Below, in pieces: positions 1 through 64,000 of a stretch of 64,000 nt of DNA. The position numbers were made by a program, and so were the translations under genes. How positions within the stretch are numbered: position 1 is the first letter of the stretch; the number at the start of each line of letters is the position of its first letter. The notes under the pieces were generated by a model. The model saw only the letters and a list, made by a program, of their open reading frames with translations, was not told the DNA's origin and searched no databases. The DNA comes from Rhodosporidiobolus odoratus. Taxonomy: Eukaryota; Basidiomycota; Microbotryomycetes; Sporidiobolales; Sporidiobolaceae. Location: the NCBI GenBank assembly GCA_034387635.1, contig JAOANU010000001.1:310001-374000 (forward strand). Direction: 5' to 3'.

Positions 1-2461
1 GATGCCAAGGAGCGCCTGCACGATTTTCGGGGTTCAGCAGTCTCGCAGGGAAGGTACCGCTGAGACGGAGTCGCACGCACGGAATGCGGGCTGGCCCTCG
101 CGCCCATCGCGCAGAAGGCGGCGACTGCGACTCGGCTCGCAGGATCGAGGTTGTCGAGATTACCTAGGATCCACTGGCGGCGGTCGTCCCAGCCGTGGAA
201 CGAAGGGAGATAGGCACAGCAAGAAGCGAAAAAGGCTATCGCGCCGAATATCGGAGGGTCGACGAGATGAAGAGCGTAGCGGGCGTGGAGCCGATACGAG
301 GAGAGAGGGAGGAGAAGGGTGAGGCGCGGGTGACGCGGACGCGAGTCAAAATCAAGGAAACATCAGTTCTGACCTTCCCAATCTAGGCTCGTATTCGGGG
401 TTAGAATGTAGAAACGGACGCACATTGAACTAGATGGATCACCAGCACCCTCGACATCTCGCTTCTCGCAATCCTCCACTCCGGAGCTCCCTCCCCCAAC
501 CTCGATGCCTCGAACGCTTCGCCGGCACCCAAGCCCGACGCGACCCCAGGCGAGATGCGCCTCGCCGGCGCGTATAGCTCAGGTTCGCCCAGCGCTACTC
601 CTCGCAGAAACGTCTCTACCGTCTGCTGTCCCGCGCCGCCAGGCGGCCCCATCCCAGCTCCGACTACAAAAGTTGACCGGATAGTTTCGCTCAGGCTTGA
701 TTGGACGACTTCGGGGTGGGCGACTCCGGCTGAGGTTGGGGCCTGAAAGGCAGAGGAAACTCCCTCAACGGGATGGAAGGCGGCCGGGTTTTGGAAACGC
801 GAGAAATGTTCGAAACCGGAAGAGGCGGGGGAAATCACTGCGGCCGATCCGCCGACAACCACTCCAGAGGGCACTCCGTAGGCTCCCGGCTGCGTGGCGG
901 GGTTGAATGGGGGTTCTGCAGCACGAAGAAGATCCAATTCCGCCTCGAGAGTTTCTGGCACGACGGAAGGGTATCGTTTAGCTTCCCTCGCTTCCCGATG
1001 CGGATCGAGAACGTACGGATCCTCGCGTGAAGATCTACCACCTGCACCCCTTCACCACCTACCTGCTGCGCTGCACTCCCACTAGCTGCAATCGCAATTT
1101 CGAGGGTGGCCGTGGGAATCACGTCGACTGGTGAAGGTGCAGTGGAAGGGTCGACGTCAGGGAGGGCGAGGTCAGGGGCGTCGAGAGAGTCGTCGACAGA
1201 GTAGTACGAGCCACTGTTAGAGCCCCGGCTCACCAGTCGTACCATGGCAGAGTGGAGAAAAGGAAGAGAAAGGAAGGGTGAAAGAAGGAATGGAACCTAC
1301 CTGGCACAAAAGTACCAAATGAGCACTGCTCGTTGCGCGCAGCACAGCGTTCACATCTGGGCCAGCTACGATTGCACTGCTCGGGTAGGATCGACGTGTG
1401 AGAATAGAAGAAACCAAAAAAGAAGGAACGAGGTTGAATCGCAATTGACGCACCTTGACTTTGCGCATCCGACAGTTCTTGCATGACTGCATGCGAGCGT
1501 AGTAGCGCCGTCAGTACGCTTCATAACGCGAGGCAAGCCAGTGAAGGTCCTGGGCATTCAGGCTTGAGCACGCGAAGCCGGCCTTCTCCGAAGCCGGCCT
1601 TCTCAACCATGAGCTGTGTCTGGCTTGATCCCCGCGCGAAAGTAATAGCAAGACTGAATCGCAGCGTACCTTCTCAGTTGTCCTACTACCAATCCCTGCC
1701 GCCAAAGCTGCCACAATCGCGCTTGTGCCGTCGCCCCTTGCCGCTGTGGAAACTGCTGCGACGCTCACTCCGCCTCGCCCAGCAGCCGCGACTGTCGCAG
1801 CCGCTGCACCTCCCGTACCCCTGTAGCCTGCTTCAGTCCGGTTCGCGCTGCGAATCGGGCCAACGCTGCTTGTATTGGCTGCCGAGACGCGAACACTCCT
1901 CCGACCGCCTTCTCCCGAAGAGCCCTCCCCGGGCGCGCGCCGTGTTCCTTGGTCCCCCACACCCGGTTCAGTCGCTTCTACGCGAGCACTTTTGCTCATG
2001 TCAAAACCATTCCGGGTCGAGGCGGTTTCCAATGCGAGTGGTTGATCGAAAGGATTGCCGAGATTTCCTTGCCCAACGGTAGCGGTAAAGCCGTGCGATT
2101 GCGCTGAAAGCGGAAGAGGTTTGGGCTGGTAGTGTAGAGACTGTGGATACTGCTGTGACTGTGGCTGCGGTTGTGGCTGTGGCAGCATACGCATCGGAGC
2201 TGTTGAGGGAGGGAAGGAGGGTTGAATCCATGACGTTGTCGGAGGCTGCTGGCTACTCGCGTGTGGCGGAGCAGCTTCGACAGAGTATGATAAATCTTGG
2301 TGGGGCTGCTGCGGAGGCGGGTGAATTCCTTCCGGGTGCGGTCGAGGACGTCGAGCATGAGAGGCGGAAGGGTGATGAGGAAGAAGAGAGAGACCGGCTG
2401 TATAGGCGAGCGGTTGTGGTGGTAGGTCGTCGCTACCGGGGTGTTGATGGCTGTAGTCCAT
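1..2461 (-). CDS. Zn(II)2Cys6 fungal transcription factor (3' end beyond window)
   Basis: Predicted DNA-binding nuclear regulator; target genes unknown. It starts at the ATG at 2461 with a Pro/Gln/His-rich region of about 260 residues. After an intron comes a complete binuclear cluster with spacing C-x2-C-x6-C-x6-C-x2-C-x6-C. The first half, CKNCRMRKVK, is at about 1480-1445. The second half, CNRSWPRCERCAARNEQC, follows an intron and lies at about 1377-1320. An acidic Ser-rich linker follows. A 41-nt in-phase intron at 1022-1062 bypasses an apparent frame break. An intron at about 236-423 skips the stop at 401. The next exon (235-81) reads FFASCCAYLPSFHGWDD and later FCAMGARASPHS, which looks like the fungal-specific TF middle homology region. 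A 65-nt intron (16-80) then leads to ALLG at the edge. The intron between residue 264 and the cluster is not resolved. The family call is secure; the exon model is inferred. Confidence 0.85.
1574..1604. repeat. Tandem duplication of a 16-bp unit
   Basis: GAAGCCGGCCTTCTC occurs twice back to back. It lies in the unresolved stretch of the transcription-factor gene between the Gln/Pro-rich exon and the zinc cluster, probably intronic. Likely replication slippage. Confidence 0.7.
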
Positions 2462-3003
2462 AGCAAGCGCGGCCAGAGTACGTGAGGAGAGAGAGAGTGC
2501 CAGTTTGAAAGTTCAACGAGGGTCGCTCGGTGGAAAGAGTGAGGCACAGCGCAGGCTCGGCTGTGGGCGCAGCAAGCGAAGATGTAGCTCTACCGCGCAG
2601 AAGCGGCACTGTAGCTTGGTACAGTAGAAGACGACGTGCGTACGTGGTGCCGGATCAACCTCGCTGCAGCTTTTCGGGTGAACGCGTTGCGAATCGGACT
2701 GGCTCGCTCGCTTCTTTCGAAAAATGATGCCGTGCGATTTCGTTCTCAAATACTCCCAACGGTAGTCAGAACAGCTGAGATACATTCTGCGGATAGCCAA
2801 GCACCTACAGCCGCGGGTTGGCGCTTAGCGGCGTCCGTCGCAGCAGCTTTTCTTTTTCTTTCTTTCGGCTTTTCATCCGTCCTTGTACTTGCAACTTTAC
2901 CTCTTATTGCTTGGATCAGACTGTTCCCTGCCAAGTCCGAGTGGCTCAAATTCAGGGCTTGCATGGGCACAGAACAGGCTGTATAGCACAACCTCACTAA
3001 TCA
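2462..3003. other. Intergenic, upstream of the Zn2Cys6 factor
   Basis: Holds the promoter and 5' leader of the transcription factor (reading left) and the 3' flank of family member A. No open frame here has coding character and I see no repeat. Confidence 0.6.
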
Positions 3004-4276
3004 TTAGAACTGACCAATGGCTCGCCAAAGACGCTGGGGCAAGTCCGCCAACTTGCCAAAAGACTGAGCAGTCCTTGCAACAGGCACATCAGTGTCAAGA
3101 GGCGGCGCAAGGCAGGGAGCAAGAGAGAGTTTACCTGTGATCCAGTGGCTGGGTGAGGTGTCTGAGCAGTACAAAGTTGACATACTCAGTCGACCCATGC
3201 ACAGCGTGAAATGAGAAGCTTGAAAAGATGCAGAGGTGAGCTGCTTGATGGCCTGCAGAGCATTGCGATTACGGTTCCACAACAGAGTGTGAAGTCGTTT
3301 CATCTCGCGAGGATTTTTCCAGGTTGGCACCCGAACCTCCATCTCCCACTGTGCAGTTTTCTCCTGGAATTGTCGAGGCTCCACACTGAGAAGATGGTGC
3401 AAGAGACTATAGCAGTCTTTTGTCAAAAAGTGTGGCACAACCACGGGCCATCCTGCCTGGACTTCTTCCTTCTTCAGCTCCACGATCCTGAGAGCCACAT
3501 GAAGGGCACAAAGCTCCCGTGAAGCGGCATCGGCATGCTTGATACCCTTGTCATATGCCAATTGAGCAGCAATGGCTGAATTATGTGTGTCGAAGAGGTG
3601 GATCTCGGGGTATATGCTGAGTAGAGAGTGTAGGAGGAGGACAGGGGCTGAGTTGCAGGGAGAGCCGTTGTGGCGGTGGACACCGTAGGACTGAGGCGTG
3701 TCGAAGCCAGTATGCAGCTGGCCCATAGAAAGGGAGAATCCTGTCGAGGTTGATCTGCGAAAAGTAAACGCGGTAAATCTGCAGCTTTTCACAGGAGACA
3801 TGAAAGACCTGTACCTACCGCCCAGACCGGTCTCGGAGCTCTGTGCCGATGGCCAGACCACCCGTCTAAAGAAAGCAGAAAACTCAGCAAAGCCTGTTTC
3901 AGAAAACCCCTTTTACTGCCATACCTTGAGATACCGGCCATATTTCCCTAGTACTTCCTCCGTCTGCGCCTCCCGTTCTTCACTCTGTCCGTAGACTAGG
4001 ACTTCAATAGGGATCTGGCACAGTGCAAGCTGAGTGTCGAGTAGCTCGTTTCTCAGATTACTGTTCGGCCCGGTGTCTGCGTGGGCTGCAAGTGCCAATT
4101 CACCTATTCCCACTCATGTTTAGTGTCAAACAGCAGTGACAACAGCTGAAGTACGCACCAGAGAAGATGAACTGTGGCCAATCGGGTTGTAAGAAGCGCT
4201 TGTGCTGTAAGGCACGATCAAAGATGACCTGTCCAGCTGTCAATAGCTGCCTGCCAGTGATAGCTGCGTATGACAT
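3004..4276 (-). CDS. Diverged member A of the window's multicopy family
   Basis: Function unknown. Chosen start is the ATG at 4276 (MSYAAITGRQLL). Exon 1 ends in FIFSG, matching the MVAG / FSG end of module M1 in other members. The next exon (about 4113-3925) carries a helical M2-like part, then PIEVLVYGQSEE and a charged helix. That matches M3 (YPVEIAIQPRDN in F). Short exons near 3890 and 3780 follow. The long last exon contains ASRELCALHVAL and VVVPHFLTKDCYSLL, which align with the M5 cores (FRAGLC and DDAISLL). The C-terminus SFGKLADLPQR resembles signature M7 (SLAKSFMPQAR). The middle splice sites are not resolved. No signal peptide or membrane segment is visible. Homology to the tighter members C1, F and D is by eye and weaker than among those. 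Confidence 0.6.
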
Positions 4277-4711
4277 GGATGTTAAGTGTAGGTGGCGGCG
4301 GTGGAGGAGAGAAGCTGAGAGAGATGACAGGAGAAGGAAAGGAGCTACATTGTCTATGCGGGACCAGGGAGCGAAGCATGCTGTGCACCGGCCTTTACTC
4401 TTTCTTTGCTTGTTCCGTGTACGAGAACTCGCCGTTCTAGGCTTGGACCTGTCACGTGACCGTGCAGTCGCTTGGTTCGCGCTGAAAAGGTCGCATGTGA
4501 GCCAGTTGAGAAGGCCATAGCACAGCGGTCGAGCAGCGACTTTGCCGTACATCCGCAATGTCAGATGTAGCAATTGCTAGCAGTATGGTTGCGAGTGTAC
4601 GAGAGCTGCGGCCGGCGGATAGGATATGAACGAGACTGATGCGTCTATTTCCTCAAGAAAACATCTGCAGCTATCCCTAGCTATTTTGATACGTGACTGT
4701 ACCTTGTATTG
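4277..4711. other. Intergenic between member A and the Ser-rich gene
   Basis: Promoter side of member A and 3' flank of the gene ending at 4712. No coding frame or repeat stands out. Confidence 0.5.
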
Positions 4712-7324
4712 TTACTTACTTTCCTTCCTCGCCCTCTTGCTCCTCCTCACCCCACCACCCGCGCTTTCCTCCCCCGTCTCCTCAACTCCGGGCTCAACCT
4801 CGATATCCCTCAAGTGTGCCTTTTTCCGCCCAGCTCCTCCCGTCACGGCCTTGCCCTTCCCCTTTGCACTCGCCCCTGCCCCTGCCTGACTACCCTTCCT
4901 CCCCCTACTCCTTGTAGGCCTCGGCACGTATTCCGTCTCCCTCATACCCTCCTCTTCGTCCTCATCCTCTCCAGCTGCCTGACTCCCACCCCTCGCGCCC
5001 TTCGCACCGACTTCCTCCTTCTCCTCCTTCTCCTCCTCCTCCTCCACAAGCCCGGCCCAACTAACGCTCCTCCCCCTCCCCCTGCCTTTTCTCTTCTTCC
5101 CTCCTCCACCTCCCCCGCCAGCAGTGACCCGAGGCGAACCCCCTCCTCCCTCAAACGTGCCCATCGCACGTGTCTCGGTTCTAACTTCCCTCTGCTGCTC
5201 GTACGTCTCCAAGCCTGTTTCGTAGACAAACTTGAGGGGTCGGGAGAAGCAAGAGGGGTAAGATGGGTGGGGGTGATAGGGAACTGGAGGGTCGCGGGCT
5301 GAAGTTGAGGTTTGAGACGGAGTGGAGATAGAAGGAGAAGTAGTTGACGGTATGAGGGACGAGAGGGAGGACAGACCGGTCAAGCTGGTAGCGGCTGCGG
5401 TGATTGAGGAAGAGGATGAGGTGCGAGCATGTTGCGACTGTGACTGCGATGGAGAGGCGGGAGAGGCTGCGGGAACTGAACGAAGGGAGGCGCAAGATCC
5501 TGTACGAGAGCGGGCGAGGCGAGAGGCGGTGATGAAAGGAGGTGGAGGAGGCATTTCAAACGAGTCGTCCTCTTCGGCATCAACAGGAAGGTCTTCCGCA
5601 TCTTGCTGTGAAGGCTGAACGATGTCGGTATCGTCGAGACTGAGCGCATGTCGGAGTTGCTCGAGCGTCGAGGTCGGAAGACTCGAGGCAGCGCCCTCCT
5701 TGGATAGGAGAGAAGCGAGGGACGCCGCCAGGGAAGCGAGATCTGCTGAGGGACCAGCAGGGGCAAAGCTAGTTACCATCGAGGTCGTCGCGCTGAGAAC
5801 CGCTGACTCCACGACCGAGCCATGCGAGGAGAGCGTCAACTGGTCCTCCGCACCCTCGCCCCCACCCTCGCCCTCGCCCTCAGCCTCGAGCGAAAGCCCT
5901 CCGACAGCCGTGCTGATACTGGCATGTCTTGCGGGTCCCGCCGGCCTCACAGGCGTCTTGTATGGCTCGAAGGAGAGACTGAGTCCGAGAGCTGAAGGGG
6001 CAGAGAAGGAGTGCTGAAGCGAGGTCGGGAAGGAAGGGAAGATAGACGAGGACGAGGACGAGGTCGAGGTCGAGAATGGGAAGGCCGGTGCCAGGGCGGT
6101 CGACGAGGCGGCGACAAGGATGGATGTCTAGATGTCCAGGTGGTCAGATCAGGAGACTCGGAGGAGTGTGTGACCGCAAAGTCAGAGGAAAGAACGCACT
6201 TCTTCTTCTTCCTTCGTTTCGGCGTTCCCGCTTCCACCCGCTTCCGAGGGCTCCACAGCTTTGCCGATTGTCCTCGCCCGCTTCCTGATCCTCTTGGGAC
6301 TTGGACTAACCATTGTATACTGACTCAACAACAACCTGTCCTCATCCACGTCCCCTTCTTCATCCACCTCCATCTCAAACTCGACATCAAGGTCGAGCTG
6401 CCCTTGTTCCTGAGCAGTCTGACTTTGCTGCCTCGTGTTCGAGTAGTGATAGCCCGTCGTCAAGCCGAGGTTGGCTGTGTCGAAAAGACGATCTTCATCG
6501 ACGAGATCCTCTTCCCCCTCCTCCAAGGTCGCGAAACCGACCATCCCACTCGCCCTCGCCCCACCTCTCTCCCCCTTCATGGCCATTTCTCCCTCTTGTT
6601 CGTACGTCAACAACGTAGTCGAGGGGTCCGCGGACCCCTCCACCTCCCCCTCCCCCTCCTCCTCTCTGACCTTATTAGGCGAAGACCTCGATTCCCTCCG
6701 AGCCACCTTGGGTGCCCAAGTCTCCCTTTCCCCTCCCTCTCCTACTTGCAACTCACGTCGATTCGTCCACGCCGCCAACTTGGTAGATGCGACGGGAGCC
6801 GGTTGACCGAATCTTGTTGGGGGCGCGAAAAAGGAGGAGGGTTTGGAAGGCGAAGACGAGATTGAGGTGGGTAGGTTGCCGAGAGATGAGCTTGAGACTG
6901 AGACTGAGTATGGGGGGCATTGAGCCGTAGATGAGAAGACGGAAGAAAGAGAAGCGCGACCTGAAGAATCTATTGCGAAGGAGAAGGAAGGTGTTATGTT
7001 GGCAGTAGCTGCTGAAGACGAGGGGGAGGAAGGGTGCATCCCCTTCAAATGGTAGGGCTGCTGCTGCGGGAGAGAGGTGTACGAAGGAGAGATGGCGGTA
7101 GTGCAGGACGAGGATGTGGTTGGCGGTGGTCTGTCATGAGAAACAAGCGACGGCTTCGCGCCGTCCGTTTCTTGCGTTTCCGGCGACGCGTCGAGCAACG
7201 AGGGCTTGAGCGCTCCTTCGGTCCCTCCCCCTACGGCTACCTGACGAGAAAGGAACGAGAAAGGGTCGAACGGCGAAACGACAGGCGAGTTGGTACGCTC
7301 TTGAAGAGGGGAAGGAGGTGACAT
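4712..7324 (-). CDS. Ser-rich, basic-tailed protein of unknown function
   Basis: Two exons give about 846 residues. The first in-frame ATG is at 7324; the frame is open further upstream without an ATG, so another 5' exon is possible. The intron is 6128-6199 (72 nt, phase 0). The N-terminal half is Ser/Pro-rich with acidic patches and a basic segment SPKRIRKRARTIGK. The C-terminal half has Gly-rich and Glu-rich runs, repeated Arg/Lys clusters (GRGRGRS, RPTRSRGRKG) and ends RRSKRARKESK. The only non-low-complexity stretches are around SLSFEPYKTPVRP and the segment near 5270-5180 (FVYETGLETYEQQ). Basic clusters suggest nuclear localisation (inference). I do not recognise a family. Confidence 0.7.
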
Positions 7325-7958
7325 TCCCCTGTGATGGGGAGGTGAAGAGAAGGAGGATGGATGAGAGGAGATGGACGATCCCGTTCGTCGTGGCGGATGA
7401 CCGGAACGCGCAGCCCCAGACGTGAACGGACCGCTTTGGGGCAAACTCCTGAGGGACGAGAAGGGGAGAAGACCGACGGGAAAAGACGGCGGTGCAGATG
7501 AAGGAGTTCGTTTCGGGAAAGCGTAGGTATATTTGAGTAAGCAGTTGACCAAGGGAAAAGGCAGCGGAGGTGGAAGAGGCGAGCGAACGAAGGGAGAGAG
7601 AAACCCTGAAAGCGCCGACTGAGAAGGTCAACTTGCCCAGTCGACTCCCTTCACCTGTTAAGAGACCGTTCCGCCGATGAAGCAACGGCGCCGCCGAACG
7701 AGCGTGTCGATCTCGTCCGCCGGTGAGAGCGAAGGAGGAACACCGGATGAGCCAATGAAGGTTATGCAGCGAGTAAAAACCGTAAAAAGCTGCTGAATAG
7801 GCGCCGTTGCAACCCTAGATGGGCGGTGCAGATGATCCGACCTGTGCACGCGAGATGCAGCGTTCATCAACAAGCCTGTGTCTCACCCTGACAAGCGACG
7901 CTCAAGCGAGAAGGGCGAACGACGTACAGATCTTCCCCATTCCTACTCATGAGGTCGA
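7325..7958. other. Intergenic, upstream of the Ser-rich gene
   Basis: Probable promoter and leader of the gene starting at 7324, plus the 3' flank of the Rab-like gene ending at 7959. Open frames here use non-ATG starts and lack coding character. Confidence 0.5.
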
Positions 7959-9582
7959 TCAAGTACAACACCCCTCCCTAACCTTCTCCTTGAAACTCTT
8001 CTTAGTATGTTCATTGACTTTGATCACGCCTCTGCCTTGTCCAGTCGAAGGGGCAGAAGAAGGACCCGCTTGTCTCTGTCGCTGTTCTTGTCGACGAAGA
8101 TGGTAGAGGGATCGACGAGCTATGTATTCGAATCTGCGCGCGTAGACAGAGGCGAGTCGATGGGGATAATCGGGTCGGAAAGGGAAATGAGAGTCGAAAA
8201 GGCCAATTGGGAACATTAGGGCGAAGAAAGAATGAGAAAGCATGGGATGGAGGGAAGATGCAAACGAGAGGGAGGTACGGTGAGAGAGTAGAAGCGAGCG
8301 TACACTTGTTCGATCCCCTCGCCCGTCTTCGCACTTGTCCTCTTGAAATGCTTAACCCCATCTCTCTCATACTCATACTCCTCGTCTGCCTCTCTTTCCC
8401 TCTCTTCCCCATCCGCTTCCCGCTCCATCCCTCCAGCTGTCTTCTGCGCGGGAGGTGAAGGAACGTAATTCCTCATCGGCCATCTCTCCCCATCCCCCCG
8501 ATGATCCGGCCCCCCCTCCACCCTATCGGGTAAAGCAACTCCCAGAGTAGTCCCTTCTTCAGCAGTATAAGGTCCTCCGACCCATACCGCAGGTGGAGCG
8601 CCTTTGTCCCCGAAATGGGGCGGAGGGGGAGGCGGGGAGGTTGAGGTTAGAAGGTTGGGATTTGTGGTGGGAGGGGGGGAGGGGAGGGGAATGGAGGCGG
8701 AGGTGGGAGGAGAAGTGGAAGGAGTAGATGGAGGAATGGAGGATGATGATGGAGGAGGCGAGGATGTTGGTGCGGCGGTAGTAGACGGGACGGAGGTAGG
8801 ATCAATCGCAGGAGGTTTCGAGAGTCGTCGTTCGGCTTTCTTCTTCCGAGAAGGTGAAAGTGGTGGGGGAAGGACGTCTACCTTTGCCCGTGGAGGTTCA
8901 CGTCGCTCCTCCTGCCCACGTCCTGGGGGTGCTGCGCCTCGTGCACTACTAGATACGGATGGAGGAAGTCTCGGCAGCAGCTCCTCCAACGTCTTCTCCA
9001 CCTCCTCCTGTAGCTTATCGAGTCTTCTCATCTGTTCCTCCCCCATCTCTTCCTCACCGGCGAGCTCATCCGCCTTAGTCCCCACACAAACCCACGTAAA
9101 CTCCCTCAGTCCCTCTTTATCCTCAAACCCAGCTCCAACAGGACACTTATCCGCAAACTCCCTAAACCAACTCTTGAGATGCTTCGAGACTTGAGAGGGG
9201 GATATGGAGGTAGAAGAGAGGGTGTAGAAGAGGATGCAGGCTTGAGAGTTTCGATAAAAGGCGGGGGCGAGGGATCGGAATCGTTCTTGTCCTGCGACAT
9301 GTCCCTCCTTCGACTCAGTACCTTATTCGGCAATAAGCAAAAAGTGCGGGGAACGAAGCCAGACGGACCGGCAGTATCCCAAACCTGCATCTCAACCTCT
9401 CCCTCTCCCTCTTCCTCCTCAACCTCCAATCTCCGACTCAAGAAATCACACCCAATAGTGGCTCTATAACTCCCACTAAACCCACCGTCAATGAACCTCT
9501 GTCGGAGAGATGTCTTGCCCGTGGATGCGTCGCCCAAGAGGGTGATTTTGAGAGTCGCGAGCGGGGGTGGGGGGGAGGTCAT
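7959..9582 (-). CDS. Rab7-like small GTPase with about 200-residue insertion
   Basis: Membrane-traffic GTPase of Ras/Rab type. Start ATG at 9582 (MTSPPPPLATLKITLLGD). P-loop GDASTGKTSL, switch I YRATIGCDF and, across a 77-nt intron (9292-9368), WDTAGQERFRSL are all canonical. AFYRNSQACILFYTL and KSWFREF follow. The fourth motif is VCVGTKAD, so TKxD replaces NKxD. About 240 residues, mostly Ser/Pro-rich, then separate it from the fifth motif RTSAKTGEGIEQ; Rabs usually have about 30. A second intron (8134-8303, 170 nt) leads to VFEYIARRSL. The protein ends GCCT, a CCX geranylgeranylation site. IGCDFL and the SWRxEF-like pattern favour Rab7/Ypt7 over other Rabs. It may be a divergent paralogue rather than Ypt7 itself. 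Confidence 0.85.
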
Positions 9583-10221
9583 CTCGTTCTCATGTGTGCT
9601 CAAAAGGATATGGCGAGACTTGGATTGGGTGTCTTGGGAGAGATGGAAGAGCTCGGAGACAAGTTTGTAGTACGAGGCGGGTTGTAATGGATCAGCGAGG
9701 TGGCTGGTGAGGTCGTTGAGCCTGCGGGCGACGGCAACGCCGTAGACGACAGCAGAAACAGCTGTAGTCGATTGGTGAGCGGCTCTTCTGTGTGCGAGCA
9801 GCAGTCCGCAGGCTATGTGAGCAGATCGACGAACGCAACCAGGTAGACAACGAGAAGTCGACTCGAATCGGCGGAATGACGCCGAGCCAAAAAGGCAGCT
9901 TTCCTCCTCATACTGTGGGCGCGAAGGCCCGTCACGACCGGGATCAGAAACCGAGACCCGCAGTCCTCTCAGGCGAGGGGACGTAAGAGATCCGGCTGTC
10001 GAAAAGAAAAAATAAGCAAGCTGACCCCGTTCCTCTCTTCGCCTGCTCCGAGAGCACAAGAGGATGAACAGCACAATGTAACAATCAACCTCCACTGCCC
10101 GAAGCGTCCTCTCAAAAAAGCACCCAGAGCCCCCAAAGCCCACGTCAAGCAGATGAGAGCGATCTCATCAAACCCTTTCCGCCTCCTCCTCCTCCTCCTC
10201 CTCCTCCGCCCGTGGGCATCC
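9583..10221. other. Intergenic with a (CCT)n run near 10180-10206
   Basis: Promoter and leader of the Rab-like gene and 3' flank of VPS27. A CCT/AGG microsatellite lies at about 10180-10206. A second run just inside VPS27 (about 10250-10280) encodes its C-terminal Glu stretch. Confidence 0.6.
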
Positions 10222-13015
10222 CTAAAACTCGATCAACTCCCCTACCTTGCCTCCTTCCTCCTCCTCCTCCTCCTCCTCCTTCTGTAACTCGTGCGTAGGA
10301 ACCGCCGGCAACGTCTCCAATCCAGTATGGGTCGGGGTAGGAAGATTCGTCTGTGGCACCGCGGGGAACTGGGAAGGTTTGTAATAGCCTGCTGGGACCG
10401 GCATCGGCGGTTGCTGTACCGGTGAAGGGGAAGTGTTCGACAATGGCTGTGGGGGGTGTTGAGATACTCGAAATTGCGATGCGGGTTGTTGTGGATGTTG
10501 AGGGGGAAGTGCGAAAGAAGGTAGTGGCTGTCCGGCGGAAAACGAGGCTTGGTGAGGGAGATAGCGTGGGTTCAGGTGTTGAGCATGAAGTGGTGCAGGT
10601 GGAACGGGAGCGGCTGGCATCGCATTTGCATTCAAGACGTTCGAGGTGTACGGGTTAGAAAAAGGACTGCCGGCGTGTCGATACGCTACACAAAAACAAG
10701 CCCCAAGTCGCAGGTGTCAGTCACGAGGAAAAGCTATCGAAAGAAAGGCAACACAGGGGGACTCACAAACTCGTTCCGTCAACCCCGCCCCGTAAACCCT
10801 AGCCGCCTCGGCCAACTTCCCCTCCATCTCCTTCAAAACCCCAATCCTAGCCCTCGTATCTCCCAAACTCCTGATCAACCCGGGCTCTACCCCTCGAACA
10901 TCATCATACATCTGCCTAGGTGCCACATGAGGTGGAAGGGAGGAGAAATGATGAAGGAGGGAAAGGGAAGCTGGAGGGAGATCGTGATTAGGAAGGGTGA
11001 ACGTGGATTTTGGAGGAGGTACGGGAGGAGGGGGCTGAGAATGAGACTGAGGGTTGTAGGGAAAGGAGGAAAAGGACGAAGAACGGGGAAATAGTTGACT
11101 GTAGGTTAACGCCTCCCCCACGGGTCCGGCTCCCGAAACGTGCACGCTCGACCCGGAGACCGTCCTGGCGAGATAGGGCGCACTAGCTGGAGGAGGTGCC
11201 AAATCTCGCAAACTCGCCGCAATGGCAGCTGCCAAATCTGGGTCTTCCTCTTCCTGCCCTGCAACTCCTCCAACAGCAGCCTTGGAATCCCTCGCCTCAG
11301 AGACCGTCGACGTATACGAGTACGAAGGGTTGTACCCCGACCTCGTCGTAGGCTGAGTTCGAAGTTGCTCCGGTGCGGCCTCGGCAAGAGAAGCCTCGAT
11401 CGCCTTCTTGAGGTCCTCATCTTCTCGTTCCCTCCCACTCTGCGTCGACCTTCCCAAAGTCGTTCCTCTTCCACTCCCATCTCCAGTCCCCTCCTTTTTC
11501 CCCTGCTCCTGCTGCTGAGATTGCTCCTGCAACTCCCTCGCAACCTTGGCCCCCGTCCCCTCCCTAATCCTCCTCGCACAGCTATCACAAACCCTCACCT
11601 TCTCTTCGATCCCGTAATGCGGCAGACTCGAAGTGGAAGAGGAACACGCCGCATCAAAGACTTGACCGCAGTTTCGACAGTGGTGTTTTCGGTTCAACAG
11701 GCTGAAGGGGGTTCGGCAGCGGGTGCAGAGGGGGGAGTCGAGCCAATCGGGGGCCTGGGCGTGCGGGGGCGGCGAGAGAGTATAGAGAGCGAGAGAGAGA
11801 GAGGGTAGATTCAAAGGATGGCGGGCGAAAGTGGGGAATTCGAAGGAGGAGGAAAACGTTGAGGTGGCAGGAAAGGGGAGCGTGGGTAACGGGGAAGTTG
11901 AACGAAGAGGGGGGAAAGAGAAACAGAAACAGCGGTGAGGAGAGGGATAGGAGATGACGAGTCAGTACAAAGAAGTGCAAGGACCGACTAAGGTTGACTG
12001 CTTGCGCGTAAGCGTCATAAGATATTGCCGCTGGCGCCAGTCACCCGTCTTCCGGCAAACGAGACGTGACCTCATCAAGCGCTACCCGCACTCGACGACG
12101 CGCCGAGCAACATAGTGCCGCAGGCGCCAGACAAGGTATAGTGCCGCAGGCGCTGGAGTCCTCAGGCTCGCTCGCTAGCGCTTCGCTCGGAGAAAGCTCA
12201 TCGAGCGCTACTCGCGTTCAACGTCGCGGGGCCCTCCTCGCTCACGCACTCCACCTTTGCCGGAATGCGCGACGCTCGGAGGGCCTATGTGTAAGGGCCT
12301 CGCCCATCGCCTGCTAGCGCAGGCGACGACGCTCGGGACGGGCGCCACGCGGCGCTCTTGGAAAGAAAGGACTCACGGAAAGCGACTCGACCATGGCCTT
12401 TCCTGCGCCCTCGTCGACCCTGGGAAAGTCTACTCCCGGCTCTTGGCTCAACCTGTCGTAGACCCTGACCAGTTCCGAGTGAAGGAGGGCGTCTCGTCCC
12501 GAGGCTTTGAAGGCGAGGGCCCACTGCTGGAGGTGGTCCTTGGCTTGTGTCTGAACGTCTCGGTTGACTCCACCTTTTTTTCGACCCGAGGCGAGGAGTT
12601 CGAGTTCGGTTGCGAGGCCTCCTCCTCCCCCACTTGATGCGGCTCCGGCGGCGAGAGCCGAGTTGAACTGGGTTCCCGAGTTTTTGATGAGGACGTCGAG
12701 GAGGTTCAAGGTGTGGAGGACGACGTTGGGGTTGTCGTGGGAGAGTTTGGGGGCGAGGGAGGCGAGGGCTTGAGGAGGGGAGAGGGAGGAGGAGCGGAGG
12801 AGGTCAGAGAGGGAGAGGGCGGTGGGGAGATCCAAGGGGGCGAGGGTGGGTGAAGGGAGTAGAGGGGAAGTGCATTTCTCTGCAGCGTGCAGTCGAGTGT
12901 GATGGGTGAGTTGGACAGTGAGGATGACGATGGGGAGGAGGGGAAAGAGAGTGAGCTGACCGAGCAGTTGATCAAACTCTAGCTGAGGTTGACTCGGTCC
13001 CCACAAGAAGGCCAT
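10222..13015 (-). CDS. VPS27: Vps27, ESCRT-0 subunit (VHS-FYVE-UIM)
   Basis: Sorts ubiquitinated cargo at endosomes and recruits ESCRT-I; works with Hse1. Start ATG 13015. An 81-nt intron (12880-12960) joins FDQLL to EKCTSPLLP. A VHS domain follows (LPTALSLSDLL, LNLLDVLIKNSG). A 622-nt intron (11755-12376, phase 0) joins it to APDWLDSPLCTRC and a FYVE finger with the PI3P signature RKHHCRNCG and closing CDSC. Two ubiquitin-interacting motifs follow: EDLKKAIEASLAEA and DPDLAAAIAASLRD. Next come a helical Hse1-binding-like region (RARIGVLKEMEGKLAEAAR), an intron near 10756-10691, a Pro/Gln-rich tail, eight Glu and the C-terminal clathrin-box-like GELIEF. Length is about 680 residues, close to yeast Vps27. 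Head-to-head with the aminopeptidase gene. Confidence 0.93.
12071..12235. repeat. Direct repeats inside the oversized VPS27 intron
   Basis: An exact 16-mer (ATAGTGCCGCAGGCGC) occurs at 12112-12127 and 12138-12153. A diverged unit beginning CTCATCRAGCGCTAC occurs at 12071 and 12197, spaced 126 bp. Palindromes such as GCCTGCTAGCGCAGGC (12309-12324) lie nearby. The stretch looks like a small repeat-derived insertion in the intron. Confidence 0.65.
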
Positions 13016-13130
13016 TCCTGTACTGTACTGTATCTAGCCAGTGTTAGCAGTAGCCGTGACGGCAAGGCAAGGGAAAAGAAGGGAGAGCCAACCTTGGTAA
13101 GTTGTGCCTCCGAGTCTGTTTCCACTGTAC
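13016..13130. promoter_or_regulatory. Shared divergent promoter VPS27 / aminopeptidase
   Basis: Only 115 bp separate the two start codons as modelled, so the genes share a bidirectional promoter. If the aminopeptidase starts further right the gap is somewhat larger. No classical TATA box is obvious. Confidence 0.5.
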
Positions 13131-16100
13131 ATGTTGACCATGCTGTCGTGTATTGCTGCACTGTTACCCACCAGGGATCACTCGTCCACCCTGTCTACCC
13201 TCTGCGATGACAAGCTCAGCTGCTCCCACCTCGACAAACCCTCGTTCAACCTTGGCCAGCCAGTTACAGTGCAACCTCAGGTGGGGCCGCGTTCTGTAGA
13301 TCAACCTCTCAACCTCTTCAACGCCACAGCTAGACTAGATGCACTACGCACAGAGATGCAGCATGCTCAAGTCGACGCTTAGTGAGCCCCAACCTCTCTA
13401 GCCTCCTTGGTCCACTTCAGACTCGCTTATCTTTTCCCCCCTCTTGTAATCGACAGCATCGTCCCTACCGCCGACGCTCACGGCTCAGAGTCCGCCTTCT
13501 CTCCTCCTTCCTCCTTGTCTTCTTGAGCTCACTTTCTCCCTCTCACACAGGTACGTAGGCGAAGGCGACAAACGTCGAGCCTGGCTCTCCGGGTTCGTCC
13601 TCATCCCCTTTCCGCTCTTCGCTGTTCCTTCCCCCTACCCTCTCTTCTGCCTTGCTGACGCTAGCTTCATGGTCTACAGCTTCACCGGCTCAGCCGGCGT
13701 AGCCATCGTCACTCGCGCCTCAGCCGGCGGCGGCGACCGCGCTTTCCTCTTTACCGACTGTACGTCCCTCCTTCCTCCCTCCCTCTCCCTCTCGTATCTA
13801 ACCCCGGATGTGTACGTTCCCAGCTCGCTACCACACCCAAGCCACCCAAGAACTAGATCCTACCCTCTGGGACCTTCAAAAAGTCGGTCTCAAAGGGGTC
13901 AAAGATTGGATCGCCTGGTTGGCGGCAGGGGAGGACGAGAATGGTTTACCGGGGGGGACGAGGGTAGGGGTGGACGCGGAAGGGGTGGATTTTGGTAAGC
14001 CTTTTTTCTCCGTCGTGCAGTGTGCGCTTCTTTTGGCACCTTCTGACTTGCCCCCCTTTCTCCCTCTCCCTCTCCCTCTCCCTCTCCCTCTCCCTCTCCC
14101 TCTCCCTCTCCCTCTCCCTCTCCCTCTCCCTCTCCCCTCTCCCTCTCCCTCTCCCTCTCCCTCTCCCTCTCCCTCTCCCTCTCCCCCATGGTACGCAGCT
14201 ACCGCCCAAACTCTGACCCCTCTCTTACACACACGCGGGCTCTCGCTCGTCTACCCCTCGCAAGGAAACCTTGTCGATCGAGTTTGGGGAACCGACAGAC
14301 CAGAGAGGAAGAAAGGTGGAATAGTGGATCAACCGCTTGAATTCGCAGGTTCGTAGTCTCTCTTTTCTTTCCCGATTACATTCTTCTTCTTCTTCTTCTT
14401 CTTCTTCTTCTTCTTCTTCTTCTTCTTCTTCTTCTTCTTCTTCTTCTTCTTCTTCTTCTTCTTCTTCTTCTTCTTCTTCTTCTTCTTCTTCTTCTTCTTC
14501 TTCTTCTTCTTCTTCTTCTTCTTCTCCTCCTCCTCTTCCTTATCGCTGAACCTCCCCTCCTCTCCCCTCCTCCTCTTCTTGAGCGCAGGTGAATCCGCCC
14601 AGGACAAACTCACCGACCTCCGACACTGGATTCAAACGCACTACCCACCCGTGGAAGGTTCCCCCACCCCTTCCTACCTAATCACCTCCCTCCCCCTCCT
14701 AGCCTGGTTCCTCAACCTCCGCGGCACAGACATCGCTTTCAATCCCTTCTTCTACGCTTATTGCCTCGTCGGTCCTGGGTCTCTTACTCTGTGGGTACAG
14801 GAAAATACGGGAGAGGTTGTGAAGGAGAGGATTGAGGAGCTCGGGGGAGAGGTTAGAGCGTATGAGATGGTTAGGGGGGATTTGAAGGAATTGGGGGAGA
14901 GGGGGGAGAGGGTTGTGGGGGAGGGCGCGGTTATTGTCGCGTTGACGGAAGCTTTGGGTGTACGTCCTCTCCGCCATACCCCTCCGAGCCTTCGGTGGTT
15001 CTTTACGTTTACTATTATCACTGACGATCCGGAACACCGTTACAAAACAATACGAAAACCCCAACCGAAACCGAAAACAAAAATATAAAAAAACAGTCCA
15101 ATTTTCTTCCCCTTCCAGACTCGATCCCCTCTCCCCTCCTCTCCGCTCAAGCTCTCAAGAATCCTACCGAGTTGCAAGGGTTTCGAAATGCTTATTTGAG
15201 GGATGGAGTGGCTTGGGTCAGGTGGATGGCTTGGTTGGAAGAAACTCTGGCGAGACAACAACGGAGGAGCAAGAAGAAGAAAGGAGGGGAAAAGGGGAAA
15301 GAGGGGACAGAGGTTACAGAGTGGGAAGCGGCGGAGAAGTTGACTGAGTTTAGGAGGGAGGGGGACGAGTTTGCCGGGGTGCGTTTGCGTTTCGGCCGTT
15401 TCCGGCCCTTTCTCATCAGTATCTGTCCGAATGGGTGAGCTGACCAAGATACTCCTGGGATCGCTAGCTCGCTTATGAGAATATCAGCGCGTCGGGGGAG
15501 AATGCCGGTACGTGTTGTCGCTTCTCTTCCTGCTCTGTCTGGCCTTTCTTCGTACCTCTTCACGTCACTAACCCAGGTTTCGTTGTGCATTCCTCCCTTT
15601 TTCGCTCGACCACGTTTGCATTTTTCATGGGGACGCTCGAACAGCCCTTCCGCATTACGCTCCTTCGCCTGACCACCCTGTTCCCATCTCGCTCGAAACG
15701 CCGTACTTGAACGACAGGTAGCTTGGCATCTCTTTCTCCTTCGCCCCCCCTCAGCGACCAAAGTTGAGGCTGACCCTCATTCGTTCTTCGACACGCAGCG
15801 GAGCTCAATACCGAGATGGTACAATCGACACCACCCGAACCTACCACTTTGGTCTCTCCCCCCTCCTTTCTCACCAATCCCTCCTCTCTTCCCTCCTGCC
15901 CTCCACCTCCTCCCCTTCCAAGAAGTATACCGAATACCAACGCTCCTTCACCCTAGTCCTGCAAGGTCACATCTCCCTCGACACTCTTATCTTTCCCGAA
16001 GGAACTACAGGAGAACAGATTGATGTACTTGCTAGAAGGGCACTTTGGAGTAGAGGGATGGAGTATGGACATGGGACTGGACATGGGATTGGGGCGTTTG

Positions 16101-16657
16101 GGACGGTGCATGAGACTCAGGTGGGGATTTCTCATGCGAGAAGGTATTTCGGTGAGTTTCATCCCTGTTTTTTTTTTTTCCTTTCCCCTCCCGACTGCTC
16201 TGTTCCCATCTTACCCTACCCCACTCATAGCAACCCCCCTCTTACCCGGTCATGTCACCTCTAACGAACCCGCCTATTACGAACCGGGTCACTATGGGAT
16301 CCGGATCGAGAGTGTCTTGGCGGTCAAAGAGGTCGAAACGCAGAGGAAGATGGGAAGTGAGGAAGGAAAGAGGTGGTTTGGGTTTGAGAGGATGACGGTG
16401 GTACGTGTCCCTTCCAACTTCTCTCCCTCTTCTTTTTCTTTCTCTTGCTCCCACATTGTTACATAGCAACTGATCAAGAACCAGAGGATTCTGAACGACA
16501 GGTACCCATCCAATCCACCCTAACCCTCCCTAACCTCCTTACCCCCGCTGAGAAGAAATGGCTCAAGAACCACAATCAGGAATGTAAGGACAAGCTGATG
16601 CCTTTGTTGAAGGAGAAGGGGGATTCGCGGGCTATGAGGTGGTTGAGGAGGCAGTGA
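13131..16657 (+). CDS. Xaa-Pro aminopeptidase (M24B, aminopeptidase P type)
   Basis: Cytosolic-type two-metal aminopeptidase releasing the N-terminal residue from X-Pro peptides. Creatinase-like N domain: ARLDALRTEMQHAQVDA, then across an intron YIVPTADAHGSE, then YVGEGDKRRAWLSGFTGSAG. In the catalytic domain an intron splits NDS|GAQYRDGTIDTTRT, restoring D-S-G...D with 11-residue spacing, the two metal Asp ligands. GTGHGIGAFGTVHE supplies the His; SNEPAYYEPGHYGIRIE supplies the Glu pair. The end is MRWLRRQ at 16657. At least ten exons. Two introns hold long microsatellites. The start is uncertain: ATG 13131 is the best in-frame choice, since ATG 13208 leads to early stops with any simple splice I tried. 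Confidence 0.92.
14059..14185. repeat. (CCCTCT)n hexanucleotide microsatellite in an intron
   Basis: About 20 CCCTCT units with one slip (CTCCCCTCT near 14133-14140). It lies in the aminopeptidase intron that follows GVDFG and precedes YAATAQTLTPL-like coding sequence. Confidence 0.9.
14381..14524. repeat. (TTC)48 trinucleotide microsatellite in an intron
   Basis: About 144 bp of uninterrupted TTC units in the aminopeptidase intron between EFAG and ESAQDKLTDLRHW. Pyrimidine strand is the sense strand. It forms a polypurine/polypyrimidine tract. Confidence 0.95.
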
Positions 16658-17322
16658 GTGGGCGAGCTTGAAGCACGCTATGGAAGGGTGGTGTTCCTTT
16701 GAGACGAGAGGAAGTTGGGGTTGTAGAGTGTTTGATGATTAATCGGGTTCGTCTGGTACTGTCTTTTCGTCGCCTCGTCCCAGCTCTGGTGCAGGAATAA
16801 ACCATGACTATCGCTGAACACTCGGAACTAGCTAGCAGAACAGGACGGAGCTGCAGCAAAAAGCTATCGACGTGCAGGGTAATCTGCATGCCGCTGCCAG
16901 TGCATTCATTGTTGGCACTTTTTCCCCCTCCCGGATCCGGATACACTTTCCCAGTCTACTGATCGCCACAGCCAATGCTCAGAGCTCAGTGCTAGCGGGC
17001 TCTGGATGACGGGGAAAACCCCTTCTCTTTCTTGCATGGTAACGAAGTTCATGACCTTCTCAATCCGGGAGTTGTCCCTTCGCGAACGCAATCCCGAATA
17101 CCTGGACTCCAAGCTTCTTCCGATGACATTCCTGAGACCTGCCACAAGAGCTGTACACTGTGCTGCAACGTGGAAAAAGTCAAGCTGGACGACATAGCCT
17201 CGCCCGGGCGTCCGCGGACAGCAGTCACCGGTCATCGCCTCGCGCCCGAATTGAATCCGACGGAGTTCTCACAGGTCACTCCGTTTCAGCCCATACCTAG
17301 CTCCCGTCGCGCTCCACTCGCC
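16658..17322. other. Intergenic between the aminopeptidase and member B
   Basis: Aminopeptidase 3' flank followed by the upstream region of family member B. A 109-codon frame on the minus strand (17235-16906) has no recognisable motif and is not called. Confidence 0.5.
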
Positions 17323-18762
17323 ATGGCTGCCGCCGCGCCACCAACAATCAGTGGCAGGGGCCTTTTGAACGACGCGCAGATCATACAAGCTCGAGCAAAG
17401 CAGCCCCCAGCATTTCGCGTCTTCACGAGATTCCAGCCTATCTTCTCCGGTGCGATTGTCCACAATCAAGGCTAATCCGCCTATCAGTGTCTGAGAAGAT
17501 CTTCGCGCGCAGGGCAGGCCGCTCTTGTGGCGCACATCGTCGCTCACGGGAAGGATCGCGATACCCGACTCGCGGCTCTCGTCAATGAAAGCTTCCGAGC
17601 TCACGCACTACCCTTGACGTGCTTGTACCAGAGCTTTGCTCACCCCGGGAATGCCGAGGTTACCCCTCCTGTGCCTTTCACCCTGAGGACCGACGCTCGA
17701 GATGCTTTGCAGGTGAGCTAGGCAATGCTCGTTTCTGGCTGTGCCGGGCTTAACTGACAAGGTCCTGCTCTCAGCCCCAGAATAACGGGTAGTTTGCATC
17801 TACGCTCACTTGAACCTCTCAATCCAAACCTGACCGCAGCTTTGGTCCTTCTCAGAGATCGATTCATCCTCGACGTGCGCCTCCTCGACTCATTCAGCCC
17901 TCAGTACCCTGGTTCATGTGTCGACATTTGGGAACCTGTCAAACTCCCCGACGGCACCACTCTCCACTGCCTCACCCTCCCTCAGATCATCCTCCACCTC
18001 CTCTTCGCCCTCGCCCCCAGAGCCTACAACTCACCGCGTCGCAATCAAATTGCCGCTCTGAACTACTTTCTTGATGGTACGACAGTGAATCAAAACTTGT
18101 GTCTGTGGACATTGTCCATGGCATGGGAGACCGCGGTGGTTCTCATCGGCCTCAAGACCTTCGAGAAACAAATGCGCCAGACCATGCAGGACCACGTCAG
18201 TGGGCCGGAGCTCAACGCTTTGTATCAAGGCACGGCTACTCTCCTGAAACACAATATGGAGACGCCCTTCATGGTACGATGGGAGGTTGCGCAACGTCAG
18301 GTACCTGCGGCTCAACGACAAGATGTGTACGATAAACTTTTCGCCCGCCACGAAAAGGTCTTGCCGCAGGTTGCCGCATTGATGGAGGTATGTGCTTGCA
18401 CCCGACCGTACACGAGGGTCTCCCACGAATACTGTTGCAAACATCGCTGACATCCCTTTGTCCTACTCCTGCCCGTTCCTTGCCCCACTTCCCCCACGCA
18501 ACCTTACGTGTCGACGGCATCCTCCACGGCAAACTACCGATGTGTAGCGCCTGAAAGATGCAGTCCAGACCCACCGGGCGTCGACAGCTGCCACGAGACT
18601 TTCCGGGCAATTGGTACGTGCTCTTGAAGAGGCTCGTCGATTTACCATTTGCCTGCTAATCTCGTGCTTTCCCCTTGTTCCCAGCGCTCACTCGCCAAAA
18701 CATCGGCTTATGTACCTCGTTGTCGTCGAACCGGTGCGGTCTGGAGCGGTGGTCAGGAATGA
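17323..18762 (+). CDS. Diverged member B of the multicopy family
   Basis: Function unknown. Start ATG 17323 (MAAAAPPTISGRGLLN). Exon 1 ends FSG, spliced to QAALVAHIVAHGKDRD (M1/M2 boundary as in A and F). PLTCLYQSFAHPG and PVPFTL correspond to M3. After an intron near 17730-17775 a long helical exon follows. It contains LRDRFILDVRLLDSF, then LTLPQIILHLLFALAP, LCLWTLSMAWETA and KLFARHEKVLPQVAALME. The last aligns with the end of M5 (for example RYDGIFGHLKTLLQ in C1). A short exon (RLKDAVQTHRAS...) and a last exon beginning RSLAKTSAYVPRCRR carry signature M7. The stop is 18762. It lacks the tight HDWDDA motif of the array members. Assignment rests on module order and M7, so it is a distant relative at best. 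Confidence 0.55.
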
Positions 18763-19426
18763 AGGTTCACGTCAAAAGAATGGGGCTGTGGATTACGAGG
18801 CAGAAATGGTCATGTTGGCTGCTGCATGGTTTATCTTGTCTAGCTAGTTCTGCTCAGATCCATTCTTTGTTGTCAACGGTACATTCGACAGTCAGCACCC
18901 TGGCACGAGAATAGCTCATAGCCGGCGGGAACACCCGTACGCTTCACGAGACATGTACAACAGCAGGCCTTGTCACAATATCTTGTTCAGCGGTGAAAGC
19001 TTCCTCAGCCTCAACGTCGTCAACCAGGAAGCGGCATGCGCAATTTGCGACAGGATGACAGGATACGATACGCCTCTCGGTTGCTGTAATGCCCGCTGTC
19101 CTTGACCTTCCCAAGTCGACATTGCGCCTGCAGCCGCTTTTCTTTCCGACAGACTCCACTCTGTCGACGGTTCGGCCAGTGGCTGAAACCCTTGCTGCAT
19201 GCATCGCAGGCAAAGACCGCTTACATTTGCGGACAGCACGGCGGCCCGCCAGTACCAGCCAACTCTCGCTGGTTCTCCAGCATCCGAGGCAACCAGGCGC
19301 ATTATCGCGACATTGCGCGACCGATAAGGACAGAAGGGTATCGACAGAGAAATACCCGGACGAAGAACAGCAACAAGATGGTTAAAAGACCCACGACAAA
19401 AAGGCAAAACGAAAAACCTAGGACTG
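18763..19426. other. Tail-to-tail intergenic between member B and DOCK gene
   Basis: Two converging 3' flanks. A few minus-strand frames continue past the DOCK stop without coding character. Confidence 0.5.
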
Positions 19427-22400
19427 CTAAGACCCCTCTTCGACCACCATATTCGCCACACTCCCTTTCCGTCTCCCGAGCTTCTTGACGCCGCTCGCAG
19501 CCGTCGAGAGGAACAAACTCGCCCGCCGCCCCACTCCGTTGGCGTTCGTACCGCCATTTGCCGCATCGCTCGAGCGAAGGTGTCCATTCGGAACCGAGGT
19601 CGAGGTGGTACTGGTTCCTCCAGCCTGGGAACCAGATCGCAGAGAAAAGAGTGACCGTGTCGGACTAGCTCGTCCATCCTGAGTCGGGGTCCCACTGCCG
19701 CCGTTCGAAGAGTAGACGCTAGCGGCTCGAACGCTACCGTTGGCATAGCCGGATCCGGTGCTCGACTGCTGACGTGCGGCCCGCGACGCGCCAGCAATGA
19801 GGGATTGATCGTTCGCGGCATGGGTAGAGACGCTCTCTCGTCGGATGTGTGAAGCTGAGATAGAAGTCGAGCTGGCGGAAGGAGGCAGAGACCCTGACGA
19901 GGCGGAGGTGACAAGAATGGTGCCGAAGGATTTCGAGGTGGTAGGTAATGCAGAAGACGTCGATTCGACGATGGAAGAGGCGGACGAAGCAGCGCCGAAC
20001 TGGGTAGGCTCATAGGCTTGTTCGGGTAGCCGGGTAAGCTCGTCTGCAAAGTTCTTCTCGAAGACTGCATCAAAGGAAGATCGGCGTAGGTCAGCATTGG
20101 GCGCAAGTCAACAAGGGAAGTGCAACGCACAGCGCTCCAGCGTCTCATGGAAAGGCTGCATCTCGACCGCTGCCAACTCTCCATGCAAACGCAAACACCG
20201 GGCCAGCGTGACGACCTGCTCACAAAAGACAGTGAGTCAGCGAGACGCATCATCAAGATGAGACTCATGGGGACTAGACGTACTAGCTCGTCTATCGATG
20301 CTTCTAAGTGTCGAACGATGCCGACTTGTGAAGGCGGTAGGTTGGCGATGAAGTCGGGTTGCAGGAACGCCTTGCGGTAAGCGGGAACACCTTGATTGAG
20401 AGGCGAGTCGACAGCTGAATTGAGCGCCATAGAGAGCGGGTTGCTGCGGTCGTGGAGCAGCAAAAGTCAGCAAGGCAGTATGTGGAGAGTCGGGCAAAGA
20501 GTGGACCTGTTGATCTTGCGCCGGTCTGGCTCAGTTTGACTCAAGGCTTGGTATCGCCGCTCAAGGTTAGACAGCTCGATTCGCTTCGCCTCGACGTCCT
20601 TAAGCGCGTTCTCGACGGGGCTGATCTCGATGAGGCGAATCTCGACGATTTCTGACCGTCGGAGAACAGTCGGAAACGAGTCTTCGCAGATGAGAACCTG
20701 CGGAAGTCAAGAAGTTAGGACCATGATGGATAATGGTCAAGCGCATCAAAGCCGCACCGTCTTCTCCGTCCAGAGCGAAGCGAAGTCGTTCGTCGACCGA
20801 CTCCTCCCCTCGCCATCCTTCGCCAAGGGTCGCGTGAACGAAAAGGTATTGACATTGTTGTGTTGCCAGTACGCTCGGATGTAATGCGGACAGTCGGGAT
20901 TAGCGAAGACGGGCAATGTCGGGTCAACCTCGGGGGTGACGGCGGTGATTTGCAGGAACTGAGATTCGCTTTCTTGAACGGCAGCTGAGGGAATGCTGCT
21001 TGTCTTGAGAAGTTGCGCGCTATATGCATGCTAGGGGTGTTAGCTCGGCGAGAATGGTAGCCTGTGAGGGTGTCAGGGCTCACCCCGGATGCTTGTTCAG
21101 GAGGTGCTCGATGAAGGATCCGAGATTCTCCAGACCTTGACCGCGGTAGATGAACTGCTTGCCACCGAGTGACAGTGGCCATCGTCCGCCATAGAAGGCC
21201 ACTCGGAAGTAGTTGCTGCAGGAAGAAGTGGATCGCCAGCGTCAGTGGTGGCGGTAAAGAGGAAGCGCGATCTGACTCACCCGAAGTGACGGTCCGAGTT
21301 GACGATGCTGGTGAGGAGCTCAGCTTGTAGCTTGAACAAGTCGGCCAGCCGCGAGTAGTTGAAGACATGCTCATACTCCTGCTGCAACTCTTTGCAAAGG
21401 TCAAGAGCTGCCTCCCACGACTTGCCTCGAGAAAGATGCTCTAAAATGCGCATGTAGAGCGTTCTGCAGTAAAATTCTAGACGTTAGCAAGCGACTGACC
21501 GCAAAGACCGGGAATAGCACTCGCTCTTTTCGTGCGAACTCAGTCTGCCGCGGTAGGTCAAGGTCGGGAAGCGGCTCGACGAATTGGGCAAGACTCCATT
21601 CGTGCAGATCGGCGTGAAGCTTGAGCGTAAGACCCGCTTCGGTGTCGTTGCCTAGCGCGACGTGGTCTGCGAGTCGACGGAGCTTAGCTGGCGTTCTGGA
21701 AGAACACGGACAAAAGTAGCTCACAGGACACAAGACGCTGGACGTAGCGGATGAAGATCTCGCTTCGGCCGATACCACGGATGAAGGTCATGAGTCGGAG
21801 AGTGGAGATAATGCGGTCCTCTGCAAGGTCAAAGCCGGATCAGTGAAGGATTCGAAAAAAGGAGCGAAAGCAGATCAATCTGACCCTGAAACTGCGAGAG
21901 GGCGAGGGCGTGAGCACACGGACTCGAAGCAGCACGTAAACCGAATGAAAACTGAGCGTACCTCTTCCCCCTCTGGCAGATTCCTCACCGCGAGCAACAA
22001 GTCCAAGAACGAATCGATACTGCCAAGGAACGACTCGACCTGCTCCCGCAGCTTGTCGTCGACGTTCGAGTCATCGAACAGCTGTCGCAGCTGAGCGACG
22101 AAGAAAGTACGCGACATCTCATCTCCCCTTGTTTCGACGCCAAAGAGTCGGTCGAGCTTGTCGATTACTTCTTGTTCGATAATGGCGAAATGGGAGGAGA
22201 TGGTGTACTACGGCAATCATCGGCGACGGTCAGTCAGAAACGAGGTCCTTCGAGGAACGGAAGCGATGAGGAGGAAAGAATGCGTAACATACCTCGGACA
22301 CGATCATACTGTGCAGAATTTGCACCGCCGCTCTTCGCAGCTCATCATGATGCGATAAGCAAAGCGAAAGCACCCCCTCCACCAACCCTGGCACAAACTG

Positions 22401-25400
22401 AACCTGATACCCCGGTCCCGCGATCGCACTCCAAGTCCTAGCCAGGATCTTGGCTCCTTCCCCTCGAATGTCGCCGGCGAGTCTCCACATTGCGCGACGT
22501 TTCTGTGACGAGAACTCCTCGATGACGACTTGCGGACTGGAGAGAAGCTTGAGAAGCATGCCGAAGAAGTCTCGCCATAATGCCGTGTTGAACTTGAACG
22601 ATGCCTGAGCGGGAGGGACAAAGTCGCGAACGAGGATATCGGCGACCGGTTCAGCGATCTTCAGGACGACTTGATGGGCGAGGGCAGAGATGTTGAGCCA
22701 GTCGGCAGGGAAGGCTTCGTTCTCGAGAATTGACCGCGAAAGACGGAAAAGTTGTCCAAGTTGGCGAGAGAAGGTTTCTTTCCCTTCGACTTCTTGAGTG
22801 GCTTCGAGCCAGTTCACGGAGATTTTTCGAGGGGCGAGGTGGACGAGGGCGAGGAAGACACAGGCGACTTCACCGATGCCAATCCGTAGAGTCGGGTACG
22901 TTTTGTCGTCGTGGCTCTGGCGATTCCGTCCAGACGGGTCCGAGCCCAAGGAGGCTTGTCGACGGGCGCAGTCGGCGGGGTAGGAGATGAGGGAGATGGG
23001 GTATGACGAAGGGAAAACGGCGGGAATGGTGGCAGGAATAGAAGCGGGCGTTCTTTGCCGCTCAATCGCATCAAGGTTGGCCAAGTTCTCGAGCTCACGA
23101 TGGCTCGCGGCGAGGAGGGGAAGGAGGGCGGCAAGATACTCCACGTTGTCGTGCTCCTGAGCGAGGAGGCTGCGGTTGGCGAGGATCTCTGGGTCGACCA
23201 GTGCTAGGTGTACGGCATCGAGTGTCGCGGCGAGGACGGCGATTGCGAGTCGGATCCCTTCAAGATGCCCTACCCGCGCGAGATCCCTTGTCGCTTGGGG
23301 ATCCTTCGGCGAGCAGGCCATCTCGTCAAACTTGACCAACGACGGCTTCAACCACCGTACCACATTCGGTATCAGGGTAGCGCGACTATCCGGCGTTGCG
23401 AAGAGGTCCGACTTGACGAGTTGATTGAGGAGAAGAAGCTTGTAGACGACCATCTTGCCCTTCGTTGCCGATATCGAGTCGACGAACCCGATCGCAACCT
23501 CAACGACCTCGTCCATACTGAACACCGCCGCCAACTCGGGCAGGATTGATGCAAAGTTCTGCACGAAGAGCGTTTGCGTCCCAATGATGCTCGAAGGTGT
23601 CGTGATTCGCATGAGCGAGTTGACCTGCGAGAGCAGGGACGAGATGTCGTTCTTGAACTTTGCTTCGAGGGTTTCGGACGTCGCGCTCGATCCGAGGCCT
23701 TTTGTTCGTTGGATCTCGCGGGAACGAACGACGAGCCGAAAGAGCCATTTCAGGACTTTGATACTGGAGCGGAGAGCGGTGGCGTTCTCGGGACTGGCTG
23801 GGGAGCGGAGGAGGCGTTGTAGGGATTGGATGATATGCGATGCGGCGGTAGATCCTGAGAACTGTTGTGCGATGTATAGGTCGAGGACGGTGCGGAAATG
23901 GAAGCGGCGGTCGTTGACGTAACCGAAGACCGTGACGATGGCCTGGAAGACAAGGTCGTCCATTTCGCCGCTTTGGTTCGCTGCCGAGACGAGGATACCG
24001 AAGAGCGCGTCGAAGATGTCGCGGAGGAACTTGCAGACCTCAACTTCGGAGCAGAATCTGGTGGAGCGCAATCATAGCTCAGCCTTGAAGTGGAGGCGTG
24101 GAAACAAGACGAGCTCACCGAAGCTTCGTCAGGGTGTCCTTCAGCAACTCCTTATCCTCCAGCAAGTCCGTCTCCCACTTCAACAGGCGGAGCAGCGTCT
24201 CATCCTGCGTGAACGTCGTCGAAACGAGGAACGTCCTAACGACCATCATATCCTTGAGCGGGATGAGCGTCCTCGATACAGACGGCGGAACCGGCGGAAG
24301 AGTCTTCGCAGCGTGGTGCGTCGGCGGAACCTGGAAATAGAAGGAGGGAGCGGCGATGTTCCGGTCGTATTTGTAGAGTACGATCGAGTGAGATCCATCG
24401 GGTTGAAAGGCGGAGGTGTTAAGGAACAGGGGGAAATAACCAAAGGCGAAAGGAAGGTCATGGCCGTTGCGGGCAATACGATTCCGGAAAGTCAGGAAGA
24501 GGTGACAGTCTTCCATGACATCGGGTTCGACGGCCAATTTGACTAGTTCTCCCCACGCTGCACACAGTCAAAAGAGGTCAAGCCAAATCCATGCAAGCGA
24601 GAGGCAGGAGAAAATGGACGTACTAGGGTGATTGTTTCCCTTGTACACCATGGAAGTATACTGCGAAACATTCGCCTCCCCCGTCCCCCTACTCAAAACC
24701 CTCTCCACCGTCGCCCCCTCCTTATTCCTCAACTCGACCGAAACCTCAATACTTCCCCCACCCCCACCCGCCGCAGCGAGCTGTGCCAAACTTCTGACCG
24801 TCCCCGTCCCCGCTCCAATCGCCCCTCCCCCTCCCCCTGCAGCACTTCCAAACTCGCCACTCCATAACTTGACGTAAACTTCATTCCGTTGATCGCCGGG
24901 TAGGACGACGTCCGGAAAGCCTAACCTCGCCGTGAAAGGCACATCCGTGAGGTGTAGCGGTAATTCCTTCTGCAGCGTCGCCACATCCCCATGTAGGATT
25001 CTCACACTAACCGCAACATGTTCCGCCTGCGGACTCTTAGCAATGGCTTGAAGTCGAGAGTGGATGATATCTTCATGGAGAGTGGCGAAAGCGGATTCGG
25101 AAGATGGGATGAAAATGGGAATCTGATGTTCTTCGAGAGAGTCGAGAGAGTCGTGCCAAGGGAGATCGTTGTCCGAGTCCTGATTCGAAGGTCGCTTGTT
25201 GAATTGACTGATCTCGAGAACGGCGCAACCGAAGGGACGTCGATAGCTTTGTCGACCGGTCCCATCCGTCCAGAGCATGCCGGCGCTCCCCCCTCCGCTC
25301 CCCTCGACTCCATTGAGCCCGTCGGTCGTAGTCGTCCGTGTCAGACCCGAATCGAAAGAGCCCGTGTCGGATCGCGTCGAGCCAGGCGCAGCGAGAAACC

Positions 25401-27502
25401 CACTCCGACTAGCCATAGGAGGTGAAGAAGTCACCCCCACTCCACTCGGATAACTCACACTCAGACTCCCCCCATTCCCCTTCAATCCCACATTCTTAAC
25501 GATCCGACAAACCAAATACAACTGATCACTCACATCATGCTGACTCAAATCCCGAAACAACGTCTTCATCTGCCCGAATCGGTTTGCCGATTCTCGAGCG
25601 GGAGCGCCGTTATGGTTGAGGATTTGACAGAATTCTTCGGTTACGAAGCGCGAGTCGGATTTTGCGAAGAGGGAGAAGGAGAGTTCGATGAATTCTCCTG
25701 GGGAAGCGATGGCTGCGACAAAGGCGCGGAGGTCGAGAAAGACATGGTGAAATCGCGAGGCGGGAGAAGAGGTGGGGCTGGAGGTGCCAGACGGATCGGG
25801 GCTGGCGAGAGAGAGATTCGGGGTGGAAGGTTGAAGTGCGAGAGGCAAGGGACGGGACAGGCTGATCTCGGGGAGAGGGGCGCCATAAGCGAGAGCGACT
25901 TGAGCGGCGTCTGCGAGCAGCGTGTCAGCCCAGGCTGCTACGGACCTGAAGGAAGCAAACGAGAGTACGCACACATCCTCACCACCGACATCCAAGCCCC
26001 TTGCTCCTGCTCTCCCTCCGCTCCAACATCCACCAATCCACCCGTACCGGGATGCCTAACAATCACCTCAAGACCCTGTTCCAAATTCCCCTTGACCAAC
26101 CTCTGCACCGCATCTTTCCTCAATCTCTCACTCTCTTCGACGCTCAACGTCCTCGCTAAGAGCTGTTTCCGCGCCCCATGGAGAGCGTTGATGTGATCCT
26201 TGACCGATTCGAAAAGGGCGTAGTCGCGTCGATAGAGGTGGGTGTAAAGGAGGGAAGCCCACTCTCTTAAGGCGCAGGCAATTTCATCGACCAGGGGTTC
26301 CTCCACCCCCGAAGCTGTCTCGTCGCCGCATTTCAGATTTGGAAGTGGTGGAGGAGGTCGAAGGTCTTCTTCGGGCTCTTGACCGAGTTGCTGCGAGAGC
26401 CTCGATGCTTGGAAATCCTTCTTCTGTTCTGGCGAAAGTTGCTGAGCGAAGGAAGCGAGGGAGCCGACTGAGGACCGATTTCGAGATCGAGTAGCTTTGC
26501 CATTCGACGAGGAGGCGAAGTCGACGGCACCGTGAAGGCGTTTTGGGATCCCTTCTCCTGATGAGCCATATTCGTACTCATCCTCGTCCTCTTCCTCCAG
26601 CGTGTCCATGCGTCCGTTCCCTGCACCTCCACCACCGCCGCTACCTCTGATTCCTCTCGCAGCCCCTCCTTCAGTCGCAGCCGACACCGAACCTGCACTA
26701 CCATCCTGTTCGGCCTTTGCTGCCAATTCTCCCAGCTTCTTCTCCGCATCCTCTGACAGGTGTTCCCTGATCGTGACCGCCACAGCAGGGAAGATACCGA
26801 GCGAGACTTGCGGTTCGTCCGAGAGGGTGGGGACTGAAGACGAAGTCGGGAAAGAATAGAGGTCGCTTGATGCTGAAGTCGAGTGGTGGGAGGAAGAAGG
26901 GAGTCGAGGGCGCGGAGAGGAGGAGACGACGTATCCTCGGTACCAAGTTACGGCATTATAGGAGGGAGGGGTAAGCGAGGTGGAAGAAGAGGGATTGGGG
27001 AGGGAGGGTTGAAAGATTTCGACGACGTAGACTTCGTCGCCCACTTCGAGGGGGACCTACGGAAGCACCTCAGCTCAGTACGACTCCATGTCTCCTTCCT
27101 GACAGTGTCGCCTTCAACGCTAGGAAGGGAAGACCGCTCCTGCCCCACTGTTCCCCGTATCGCAACAGTCGCCAATTGACAGGAGAAGAGCGATCTTTGG
27201 CGCCGCAAGACGCCTGTGCAGAAGTCTACCTGTCCCTCCACTGTAGCTTGCCGTGGCTCCTGCCCTGATGCTAGATGCCTGCACCTCGTTCCCCCACCAC
27301 CCTCCCCCTCCCCCTCAAACAACCAAATAAATCAAGAGGACCATACCTGATGCGCATTAAGTTCTTCCCCATCGACCGTAATCCCATCTGATCTACTCCC
27401 TACGTCACTAGTCAAAGGGATGAAAGAAGCCCTAGCAATCCCATAGGCGAGTGTTGAAGAGGGGGACCAAGAACCTTGTAACTCTTGTAGGTCGTGCGCC
27501 AT
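19427..27502 (-). CDS. DCK1: DOCK-family guanine nucleotide exchange factor (Dck1-like)
   Basis: Predicted exchange factor for a Rac/Rho-type GTPase, acting with an ELMO/Lmo1 partner. Start ATG 27502 (MAHDLQELQGSW). SH3 elements span an intron: ARASFIPL, EVGDEVYVVEIF, WYRGYV, GIFPAVAV. An N-terminal helical region has LREWASLLYTHLYRRDY and a region ending EVIVRHPGTGGLVDVG. A DHR1/C2-type domain (about 25200-24350) contains LPGDQRNEVYVKLW, SMVYKGNN and FAFGYFPLF. A long armadillo-like helical middle (24071-22230) follows. The DHR2 lobe (about 21500-20250) contains FNYSRLADLFKLQAELL, YFRVAFYG, QFIYRGQGLENLGSF and FLQITAVTPEVDP. The Ser-rich tail ends KKLGRRKGSVANMVVEEGS. About 2,400 residues in a dozen or more exons. 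The closest yeast counterpart is YLR422W/Dck1. Confidence 0.88.
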
Positions 27503-28131
27503 AAGGCAGGAAGGGGTGGTGTGACTCTGAAGTGAGCGGATGGCGTGGACTGCTGAACCCGAGTGATTGGAGAGTTGCGAGGTGATTGAGGAAGGGGGAG
27601 ATGTCGGAACGCGTGAAACGCAAGGCTAGGCACGGTGAGCTGGACCGGGATTCCTCTACAGTGTTGTGCTACTTTCAGCTGTTTACCGCTCTGGACTAGG
27701 TCTGCTCAAACAGACAGCTTTCCGCAGGCGCGCAGCCGGAAAAGGCGAAGAGCGTTTGCGAAAGTGTGGGAGAATAGAAAAGAAGAGCGCGCGCGAAGAG
27801 CCGACGAGCAAGATGCTTCCACCACCTAGGATCTACCAAACACTACAAGATTAGGGTTAAGAGACAGTATGACAGAGAGGAGAGGAAGAATTGCGTAGAA
27901 GTGGCAATCACGGATAGTACCATACGAGACGAAACCGGGAGAGAGAAAACAAGTAGAAGGGAGACGATGCGATAAAGAACGAAAACAGGGGGAAAGGTAG
28001 TCGTACATAAAACGAGGAGGGGAGCGAGTATTGCGGGCGAAGGCGTATGTGCGAGCGAGCGAGGAAAGGGTGAGAAGGGAGGGAGAGAACGGAGAGACGA
28101 GGAGATCGACGAGATAAGGTGAACAAGTACC
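27503..28131. other. Intergenic between DOCK gene and FAM72
   Basis: Upstream region of the DOCK gene and 3' flank of FAM72. Purine-rich runs (GGAGAG-type) occur at 28010-28110. No gene seen. Confidence 0.5.
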
Positions 28132-29509
28132 TCAGCGACCACTCCTCTCCACCCCCACCCCCCTACCACAGTAATTCCTCTCCCTAGGATCAACCGGCGT
28201 ACACCTCTCCCCACCCGCCACAAGATGATGCCAATACACCGTATCCCCCATCTTAAGTAACCACGTCCTCTCTTCTCCTCCTCCTCTTCCTCCTCCAGAA
28301 ACGGCATGCGGGGTGGGTGATCGGCGTCTACTCCTCGCTGCAGCTGCAGTAGCGGAGGAAGACGAGAACCGATTCCCATCCTTATCCGTCTCGATAATCG
28401 GAGCCGGAGACGAACCCCTCGAACTTGAACTCGAAGGCGAAGGCGACCCCGACCGAATAACCGGATTCAAAACCCCCTTCTCACCCGGGTAATACCGTCG
28501 TTCTTCGGCTTGGACTTCGTTGTGGTGAAAGACGTAACGGTGGTGGTTGGCCGATCTTTGATGTTTTTGGACCGAGGCGTTGCATTTTATGCAGGGGGAG
28601 ACGATGTGATCTGTGCATCATTCTCTTATTGTCAGCTTCTTTCTTCTTTGTGAGGTAGGAGGAAAGAAGACCCGGAGGAGGGGAAGAGAGAGGAAGACGT
28701 ACATCCAACGGTCCTTCCACACCCATGACAATTCAACGAACTAGTCAAACATTCACACGTTCGTTCAACCTGCTCCTCCTCATAATCCGACTCGTTGGAA
28801 GAAGACATGTAGGTTTCGGTATTGGTAGGCATGGCGTCGGTGGAGAAGAGGACGATGTGGGGTTTGAGAAGGAGGACGGCCTGTGCGGTTAGTGAGGAGC
28901 AAGGGGATGATGAAAGAGACGGAGATGGCCGAGACGGCGGAGAGATGGTGGTCGAGATAAACGAGGACGAGAGGTGGAGATCAGGAGATAACCCGAGAGG
29001 AGATGGATGAGACGAGGAGAAGAGTCAGCTGGTTCAGTTCAGGTTTCGACCGATCAATCGAAAACGAGACGCACCCGCATCCCTCGATCGCTCAAGAACG
29101 TCTCACAGCTGTTACACCGCAGCACGTAGACTCTGTGCACCGGTGGAGCAGGTTGCGGTCGAGGAGCCGGAGGCGGAGGCGAGGGTTGTCGCAACTGCAA
29201 TTGAGGTTGCGCTTGCGATTGCGATCCGGGAACGTCCTCGACTGGTACGGCGAGGAAAGTTTGCTGTCGAACTGGGTCGTAGTAGTATTGAGGGTGATCT
29301 CTGAAGGGTTGCAGATATGGCTCCTGAGTGCGCGAGGAGAGATGAGATGAAGTTGAGGGCGAGGCGGCACCGGCGTGAGAGGCCATGTAGGGTTGGTAGC
29401 GCGGCTGTGCTGGAGCGTAGGATCGGGACGAAGACGAGAGAACGTCTTGGTGTGCCGGTCGAGATGAAGAGGAAGAAGCGGCAGCGGAAGAAAGTCGAGG
29501 GTCCCGCAT
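28132..29509 (-). CDS. FAM72: FAM72 family protein
   Basis: Small zinc-binding-type protein. In mammals FAM72A binds and destabilises the uracil glycosylase UNG2; a fungal role is not known to me. Start ATG 29509. A Ser/Pro/Gln-rich leader of about 130 residues precedes the domain. The domain runs YVLRCNSCETFLSDRGMR, intron, AVLLLKPHIVLFSTDAMPT, ETYMSSSNESDYEEE, CECLTSSLNCHGCGRTVG. An intron with phase-1 join (T|AT) then restores YHIVSPCIKC. These match the FAM72 hallmarks: CxxC, RGMKAILL, LFSTDxPPTN, CxCxLxxxxCxxCGNxxGY and VPCxxC. HHRYVFHHNEVQAEERRY follows. A Ser-rich, partly variable tail ends at 28132 with a final WLLKMGDTVYWHHL segment. Longer than human FAM72 because of both low-complexity ends. 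Confidence 0.9.
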
Positions 29510-31400
29510 GGTGTGGTTTGCTTGCGACGGGAAGGGTGGGCGGAAGCGAGAGTGGGCGGAGAGGCGGGTTTCTTGGATGCGGATGAGAGTCAGGTGGGCG
29601 AGGTGGGAAGAAGGAAGAGGACCGGTCGCGGTTGAAATGCGTCGGTCGCAATCAGGAGGGTAGAAAGAAAGGGATGGCGGGTTCGGGTAACACGGAGTTG
29701 GGAGGTAGTGCCTCCTGTACGTGACGAGTTGTAGGTAGCCACGTAAGGACGGACAGGAGAGGGTGAACGAGGGGTAATTGCCGGGAGGAGGCGCGAACTC
29801 GGGACAGCTGAAAGGAGGAAAAGAAAGGAGCGCGGAGGGTTGGAGGAGGGGTGAGCGAGCTCCTCGGGGTAATTGATTGAGGTCGAGTGCCCGAGCGGAG
29901 TGTATGAGTGCGCGAACAGCAAGGTGTGGTAGCAGAAGAAGAGAGCAGGACGATGAATGTCGGACCAGGTTCAGTCAATCGCCGTGAACCAAACGGGACT
30001 CAACACGACTTGGCCGCGGGACGGCAGCATGTCAGGGCGGCGGTGGTGTTATGCGTGTCGCAGTCTGAGTGGTGGCTCAGGGCAATCGAGCATTGGGCTG
30101 GGCCCGGCAGGGGGGAGTCGAAGGGTGAAAGTTGCTCCATCGTTAACGTCGGGGGGTTGTGCGAGGATAGTGGATTGGCAAGGGACGACCCTTGCCGGGT
30201 GGAGGGAGAATTCAGCAACTGCATACGGGTCAGAAGAGAGCCCAGAACAGTCGGGAGGGAAAGAGGAACAGAAGTTGAGAATTAGTAAACTTCCTCTTTC
30301 GCACTTCGCTGTCGGTAACTCGTTGCACGGCTCCGTTCCTCTCATTCTTAGCGTCAAACAAGCTATACAACCTCCTTCTGACAGGTCCCTACCCCGTCAT
30401 GCCTCGTCCTTCTTCCGCGCTTTCTCCCCTCAACCGCTCCTCGGCAACCTCGATTCGACGTCCCTGTTACACGCTTACAGACGGGATCATCCCTGTACTC
30501 GGTCGAACAGGACCGTGCCTGCAGAGTAGTGTAGATCACGGTCCGAGCAATGGAGTCAACGGAGCTTTCGACGCCGCACCCAATGGGAGATTCCGTCCAC
30601 GGACCAGGTCAGTCCGCGTCCTTTTCGCTTCTTGGTGGCTTGTTTAGCGTCGCACTAGCCAGGGTCAGCTTGCCATCTGACCGATTGATCCTATTGCAGG
30701 ACCCTGTGCCCATCAAGCTGCCTCCACTTTTTCCTGTTTCCCCAGCACCACCACCCCCTGCCTTGCTGTCTTTGTCCGCTCCGGACTCCTTTTCAAGCGT
30801 CTCGACGCCCAACCTGCCTGGTCCTCTGCCTTTCTCGGTCCCGCTCTACGTCGAGTCCACCGAACCGCTACTCGCCCCACGCCTTCGGTGAAAACCTTGC
30901 GTTTTCCTTCCACCTACCCGCCCTCCACGCACGCCTCCATCGAGACGCGAGCTAAAGGGCACCGTGCCATAACCCCCATGCCGAGGGGTCTTCTGTTCCT
31001 GCTCTGTGCCCTGCCTGAGTAACGCGCCTGGCCGATGCCTCGTCCACTACATACCGCTCAAGACCCGACGCGTAAGCGCTGTCTGCGTCTCCTTGTGGCA
31101 TAGCTGCCTGCTTGAGGTGCCTCCACTTCGCCCCCGCGCGCGCTGCTGACTCGAGCTGGCGAAATCTTTTGCTGCCACTCCGTCGTGTCGGCGCCCGGCG
31201 TTCATCGAGATGCTGAAGAGACTGAGCTCCGCACGACGAGGCCGCAGATCAGATCTATCTCACAATGACAATGTTAATCCAACACCAACTTTTGCTGCTT
31301 GAAGTCTCTTCTACGCGAGCAGTCAGTCTCCCTTCTCGTGACAACTTGTCCCTTGAAGACACGAGTCAAAACCGCGTCTTGCCCCTACTCTGATCGGACG
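29510..31400. other. Gene-poor 1.9-kb stretch
   Basis: Upstream of FAM72 and downstream of the CofD-like gene. Apart from the weak candidate at 30550-30891 I see no coding structure, RNA gene or repeat. The plus strand at 30900-31360 has stop codons in all frames. Confidence 0.5.
30550..30891 (+). CDS. Weak candidate: Pro-rich hypothetical protein
   Basis: A 113-codon ATG frame (MESTELSTPHPMGDSV). The second half is Pro/Leu/Ser-rich (KLPPLFPVSPAPPPP). A consensus donor GTCAGT near 30609 and an acceptor TTGCAG at about 30699 lie inside, but splicing them does not keep the Pro-rich frame. No similarity recognised; it may be non-coding. Confidence 0.25.
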   Translation: MESTELSTPHPMGDSVHGPGQSASFSLLGGLFSVALARVSLPSDRLILLQDPVPIKLPPLFPVSPAPPPPALLSLSAPDSFSSVSTPNLPGPLPFSVPLYVESTEPLLAPRLR

Positions 31401-33849
31401 TCAGACTTGACTGGTCAAGATCCTGGTCAGCGCCTCCTTGACCACTTCGTCGTCGAATAACCCTGTCGAGGTGGGGCCTGTGGGGACGGGGACGATACCC
31501 AGATTCTGCGATGTGCGCATTCACCAGAAGACGGCGTGGCGATGCGAGGAGCGAGGAAGATAGGGCAACGCAGGTCAGCGCCATGGCGTATGGCTAGGTA
31601 GGCAGAGAAGCAAGACGAAAGAACCACGCACCCTCAAAGCTTCTTCATCGACCTCAACCTCCCCACCTCTCAGATAGACCAGATGACTAATCACGTCCCT
31701 TTCTCGCAACCTCCTTCGCTCCCGAGATTCCCCTTCAGCCCCTTCAGCACCGGCATCACCCACCCCACAACTCCTCTCGCAAGCGTCTCGTATAGCCTTG
31801 GCGAATTCCAGAGCGGTATAGTGAGGAGAAGGGGTTTCACGGTCATGCAGAGAGTTCAAGAGGAGGACTTTGTAGGGCTGTGTTTGATCTGTTGCCGTAG
31901 CAGGGGAGGAGAAAGATGGAGAGTGGGGTCGGAACCGGGAGAGAAGGCCTCCGAGGGGGCGGAGTTCGAGGCAGGGAAGGATGGAGGTATAGAGGGATCC
32001 GGGGGCGTATATGATACTGTCGTGTTTAACCGAAGGTCAGCGAAGGGAAGACGTTGCAAACAGAACGGCCACGTAAAAGAGCCTGAAGCAGCGAAAGACG
32101 CCGAGAGAAACGCACCAAGTCGCGGCCTTAAGCGCCTCTCCAACCAGCCCGTTAGGTCTAGGGTAGATTTCACTTCCAAATGCATTCAGGTAAAATACGC
32201 GCTTGATGCGAGAGGAGAGGGGCGGAATGGATGAGGCGTCTTTAGTGAATTCGAGGTTGGTAGAAAAAGTAGGGGTGGAAGCTGAAGTGGGCGTCGGCTG
32301 CCCTGCTCCGCGAATGTTCGAAAGAGTAGGAGGTGCGATTGGCGTGGACATGGAGAGAGGGGGGAAAGTGGAACTTGAAACAGGTGGCGGAGAAGGAGCC
32401 GAAAAAGAAGAAAGAAAATCGTCTTCTTCTGCGCCGAGAATCGGCGGGTCGGGGAAGGACGGAGTCGTAGCCCTTGTCAAAGGGAAATAGCCTCCTCCTC
32501 CTTGTGCACCGCTGAGACTGCCAGGAGCCTTCAACAGCCCGGCACCACCTTCTCCTCTTTCCCCTTGCACATCTTTCTGCGCGATGGGGGGAGTCGCCGA
32601 AGGGTGACTGATCTCGCTCTGCCCAGCGAGTACCGTCCCATCTTCCAACTCCGCCGCGATGGTCACCTTTTCGCTCGTATTTATCACGGGAAGGACCGAG
32701 AAGCGGGAGAGGTCGATCGAGGTGAGAGAGGCGAAGAGGAAGATGGCGCTCGGAATGGATCCGAGGAAGAGGGAGGTTCCGGCGAGGAAGAGGTTGCCGA
32801 TGGAAGCGCGGCGATAGGAAAAGTTCTGGTGGTCGGGATGGATGGGGATGGGTGGTGGCGGCGAGGTCACGGGTGAAAGTATGGAAAAGCAGAACAAGGC
32901 AAATGAACCTCCATCAGGACTGCTGCTGATCACGCCGGGCCAAGAGGAACGGTAGTATAGGAATGGGGGGAAGAGGAACTCGCGCCGCACCCGTTGTGCT
33001 TTCTTCAGTACGGCGGATTCGAAGTGGACGAGGAAAGCGCGGATGGTTTCTTTTCGGTCTCCCGGAATGCCCTACAACGTCGCGGAATTGTCAGCATGAA
33101 GCGTAGTATCTAACGGACGCACGTAGGCTGAGGAGTACACTGCATTGTCCTGCCCTAGATGAGCTGGACGTGTAGGAGAAAAAAGAAAGCGGAAAGACGT
33201 ACCCTCCACAGCTTATGGCTCCCCTCCACGATTTCCTGCCACTCACTCTTGACATCCCTCGAGCCGACGTTACTCCCTGGTAAGCGATATTCGAGCAGTC
33301 TTCGAATGCAATCGAGTGGAGAATTCGGTGGTGAAGGCGGGATCAGACGGATGAGGCGGGAGCGAAGATCACCTAGGGCGGGACCACCTGTACTGAAAAG
33401 AGTCAGAGCCCCCCACAGGAAAGCGGAACGTATAATGAGCGGCGAGGAAGAGACAGGACGGAGAAGGTGAAAAGAAAAGGGACGAGACGGACCGAGAACG
33501 CGCTGAACCTCACTGCTGGAACCGCCATCGTCGCTGACGGGGACGACAAAGGTAGTCTTCTTGCCTTGGACTGTGGGCACGAAGGAACCGGCTCAGTTAT
33601 GGTTTGCCGCCGCACCTCGAAACGAAACTCAGGATTGTGGGGTTCGACTCCTGTCTCAATGCTGTCGTACAGGGTTTGAGCTTGGAGGGTTGGCTCACAC
33701 GCGGACAGGACATGGTTACAACCTGTTCCACCTCCGAAGACGACGAAAGAGTGAAGTTCGATTGGGATAGTTGGATGAGCGGGAGTCGCATCTCGGTCGA
33801 GTGAGACGGTATATGGGTAGGTGGGAGTAGGCTGTACTAGATCTAGCAT
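31401..33849 (-). CDS. CofD/YvcK-like protein (UPF0052 type)
   Basis: Rossmann-like protein related to archaeal CofD (2-phospho-L-lactate transferase) and bacterial YvcK; the eukaryotic substrate is unknown. The N-terminal nucleotide-binding motif VVFGGGTGCNHVL is followed, after an intron, by VVPVSDDGGSSSEVQRVLG. GPALGDLRSRLIRL follows, then RRASIGNLFLAGTSLFLGS. A large Ser/Pro/Gly-rich insertion of about 110 residues (about 32560-32230) interrupts the core. Later exons contain YAPGSLYTSILPCLELR and a helical segment LHDRETPSPHYTALEFAKAI. The last exon (from about 31505) reads NLGIVPVPTGPTSTGLFDDE and stops at 31401. Start ATG 33849 (MLDLVQ) lies just after a possible acceptor; ATG 33900 in the same frame is an alternative. 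Confidence 0.82.
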
Positions 33850-34026
33850 ACCCTGTAGCGTCAGAGAAGCGGTCAGAGAGAGTCGCTTCCTCCTTCTCAT
33901 CGATCGCAAGGCGGTGACGATTCCTCCGCTTCTCTTCCAACAGCTACAAGCACACATATACCACCGGAGCGGCTACGCTATAACACTTACATCACTGGAA
34001 TCTCCACCCACACGTACACCACTGGA
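33850..34026. promoter_or_regulatory. Divergent promoter, CofD-like gene / BAR-SH3 gene
   Basis: About 177 bp between the two modelled starts, so both genes are probably driven from here. Its left part may be 5' exon of the CofD-like gene if ATG 33900 is used. Confidence 0.4.
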
Positions 34027-36112
34027 ATGCGCGGCATTGGCAAAGCCTTCTCTCGCGGTACGTCCACCCCGCATGCCTCGCACTGGACACGTGATACAGC
34101 CAGCCATCGGCACTGACCTGGACCCATTCTCCCGTTATTTCATGCAGCTCCCCACCTTCTCAAAGGCGGGGTAGGCATGGCCACCAAGAGCCAGGACGCC
34201 GAGGCCAACGAACTCGTTCGCAAGTTTGGCGGACTGGAAGAGTACACGGCAAAGCTGGTCAAGGATACGACGAGCTTCCGCGAGGCCGTAACCAGTGCGT
34301 TTTTTCTCCCGCTCTCTTACCTCCACTACGCTCCCTTCCCCCACTTCTGCTCCTATTCTTTCCTTACTGTCCTCTGCGTCTGTCGAGAGTGATCTTGCGC
34401 TTGCAGTGCGGCGAACCGTCGCGACTCTGGACCGAGGTCATATTGCCGAATTGGGCTGACCGGACGGCGTCTCGTGTTGCTTTCGTCCGCGCAGACATGC
34501 TTACCTCGCAAGCTGGTTTCGCCACGTCTTTCACGACTCTTTTCTCTCCCTTGAACGACGAGGGCTCTCTCACTGCCCGTCATCCGGGTGCCGAAACCAC
34601 TATCCGCAATATTGACCAGTACCAGGCATGGCGACTTTGATTCTCTTCATCTCAACTGTAAACTGACCACACAACGCTGTATACAGGACCTCATGGCCGA
34701 GCTTAGGGATGCGGTACAACCCGAGCTCGAGTTGATTGACTCGAGGGTTTGCGCTCCTTTGAAAGAGTACCAGGAGTTGCTCAAGAAGATCCGGAAGACA
34801 ATTACCAAGAGGGAGCACAAGGTGCGTCTCCTTTTCTTGCCTCCTTGCCCCGTTCCGCTACTCACACATATCGATTCTCGAGTAGCTCGTGGATTACGAT
34901 CGTCACAACAACTCGTACACCAAGCTGAAAGACAAGAAGGAAAAGTCGTTGAGCGACGAGAAGAACCTGTTCAAGTATGAGCAGGAGTTGGAGGTGGCGA
35001 CGCAGGAGTACGAGCATTACAACAAGTACGTCTACATGCTCTTTGCCCTTGTTGCCAGAGTTGATGCGAATGCGTTCTCGATAGCATGCTCAAATCCGAG
35101 ATTCCTCACTTCCTCGCCCTCTCAACTACGCTCATTACGCCGCTATTCCAAACGCACTATTTCATTCAAGTAGGGATCCTCTGTGCGTCCTCGCTTCATC
35201 GCTCCCTCTGGTTCCTTTCTCTCTTCGTTTCTGACGCCATATTGGCTGTATCGCTTCCTCCTTTCCGGCACCTGCCATGTACTCATACTCTCCTGTGCCT
35301 CTACGCTGTTTCACTCCACTCTTAACACCCTGCAGACACTCTCCTCGAGAAATTGCAAACCTTCTCAACACAAACCTACGGCTCCGACGCCAACGACGTC
35401 TCGCAACTCGAAACGTTCCACTATGAAAAGCTCGGGGATTCGGCGGAAAGGGTCGAGGCGTTGACGATCACCAAGAAATTCACTTCCACCGGTTCGTTCT
35501 CTCTTTGTGCTGTCCCGCTCTTCTGCCTTTCACCGTCTTGCTGCACATTCTGTTTGCGCTAGTGCTGACCTTGCTTCTATAATAGCCCGCTTAATGTCGC
35601 AACACCGCACCGCCTCCGGATCCTCCACCCCAACTACCTCCTCTCTTCACCGAGCATCTTCGACCGCATCCTCCTACGCCGCAGGAGCAGGCGCCGCGCA
35701 ACCACCTGCATACAGTCCTGGCGCGACACCTTCTGCGGTCGGAGGAGGGTTGGGTAAGAGGCCTCCTCCCCCTCCACCGCCTGGAAGGCCAGGGGCGGCG
35801 AAGAAGGTTGAGTATGTGACGGCGTTGTATGATTATGAGGCTCAGGTGCGTCAAGCTTTTCTCTTCGCTTGCCGTTTCTCTCTCTCTCTCTTTTCTTCTA
35901 CCGTTCTTCACCTCCCTCTTCGCTGCGCTCTTCCCGACGTTATCAGAGACTGACGTGCTATCTCGCTCGTTCAGGCGGAAGGAGACCTTTCTTTCTCTGC
36001 TGGAGATCAGATTGAGATCGTCAAGAGGACAGAGTCGGATCAGGATTGGTGGACGGGCAGGGTGCATGGGCGCGAAGGGCAATTCCCGGCAAATTATAGT
36101 CAGGCGTCTTGA
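34027..36112 (+). CDS. RVS167: BAR-SH3 protein, Rvs167/Hob1 (amphiphysin) type
   Basis: Membrane-curving protein of endocytic vesicle scission and actin patches, normally paired with Rvs161. Exon 1 from ATG 34027 encodes MRGIGKAFSR. Across an intron (CGCG|GTACGT to GCAG|CT) it continues APHLLKGGVGMATKSQDAEA. That reproduces the amphipathic N-terminal helix of N-BAR proteins. BAR helices follow: RKFGGLEEYTAKLVKDTTSF, MAELRDAVQPELELIDSRV, KKIRKTITKREHKLVDYDRH, KLKDKKEKSLSDEKNLFKYE, ITPLFQTHYFIQ. A Ser/Ala/Pro-rich linker with PPPPPPPGRPG precedes the SH3 domain: VTALYDYEAQ, intron, AEGDLSFSAGDQIEIVKR, DWWTGRVHGREGQFPANY. It stops at 36112. At least seven introns of about 60-170 nt. Confidence 0.92.
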
Positions 36113-36498
36113 TGGACCCAACATGAGTCTCACAGGGTGGGTCTTCGAAGTTTGTAGCTTAGTAGCCATCGAGGGGGATATGGGAATGAGGATTTGTGCC
36201 ACGTTCGCGGCAGAGAAACCAAGTACTGAGTTTGGGAAGAAAGGACCGACTGAAAAGAATGAAACGACGCGGAGGGAGAGGTCTTCAGGTTTCGCGTGCT
36301 AGCCGTCCTGTACGGGCTTGCCTACTTCTTACGAGACTCAAGCTCATAATCGCGTCGACAGGAGACAGCGCACAGAACGATGAAGCCTGAAGAAGCTGAG
36401 GATAAAGGTATTGCCTGGACAAAGTCGTGGGGAAACAAGGAAAAGCCGTTACAACGCCAGCTAGCGGACAAGTGATTCACAGTCTTTGACTCTCCCGC
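36113..36498. other. Convergent 3' flanks of BAR-SH3 gene and fragment C0
   Basis: No coding structure seen. Confidence 0.5.
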
Positions 36499-37188
36499 TT
36501 ACATACCGCGCATCACCGCTACGTCACCCGAAAGCCCCCGTCTCGCTTGCGGGACAAACGGTTTCGCAAGAGAACGTTCCAGCTGGTTTTCAGAGCCGGG
36601 ACCAAGGGGTTGCTGCATTTTGAAAAGCCTTGTTAGCACGAAGGCACAGACTAGACGGCCCGGCTGCACTCACGGAGATAGGATAAGGTCGCTGGGAGGA
36701 GAAGAGCTTGTTGAGAAGGTCAGCTTGTCTGATACTGTTGCTACGAGAAAAGATGCAGTCCGACATATCTGGAGAAGACTATGCACTGTGTTCAATGTAC
36801 CTTCATACTTCCTTGTGAGGGCTTCCAATGCGTGGGGTACAGGACCGTCCGTGTGGAAGTGGTTCATCTCATAGACTGCAAAGTGCGCCGCCTGTTCTGG
36901 TCCCTTGCACTCGGCCAAATCCTGCCTCAATCTAACATACTCAATCTGCGTCAGCAGCAGAGTGACAGGCCGCTGCCAGTCCCGCTCAGAATTGCTTGAT
37001 CCTAGCATGGGGCACAGTGGCTCATGTCGACCATTCCGCCCATTTGCCAAGCGCAAGAGGCCTGACAGAACAAAGCAAAGGGCTATGTTGGCACGACCGA
37101 GTCGAGAATCGTTCCGCGCATTCTGGCGTTCTGTCCACTCCTCATGGCACACGATAATCTGGCGAAACAAGATGAAGTACCGCTGCAA
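36499..37188 (-). pseudogene. C0, 5'-truncated copy of the multicopy family
   Basis: Only the 3' half of a family gene is present. The exon from about 37188 covers most of M5: YFILFRQIIVCHEEW, GRANIALCFVLSG, RDWQRPVTLLLTQIEY and YEGTLNTVHSLLQ. After an intron come RPYPIS (M6) and a last exon ending LERSLAKPFVPQARRG...VAVMRGM (M7), stop at 36499. Modules M1-M4 and any start are missing. Only about 260 bp separate it from the end of C1 just upstream, too little for the missing exons. I read it as a truncated duplicate. The remaining frame is open, so a short transcript is possible. Confidence 0.65.
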
Positions 37189-37449
37189 AGCTGGTCAAGG
37201 TCAAAGAGGGCAAGAATCCAAACGAAGATACCCACTTTAAGGCGGTTGCGATGCATACGCCTTTGCCGTACTCCTTGCTATTGACTCTAATCTACATCAA
37301 GAGCAATCACCTTATGAGGCATTTGTCTGCTAGGGCATGTGTGATGCCAAGGACCGTAGAAACAGCACTTGACAAGCTTCTCGATAGGCCGCAAGGTTGC
37401 CTCTTTTCACAACATTGACAAGCCACTATATGTATGTGAGCTGCCCTTG

Positions 37450-38955
37450 TCACATGCTACGGAGCACTGCTACACCAGCTGCCCTACTCTTCCGCGCCTG
37501 CGGAATGAACGACTTGGCCAACGAGTTTTCTGTTCGGGGTCCTAAAGCGGGTATGAGGCGCGTCTGCGGTGTGTGACAGAATGGTCAACTTTATGCAAGC
37601 AACAGAGTTTGTAAGGAGATGCACCATGAGTGGCTGCAGCGGGTAAGGACGCTGCGAGGAAGAAGAGCATGTTGAGGAGGTCAGTTTAGCTGTTGTCACT
37701 ATTCCCCCCCCCCCCCCCCCCCACAGTAGAAGCTACATAGAAACGGACCTGGAGCAGAGTTTTCAGATGACCAAATATACCGTCATACCGCACTGTGTAC
37801 CGCTCCACAAGGCGAGGGTCCGGCCCCTGTCCATGGTAGTGCTCGAGGTAGTGGTCTGCTGCAAGCCCCGCATGATATGGGTCCAGAAATTGCATTACCT
37901 CCCTCGCCAGTGCATTGTAGGCGTCCTGTGTCAACAGCAGTGAAACAGCGCGGTCGACGTCCTCGAGTTGCAGCTTGAGCATGCGGCATCCCGGCTCTTG
38001 CGATGGCAGGTTCTTCTGAACGTAGCTGTAAAGGTTGGCCCCTCCGACCACAGTGAAGAGGCTGAGGGAAGCACGAGCGAGGCAAGGTATGTTCTGCTCT
38101 TGCCGTGGCTTCATGCACTCGGCATGGTAGATGATGAGCTGGCGAATCAAGGTGATGGAAGGTAGCTCGACATTGACGGTTGCTCCGACAAGCGTGCCGG
38201 GCCCACTCACAGTCGAGGAATATGTAGAAGGACTGGAGAGAGGAAGATGCTGGGTAGAGAGGTGAAGGTGAAAGTGGACATCGGACGTGGCGTTGCTGCA
38301 GAGGCACAGCATGCATTCAGTGTCAGCCTCAAGATAAATAGCGGTAGTCAGATGTAGTCACATAGGGAATGGCTGCAAGAAGACTCGTCGGCCAAGAAAC
38401 CCCTCTGGCTCCTGTGTAGCAAAGGCTTCAGTTGTTGCACAGACTGATCCAGGAGAACATGGTTTTGTACCTGACCTGGTGGACCGCGTTCGATACTGTG
38501 CCGGATGTTCCGCACCACGTCTGCAAGATCTGCCGCACTGAGGAGGAGGCTATCTACTGGGACTGTAAGTTCGACCGGGTACACAGACCAAAGTCACAAA
38601 GATAAGTTGTACGCATTGTGTGGAAGAGCAAAAGGCAAAAAGCTTATGAGGTCTGCGGATGGGAAGGCAAGCCTGCCAAGCTCTTTCAAGAAAGCTTCTG
38701 CTACCGGCACCCGAGCACATCCCGTGAAGCGGAGTACCGCAGCGGTCAGGCCTGATTTCGGGGCAATAGAGTGGACAACGCGATTCAGCATTGCACGCTT
38801 CACCACAGACAGGAACGGCACGTACCGGATACCATGGGAGGTCCAGATCCTGCGGGTTCATGGTCTGGCAGACGTTCAAAGACCGTCCTCAGCGCCGCAA
38901 CATTGTTGACCGGGGTTGTCTCCACTTGAGGGAGCTCGGTGACGGCATGCGGCAT
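37450..38955 (-). CDS. C1, complete member of the multicopy family
   Basis: Function unknown. Start ATG 38955 (MPHAVTELPQVETTPV); the MPHA start is shared with D and F. M1: NVAALRTVFERL to MVSG, then donor GTACGTG. M2: KSGLTAAVLRFTGCARVP (about 38755). M3: YPVELTVPVDSLLL, helix ADLADVVRNIRHSIERG. M4 is weak: RGFLADESS (near 38390). M5: VHFHLHLST, QLIIYHAEC, EDVDRAVSLLLTQDAY, RYDGIFGHLKTLLQ. The following intron has a run of 19 G. M6: RPYPLQPLM. M7: NSLAKSFIPQARKSRAAGVA, ending VAVLRSM at 37450. No signal peptide or membrane helix. Helix-rich composition, no known domain recognised. The module 3' end and 3' flank are close to those of F, suggesting recent duplication. Confidence 0.72.
37704..37722. 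repeat. Homopolymer C19 (G19 on the sense strand)
   Basis: Lies in the C1 intron between the M5 and M6 exons, shortly after the donor (GTCCGTTT). G-runs of this size are slippage-prone and can affect splicing. Confidence 0.95.
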
Positions 38956-39806
38956 GTTGAGTCTGCAGAAGCTTCCGCTGATGTGAAGCGAGCACGCGGA
39001 AGAGAAAGAGCAGTGTGAGGGTAACCGTGTGAGGACAACCTGCTTGTGCTCTCCTCGTAGTCCGCGGACGCTTAGCGCCCGGGTCTGCTGGTCATGTGAC
39101 GCGATCGGCGATTTTGAGCAACCGAGGCAGTGCCCAAAAAGTCTGCGCGGACAAATATAGCAAAGTGAGGCCGGAGTTGAGAGGGTTAAGTACGCTTATT
39201 CCAGGTGAGCTATATGATAAGTCGGATTATTTACCCTTGAGTCCATCGGACTCAAAACTCGGCTGGACTCGCCCCGCCAAAAAAAATCGAGTCCGGACTG
39301 ACCGGATTGAGAAGGTCAAAACACAATCAGAACATTGCGCCGTGCTTGACATGGCACTCCCATCGTGAAGGGCTCTGGTCACACGGACGCTAAACGGAAG
39401 AGAGCTCTTGAAAGACCAGCCGCCGTGACTGCGTGCTCAGGTGCGTGCTTGTGGAACTGCTTTTTGTTCTGGGGGTTTTGTGTCAGATGTTGCAAACTCT
39501 ACGGGATGTCATAGGCACTTAATTAGTCAAGCATGGCCCGCACTAGATTACATAGCAAGCCAGAGTGCTGGTTCAAAGGTCAATTCTAGAAGTGCAATAA
39601 GCGAAAAACGTGAACATCCTTTCCAACCAGCGGCGGTGACAAAGTTACTCCCGTCGACGTATCCCTTGTCATTGACAGCTGATCTAATTTGTCGAGAGAG
39701 GCAGAATGTAAGGCCTATGTTGGCTAGCATCACTCGACAAGCTTTTGACAAGGCAGAAAACCATCACGGCAGCAACAAGAAACTATACATAGATGGGCTG
39801 CTCTTA
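38956..39806. other. Spacer between C1 and F
   Basis: Upstream region of C1 and 3' flank of F. It contains the GAGTCC/GGACTC cluster at 39237-39300. No gene is seen. Open frames on the plus strand are antisense to F or lack coding character. Confidence 0.5.
39237..39255. promoter_or_regulatory. Perfect inverted repeat TTGAGTCC-ATC-GGACTCAA
   Basis: Arms of 8 bp with a 3-bp loop. The half-site GGACTC recurs at 39265-39270 and its complement GAGTCC at 39289-39294. It lies about 280-350 bp upstream of C1. It could be a regulator site or a hairpin; both readings are inference. Confidence 0.45.
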
Positions 39807-41332
39807 TCACATGCTACAAAGTACTGCTACACCGGCTGCAGTCCCCCTCGTTGCCTGCGGCATGAACGACTTGGCGAGCGACAGAGTGGACTTGCGAAAG
39901 GTGGCTCAGCTGGTACCTGGACAGATGGAGGAGGAGAGTCAGCATACATACATTTGGTGGGAAGAGGTGCCTACATGAAGATGGCTAGGATATGGACACT
40001 GTGGAAAAAAGAGGTAAAGCGGGGTGGAATAGCAAAGTTGAGCAAGTCAGCAAAGCAGACTACGGGAGGCAGAGAGACGCACGCATCAAGCAGCTTCAAG
40101 ACCTTGTGAAATGCGTCCAAGTAATCCTCGACCTTGTCATCCGCCATGGCAGAGTCTCCTGCTGCAGTCGGGTTGCCGTAGCTGACATGTCGGATTGCGG
40201 CCCATCTTGCTTCGATGGGCCCCAGCCAAGGCTGTAGCTGATGTACCCATCTCTTGTGCTGAGAAGGTGGTACAAGCAGGGAGATGGCATCATCCCAGTC
40301 ATGCCCAGTGAGCCTGAGCTGCTTGTGCTGAGAATCTCTAGCAAGTTCGGCACCTAGCATGCTCAGGTGGATGCAGAGGCCTGCGCGGAAGATCATATCG
40401 TCGTCCCTGCGGTTTTCGGGTCGGGAGTATTCTTGCATATAGTAGTATAGACAGCTAACGAGGGCGTAGGCCGGTTCCTCCACATGTATCGCGCGGGATC
40501 TACGTGCGGTATACAGGTCGAGGATTCCAGCAAAAGGGAATTGTGTCCTCGGGAGCAAGACGGGAAGTTGGAAGAGAGACACATTGAGCTGGTATAGTGT
40601 ACATGATCGGAAGAACGGCTGGTGACCGTCATTAGTGTATTGTCGAACCTACGGAATCCTATGAGCAACTCACAGATCGACCCCACTTTTGGGCTCCGTG
40701 GCAATATAGCAAGCGGCAAAGAAGCCTGACACACACTGCAGTGCAAGTGTATTAGTCACGCAGCGTGAAATTGATACAAGAACCCAGGTCCTGCTCACGA
40801 TACCATCAACGTCGCGCTCGCACTCCACGAGCCGCTGCACCAGTTTCTGCTCTCGCTTGCTTGCCTCAAGGTTGTCTCGTGGCTGGATCGCAATCTCGAC
40901 GGGGTACCAAGCGCAGAACCAAGATTAATACAAAATAGACCCGGAAGACAGGGAATGACTTATCAGACTGTGCGTTTGGAAGACGAGCTTGGCGAGCTCG
41001 GCAAGAACGTGCGGTAACAGACACTCGACTCTACTAAACGAGAGGAAACGTATCGCCAGAGCGGTGAGTCCTGGAAGTTGATGAGGGATGTTAGCCGTCA
41101 GATCGTCAGAGCACGAGGGTACCAGCCTAGACGTACCCGCAACCATTGGCTCCGTGTGAGCGACCGCTTCCGGCAGATGGTGTAGGCGATCGAAAACCTC
41201 GACGACCGCGCCCGCGTTGCTGGCCAGAGTTGCGATATTCTCGTTCAAGGTGAAGGGTGAGTGTGGAACGGGAATAAGTGGTATTGTTGGCACTGGAGGC
41301 GGGTCCCGCTCGGGGGTGAGAGCGTGAGGCAT
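39807..41332 (-). CDS. F, complete member of the multicopy family
   Basis: Function unknown. This copy shows every module most clearly. Start ATG 41332 (MPHALTPERDPPPVP), then a Pro-rich leader. M1: LNENIATLASNAGAVVEVFD to EPMVAG. M2: GLTALAIRFLSFSRVECLLP, helix LAELAKLVFQTHSLIS. M3: YPVEIAIQPRDNLEASKREQ. M4: CVSGFFAACYIATEPKSGVD. M5: LYQLNVSLFQLPVLLPR, YALVSCLYYYMQEYSRPENR, MIFRAGLCIHLSML, GHDWDDAISLLVPP, YLDAFHKVLKLLD. M6: CPYPSHLH. M7: STLSLAKSFMPQATRGTAAG, ending VAVLCSM at 39807. Introns between modules are about 60-100 nt. The reading phase into the M7 exon was not resolved. No signal peptide or membrane segment. Confidence 0.72.
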
Positions 41333-41826
41333 GGGAGATTGCGCAAGAAGTAGGGAGTATTGTGGGATTAAGCGAAGTTTGCGAAGTGCACCCACCCAGG
41401 CCCCATGTAGCAGCAACTCCAGCGGGTATCAGCGTAAGCTCGCAGCGCTGCATCGCCCAGTTGTAGGGCAGAGGCGCGAATCGAATCGACGGGAGGCGGA
41501 AGACGATGTCGGGCGTAGTGCCAGCGATCGGCGCGCAGTTTGTGATTGTGTGCGTAGCTACTAGCGTTCAGCGTTCAGCAAGTAATTCCGGCAGGTTCGT
41601 CGTGAGGAGGCAGAGTTCCATGTTTAAACCTTTTACGACTGTCGCTTCTACTCCAGTCTACCAACGACTAGCTAGTTTCATCCTCACTACGCTGACCGAC
41701 CCGCTTGGACTACCTCACAAGTCGCCCACGACGTCGTCGCTACGTTATCCTTCACGTCACCGCTTCCGCCTATTCACCTCCGTCTCTCACACCCTACAGC
41801 AGCAGAGGAGCAATAGTCTGGCAAGA
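41333..41826. promoter_or_regulatory. Divergent upstream region, F / histidine phosphatase
   Basis: About 495 bp between the two starts. An in-frame ATG at 41620 would extend the phosphatase by 69 residues (see findings), so part may be coding or 5' leader. Confidence 0.5.
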
Positions 41827-43160
41827 ATGGTACCTCTACTTGTTACCATCATCCGACATGGCGAGTCCAAGGACAATTTGACCGGTATGTCTCTCCCGAT
41901 GGACCAGTGCATTGTATTTCAGTTGACCTTCCTCGGCTTGTGCAGCACTGTGGGCAGGCCATCGGGACGCACCTTTGACGAACCACGGCTACACACAAGC
42001 CACTCGGCTGGGCGAGGCTCTCAAGGACGTCCCGATCACCGGTAGAGCCATTCTTTTGCTCGGAAAAATACCACCGCTTATGCCTTAATGACTGCAGCTA
42101 TCTACGCATCGGATCTCGCGCGTGCCAACACGACCGCTCGTCGAGTCTGGGATGCCAACAAGACCGAACCGAAACCCCCCTTCACTACGTCGCCCCTGCT
42201 GCGCGAGCAGTTCTTCGGCGAAGCTGAAGGTAAGGCGACTTCGATCGGCTTCTGTCAGTATGGTGGTCGCTGACACAAGGTCTTTCACATGAAGGTGCGC
42301 CGTGGGACGCTGGAAAGTACTCGAGTGCTCATTTGCCTTGGGAAGATCATCGTGCCTTCCGGTACGGCCATTTTCTCGAGTATTCTATGCTTCAGTATCG
42401 AGCTTTCATCGTCTCTCCACGCATACTGACGCTGGATCTGCTATTCAGGCTTGCCCCCAACGCTGAATCACTCAACGATGTCGCCCGTCGCGCCGACCTC
42501 GTCTTGCGGCACTTTGTCATGCCGCATGTTTTGGCTACGGCCTCTACTCCCGCTTCGCAGTCACAGCAGCAGCAGCACATTGTACTCGTCGCTCACGGTA
42601 TCTGGCTCTCGGAGATGCTGTTTGCCTTCAAACGTGCCGGCGATCCGAAAGTTCGGTTCGTCAAGCAGGGCGGTTACTCCAACACCGGGTACAGTCGCCT
42701 CGAGATAGAACTCGATGACCTCCCTTCATCAGAGCATGCTCTTTCGCCCGGCGAGACAGGCGGATCAGAACCCCGAAGAGGAACGCAGTTTACCTCCCCG
42801 CCTGCTCCTTCCGAAGCTGCGCCACGAACTCCCGCCTCTCCTGCTCGAAGCACCGCTGCAGCGTCCGAAGCGCCAAGACCACCTCTCGACGAGCAGTTCC
42901 GAGTTCTTCTTCCTACCCTGTCGCCCGTTCCTCCCCGCGATTCTACCCTGCCACCGCCTTGGCCACACGCGGACGACCTGTCAGTTCCGACTCCAAGACT
43001 GCGTCACCGCGTCGTCACTTTCAACCAGAATGAACATCTCGTCGGGCTCAAGAGGACTGGGGCTGGAGTTGGAAGTGCGGGATGGGACGAGAAGCAGCGG
43101 GGGTTGAAGGAATTCTTCAGTGGCGGAGGCGACAAGAAGAGCGGGGCAGGGAAGAAGTAG
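41827..43160 (+). CDS. Histidine-phosphatase (phosphoglycerate-mutase-like) protein
   Basis: Broad-specificity branch of the histidine phosphatase superfamily; substrate unknown. Start ATG 41827 (MVPLLVTIIRHGESKDNLTG) gives the catalytic RHG motif at residues 10-12. Later exons read ALWAGHRDAPLTNHGYTQA, TAIYASDLARANTTARRVWD, REQFFGEAEG and APNAESLNDVARRADLVL. IVLVAHGIWLSEML supplies the second catalytic His. The C-terminal third is a Pro/Ser/Ala-rich extension with TPRLRHRVVTFNQNEHLVGL and a tail ending GGGDKKSGAGKK. Four introns of about 60-90 nt. RxRHGxxxxN and the HG box resemble yeast YOR283W/PhoE-type enzymes rather than glycolytic Gpm1. Confidence 0.87.
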
Positions 43161-43618
43161 AGGGAAATTCGGAAGCCTGTACGTGAGAACCTGCAGAGCT
43201 ATGCGCCGAATAAGGTCGGCTTACAGCCGGCTCCTCGATTCACCTTGTTATCCTCACTTCGCTCTTCCAGCCTTAGCTTCAGAAATCGGGCCTCGCCCCC
43301 CTTTAACCCTTTCTACTTACCGATTCGAGCTTCTGCGTCAGGTTGCTGTGACGGATGGCTTGACGTCGCCTTGCTCCTTCTGCCCCCGCTCGTACCGCCT
43401 CCTTCGCATTCCCGCTCAACTGGCCCGCTCGCACCTCTCGCTGGCGTCCGCCCAGTCTTCTATTCCCTGTTCCGCTTTGCCGACTCTCCGGTCCCTGGGC
43501 CAATGCGCAGGGGAGATCAGGGGAAAGGCGGCGCCCGGACAGAGTGAAGTGCCGGAAAGTCTCGCTGGTTTCTTTCTTTCTTCCGTCATCGTCCTCCATC
43601 ACCAACCTGAAGCCGGCT
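43161..43618. other. Intergenic, 3' of the phosphatase
   Basis: Holds the phosphatase 3' end and the promoter of the next gene. No gene is visible. Confidence 0.5.
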
Positions 43619-44697
43619 ATGTCTCTCTTTCAACTACTTACCCTGCTCACTCTTTCTGGTGCGTTTTCTCATCTCCCTCACAATCCGCTCTTGACTGAAT
43701 TTCGCTGTCCGTAGTTGCCTTCTTATCGGCGGCGGCTGATTGTCGTCTTGCAAAGACGGAGGATGTTACGCTCGACGGGCTCGTGGCCGCGTTCCAAAGC
43801 TTCACTTCAGCGGCGGTCGGCTGCCCGGGCTCTTGCGCTGGCTACATGGGTACGACTGTTCTCCTACGTTGTATCTCTCCGTTCCTCCACCGCGACTTCC
43901 AGAGATCGCGGCTGCCCCAACGCTCCTGACCGGAGCACTTCTGTAGTGCACGGTGACTGGCATGCTTGATGTCTCACTGACGGACTTTGGCTCGTGCATC
44001 TGCGTCGATGTCACCTCCGACCTCGATGAGTGAGTTCTCCAACTTCTCTATTGGTTGTTGTCTCACTCATACTCCGATCCAGGTGCTCCCTTTGCGTTAA
44101 GGAGAAAGATGAGAAGAGCGATGTGGTTGCCGGATCGACGGAAGCTGCCGATGGTGCGCCTTTTCCCCCATCACTCTGTCTTCCTACGCAGCTTCTGCAC
44201 ATAATACTGGCGCTCGACCTGCACAGAATTTCGCAACTTCTGCGACACTTTCGGCGTCAGCACGGTCGCTTCGGACGAGGACGAGATGTCGACTTCGGCT
44301 GTCACCTCTACCGCCAGCGCTCCTCTCGCCTCGGTACGGCTCCTTCTCACTTTCCTTCTTATACGACTTTTGTGTCGCTCTTGCGTCACAGGTGACTCAA
44401 GCCGCCAGCGCTTCCACCTCTTCCTCCTCTGGCTTGTCCAACCGTCCCGCCGATTGCCCGGCCGAATACTGGCTCGAGGGTCCTCAAGTCTGTCTCCCTC
44501 ACACCGATAGCACCATGGCAACCGTCACCGTCACCGCTTTGGCCGCTCATTCGCTCGCAGCTGCAGCTACGAGTGCGCCTTCGACCGCTGGCGTTCCCAA
44601 CTCGACCGCCGCGGCTTTGGCTGAGGAAAAGAGGAGGATGCAGATGCAGATTCTGGAGCGTTCGCGTCGGAGGTCAAGAGTGAGGTTGTTCTCCTGA
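43619..44697 (+). CDS. Predicted secreted Cys-containing protein
   Basis: Unknown function. Start ATG 43619: MSLFQLLTLLTLS, an intron (donor GTGCGT, acceptor CCGTAG), then VAFLSAAADCRL. Together they form a typical signal peptide. The mature part begins TEDVTLDGLVAAFQSFTSAA and has Cys pairs in CPGSCAGYM. Downstream coding patches are GMLDVSLTDFGSCICVDVTS, CSLCVKEKDEKSD, CTEFRNFCDTFGVSTVASDE and a Ser/Thr/Ala-rich region. The last 100 bases can be read KEEDADADSGAFASEVKSE followed by VVLLTLAGAASLALW. That would be a hydrophobic tail of GPI-anchor type extending slightly past 44697. Exon joins after the second exon are unresolved, so the 3' end and the tail are tentative. Confidence 0.5.
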
Positions 44698-44895
44698 CAC
44701 TGGCGGGAGCTGCTTCTCTGGCTTTGTGGATCCCCTACGAAGACCCTCTGTCTCGACGTTGCGGACCGCAATCGAGAAGGTCAGGAAGAAAAGCCTTCGC
44801 AGTTCGCTCGATGCCTTTATTCCTTGCTCTCCGACGCACGTTCGATGTTCGATGCCTGTCATGCTTGTCTATGCTACAAAACCCGCAGCACGGCC

Positions 44896-46596
44896 TTAAT
44901 TGTCGTCCTCCGACTCTACCTCAGCCTCCAGAGCCAACTTCCTCTCGCCCTCTTGCTTGACAAACCGAGCCAACCTCAACTCGGCCTCGAGGAGCTGAAT
45001 CTGAAGTTCAAGCAGCTGGGGGGTGTCGGTTTCGCGCGGTAGGTCCTCATCGTAGGGTTCGGCCTCGTCCTCGTCCTCATTCTCTGCCTCACTGTCTCCA
45101 CCCATCTCAGCACGCCCGGCGTCGACCGTTCTGACCGCACCCTCTTCCCCGATCTTGTGCTCAGCCTCAGCAGCGGCAACAACAGGAACCCCCGAAAACA
45201 CCTCGAAAACACTCCTGCTCCTCTTTCTCCCGCCTCGCTGATTGAGCTTCAACTCGGCTAGTACCGTCGCGAGTTGCTCGCTGTGCTCGGAAGTCGGAGT
45301 TGAGAGTATAGGCACGATGGCGGGGGAGGAGACGGAGATGCCGTCGAGAGTGAGGGGGAGAGGGTTGGACGGGGCGGAGGCATACTGAGCTTCGACATCG
45401 GCTGCTTCGGCGACGATACTCGCGACGGCGTCGGTGGAGAGAGAGATGAAGTCGGCGTTGCGGATCGAGACTGATTCGAGGCTGCTGATGGAGGATTCGG
45501 AACAAGAGTCAAGTGAGGCCAGGGCGAAGGATTCGTGGTCGTCCTCGATTTCCTCCTCAACCTCGTTCTCCTCCTCCGCAAGCGCCTCTGTTTCCATCGA
45601 CGGTGTGAGAGGTACCGCCTCGTGCGCCTGCTCGATAGCCTGCACACGAGCCAACATCTCCCTGATCATTCCTTCGAAATGCGAGACCAACGGGGCGGCG
45701 GAAGTAGAGGACTCGACCTCGACGGGCCCGCGGTTGAATGCCTTGTAAGTCTGAGGATCGACGAGGAACAAGCGGCCTTGATGGTCGACGAGAGGAGGCA
45801 TGCCGAGGAACTCGCAATCGGCGATGTAACCGCGGTGGTCGACCAGGGGAGGGAGGTCCGAGAAGTCGTCGGTACAGATGGAGGAGACCTGGACGGGCGC
45901 GAAAGTGCTCGACCTAGCCGCACCAGAGTCGGAGTTGGTCTGACGAGGGTGGAAGGTGACGCCGTTCTGGTAGTACAGGGTGCCATGCTGGTCGACGAGA
46001 GGCGGGATGTAGCCAGCAAGGTGGAGAGCCTGGACGTCCTCGACGGGCTCGGCGTCATCTTGCTCCCCAGGTGTAGCTATAAAGTTGTGGATGACCTGAA
46101 CGAGGGGATTGACAAGGCTGGTGGACTTTTGCTGAGAGCGTAGGAGAGAAAGGACAATGTCGGTCTTGTCCTCAACGCGCTTGAGGTGCTTCTGGTGGTC
46201 GTCGAGCCTCTGTATGACCTTGGCGACGGTGTCAACCAGCTGATACAGGAGAAGGGACGTGAAGCAGAGGAGTCAGCCGTACCCCTGTGAGACAACCCAG
46301 TTGAAAAGCGAATTCACCTGTTTGTGCTCGTGGTCGCGGTCGAAGGACAGATCAGTCTGCGCCGATCGCTCTTGCTTCCGGTCCTGTCGGGAGCTAGGCT
46401 TTTCCCGAGCACGGTCAACACACGTTGTCCTCGAGGGCGGGAAAAGAAGAGGCATTACTACACACACCTTTTCCTGCGCTGCATTCTGCCTCTGCGAGCG
46501 AGAAGCTTCCTCCCAGGCCCTAAACTGAGGCTCAGTCTGCGCCATTATGGCGAGATACGCGGCGGTATTGAGGTTGACCGTGGCCAAGGAAAACAT
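44896..46596 (-). CDS. Coiled-coil protein with PPLVDxxG repeats
   Basis: Unknown function. Start ATG 46596 (MFSLATVNLNTAAY); MAQTEPQFRAWEEA at 46545 is an alternative. Exon 1 is helical and Gln-rich (EEASRSQRQNAAQEK). A second exon and a third with LVDTVAKVIQRLDDHQKHLK and RVEDKTDIVLSLLRSQQKS are probably coiled coil. Then three copies of a motif occur: GYIPPLVDQHGTLYY (about 46025), SDLPPLVDHRGYIAD (about 45855) and GMPPLVDHQGRLFLVD (about 45800). An acidic region (45600-45540), an Ala/Val-rich part and a Glu/Asp-rich region follow. A C-terminal helix LLELQIQLLEAELRLARFVK ends EVESEDDN at 44896. No signal peptide. The repeats may be a small repeated beta-hairpin (inference). Confidence 0.75.
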
Positions 46597-47022
46597 GGCG
46601 AGTGACCGACGAGAAAAGAAGAATGGGGATTGTCGCGTTGACGATGAGTAGGCTCAGAGAGGGACTTATTCTGCAGGCGAGAGCTGTGAAGTCGAGTGTA
46701 AAGGAAGAGAAGCAGGACCAGCCTGGGACACCCCCCTCAAATACCGCCCCATGTCTTCGGCAAACAAACAGATGATTGACTGAACGAGTTGTCAGAGCTG
46801 GTCGAGAACCTACCGGTGACGAGGATCGGGCCAAGCAAGCTGTGAACGGCGTACACTGCTGTCGCAGTTGTTTCTCGAACGTCAGAGGGTCGCGAGCATG
46901 CCGGAGCGGGAGAAGAACCGGGAGGCTGTCGTCTTCCGTTCGAGTCGGGCCCTTCTCGTTGGGATCGCCTGTGCTCGTCTTGCAAATCTTACGTATACCA
47001 ATGGGGCCGTCGAAAATTGTCA
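46597..47022. other. Intergenic between the coiled-coil gene and PSD
   Basis: Promoter of the PPLVD-repeat gene and 3' flank of the decarboxylase. Nothing else is visible. Confidence 0.5.
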
Positions 47023-49267
47023 TTACGGTGCGACCCATGTACCAATCCTCTCCCCGACCTGCCGGAAAAACAGCACGAAACAATGTCAGTCTTAGGGAGC
47101 GCGAGTGCGCCAACTCTCGAAACCACGTCAGGTCATCAGAGGCAATTTGTGTGATACGTACCTTGACCAGCGTCTCCACCTGCACCCCTTCCGCGTTCTC
47201 CCCCTTCGAGTTCCGCAATAAATCCGCGTCCCACTTGACCGTCCTAGCTGGGAAGACGGCGATGACGGTACTTCCGCCGTAGGCTGCAAGAGACACGTAA
47301 TCAGAGACTGTACCTAAGAAAGCCGAAAAGGAAATCGCGCACCGAAATAACCCAACTCGTCTCCCCTCTTCACCGCTTTGCCCTCCTTCTTTGTCTGCCT
47401 AATACTAGCTACTAGCAGCGCTCCTACCTGCACATACGCGACGGGAATTTGCTTGCGCTGAGAAGGGTCGGAGATGGCAGGGTTGATGGTATGCAATGTC
47501 GTGACTGCAGAGGAAGAAAAGGATTAACGCCACACGAGATCGAGGGAAACTCCTAGGATGACAGTCAAAGTACTCACCATCGCGCTTATTCTCGGTGAAG
47601 ACGTCGAAGCGCTTGTCTCGCACAATCATCGAGTTGACAGTCTGAAAGCAAGAAGAAAAAAGAGAAAGACGCGGTCAGACTTCCGCAATTGTCGCCTTCT
47701 GTTTGTAGCTGCGAAGGTGGCAGGAATAGGTCTTACGTAGTAGACTCCCGGTATGTGCTTCGTCTCCCCGACCACGCAGGCTATCGGCGTGTGAAACCGG
47801 TGGTAATCTGCTGGTGCCAGACGGAAAATGGCAACGCTGCCGTTCTTGAGATCTGAAGCTAAGGAGGCATCTCGCAGCAACGTTTCGAGCGTGAAGTGAC
47901 GGCCCTGCGGTGGTGAATCGAGAGGACGACCATGAGCCTAAGGCTCGCCAAGCTGGTCAAAGAGAATTACCCACCTTGACCCACAGCTTCTTTGTACTGT
48001 CGACGCTGTCGAAGACGGTCAGCCGGCAGTCTGCAGCGCTCGAGATGACGGTGGCGTCGTCGGGCGAAGCTATTGGTCGGGCATCTGGTCGAAGTTTGCG
48101 ATAGAAGAAATGGTTCAGGGTCGGGTAGTCGGCAAGGTTGGGTTTAAGGAGGTCGTCGGTTTTGACTGTACAGGCGGAGGGCTTCAGTTCAGTCTGTTGA
48201 CGAGTTAGCGGAGAAGGAATGGCTGAGAGGCGGTCTACTCGACAGCGTGGTGCAGGGAACTATGAAAGAAAAGGTGGAGCAGAGACTCACTGTCGTAGGC
48301 ATCAACAAAGTGCTGTATCCGCTCGAGTGCATGTCGTGGATTGTCGAATTTCTTGCCTGTAAGGGTAACTTACAAGTCAATTGCGTGTCGGTACAAGGGT
48401 TTATATACAACCCGATGGACGAAGCGGCTTACCTTCCTTCTCGGACCACTTCTTGAAGGTCTGCCAGGACCAGCATCCAGCTGGTCAGTCAAGAGCGGAC
48501 AAGCCTTGAAATGAGGGGCAAGCTCACATTCTCGACGACCTTGCTCCGAACTATCCGCCCTTGGGTTAGGCCGTGATAAAGCAGCCTCATGCCTATCCGT
48601 GTGGTCAAAGGCATACGCTGTAGCGGAAGAGACGTCAGCTGATATGGTCTCACTGCGGTCCGAAAGACTAGGGAACGCACCTCGAGCGCAACATCCTCGT
48701 CACCTAGTGCTCCATGATCTCCTTTTCTCCGTCGGATGGCGACCAGCACTCCCGCATGCGCTTTCACCTCTTCCTGCGCACATTGCCTCTAGTCAGTCCT
48801 CCGCGATCGAGGGGCACGGGGAAAAGGGGGAGAAAGAGTAGACGACATACAAGAACAAAAGTCGGATGTTTCGACAGCACGACCAAATGTCCCGATTTTC
48901 CATCGTTGACGTGCGGTTCTTCCTCAACCTTTCCTTCATCCTCCCAAACGTCTCGTCCGTCATCCTCCCATGCGTCTCGTCCGTCATCTTGCACCCCGAG
49001 CGCGCTGTCCCGCCGCGATAACCGCTTCCCGGTCAGAGGTTGATGCTCTTCAAGGTCAAGTAAAGGCTGCGAGCTGCGAGAGAAGAGTGGTGTCGGTGGC
49101 GTGGCGCTACTGCCACTGGACTTGGGCTTGTCGGAGAAGGGTAGAGCGGCTGATGAAACGGAGGCGGAGGCGGCTTGTCGTTGAAGAGGATGGAGAGCGG
49201 CGGCAGGCGGCGGAGGCAGTGGAGGGAGTCCGCTATGTGCTATCGTCAGGTGCTGCTGATCTCTCAT
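47023..49267 (-). CDS. PSD2: Phosphatidylserine decarboxylase, PSD2-type (GGST)
   Basis: Pyruvoyl enzyme making phosphatidylethanolamine from phosphatidylserine. Start ATG 49267 (MRDQQHLTIAHSGLPPLP). A Pro/Ser-rich leader contains an 8-residue repeat (DDGRDAWE, DDGRDVWE). PSD core: RMPLTTRIGMRLLYHGL, KPNLADYPTLNHFFYRKLRP, ISSAADCRLTVFDSV, LWVKGRHFTLETLL. The catalytic segment YHRFHTPI follows, then IPGVYY, LHTINPAI and VQVGALLVASI. The self-cleavage site is AYGGSTVIAVFP: the Ser of GGST becomes the pyruvoyl group. GGST is typical of PSD2-class enzymes and LGST of mitochondrial PSD1. The final exon adds VGERIGTWVAP with the stop at 47023. There is no obvious mitochondrial presequence, so Golgi/endosomal location is inferred. 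Seven or more introns. Confidence 0.9.
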
Positions 49268-49700
49268 GGCTTGATGTACGACAGCGGTGGCGTCGGCGAG
49301 GTGCAGGATCGGGAGGCGTATTAAGTGATACCGGCCAGTCCGCGGAGTGGATTGGTCGAACCGAAGGTTGAGCGAAGACCAGAACGGCGGATCGCTCGGC
49401 TGCTCCCTTGAGATTGACAAGCCCGCTGACCTTTGCAGGCGTGTCGTTCCGGCTTTCCGACCGGCCCAGCAGGACGAGCAATGGGAGGCTTCCTTCGCTC
49501 CCATCTCGACCTTCTCAACTGCGTCTCTCAGTGCTTTGTGGCTGCCCGGCCTCGAGTTACTGCTCCTGCTTACGAGTTGTGTGCAGCATGATGTACAGTG
49601 CTCACGCCTGCGCAAAGTCCACAACCTCAGGCGCGCATGCCATCGAAGAAGGATGAAAACAACAGCACCTTTTTTCAGCCCTTTACAACAAATGCTCAAG
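49268..49700. other. Intergenic between PSD and WDR70
   Basis: Upstream region of PSD and 3' flank of WDR70. Open frames here are non-coding by composition. Confidence 0.5.
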
Positions 49701-52442
49701 CTACTTCTTCCCCTCCCCGCCCCCTTCCGCTCCTTCCTCTTCCGGTCTGTTGTCGAATACCGCCTTAGGCTGCGTCTTAGCCCAAGCTTTAGTCCAGGTG
49801 TTGTCTTCTGGATCTGCAGTGGCGTATTTGAGAAGTGCTTCACGAGGCTGCGCGGACGGATCGTGGAAGGGCAAGGGGAGAAGGAAGCGAGAGAATTAGA
49901 ACTCTTGTAGGAATGGAGGAAGGAAGGAAGGACGGAAGAAGGAAGGACACAGGGTTAGTGGGGAAACGGAGACGTACGTCGACATCCCGGAGCGTGTTGC
50001 GCACGAGACCTTGCACGACGTGCTGCGTCGCGGCAGCTCCGATGCGACCACCTTTTCCAGGTCCAGTGACGGGCGGGACTGAGTACGGTGAAGGCATCGA
50101 TCGCAAAAAGCGGAAGAGGACAAGACGTCAGCGACAAGTACACACACACGCAGCAGCGCGAGAGGTACGGCAGATCCAAATGAATCGCGAAAAAGAGAAG
50201 GTGGACGAAGAGAGTAGGAACAGCCAGAGGCGAAACTCACGGGGCTTCATCGTCTTCTGCCCATCCATCCTCTCCCTCTCCCTCTTCCTCTTTCCACCTC
50301 TACCACCCGCGCTAACCCCGCCTCCATCGTCCTTAAACATAGGTAAGCTGTGCGGCGCAATGATTGGTCGATCCAGTTCTGTTCCCGAATGAGTGAAGTC
50401 GTCGATTTGAGGGCGTTTTGTTGGTCGAGTGATGGAGAGGAGGACGCCTTTGAGGGAGAGTGAGGGTGAGTAGAGGACGTGAATTGAGCCGGCGGATGTA
50501 GAGGCGAGGATCTGGTCGTCGGCCCCGATGGTCAGCTGGGTGGGTAAGGTGACGTGCGGGAGAATGGACGAACCTGGTTGATCTTGGGGTGCCAAAGCAC
50601 CTTGACGACGCTATAGTCACTGATCTCGATTTTCCGAACCGTCTCCAGCGTTTCCGAATTAAGCACAACAACCTTCCCCTTCCCCTTCACGCCGGTCGAT
50701 TCCTCCTCTGCGCTGCCTGTTCCAGACACAACGCCCGCTTTAGATCCAGCAGTACCAGTGAGGATGTATCGTCCGGAGGGAGAGAAGATGAGGTTTGTTT
50801 CTTGATTTAGGGAGGGAAGGGAAGTTGCGGAAGCGAGAGGGGTTTTGAGAGACTTGGGGTTCCAGACTGCAGGGAGAGAGTCAGGTCTACATAATTGTCT
50901 AGAGGTAGCACGCTGCGTCTGGTCGAGGACAGAGTGCGGACCGTCGATGCGGCGCGCGAGAGGAGCAAGTTAAAACGGCATAGGGTAACCACGCACGTTT
51001 GACCGTCCCATCCCCACCCCTCGTCGCGAACCTCTTTCCATCTGGACTCCAAGCCAACCCACTCGTCCAAGTCCCCTCCTCATGCCCCTTCTCCCCGGTA
51101 TAGTCCGACCTGTTGTACTTAGCCCCCGCCCCCGCTCTCCAGACATGTACCGAACCATCCTCCATGACCGCGGCAATCAACTTCCCATCAGGACTCCAGC
51201 TTCCGGTGGTAACTTTGGTTTTGCCACCTTTTCCGGGGGCCTTTGACCGGACTACTAGGACAGAGGTGGATTTCCGTCGGGCTGTGGTGGACCAGATTCG
51301 GAGGGAGGAATCGGAAGAGAGGGTTAGGAAAGTGGTGGGTTGGGTTGGATGCCATGAGACCGAAGTGACCGCCGCTACGTGGCCGCTGTGAACGCAATGT
51401 GTGAATCAGGCACTCGTAAAGCAAGGAGACGAAAGAGAAGAGGGGAGCGCACTCAGTGTTCCGCAAGTCACGGATGTACATGTCGCCTTTGTTGAACTCG
51501 CCACTGCAAGGTATTGTGAAATCAGCAGTATCCCTATACCTACGCGTCGACCTTTCGCTCCATAGCTTGAGCAATTCCAGAAGTCGAGGCCGTTCAGGCA
51601 CTGTAAGAGCAGATCAACGTACACTTCCGCGCCGTCTCGATCATACAGCTTGACCTCCGTGCTTCCATTAGCAACCAGAAACTCCGAGCCTGTCGAGTTC
51701 CACTGTACGTCCGTGACCTGCCCGGACAAAATACGGAACGGCGATCAGTATCCGGGTCGTCTGCGCGGGCCTCGAGCCGACGGTCCACAAGGCCCACAAC
51801 AGGCACGTAACCTCGAGGAGATGGCGTGCCCACGAACGCGACTTTCGCAAGCTTACCTGATGCCCAGCTCTCGCCTCGAACCCCCTGAAACTCTTCATTC
51901 CGCCTTCGCCGCCCTTCATCCCTCCAAAATCCCACAGCTTGACATCGTAGTCGTAACTGCCAGAAATGAGGCGTGCGCCGGACGGATCGAGGGAGAGGGC
52001 GGATACAGTCTGCGCACACAAGCTGAAGAAAGTGAGTAGGGGAGAAGGGGGAAAGAGGGGAAAGCTGGGAACGGACCTTGACGTGGTCCTTCATTTCTAC
52101 CTCGTGCGTGACTGGGAGTCGATCTACTTGATCGTCTCCATCATCCTCACCCTGGCCTTCATTGTCGACTTCGAGCCTGTCTCTCGGGACTTCGGCTCCA
52201 CCCCCTGCTGCTGCAGGATTCGCTCGCGCGGGCAAGGCTTCATCCGGGTGTTCGTTCGAGATGACGATGTTGCTCGGAGCGTCCTACGTGGAGCAATAGT
52301 GAGTTGATGAAGCGGCAGGACAAGAGATGGGGAAGCAGCGGACCTGTTTGCGTTTAGTTGCTTCGAGTTTGGAGAGGTCGACGGCCTTCTTCTGTGGTTG
52401 TTTCTTACCGAATGCGAGGGGTAAGCCAGTCTCGGAATCCAT
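49701..52442 (-). CDS. WDR70: WDR70-family WD40 protein
   Basis: Beta-propeller protein related to WDR70/Gastrulation-defective 1, linked in S. pombe and human to DNA-damage response and chromatin. Start ATG 52442 (MDSETGLPLAFGKKQPQKK). An acidic N-terminal region follows. WD repeats: TVSALSLDPSGARLISGSYD with YDVKLWDFGG, VTDVQWNSTGSEFLVANGS, FLTSSSDSSLRIW, GSWSPDGKLIAAVMEDGS with VHVWRAG, GLAWSPDGKRFATRGGDGTV, YILTGTAG, and ASTSAGSIHVLYSP. The tail carries GGRGGKRKRERE, a conserved end ATQHVVQGLVRNTLRD, intron, REALLKYATADPEDNTWTKA with WAKTQPKAVFDNRPEEE, stopping at 49701. The REAxLKYA...AxTQPKxVx ending is the family hallmark. About nine exons. Confidence 0.88.
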
Positions 52443-52667
52443 TAGCGTAGTGTAGGGACGAGAAGGGAGTAAACCAACTCATGATGAGAATCAAGTTGAT
52501 CAACAACAAGTCACTTACCACAACCGAGACAGGTTCTGAACTCTGTTACTGCTCGCCCAAACCACTTGAACAAACATACGAGCTCCATTCACGCTTGTCC
52601 GACCCGTTCGACCACCTCCCCGCCGCCACCTTCCTCCCCTAGTCGATCCGAAATCCCTTCGTCAGCG
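52443..52667. promoter_or_regulatory. Divergent promoter, WDR70 / small membrane protein
   Basis: 225 bp between the two ATGs. It is the shared upstream region; no specific element is recognised. Confidence 0.45.
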
Positions 52668-53370
52668 ATGTCAGCTCCCGGCGTCCCTCCCCTCGAGTCA
52701 AACTCAAAACTGTCCCTCGAAGAGATTGGTAGCGCAAACCGACGAGCTCAGATCGATGGTCAGTCCCCCCTCCCTCTTTTTACCTACTATTCTTAGTTCA
52801 ACAACCTATGATGAAACTGACGAGTGGTCATTGTAGGCGTCGTGACCGGTACCTGCGCAGGTTTTTTGGGCGGCTTCATCAGCTCAAAATTGCTTAGGCA
52901 AAGTAGGAATATAGGGTACGCCGTTTTCTTTACGTTGTCCGCGGTTGCCTCCTTGTCTATCCAGGCAAAGCAACAGTATGCCCTAGAGTGCATCACAGAT
53001 TCTGACGCAGTATCAGCCCTACAGGTTGCTATCCGGCATTCTGACCGGTTCCATCGTCGGGTTCGCCTTATTCTTGTTCTTTCTTCTGCTATTATCATTA
53101 TAGCTTGGCCCGTCTCTTGGTGCTCATCGCTTTCTCGTACACAGTTATCTCTTCACTCAAGAATCTCTCAAGCTGAATCTCGCCAAAGCGCACGCCTCTC
53201 ACGCGTCTCTACGATCTCACCTTTCCCCTACATTTACCTCTTCCTCCATGTCACTACGAGACGGGGAGAGGATCCCTCCCAAGACTTGGAATTTGAGCAA
53301 GAAAGAGGGAGGGGTCAACGGTCTGGAAGGGTTTGAGGACAAGTACGCGTCGACTAGGGGAGACCATTGA
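52668..53370 (+). CDS. Small protein with two Gly-rich membrane segments
   Basis: Unknown function. Start ATG 52668 (MSAPGVPPLESNSKLSLEEI). After an intron the frame continues GVVTGTCAGFLGGFISSKLL, a Gly-zipper-like membrane segment. RQSRNIG follows, then an intron spliced GG|G, then LLSGILTGSIVG, a second Gly-rich segment. The last splice I favour (donor GTTCGC near 53062, acceptor CACAG near 53143) leads to YLFTQESLKLNLAKAHASHA and a soluble tail ending EGFEDKYASTRGDH at 53370. Without that splice the frame would end soon after FLFFLLLLSL. Two GxxxG-rich hairpin helices resemble small inner-mitochondrial-membrane proteins, but I do not recognise the family. Confidence 0.6.
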
Positions 53371-53754
53371 GCCGCGAACTTCGACGGACGTTGTGGTCAC
53401 GATCCTGTGTACGCGGGGTGGGACGGCTTGGCGCTGTAAAGATGTAAGCGGACGCTGTTTCCTCTCTCGGACAAGTCTGCGCCTGTCTGCGCTTCGCTGC
53501 ATCTGTCTTTCCTATCCGCCTCTACTTCGTGCAAACTTCGTGATCTTCCTGCCCTTTGCGTCGCAGCACAGACTTCGTCTTCCGGAACATGCACTCGCGA
53601 CCTACTCAAGCGACGCGAAGCCTCCGGAAGACAACGCGGGCGAAGGCGGGTGCAGGGCAGCGCAGGTCCACTTCCGCGGCGGCGCGGAGTAGCACCGCCT
53701 TGCTTGGTCACCGCCTGTCATTCCTTGCGCTTGTGAGCTCCTTCCTTGCTCGCC
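53371..53754. other. Intergenic, upstream of family member D
   Basis: No gene recognised. Short open frames on both strands lack coding character. Confidence 0.5.
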
Positions 53755-55359
53755 ATGCCTCATGCCGTCGAACCGAATGCGCGTCGGCCGGCACCTCCGC
53801 GTCCGCCACGATCTCCTCCACCAAGCTCGAACGCCCTTATCTGGGTTCCGCACCCCATCTTCGCCTTGAACCAGTCCCTGACCACCCCAGCGCAAAATGC
53901 CGGCGCGCTGGTTACCGTGTTTGAGCGTGTTGCTCGTGAGGGATTAGGGAGACGTAGCGGGCGGTATAAAATCTTAGCGGCAGGTGCGCAGCTCAAAGCA
54001 ACTAGCAAAACCAGACATTCTTCCGATGTACCCGCTCTGATCCTTCTATCTTCTTTTCACGGCAGGGCTGTCGGCTTTGACCCTTCGCCTGCTTGCTTGT
54101 CATCGTGTTCACTCACTGCCCGCCGACGTTCTGTACCAGCTTGCGCAGCTCACTATGCCGACGAAAAATCTGATGAGTCACCGCCTATTCTCCTGCTTAC
54201 GCCACGTAGCTGACTTGCCTTGTGCTTTCCTCACCCAGTAGAGGTTGTCATCGAGCCTAAAGATGAGATCATCGAGGAACATCTAGATAACGTACGGTCT
54301 CGGCTCGAGCGTGATTTTCAGAACCGCGAGGTGCGAGAATCATTTTTCGTCTGGTGTATACTGCTCCTGACGTCAGCTGACATCCTTCGCAAACAGATGA
54401 CGCGAGGCTTCTATGGCAACCGGGACATCATCACTCAAACGTACCCGGTCAACCCGTGGGACTTTCCCGCAACCTGTTACCGGCTGATCATCGCTAACAC
54501 GGATCCCCAACAGATCGGTCCCATCTCACGTACACTACCATCTGGATGTCTCGCCCCTTCAATTTCCCGTCTTTCTGCCGACCGTCCTCTGGAAACACGC
54601 CGATAAAATCCCTGTCGTCACCGCCGCCAATGAGCTGGACATTCCCGCAGAGAAACCTTCGCTCGCCCTCGTGGCTGGGCTCATCACCTACGCCGACGAG
54701 CTGTCAAAGTCAGGAGCTCTACAGAACCACGACAGACGCTTCCGGGCCGCCTTGTGCGTGCGTTACGCCATAACAGCAAGAAACCTTGCTATGGGACTAT
54801 CCGGGTCGGCATACCATCCTCTCCAACTGACTGTCGCCGACTGGGATCAAGCAGTTGCGTTGCTGTTCACGGAGTCGACTTACCGAACGACAGTGCACAA
54901 GCTCGTGAAGGGCCTCACGGGTGCAGAAGCAAAGTGGGCAGGCGGCCGTCACTTTAACTGCTCGGTGCCAAGGGCGGCTGTAGATCCTGCGCACCTCAAT
55001 GATGCGCTTGCTATTGCGGTTGAGGCATATGAGGACGCTTTCACAGAGGTGCGGGTGTTGCTCAGAGTACGTCCTGTAGCACCTTGTCTCGTTGGTGTAA
55101 TAACTGACCTTCCCAAATCTCTGTTTGTGATTCCTCTGTTCTCGTTTCTTTCTCTCGCCAGCGATCTTATCCCGAGTATCTCTATGTGAGTCTCTCCTCA
55201 CCTCGCTCACGACACCCAGCGCCTAACCATGCACGTGGATAGGGACGCACCTCGCAACAAGCCCCAAGGTCATCACAACGCTCTCTGGCCAAGTCGTTCA
55301 TGCCGCAGGCGAGGAGGCGAACTGTGTTGGGCCGTGTAGGGGTGTTGCGCAGCATATAG
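53755..55359 (+). CDS. D, complete member of the multicopy family
   Basis: Function unknown. Start ATG 53755 (MPHAVEPNARRPAPPRPP), Pro-rich leader as in F. M1: FALNQSLTTPAQNAGALVTV, FERV, ending LAAG. M2: GLSALTLRLLACHRVHSLPA. M3: VEVVIEPKDEIIEEHLDNV, then a charged helix. M4: TRGFYGNRDIITQT. M5: VHYHLDVSPLQFPVFLP, ALVAGLITYADELSKSGAL, RRFRAALCVRYAITARNLA, ADWDQAVALLFTESTY, VEAYEDAFTEVRVLLR. M6: RSYPEYLY. M7: SSQRSLAKSFMPQARRRTVL, ending VGVLRSI at 55359. Six or seven introns of 55-100 nt, all with GT-AG ends. The C-terminus V-[AG]-V-[LM]-[RC]-[SG]-[MI] is shared with C0, C1 and F. Neighbour of copy E in the same orientation. Confidence 0.72.
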
Positions 55360-55795
55360 AAGGTAGACGACGAGCTGTGCGTTACAACGTCCGGGCTGTC
55401 CCTGTTTGAACCCTTCCGGGTTTCGATCCCGCTTGAATGAGCCGCGACTGAATTCCTTCGCTTTCACTCGTCTCGTCACCGCGGCGCTTCCTTTGGTCGC
55501 CGCCGTTCGTATGCCTGAACCGCCTTCCGGGTTTCGATCCCGCTTGAATGAGCCGCGACTGAATTCCTTCGCTTTCACTCGTCTCGCCACCGCGGCGCTT
55601 CCTTTGGTTGCCGCCGTTCGTATGCCTGAACCGCGAAGTCGGGGAGCTATTCTGTCTGTTGCTGTCCGCGGTCAAAACGCGGTGGACGTGAGCGGGGTAC
55701 AAGATCCGGCGCGGCAGCATAGCCCGCGCAGGCCCTGGCCGTGAAGGGCCGCGCTACCGCCAAGCGCTGAGCTGCAGCTACTCGTCCTTCGTTGA
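55360..55795. other. Spacer between D and E with a 111-bp tandem duplication
   Basis: Contains the tandem repeat below; otherwise nothing recognisable. Confidence 0.6.
55412..55633. repeat. 111-bp direct tandem duplication, two copies
   Basis: Copies 55412-55522 and 55523-55633 differ at two positions that I can see. The unit length is 37 codons, so frames on both strands stay open through both copies. It sits between family genes D and E, and no family module lies inside it. Confidence 0.92.
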
Positions 55796-57399
55796 CCCTG
55801 CCCCCTTCTGCCAGCAAGCTTGATATGCCCTTCATTGACAGCACAGTTAGGCTTCTACGAAGCCGAGGCGGTATACCCGCGAGTGGTCGTGCCAGCCGCC
55901 GCCTTCGACTTGACGGAGGAATACACAACGCTAGCCAGCAATGCGGGCGCTGTGATCGCCCTGTTAGTCCGTCTTCCACCTGACACGGGCCACCACAGGC
56001 TGGTTGCGCAGAGCAAGCCTAGGGCTGCAGGTGCGGGAATCCTTTCTCCGAGGCACATGGGGGTCCTGCGCGCTTCAACTCACTACTCGCTGCTCACACA
56101 GGGCTGTCCGCGAATACTCTTCGCCTCCTTTCTTGTCATGGCATGCGGCCGCTTGCAAAATTCAGTTTTCCTACGTATGGCCTGATAAGTCGCTGGCTCT
56201 GTACCGTCTTCCTCATCCTCAAGACTGACTCCGTTTTCGCGCTCGCCTTACCCCGTCAAACTCGCAAGTACGCCGCGCGAGGATATGGACCACGATGAAG
56301 AGGATGTACGGAGACTGCTCGACTGGGTCAAAATTGAGCGGGACGTGAACGGTCATGTAAGTCAGTAGTAGGTGTTACAGGGTCGCAGCCACGTCGCCTC
56401 ACTCGACTGACCAGCTTTGTCTGCAGCGCATACAAGGCTTCATAGACAGTCGATACATCATCACAGAGCCTCAAAAGGAGCCCAGCCAGGGACTCTTGTC
56501 GCAACCTGTGTACTTGAAAGGATCGCAACTGACATTTCCCACCGCACACAGTGTGCGACACCGCTCGTACACTATACATTATCATTGTGACCTCTCCTTG
56601 TCCCATCGCCCATCTACCTGCCCGCGGATCATTATTTCTTCTGCGCCGACCATGTGCTCGTCGACCTTTGCTACCCAAGGGTTCCGAGTCTGCCGACACA
56701 GCTCACCATGCGTACGGAGAAACCGTCCTTCATCTTGGTAAAACAACTCCTAAAGTTTGCAAACGAATGCATCAAGCCAGCAGACATGCGGAACCATCAT
56801 TCAATGTTTCTCGCGGCCTTGTGCATCCGTTTCCTCATAATCGGACCCGGAATCGTTGCGCGAGCGCCGCGAGCACATAGCCCACTTGCCATAACCGAGA
56901 CCGACTGGGATGGAGCCGTCATCATGCTTCTGTCGGATGCCTCTGATCACCGCGATATGAAGGAGGCGTTGAAGAACTGTCTGGGAGCAGAGAGAGCGGA
57001 GCGAATGGCGAGAATGCATCTGGAGCATTGTGCTGCAGGAAGGGCCGAGGAGACTTCTCAGTTGGACCAGATGACGCGCTAGTATCTTCAGGCGTTCAAC
57101 AAAGCGCTGGAATGGCTCAATGTGAGTCGTACATACTTGATTTCCTCAAGAGGAAAAATCGGCTGACCTTCTCAACTTTCGCTTTTACCCTTTCTCCATC
57201 CTGCAACAGCGCCCTTACCCTCATCACTCGATTATGAGACCGGTCTGGCGCATTCAAACTTCAGCCGTGTACTCACCGCCAGATCTCATGTAAACAGTCA
57301 AACCCTCGTCGATCTTCAACCAGTCCTCCGTTGCAACGGTCACTCGCCAAGGCGTTCGTACCACAGTCCAGGAGGCAAGCCGTGGGGATATCCGGCTAG
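55796..57399 (+). pseudogene. E, probably decaying member of the multicopy family
   Basis: All modules are detectable. M1: FDLTEEYTTLASNAGAVIAL. M2: GLSANTLRLLSCHGMRPLA. M3: AREDMDHDEEDVRRLLDWVK. M4: RIQGFIDSRYIITEPQKEPS. M5: YLPADHYFFCADHVLVDL, ILVKQLLKFANECIKPAD, MFLAALCIRFLII, TDWDGAVIMLLSD, YLQAFNKALEWLN. M6: RPYPHHS. M7: LQRSLAKAFVPQSRRQAVGI, stop at 57399. Two defects: the M1 frame is open from 55796 but has no in-frame ATG (the ATG at 55824 is in another frame). In M5 an in-frame TGA at 56588-56590 falls where D and F have Ser (LVHYTLSL then stop, versus VHYHLDVS in D). An unusual splice or upstream start exon could rescue it, but a pseudogene is more likely. Confidence 0.6.
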
Positions 57400-57706
57400 A
57401 TGTAGATGGAAGTTAGGGCGTTTGCATGATCACCGTCTTCATGCTCAGCCCCGACGCGGTTGTCCTTCCATTTCTCCCGTATGCTTTCCCCTCTCTGCTT
57501 CGAATGCATCCGCCTTGAGCAGCACGAATGTAGCAGCCGGCTTTGCAGCGTACGCAAACTTCGAACAATGACTATCCCCCTGCTCTTCGTACTCAGTTGC
57601 CGCGAGCGCTCGTCTGCTTCGCCGCGCCGGCCAGTTTAGACAACACGCTAGAAGGCTGTACACGATCTCGAAAGCTGCTACAACCCCCGGTTTCCCACTG
57701 ACACGG
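57400..57706. other. Tail-to-tail spacer, E / low-complexity nuclear protein
   Basis: Converging 3' flanks; nothing else seen. Confidence 0.5.
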
Positions 57707-60600
57707 TCACGAAGCCTCGTGCTTCTCCGTCCGCGTCTCGTTAGGGAACAAACTAAACACACTCCCAAAGACGGTCAACCTCGGTAGGAAGTAGTGATGA
57801 CCGTCCCCATATCTCTTCGCATGAGAGGCACCGACTAGGCTCGAGACATAGGCGCGGTAAGGTTGCTATCACAACCCGCATTAGCACAAGCAGTCAGCAA
57901 ACGAGGAGAAAGAGAGCGAGAGGGGAGAGAGTGGAAGAAGGACAAAGACGAACCTCAAACTCCCCCATTCCTCTAATCTGCTCCAACAAATCCATCCCTT
58001 TCTCTCCTCCTCCAAGTTCGCGTTCCCTCCGCTCGACTTCTTTCCTAGCTCTTCGAGCTTCTTCTCGTTGGTTGGCGAAGTAGAGGTCTTTTTCGGTATG
58101 CGAGAGTGAAGCGGTTGGGCTATTCGTCCCAAGTTGAAAACCATGGAGGTTAGAGCGGCCACGTATGAAGGACGGGGAAAGAGCAGGAGAAGAGAAGAGG
58201 AGAAAGGGAGACGGGAAAGCGTACTCTTTGTTCTCCCTCTTGAACGTCGTAGAGGAAGACTCATCCCCATTTCCTGCTTTATCCTTCCCTTTCTCCTTCT
58301 CCTTTGAAGCGAGCGAAGAAGAAGACGACCCAGACCCTCCAACCAAGGGTTTCTTCCTCCCTCCACCTCCTCCATCTCCTCCTCCAGGTGTAGACGCACC
58401 GCTCTGAGTCTGCAATAGCAGCGGCGACCGCAAGTACCAAACGAGACCAATGATAAGTACGCAACTCGTGAAGAAAGGGACAAGCGAGGGGCAGAGAAGA
58501 AAAGTCAAAACGTACCCCGCTCGCTCCACCAGCTCCACCCCCTCCTCCCAAAACATTCAAGATACTAAACCCCTTCTTCTTCTTCTCTTCCGCCTTCTCT
58601 CCTCCTGGTCCTTTCCCTCCTCCTGATCCTCCTCCTTTACCCGGCGTCCCCCCCTGACCCTGTCCCTGACCAGCACGCTTCAACGCGGAAGGATGTTTAC
58701 GAGAAGAGGGCAGTTGGGCGATCCGGTTTGGGTTGTTATCCTTGTCCTTGTGCTTCTCTTTGTTTGTTGCTGTTATTATTGCTGGAGTACTCGAGTTCGT
58801 GGTACTCGAAGGTGGAGGAGCGGAAGGCGCGGGAGGAGCGACACGAGATTTGCCTTTACCCTTTAACGATACCGCAGCAGACTCGTTGGTCTGCATCTGC
58901 ACGGGTGGCTGAGGTCGAGACTGAGACTCGGTACGAGGTGCCCCTGTCTCTGTCGCCGGCGCCGTCGCTATAGAGGTGGCAGCAGTAGATGCAGTTGGCA
59001 ATAGGGGTAGCGCAGACGTAGACGCAGTAGAAGGGGGAATGGGGGCCGTCATCGAAGGAGAAGAAGGATTCGGGAGAGGAGTAGAGAGAGGGAGTGGCAG
59101 AGGGAGGGCATCGACCGGAGCAGCAGGCGAAGGCGGAGCCCTCCCCGCTCTGCCACGCTCGCGCTGAGGGCGGGTCTTGCTCGTTTGCTCCTTGGCCACA
59201 CTCTCGGAGGCGGTGGGTGCGGGAAGTGTGGGGAAAGGAGAGGCGACCGCTACAGCAGGCGTAGATGCGGGAGGAAGAGGATTGGCAGGAGAATCGGGGA
59301 ACAATTCGGCTTCCAACCCTGCGTTGGTCTCCATGGCCGCTGGTGAGGGAGTCGGCGCCGACGTTGCTGGAGCTGAGGAAGTTACAGCAGCAACCGAAGG
59401 AGGAGGAGGTGGAGGACCGGGGAAGAGCTCATTGGCGAGTTGGCTAGAGGACGGTTGAGGGGCTTGTTGTGAGGAAGGTGGCGAGGAAGCGGCAGGGGGC
59501 TCGGATAGTACTGCTTGAGACTGGGTCTGCGAAGCCGGTGCAGCGGAATGTCCGGCAGTTGACGGAGTAAGCTCCGTCAAAGGTGAGAGATGCTCGACGC
59601 CTTCCATCGGCACCGGCGTCGGAATCGGCACCTCTTGAAGCTGCGGCGCGGCATCCACCTGCTGAGGCTGAGGCTGAGACTGAGTGGACGCAGGTGCAGG
59701 TGAATTCGAGAGCGGTGTAGGTCCCAAACTAGTCAGCCCCGAGTCGACGAGGGGAAGTGGGCTTGGAGCAGCGGGCGCGGGGGAATGGGAAGGGACGGCG
59801 AGAACACCTTTCGGTTTGATAAGGGTGCGCTTGGCGGGTGGATGAGGAGGGGGCGGAGGTCGGCGAGTCGAGGCGGCGGGACGGCGTATGGCGGCGGCTG
59901 GCGAAGGGGGCGGTTGCGGTTGAGCTGAGGGGGCGGCAGAAGATGAGGCGATGGGCCCGGCGTTGGCTAATCCTGAAGCGCTCGTGTCGTCTGGGGCAGT
60001 AGAGGCAGACGAGCCCTGCGCTCCCTCGGCCGCGTCCTCCTCCTCCGAATCGGCCACCTTGGGCGGCTTTTTCCTTGCCCCGGCCGTCGCTGCAGCCCCT
60101 CTAAGTGACGTCCGAGGTTTCCTCGCACTCGCAATTGCGCCAACTCCGAGTGCCACGTCCTTGACAGGCGAGGTCGACCTGGTCTGCCTGCGCGTTGTCG
60201 ATGCTGGGGTTTTCTTCGGTGCGGTAGAGGAAGTTGCGGGTCCTGGCGTAGCGACGGCGGGTGTAGGTTCTCCAGCAGGTCCAGTTGACTCGCGAGGCCT
60301 CTTTGCGGATGCACTAGGCCCTGGGACGGGCTGAATTGCGGGTGCAGGAGTAGCCGGAGTGGTGGTAGAGGTCGAGTCGAGTTTTTGTCTCTTGGCAGGC
60401 GGACCATTCGGGGAGAGGTGACCCGTGTCTACGTCTGAGAGGTCTGACGATCCGGCAGGAGAGGCTGCATAAGGCTCGAGTGTTTGCTGTGTCGGGAGAT
60501 GGGTCGGGGGTGGAGGGGGTGCATCTGCACTGTCGTAGGTGTAGACTGCGTGTGCTGCGGGTGGTTTACGTTGTCGCTTTGGTCGATCAGACATCTTCAT
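57707..60600 (-). CDS. Ala/Pro/Ser-rich nuclear-type protein, conserved C-terminus
   Basis: Unknown function. ATG 60600 (MKMSDRPKRQRKPPAAHAVY); a second Met is two codons later. The first exon encodes about 690 residues of Ala/Pro/Ser/Thr-rich sequence with basic spots (PAKRQKL, KRPRES, RKPRTSLRG). It ends in a Gly/Lys-rich stretch (KKKKGFSILNVLGGGGGA). Further exons: GASTPGGGDGGGGGRKK, then SPSFIRGRSNLHGFQLG and SLSHTEKDLYFANQREEARR with a charged helix ending LLEQIRGMGEFE. An intron with acceptor GATAG leads to a last exon: QPYRAYVSSLVGASHAKRYG, HHYFLPRLTVFGSVFSLFPN, ending EKHEAS at 57707. That last part is compact and looks like the conserved core. Basic motifs suggest nuclear location. 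It shares a promoter with the Snf2 ATPase gene. Family not recognised. Confidence 0.75.
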
Positions 60601-60718
60601 TGAGCGTGTGCAGAGAGAGAACGAGATGACGAGACTCTTTATAAATCTTTGTATTGAAGGGTTAGACAACAACAACTCGCTGCACTCTCGTGTTCAGCTG
60701 CAGGAGGCACTCGGTAGA
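60601..60718. promoter_or_regulatory. Bidirectional promoter, nuclear protein / Snf2 ATPase
   Basis: Only 118 bp between the divergent start codons. A run with TTTATAAATC (60639-60648) is a possible TATA-like element. Confidence 0.55.
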
Positions 60719-63700
60719 ATGGCTACTCCACAGTTAGCATCGGGTAGTACTCCCTCATCGGATACAGCATTGGCAGAACGCGCTCAGCAGGTTATCGGTA
60801 CGTTTCCCCTCCTCCTCCTCCTCTTCACCTGAAGTCAACCCGAATACCCTGACAACCTGCTTGCACTGTACACAGCCAGGGTCAAACAGCTCAAAGCAGA
60901 AGGTCACTCGATTGAAACAAGTCAAGAACTCGCAAAACTCACTCAATGGCTCTACTCGATCCAAATCCAACGATCAACTCACCCGACCGCTTCAACCTCA
61001 ACCGCACAACCTACCGTCGATTCTCCAGCCTCTCCTCCACCAGTGTCTTTCACCCCGCTCCAGTCCGCCACCCTCAAATGCCAGATCCTCGCCTTCAAAC
61101 TCCTCGCCCGCCAGCAACCCATCCCTCCCCAACTTCAGGAAGCCCTGTCCGCACGAGACAAGGCCCTCGAGTACACCGACAGGCTCGCAGACAAGGTGTC
61201 GGTCTCGATCGGAAGCTTGGCCGACGAGGATGCCGCGGCCACAAAGGACAGGAAGGAAGACAGGGAGAAAAAGCTGGCAGAGGAACCGCCCGTTGAAGAA
61301 GTCGAGGACAAGGACGCAGCGACCTACCCGTTCAACGCCTTCCTCTCTCCACTGGACATGCTCCGATCTTTCCAGTCCGGAACGCAGCAGGCCAGCGCCC
61401 GCTCCGGAGGCCGCCCCATCTTCATCCCGACTCTCCTCCCGACGGGCGGCATTGACGTGCAGTCCCTCATCGACGAGCGCAACCGCTTCATCTCCGCCCG
61501 TATCGCTCAGAGGAAACGCGAACTCGAATCCCTACCCTCCAACCTTAGCTCGAACGACCTGTCTTCCGTCCTTCCCTCTTCCTCTTCTTCGGCAGCGACT
61601 CCCGATTCCCTCGCCTCCGCCAAACTCCGCGCCCTCCTCGAGCTCAAGTCACTCTCCCTGCTCCCGCTTCAAACCTCGCTCCGTCAACGCGCCCTCCAAT
61701 CCCTCGCCCCCGCCGCCTCCCTCTCCCCCCACACCCTCGACCGTTCCCTCTTCCGCCGATCCCGCCGTCCAACCTCGACAATCCGCGACGCCACGCACCT
61801 CGAATCTCTTGAACAATCTCAAAAGAAAGATCGAGAACGTCGAGCGAAACAAAAACACCTCGATTACCTCTCTGAAATCACGGCTCATGGTCAAGCCCTC
61901 TCGGCCGCTCATCGAGGTCACCAGAGTAAGTTTACTCGGTTTGGAAAGGCGTTGCTCAAGTTCCATTCGGATGCTGAGAAGGAGGAACAGAAGCGGGTTG
62001 AGAGGGTTTCGAAGGAGAGGTTGAAGGCGCTCAGGGCGGATGATGAAGAGGGGTATCTCAAATTGATTGATACGGCCAAGGATACTAGGATTGCGCATTT
62101 GTTGAGGCAGACGGATTCTTTCTTGGATTCGCTTTCGGCCGCAGTGTTGGTTCAGCAACAGCATGCGCAGGATGCGGTGAATAAGGCGGCGGGGAAGGCG
62201 GCGGCGCTGGTTGAGGAGGAAGGAAACAATGGAGAGGACGAGCAGATTGACGAGTCTCGATTTGGGGCTTCGGCGGTGTTTGAGGATGATGCTGAGAAGG
62301 ATAAGAAGGGTGGGGAGGAGGGAGGTAAAGTCGATTACTACAATGTTGCGCATAGGATCAAAGAGAAGGTGGACAAGCAACCGAGTATTTTGGTCGGGGG
62401 CGAGTTGAAACCGTATCAGATCAAGGGGTTGGAGTGGATGGTTTCGTTGTATAACAACCATGTCAACGGGATTTTGGCCGACGAGATGGTGCGTTTCCTC
62501 CTCCTTCTCCTCCTCCTCCTTTTCCTCCTTCTCCTCTTCCTTCTCCTTCTTCTTTGACTGCCCTGTTGCCCGTTGCTCACATCAACCCTTCTCCCCATTC
62601 TACAGGGTCTCGGTAAAACTATCCAAACCCTCTCCCTGATCACCTACCTAATCGAAAAGAAACAACAACCCGGTCCCTACCTCGTCATCGTCCCCCTCTC
62701 GACCATGCCCAACTGGATTTCGGAGTTTGAACGTTGGGCGCCCAGTGTCAAAGTTGTTAGTTACAAGGGTACGCCTCAGCAGAGGAAGTCGGCGCAGTAT
62801 GAGATTAGGAAGGGGGATTTCCAGGTTTTGTTGACTACCTTCGAGTATATCATCAAGGTCCGTCTCACACTTCACTCTCACTCTCAGTCGCCTTGTCTCA
62901 TCTCGCTGGATGACTGAGATGGCGGTTCGTGTGTATGCAGGATCGCCCCCTCCTCTCCAAGACCAAGTGGCTTCACATGATCATCGACGAAGGACATCGC
63001 ATGAAGAACGCTCAGTCGAAGCTCAGTTTGACGCTTACCCAGTACTACTCGAGTCGGTACAGGTTGATCTTGACCGGTACGCCGTTACAGGTGCGTTAGC
63101 TTTCTTCGAGACTACTATCCCTCTGTGCAGCTTTCGCACGAGGCTGCAAGAGTGTTTCGAGTCCGAGGCTATGCTCAACGCTCGGCACTTTTTCTCTACC
63201 AGAACAACCTCCCCGAGCTCTGGGCCCTCCTCAATTTTGTCCTCCCGAAGATCTTTGGTTCCGTCAAGTCCTTCGATGAATGGTTCAACGCCCCGTTCGC
63301 CAACACCGGCGGTCAAGACAAAATCGAACTAAACGAAGAAGAATCCCTCCTCGTCATCCGACGTCTTCACAAAGTCCTCCGACCCTTCCTCCTCCGTCGT
63401 CTCAAAAAAGATGTCGAATCCGATTTACCCGACAAGGTTGAGAGGGTCATCAAATGTAAGATGAGTAGTTTGCAGGTTAAGATGACTAAGATGGTTAAGG
63501 AACATGGGGTTATCTTTACTGAGGCGGGCGGAAATGGAGCGGATGGGAAGAAGCAGGCGAGTGGGATTAGGGGGCTGCAGAATCAGATTATGCAGTTGAG
63601 GAAGGTGCGCTGCCTCTCCTTGTCCTTCTCTCTCTAAGCCATAGGTCCGTCTCGCTCACCCGTCCTTACCCGCAGATCTGCAACCATCCCTTTACCTTCG

Positions 63701-64000
63701 AAGCCGTCGAGCGGTCTATCGACCCGACCGGCGCGAACGACGCGACCCTGTATCGTGTCGCGGGCAAGTTCGAGATCCTGGACCGCATCTTGCCCAAATT
63801 ATTCGCGACGGGGCATAGGGTGTTGATGTTCTTCCAGATGACGGTACGTTTGTCCTATTACTACTGCCCATTCGCGATTTCGCTTCGCTTCGTCGAGCTG
63901 ACCACCACATCTCCCCCCATGCGCTCCCTTTCTCGACAATGCTCTTTCAGACCGTCATGACCATCTTCGAAGATTACCTCAACTTCCGCCGAATCGAACA
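60719..64000 (+). CDS. SWI/SNF-RSC type ATPase (Snf2/Sth1), 3' end beyond window
   Basis: Catalytic chromatin-remodelling ATPase. Start ATG 60719 ([20 protein letters not shown]). Intron 1 joins QQVI to [22 protein letters not shown] domain: [23 protein letters not shown] domain: [20 protein letters not shown] with [11 protein letters not shown]. The region before the ATPase has [20 protein letters not shown]. Motif I is split by an intron: ILADEM then [15 protein letters not shown]. Motif Ia: [24 protein letters not shown] box [15 protein letters not shown]; motif [12 protein letters not shown]; then [20 protein letters not shown] and [20 protein letters not shown]. The helicase C half begins [36 protein letters not shown] and runs off the edge. 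The bromodomain would lie outside. Basidiomycetes usually have one Snf2/Sth1-type gene, so the yeast orthologue is ambiguous. Confidence 0.93.

Follow-up and report, generated by a model that had tools for sequence, protein, structure and literature searches.

In every copy that keeps the region, the sequence strongly indicates that the second intron of a multicopy gene family of Rhodosporidiobolus odoratus is of the AT-AC kind, with a donor of major type (ATRAGY). Because U12-type signals are absent from it, it is best read as a putative type-II AT-AC intron that the major spliceosome would excise. The preliminary description of the window (the whole stretch of 64,000 nucleotides that was analyzed) had presented the family as five loci with ordered modules and did not include this intron, which we judge to be the most unusual feature of the family.

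The AT-AC second intron

Intron 2 is 57-69 nt long and begins with AT and ends with AC in all seven copies in which the region is kept, with the donor ATRAGY in each. Positions +1, +2, +4, +5, -2 and -1 are invariant in 7/7 copies, and identity at most other positions tested lies between 0.14 and 0.52. In the same genes, intron 1 is GT-AG in 7/7 copies and none of its donors has RAGY at +3 to +6, so the strict ATRAGY of intron 2 is not a local habit. The ATRAGY...AC join leaves exons 2 and 3 open in six of the seven copies; it is closed in L4b because exon 2 of that copy is frame-shifted. The predicted exon 2/exon 3 junctions are CTG/CCAGTAGAG in D, CTC/CCGGTCGAA in C1 and TTG/CCTCTCGAA in L5, and a retained intron 2 would end translation after 134, 95 and 122 aa, respectively. 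The YTRAY branch motif is missing from intron 2 of C1.

Two other readings of this intron were weighed. It is unlikely that the working copies splice intron 2 at conventional GT-AG sites and that its AT-AC look is a relic or a coincidence. Enumeration of the in-frame exon 2-3 joins allowed by GT-AG or GC-AG introns of 40-129 nt did yield two GT-AG joins for L4b and a single one for each of D, E and L4a, and the alternative in D (GTCACC...ACCCAG) is displaced by 4 nt relative to the AT-AC join, has equal length and joins the frames as well. However, these alternatives sit at differing places and have donors such as GTCACC, GTATGG, GTCCTG, GTTCCA and GTGAAA (E has one GC-AG alternative beside its GT-AG one, both at other places), the same enumeration gave no join at all in F, C1 and L5, of which C1 and L5 are intact, and AT, A at +4, G at +5 and AC are fixed while most other positions vary. 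AT-AC ends are classically U12-type, and a minor spliceosome retained in this fungus would account for them. We regard this as very improbable, since 0/7 copies have the donor ATATCC within 8 nt of the intron start, and 0/7 have TCCTTAAC at any position of the intron; the U12-type consensus consists of the donor ATATCC and the branch (T)CCTTAAC (PMC3033335). The U11, U12, U4atac and U6atac RNAs were not found in the genome, although U6 was recovered by the same route; on the other side, the searches for U12-class RNAs were without a working positive control in this analysis, as the control genomes likewise gave no match. For Basidiomycota, a published study reports that convincing minor introns were not found (PMC10639083). 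The type-II assignment is thus the reading that we prefer.

Scans of 264 kb for further AT-AC introns lacked power because GT-AG itself was not above background in the codon-score scan; in the splice-motif scan, 18 AT-AC introns were observed against 20.4 expected, and GT-AG also failed to stand out. A pattern search of the genome returned 11 matches, six of them family copies, and the reversed pattern returned three. Rfam gave zero matches over the window and seven adjoining stretches (134 kb).

Family copies and their state

C0, C1, D, E and F are paralogues, and L4a, L4b and L5 add three more elsewhere in the same genome. With exon 5 of D as the query, the genome search recovered F (E 2.2e-22), E (E 5.0e-15), L4a (E 7.1e-11) and L5 (E 1.4e-9), and exon 5 of C1 recovered L4b (E 1.3e-17) and C0 (E 1.3e-11); the family therefore has at least eight copies, a lower bound because these searches score the best candidates only. 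These E-values, together with the presence of the previously quoted peptides in open frames, confirm that the family is real. A C-terminal exon with SLAKSF[IMV]PQAR or a variant of it is found in 8/8 copies. The borders of the region first described, 36499 and 57399, coincide with the stop codons of C0 and E, respectively (Table 1).

Table 1. Positions of family copies, exons and AT-AC introns within the window.
Feature	Position	Strand	Remarks
Copy C1, intact, 359 aa	37450..38955	-	spliced model without internal stop
C1 exons 1-4	38826-38955, 38648-38751, 38471-38578, 38362-38411	-	
C1 exons 5-7	37749-38295, 37625-37651, 37450-37563	-	
C1 intron 2, AT-AC	38579..38647	-	ATAAGC...GTGTAC, 69 nt
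Copy D, intact, 389 aa	53755..55359	+	spliced model without internal stop
D exons 1-4	53755-53983, 54066-54172, 54235-54330, 54397-54440	+	
D exons 5-7	54514-55066, 55162-55185, 55243-55359	+	
D intron 2, AT-AC	54173..54234	+	ATGAGT...CCTCAC, 62 nt
Copy F, frame-shifted	39807..41332	-	frame change near exon 5 start
F exons 1-3	41137-41332, 40964-41070, 40799-40903	-	
F exons 4-7	exon 4 ~40674-40735; exon 5 ~40083-40618; exon 6 from 39998; last exon to 39807	-	
F intron 2, AT-AC	40904..40963	-	ATAAGT...TGGTAC, 60 nt
Copy E, damaged	55850..57399	+	one TGA and one TAG in frame, exon 5
E exons 1-3, approximate	55850-56030, 56102-56184, 56252-56356	+	
E exons 4-5, approximate	56427-56507, 56552-57121	+	remainder from 57210, to 57399
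E intron 2, AT-AC	56185..56251	+	ATAAGT...CCTTAC, 67 nt
Fragment C0, truncated	36499..37194	-	partial exon 5 ~36775-37194, exons 6 and 7; stop 36499

In the spliced models, D, C1 and L5 each join as seven exons without an internal stop (389, 359 and 388 aa) and in identical intron phases, 1,0,0,2,0,0. The module order accordingly follows the exon order, and an open frame runs through the modules in these three copies; as had been proposed, neither chance nor shared low complexity can account for the family likeness. Of the five loci to which the order had been ascribed, C0 retains no more than a part of exon 5 together with exons 6-7. Half of the eight copies (C0, E, F and L4b, the last of which A1 excludes) look damaged, and the earlier term "system" is too strong, as joint action of the copies is without support.

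The exon-5 proteins of D, C1 and L5 share 24-28% identity, and the pair C0 and L4b forms the sole supported branch among the five inner branches of the family tree. Differences at the three codon positions indicate constraint between D and F (0.45, 0.44, 0.66) and are neutral-like between C0 and L4b (0.33, 0.29, 0.31). Constraint is clear in few pairs because most are saturated and some have no third-position excess (C1-F 0.64, 0.51, 0.64).

A homeodomain gene, which by eye we take to resemble a Pho2/Yox1-type regulator, sits between the two clusters of family copies. The idea of a mating-type region was dropped on account of this likeness and because no partner homeodomain was seen among the listed frames.

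Protein products and distribution

The earlier statement that the family has no recognized domain held: Pfam and NCBIfam gave nothing over cut-off for 3/3 spliced proteins and 7/7 exon-5 proteins, BTB and F-box did not appear, and the best sub-threshold match was DUF3090 (E 0.035, one member). No relative was found among PDB sequences. A comparison of the predicted fold with the PDB, which had been suggested, likewise found no relative of the exon-5 region. The exon-5 model of D is helical; the model of C1 is poor (mean pLDDT 43.3) and has six helices in the same order. These structure predictions exclude L4a, L4b and L5. A viral origin was rejected, with zero PHROGs matches for 3/3 proteins and no viral fold match at E<=0.001. 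A likeness of the exon-5 helices to an AAA+ lid (MCM-like) was considered and set aside: no such lid was among the matches listed by Foldseek or VIA, and domain and fold searches gave no support.

Many matches had been expected in related Pucciniomycotina. None came from L5 at E up to 1 or from an L5/D/C1 profile at E up to 10, in each case with about 8000 word-sharing candidates scored; the search reaches only relatives sharing five-residue words, and the queries of the profile and of one domain search were without the last exon, the C1 tail being partly intron-read residues. The protein database includes proteins of Rhodosporidiobolus, Rhodotorula and Sporobolomyces, among many red yeasts, and the family is probably a lineage-restricted orphan of a red yeast of Sporidiobolales.

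Explanations and comparison with known systems

We consider it probable that these genes form a birth-and-death family confined to one lineage, that they encode intracellular, partly helical proteins, and that full-length expression requires removal of the unusual intron. The ordinary U2 spliceosome would remove intron 2, with an A-C in place of a G-G contact between its ends, and full-length protein would come solely from transcripts freed of it. The product would be an intracellular protein in which the exon-5 region forms a helix bundle and which acts through binding partners, while the family would multiply and decay through local duplication. Its purpose is the weak step, for which a fast-evolving, conflict-like role seems most likely. 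It is unlikely that the family is mostly dead, a set of decaying copies of a gene once useful or selfish, and that D, C1 and L5 owe their intact frames to recency or luck. The four damaged copies, the equal difference of C0 and L4b at all three codon positions and a Gypsy-like element on the same contig are in keeping with it, but complete seven-exon frames at such low exon-5 identity would be hard to maintain without selection. An extremely improbable extension is that intron 2 is a built-in switch, with poor removal giving 95-134 aa (exons 1-2 plus a tail) and full removal giving 359-389 aa; the family would then be a poison-antidote module, selfish or conflict-related and new in fold, with local spread and decay.

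If the probable reading is true, seven diverged paralogues have preserved an AT-AC intron in a phylum from which convincing minor introns are reportedly absent. This would suggest that the major spliceosome can retain AT-AC sites over long times, and the A-C end match could be tested on the copies as natural substrates. Annotation restricted to GT-AG and GC-AG introns could break the whole family and make it appear absent. The proteins, with no relative found by sequence or exon-5 fold, are small enough to be studied directly.

The wtf genes of fission yeast are a lineage-restricted, fast-evolving multigene family. They share with the present one several exons, the absence of a known domain, strong divergence, damaged copies and clustering; in contrast, no membrane segment was noticed here by eye, and the family gives no sign of two products or of drive. 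In sodium channels, an AT-AC intron is kept at one position across paralogues, as it is here. Type-II (U2-dependent) AT-AC introns such as intron 21 of human SCN4A (PMC2831892, PMC7072748) also share with intron 2 the AT-AC ends, the major-class-like donor (RAGT-like at +3 to +6) and the absence of the U12 donor and branch motif. Unlike SCN4A, the family is an orphan of a basidiomycete, with short putative AT-AC introns of 57-69 nt in 7/7 copies. Caenorhabditis elegans is reported to have AT-AC introns seemingly without most U12-class RNAs, and their processing is probably U2-type (PMC3033335); those introns are scattered over genes, whereas the ones described here were observed at a single position within a single family.

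Boundaries of the second intron

The boundaries of intron 2, which lies between exons 2 and 3, strongly indicate that it would be removed as an AT-AC intron: each of the seven copies retaining this region has ATRAGY directly after exon 2 and AC directly before exon 3. The intron is 57-69 nt long, with all three classes modulo three represented. Over the terminal positions measured (up to +16 and from -16), its copies are fully identical at +1, +2, +4, +5, -2 and -1, and identity elsewhere is 0.14-0.52, except for 0.71 at +6, +16 and -7. The first introns of these genes are GT-AG in 7/7 cases and carry RAGY at +3 to +6 in 0/7.

Alternative joins were enumerated as every 40-129 nt intron whose donor lies 45 nt or more inside exon 2 and which leaves exons 2-3 in frame and stop-free. 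Within this enumeration, no GT-AG or GC-AG option joins exons 2 and 3 in F, C1 (loci within the window) or L5 (one of three copies outside it, with L4a and L4b). One GT-AG option each was found in D, E and L4a and two in L4b, GC-AG options are also present in D, E and L4b, and the sites of both kinds differ between copies. Besides ATRAGY...AC, further AT-AC pairs were listed for D, E, L5, L4a and L4b. Six of the seven copies have an open frame across the ATRAGY...AC join, the exception being L4b, whose exon 2 is not fully open when read by eye, in agreement with the enumeration. If intron 2 were retained, translation is predicted to end after 134 aa (D), 95 aa (C1) or 122 aa (L5), and its removal could be a bottleneck for making full-length protein.

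Gene structure and divergence of the copies

The gene family is coding and has a conserved exon plan. The spliced frames of D (389 aa), C1 (359 aa) and L5 (388 aa) are complete, with no internal stop, and share seven exons and intron phases 1,0,0,2,0,0; fifteen of their 18 introns are GT-AG and three AT-AC, the latter being the second intron of each gene. SLAKSF[IMV]PQAR or a variant stands in the last exon of all eight copies. The module peptides quoted in the preliminary description were found in the window's open frames, and the module order it proposed for five loci holds exon by exon for C1, D, E and F; the truncated copy C0 follows it only partially, sharing just part of exon 5 and the last two exons. 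Exon 5 of E contains one TGA and one TAG, and a frame change lies in the exon 5 region of F.

Exon-5 protein identity is 17-50% (28 pairs). Differences at codon positions 1-3 are 0.45, 0.44 and 0.66 between D and F, a pattern as under protein constraint, and 0.33, 0.29 and 0.31 between C0 and L4b, as in neutral decay. Many other pairs are near saturation, some without a third-position excess over the first (e.g., C1-F: 0.64, 0.51, 0.64). The sole supported grouping in the tree is C0 with L4b (99/97). By eye, the regions upstream of C1 (38960-39200, minus strand) and L4b (L004:2690-2850) are similar, as if the promoter regions had been duplicated along with the genes. No signal peptide was noticed by eye in the family protein, and the product may perhaps be an intracellular binding protein in a fast-evolving role.

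Relatives and genomic setting

A search of the genome itself (24,822,437 bases, 45 contigs) found at least eight family copies. A profile search over 264 kb recovered the family copies, followed by a fragment belonging to the region of E itself (E 0.025), and beyond that no match better than E 4.3. The 302-aa open frame, which has no Pfam match, faintly resembles the exon-5 helices by eye and is not among these profile matches.

The Rab-like neighbour, spliced by eye, gave 161 protein database hits, the closest from Rhodosporidiobolus microsporus (49% identity) and the best fifteen all from Rhodosporidiobolus or Rhodotorula. A Sporidiobolales origin of the window is thus probable, on the slender ground of this one gene. 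In the same database, no homologue was found for L5 (7996 candidates scored) or for an L5/D/C1 profile (7997). We regard the family as an 'orphan' only provisionally, since the search took limited candidates, namely sequences sharing five-residue words with the query, and is blind to relatives whose gene models broke at the AT-AC intron.

Three of ten neighbouring frames scanned for domains in the window were without a match. A mating-type identity was considered for the homeodomain gene, which by eye is not of that kind.

Family copies, neighbouring features and U6 genes
Feature	Location	Basis or remark
L4a, L4b	contig 1, about 275.6-279.3 kb	own-genome search
C0, C1, F, D, E	contig 1, 346.5-367.4 kb (window start at 310001)	own-genome search
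L5	contig 2, 1724.5-1726.1 kb	own-genome search
302-aa open frame	window 3007-3912 (-)	
Rab-like neighbour	window, about 8.2-10.2 kb	
DOCK, two exons	window	ordinary conserved gene, domain scan
FYVE protein	window	ordinary conserved gene, domain scan
THOC3-like WD40 protein	window	ordinary conserved gene, domain scan
SNF2-type remodeller	window	ordinary conserved gene, domain scan
Phosphatidylserine decarboxylase	window	ordinary conserved gene, domain scan
Run of ~19 G	37704-37722, minus strand	within the fifth intron of C1
Tandem pair of ~110-bp units (CCTTCCGGGTTTCGATCCC...)	55410-55640	between D and E, by eye
Gypsy-like element	L019:3-1991 (contig 1, about 240-242 kb)	integrase and chromodomain matches; about 35 kb from L4a
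Homeodomain gene	L025:3085-6024 (-) (contig 1, about 303-306 kb)	between the two family clusters
U6 snRNA gene	L047, contig 18:398434-398628	inverted match at 409087-409281
U6 snRNA gene	L046, contig 11:140365-140479	

The spliceosome probably acting on intron 2

The U12 consensus, as given in an excerpt of PMC3033335, has the donor ATATCC and the branch CCTTAAC. ATATCC is absent from the first 8 nt of intron 2 in all seven copies, as is TCCTTAAC from the whole intron; a YTRAY branch-like motif lies 20-33 nt from its end in six of seven, being absent in C1. U12, U11, U4atac and U6atac RNAs were not found in the genome, a negative of low weight because no control genome gave a match either; U6 was found by the same search route. 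The contig-18 U6 match is about 195 nt vs. a 105-position model, and by eye contains an intron-like insert (GTACAC...CTACAG) that the contig-11 copy lacks there; introns occur in U6 of Rhodosporidium.

For Basidiomycota, PMC10639083 found no convincing minor introns. No report of AT-AC introns was found in one collection of open-licence literature under the terms Pucciniomycotina or Rhodotorula. We infer that the major spliceosome takes out intron 2. Intron 21 of SCN4A is reportedly an AT-AC example with the major spliceosome. AT-AC introns processed by the major spliceosome are already known, according to excerpts of two papers (PMC7072748, PMC3033335).
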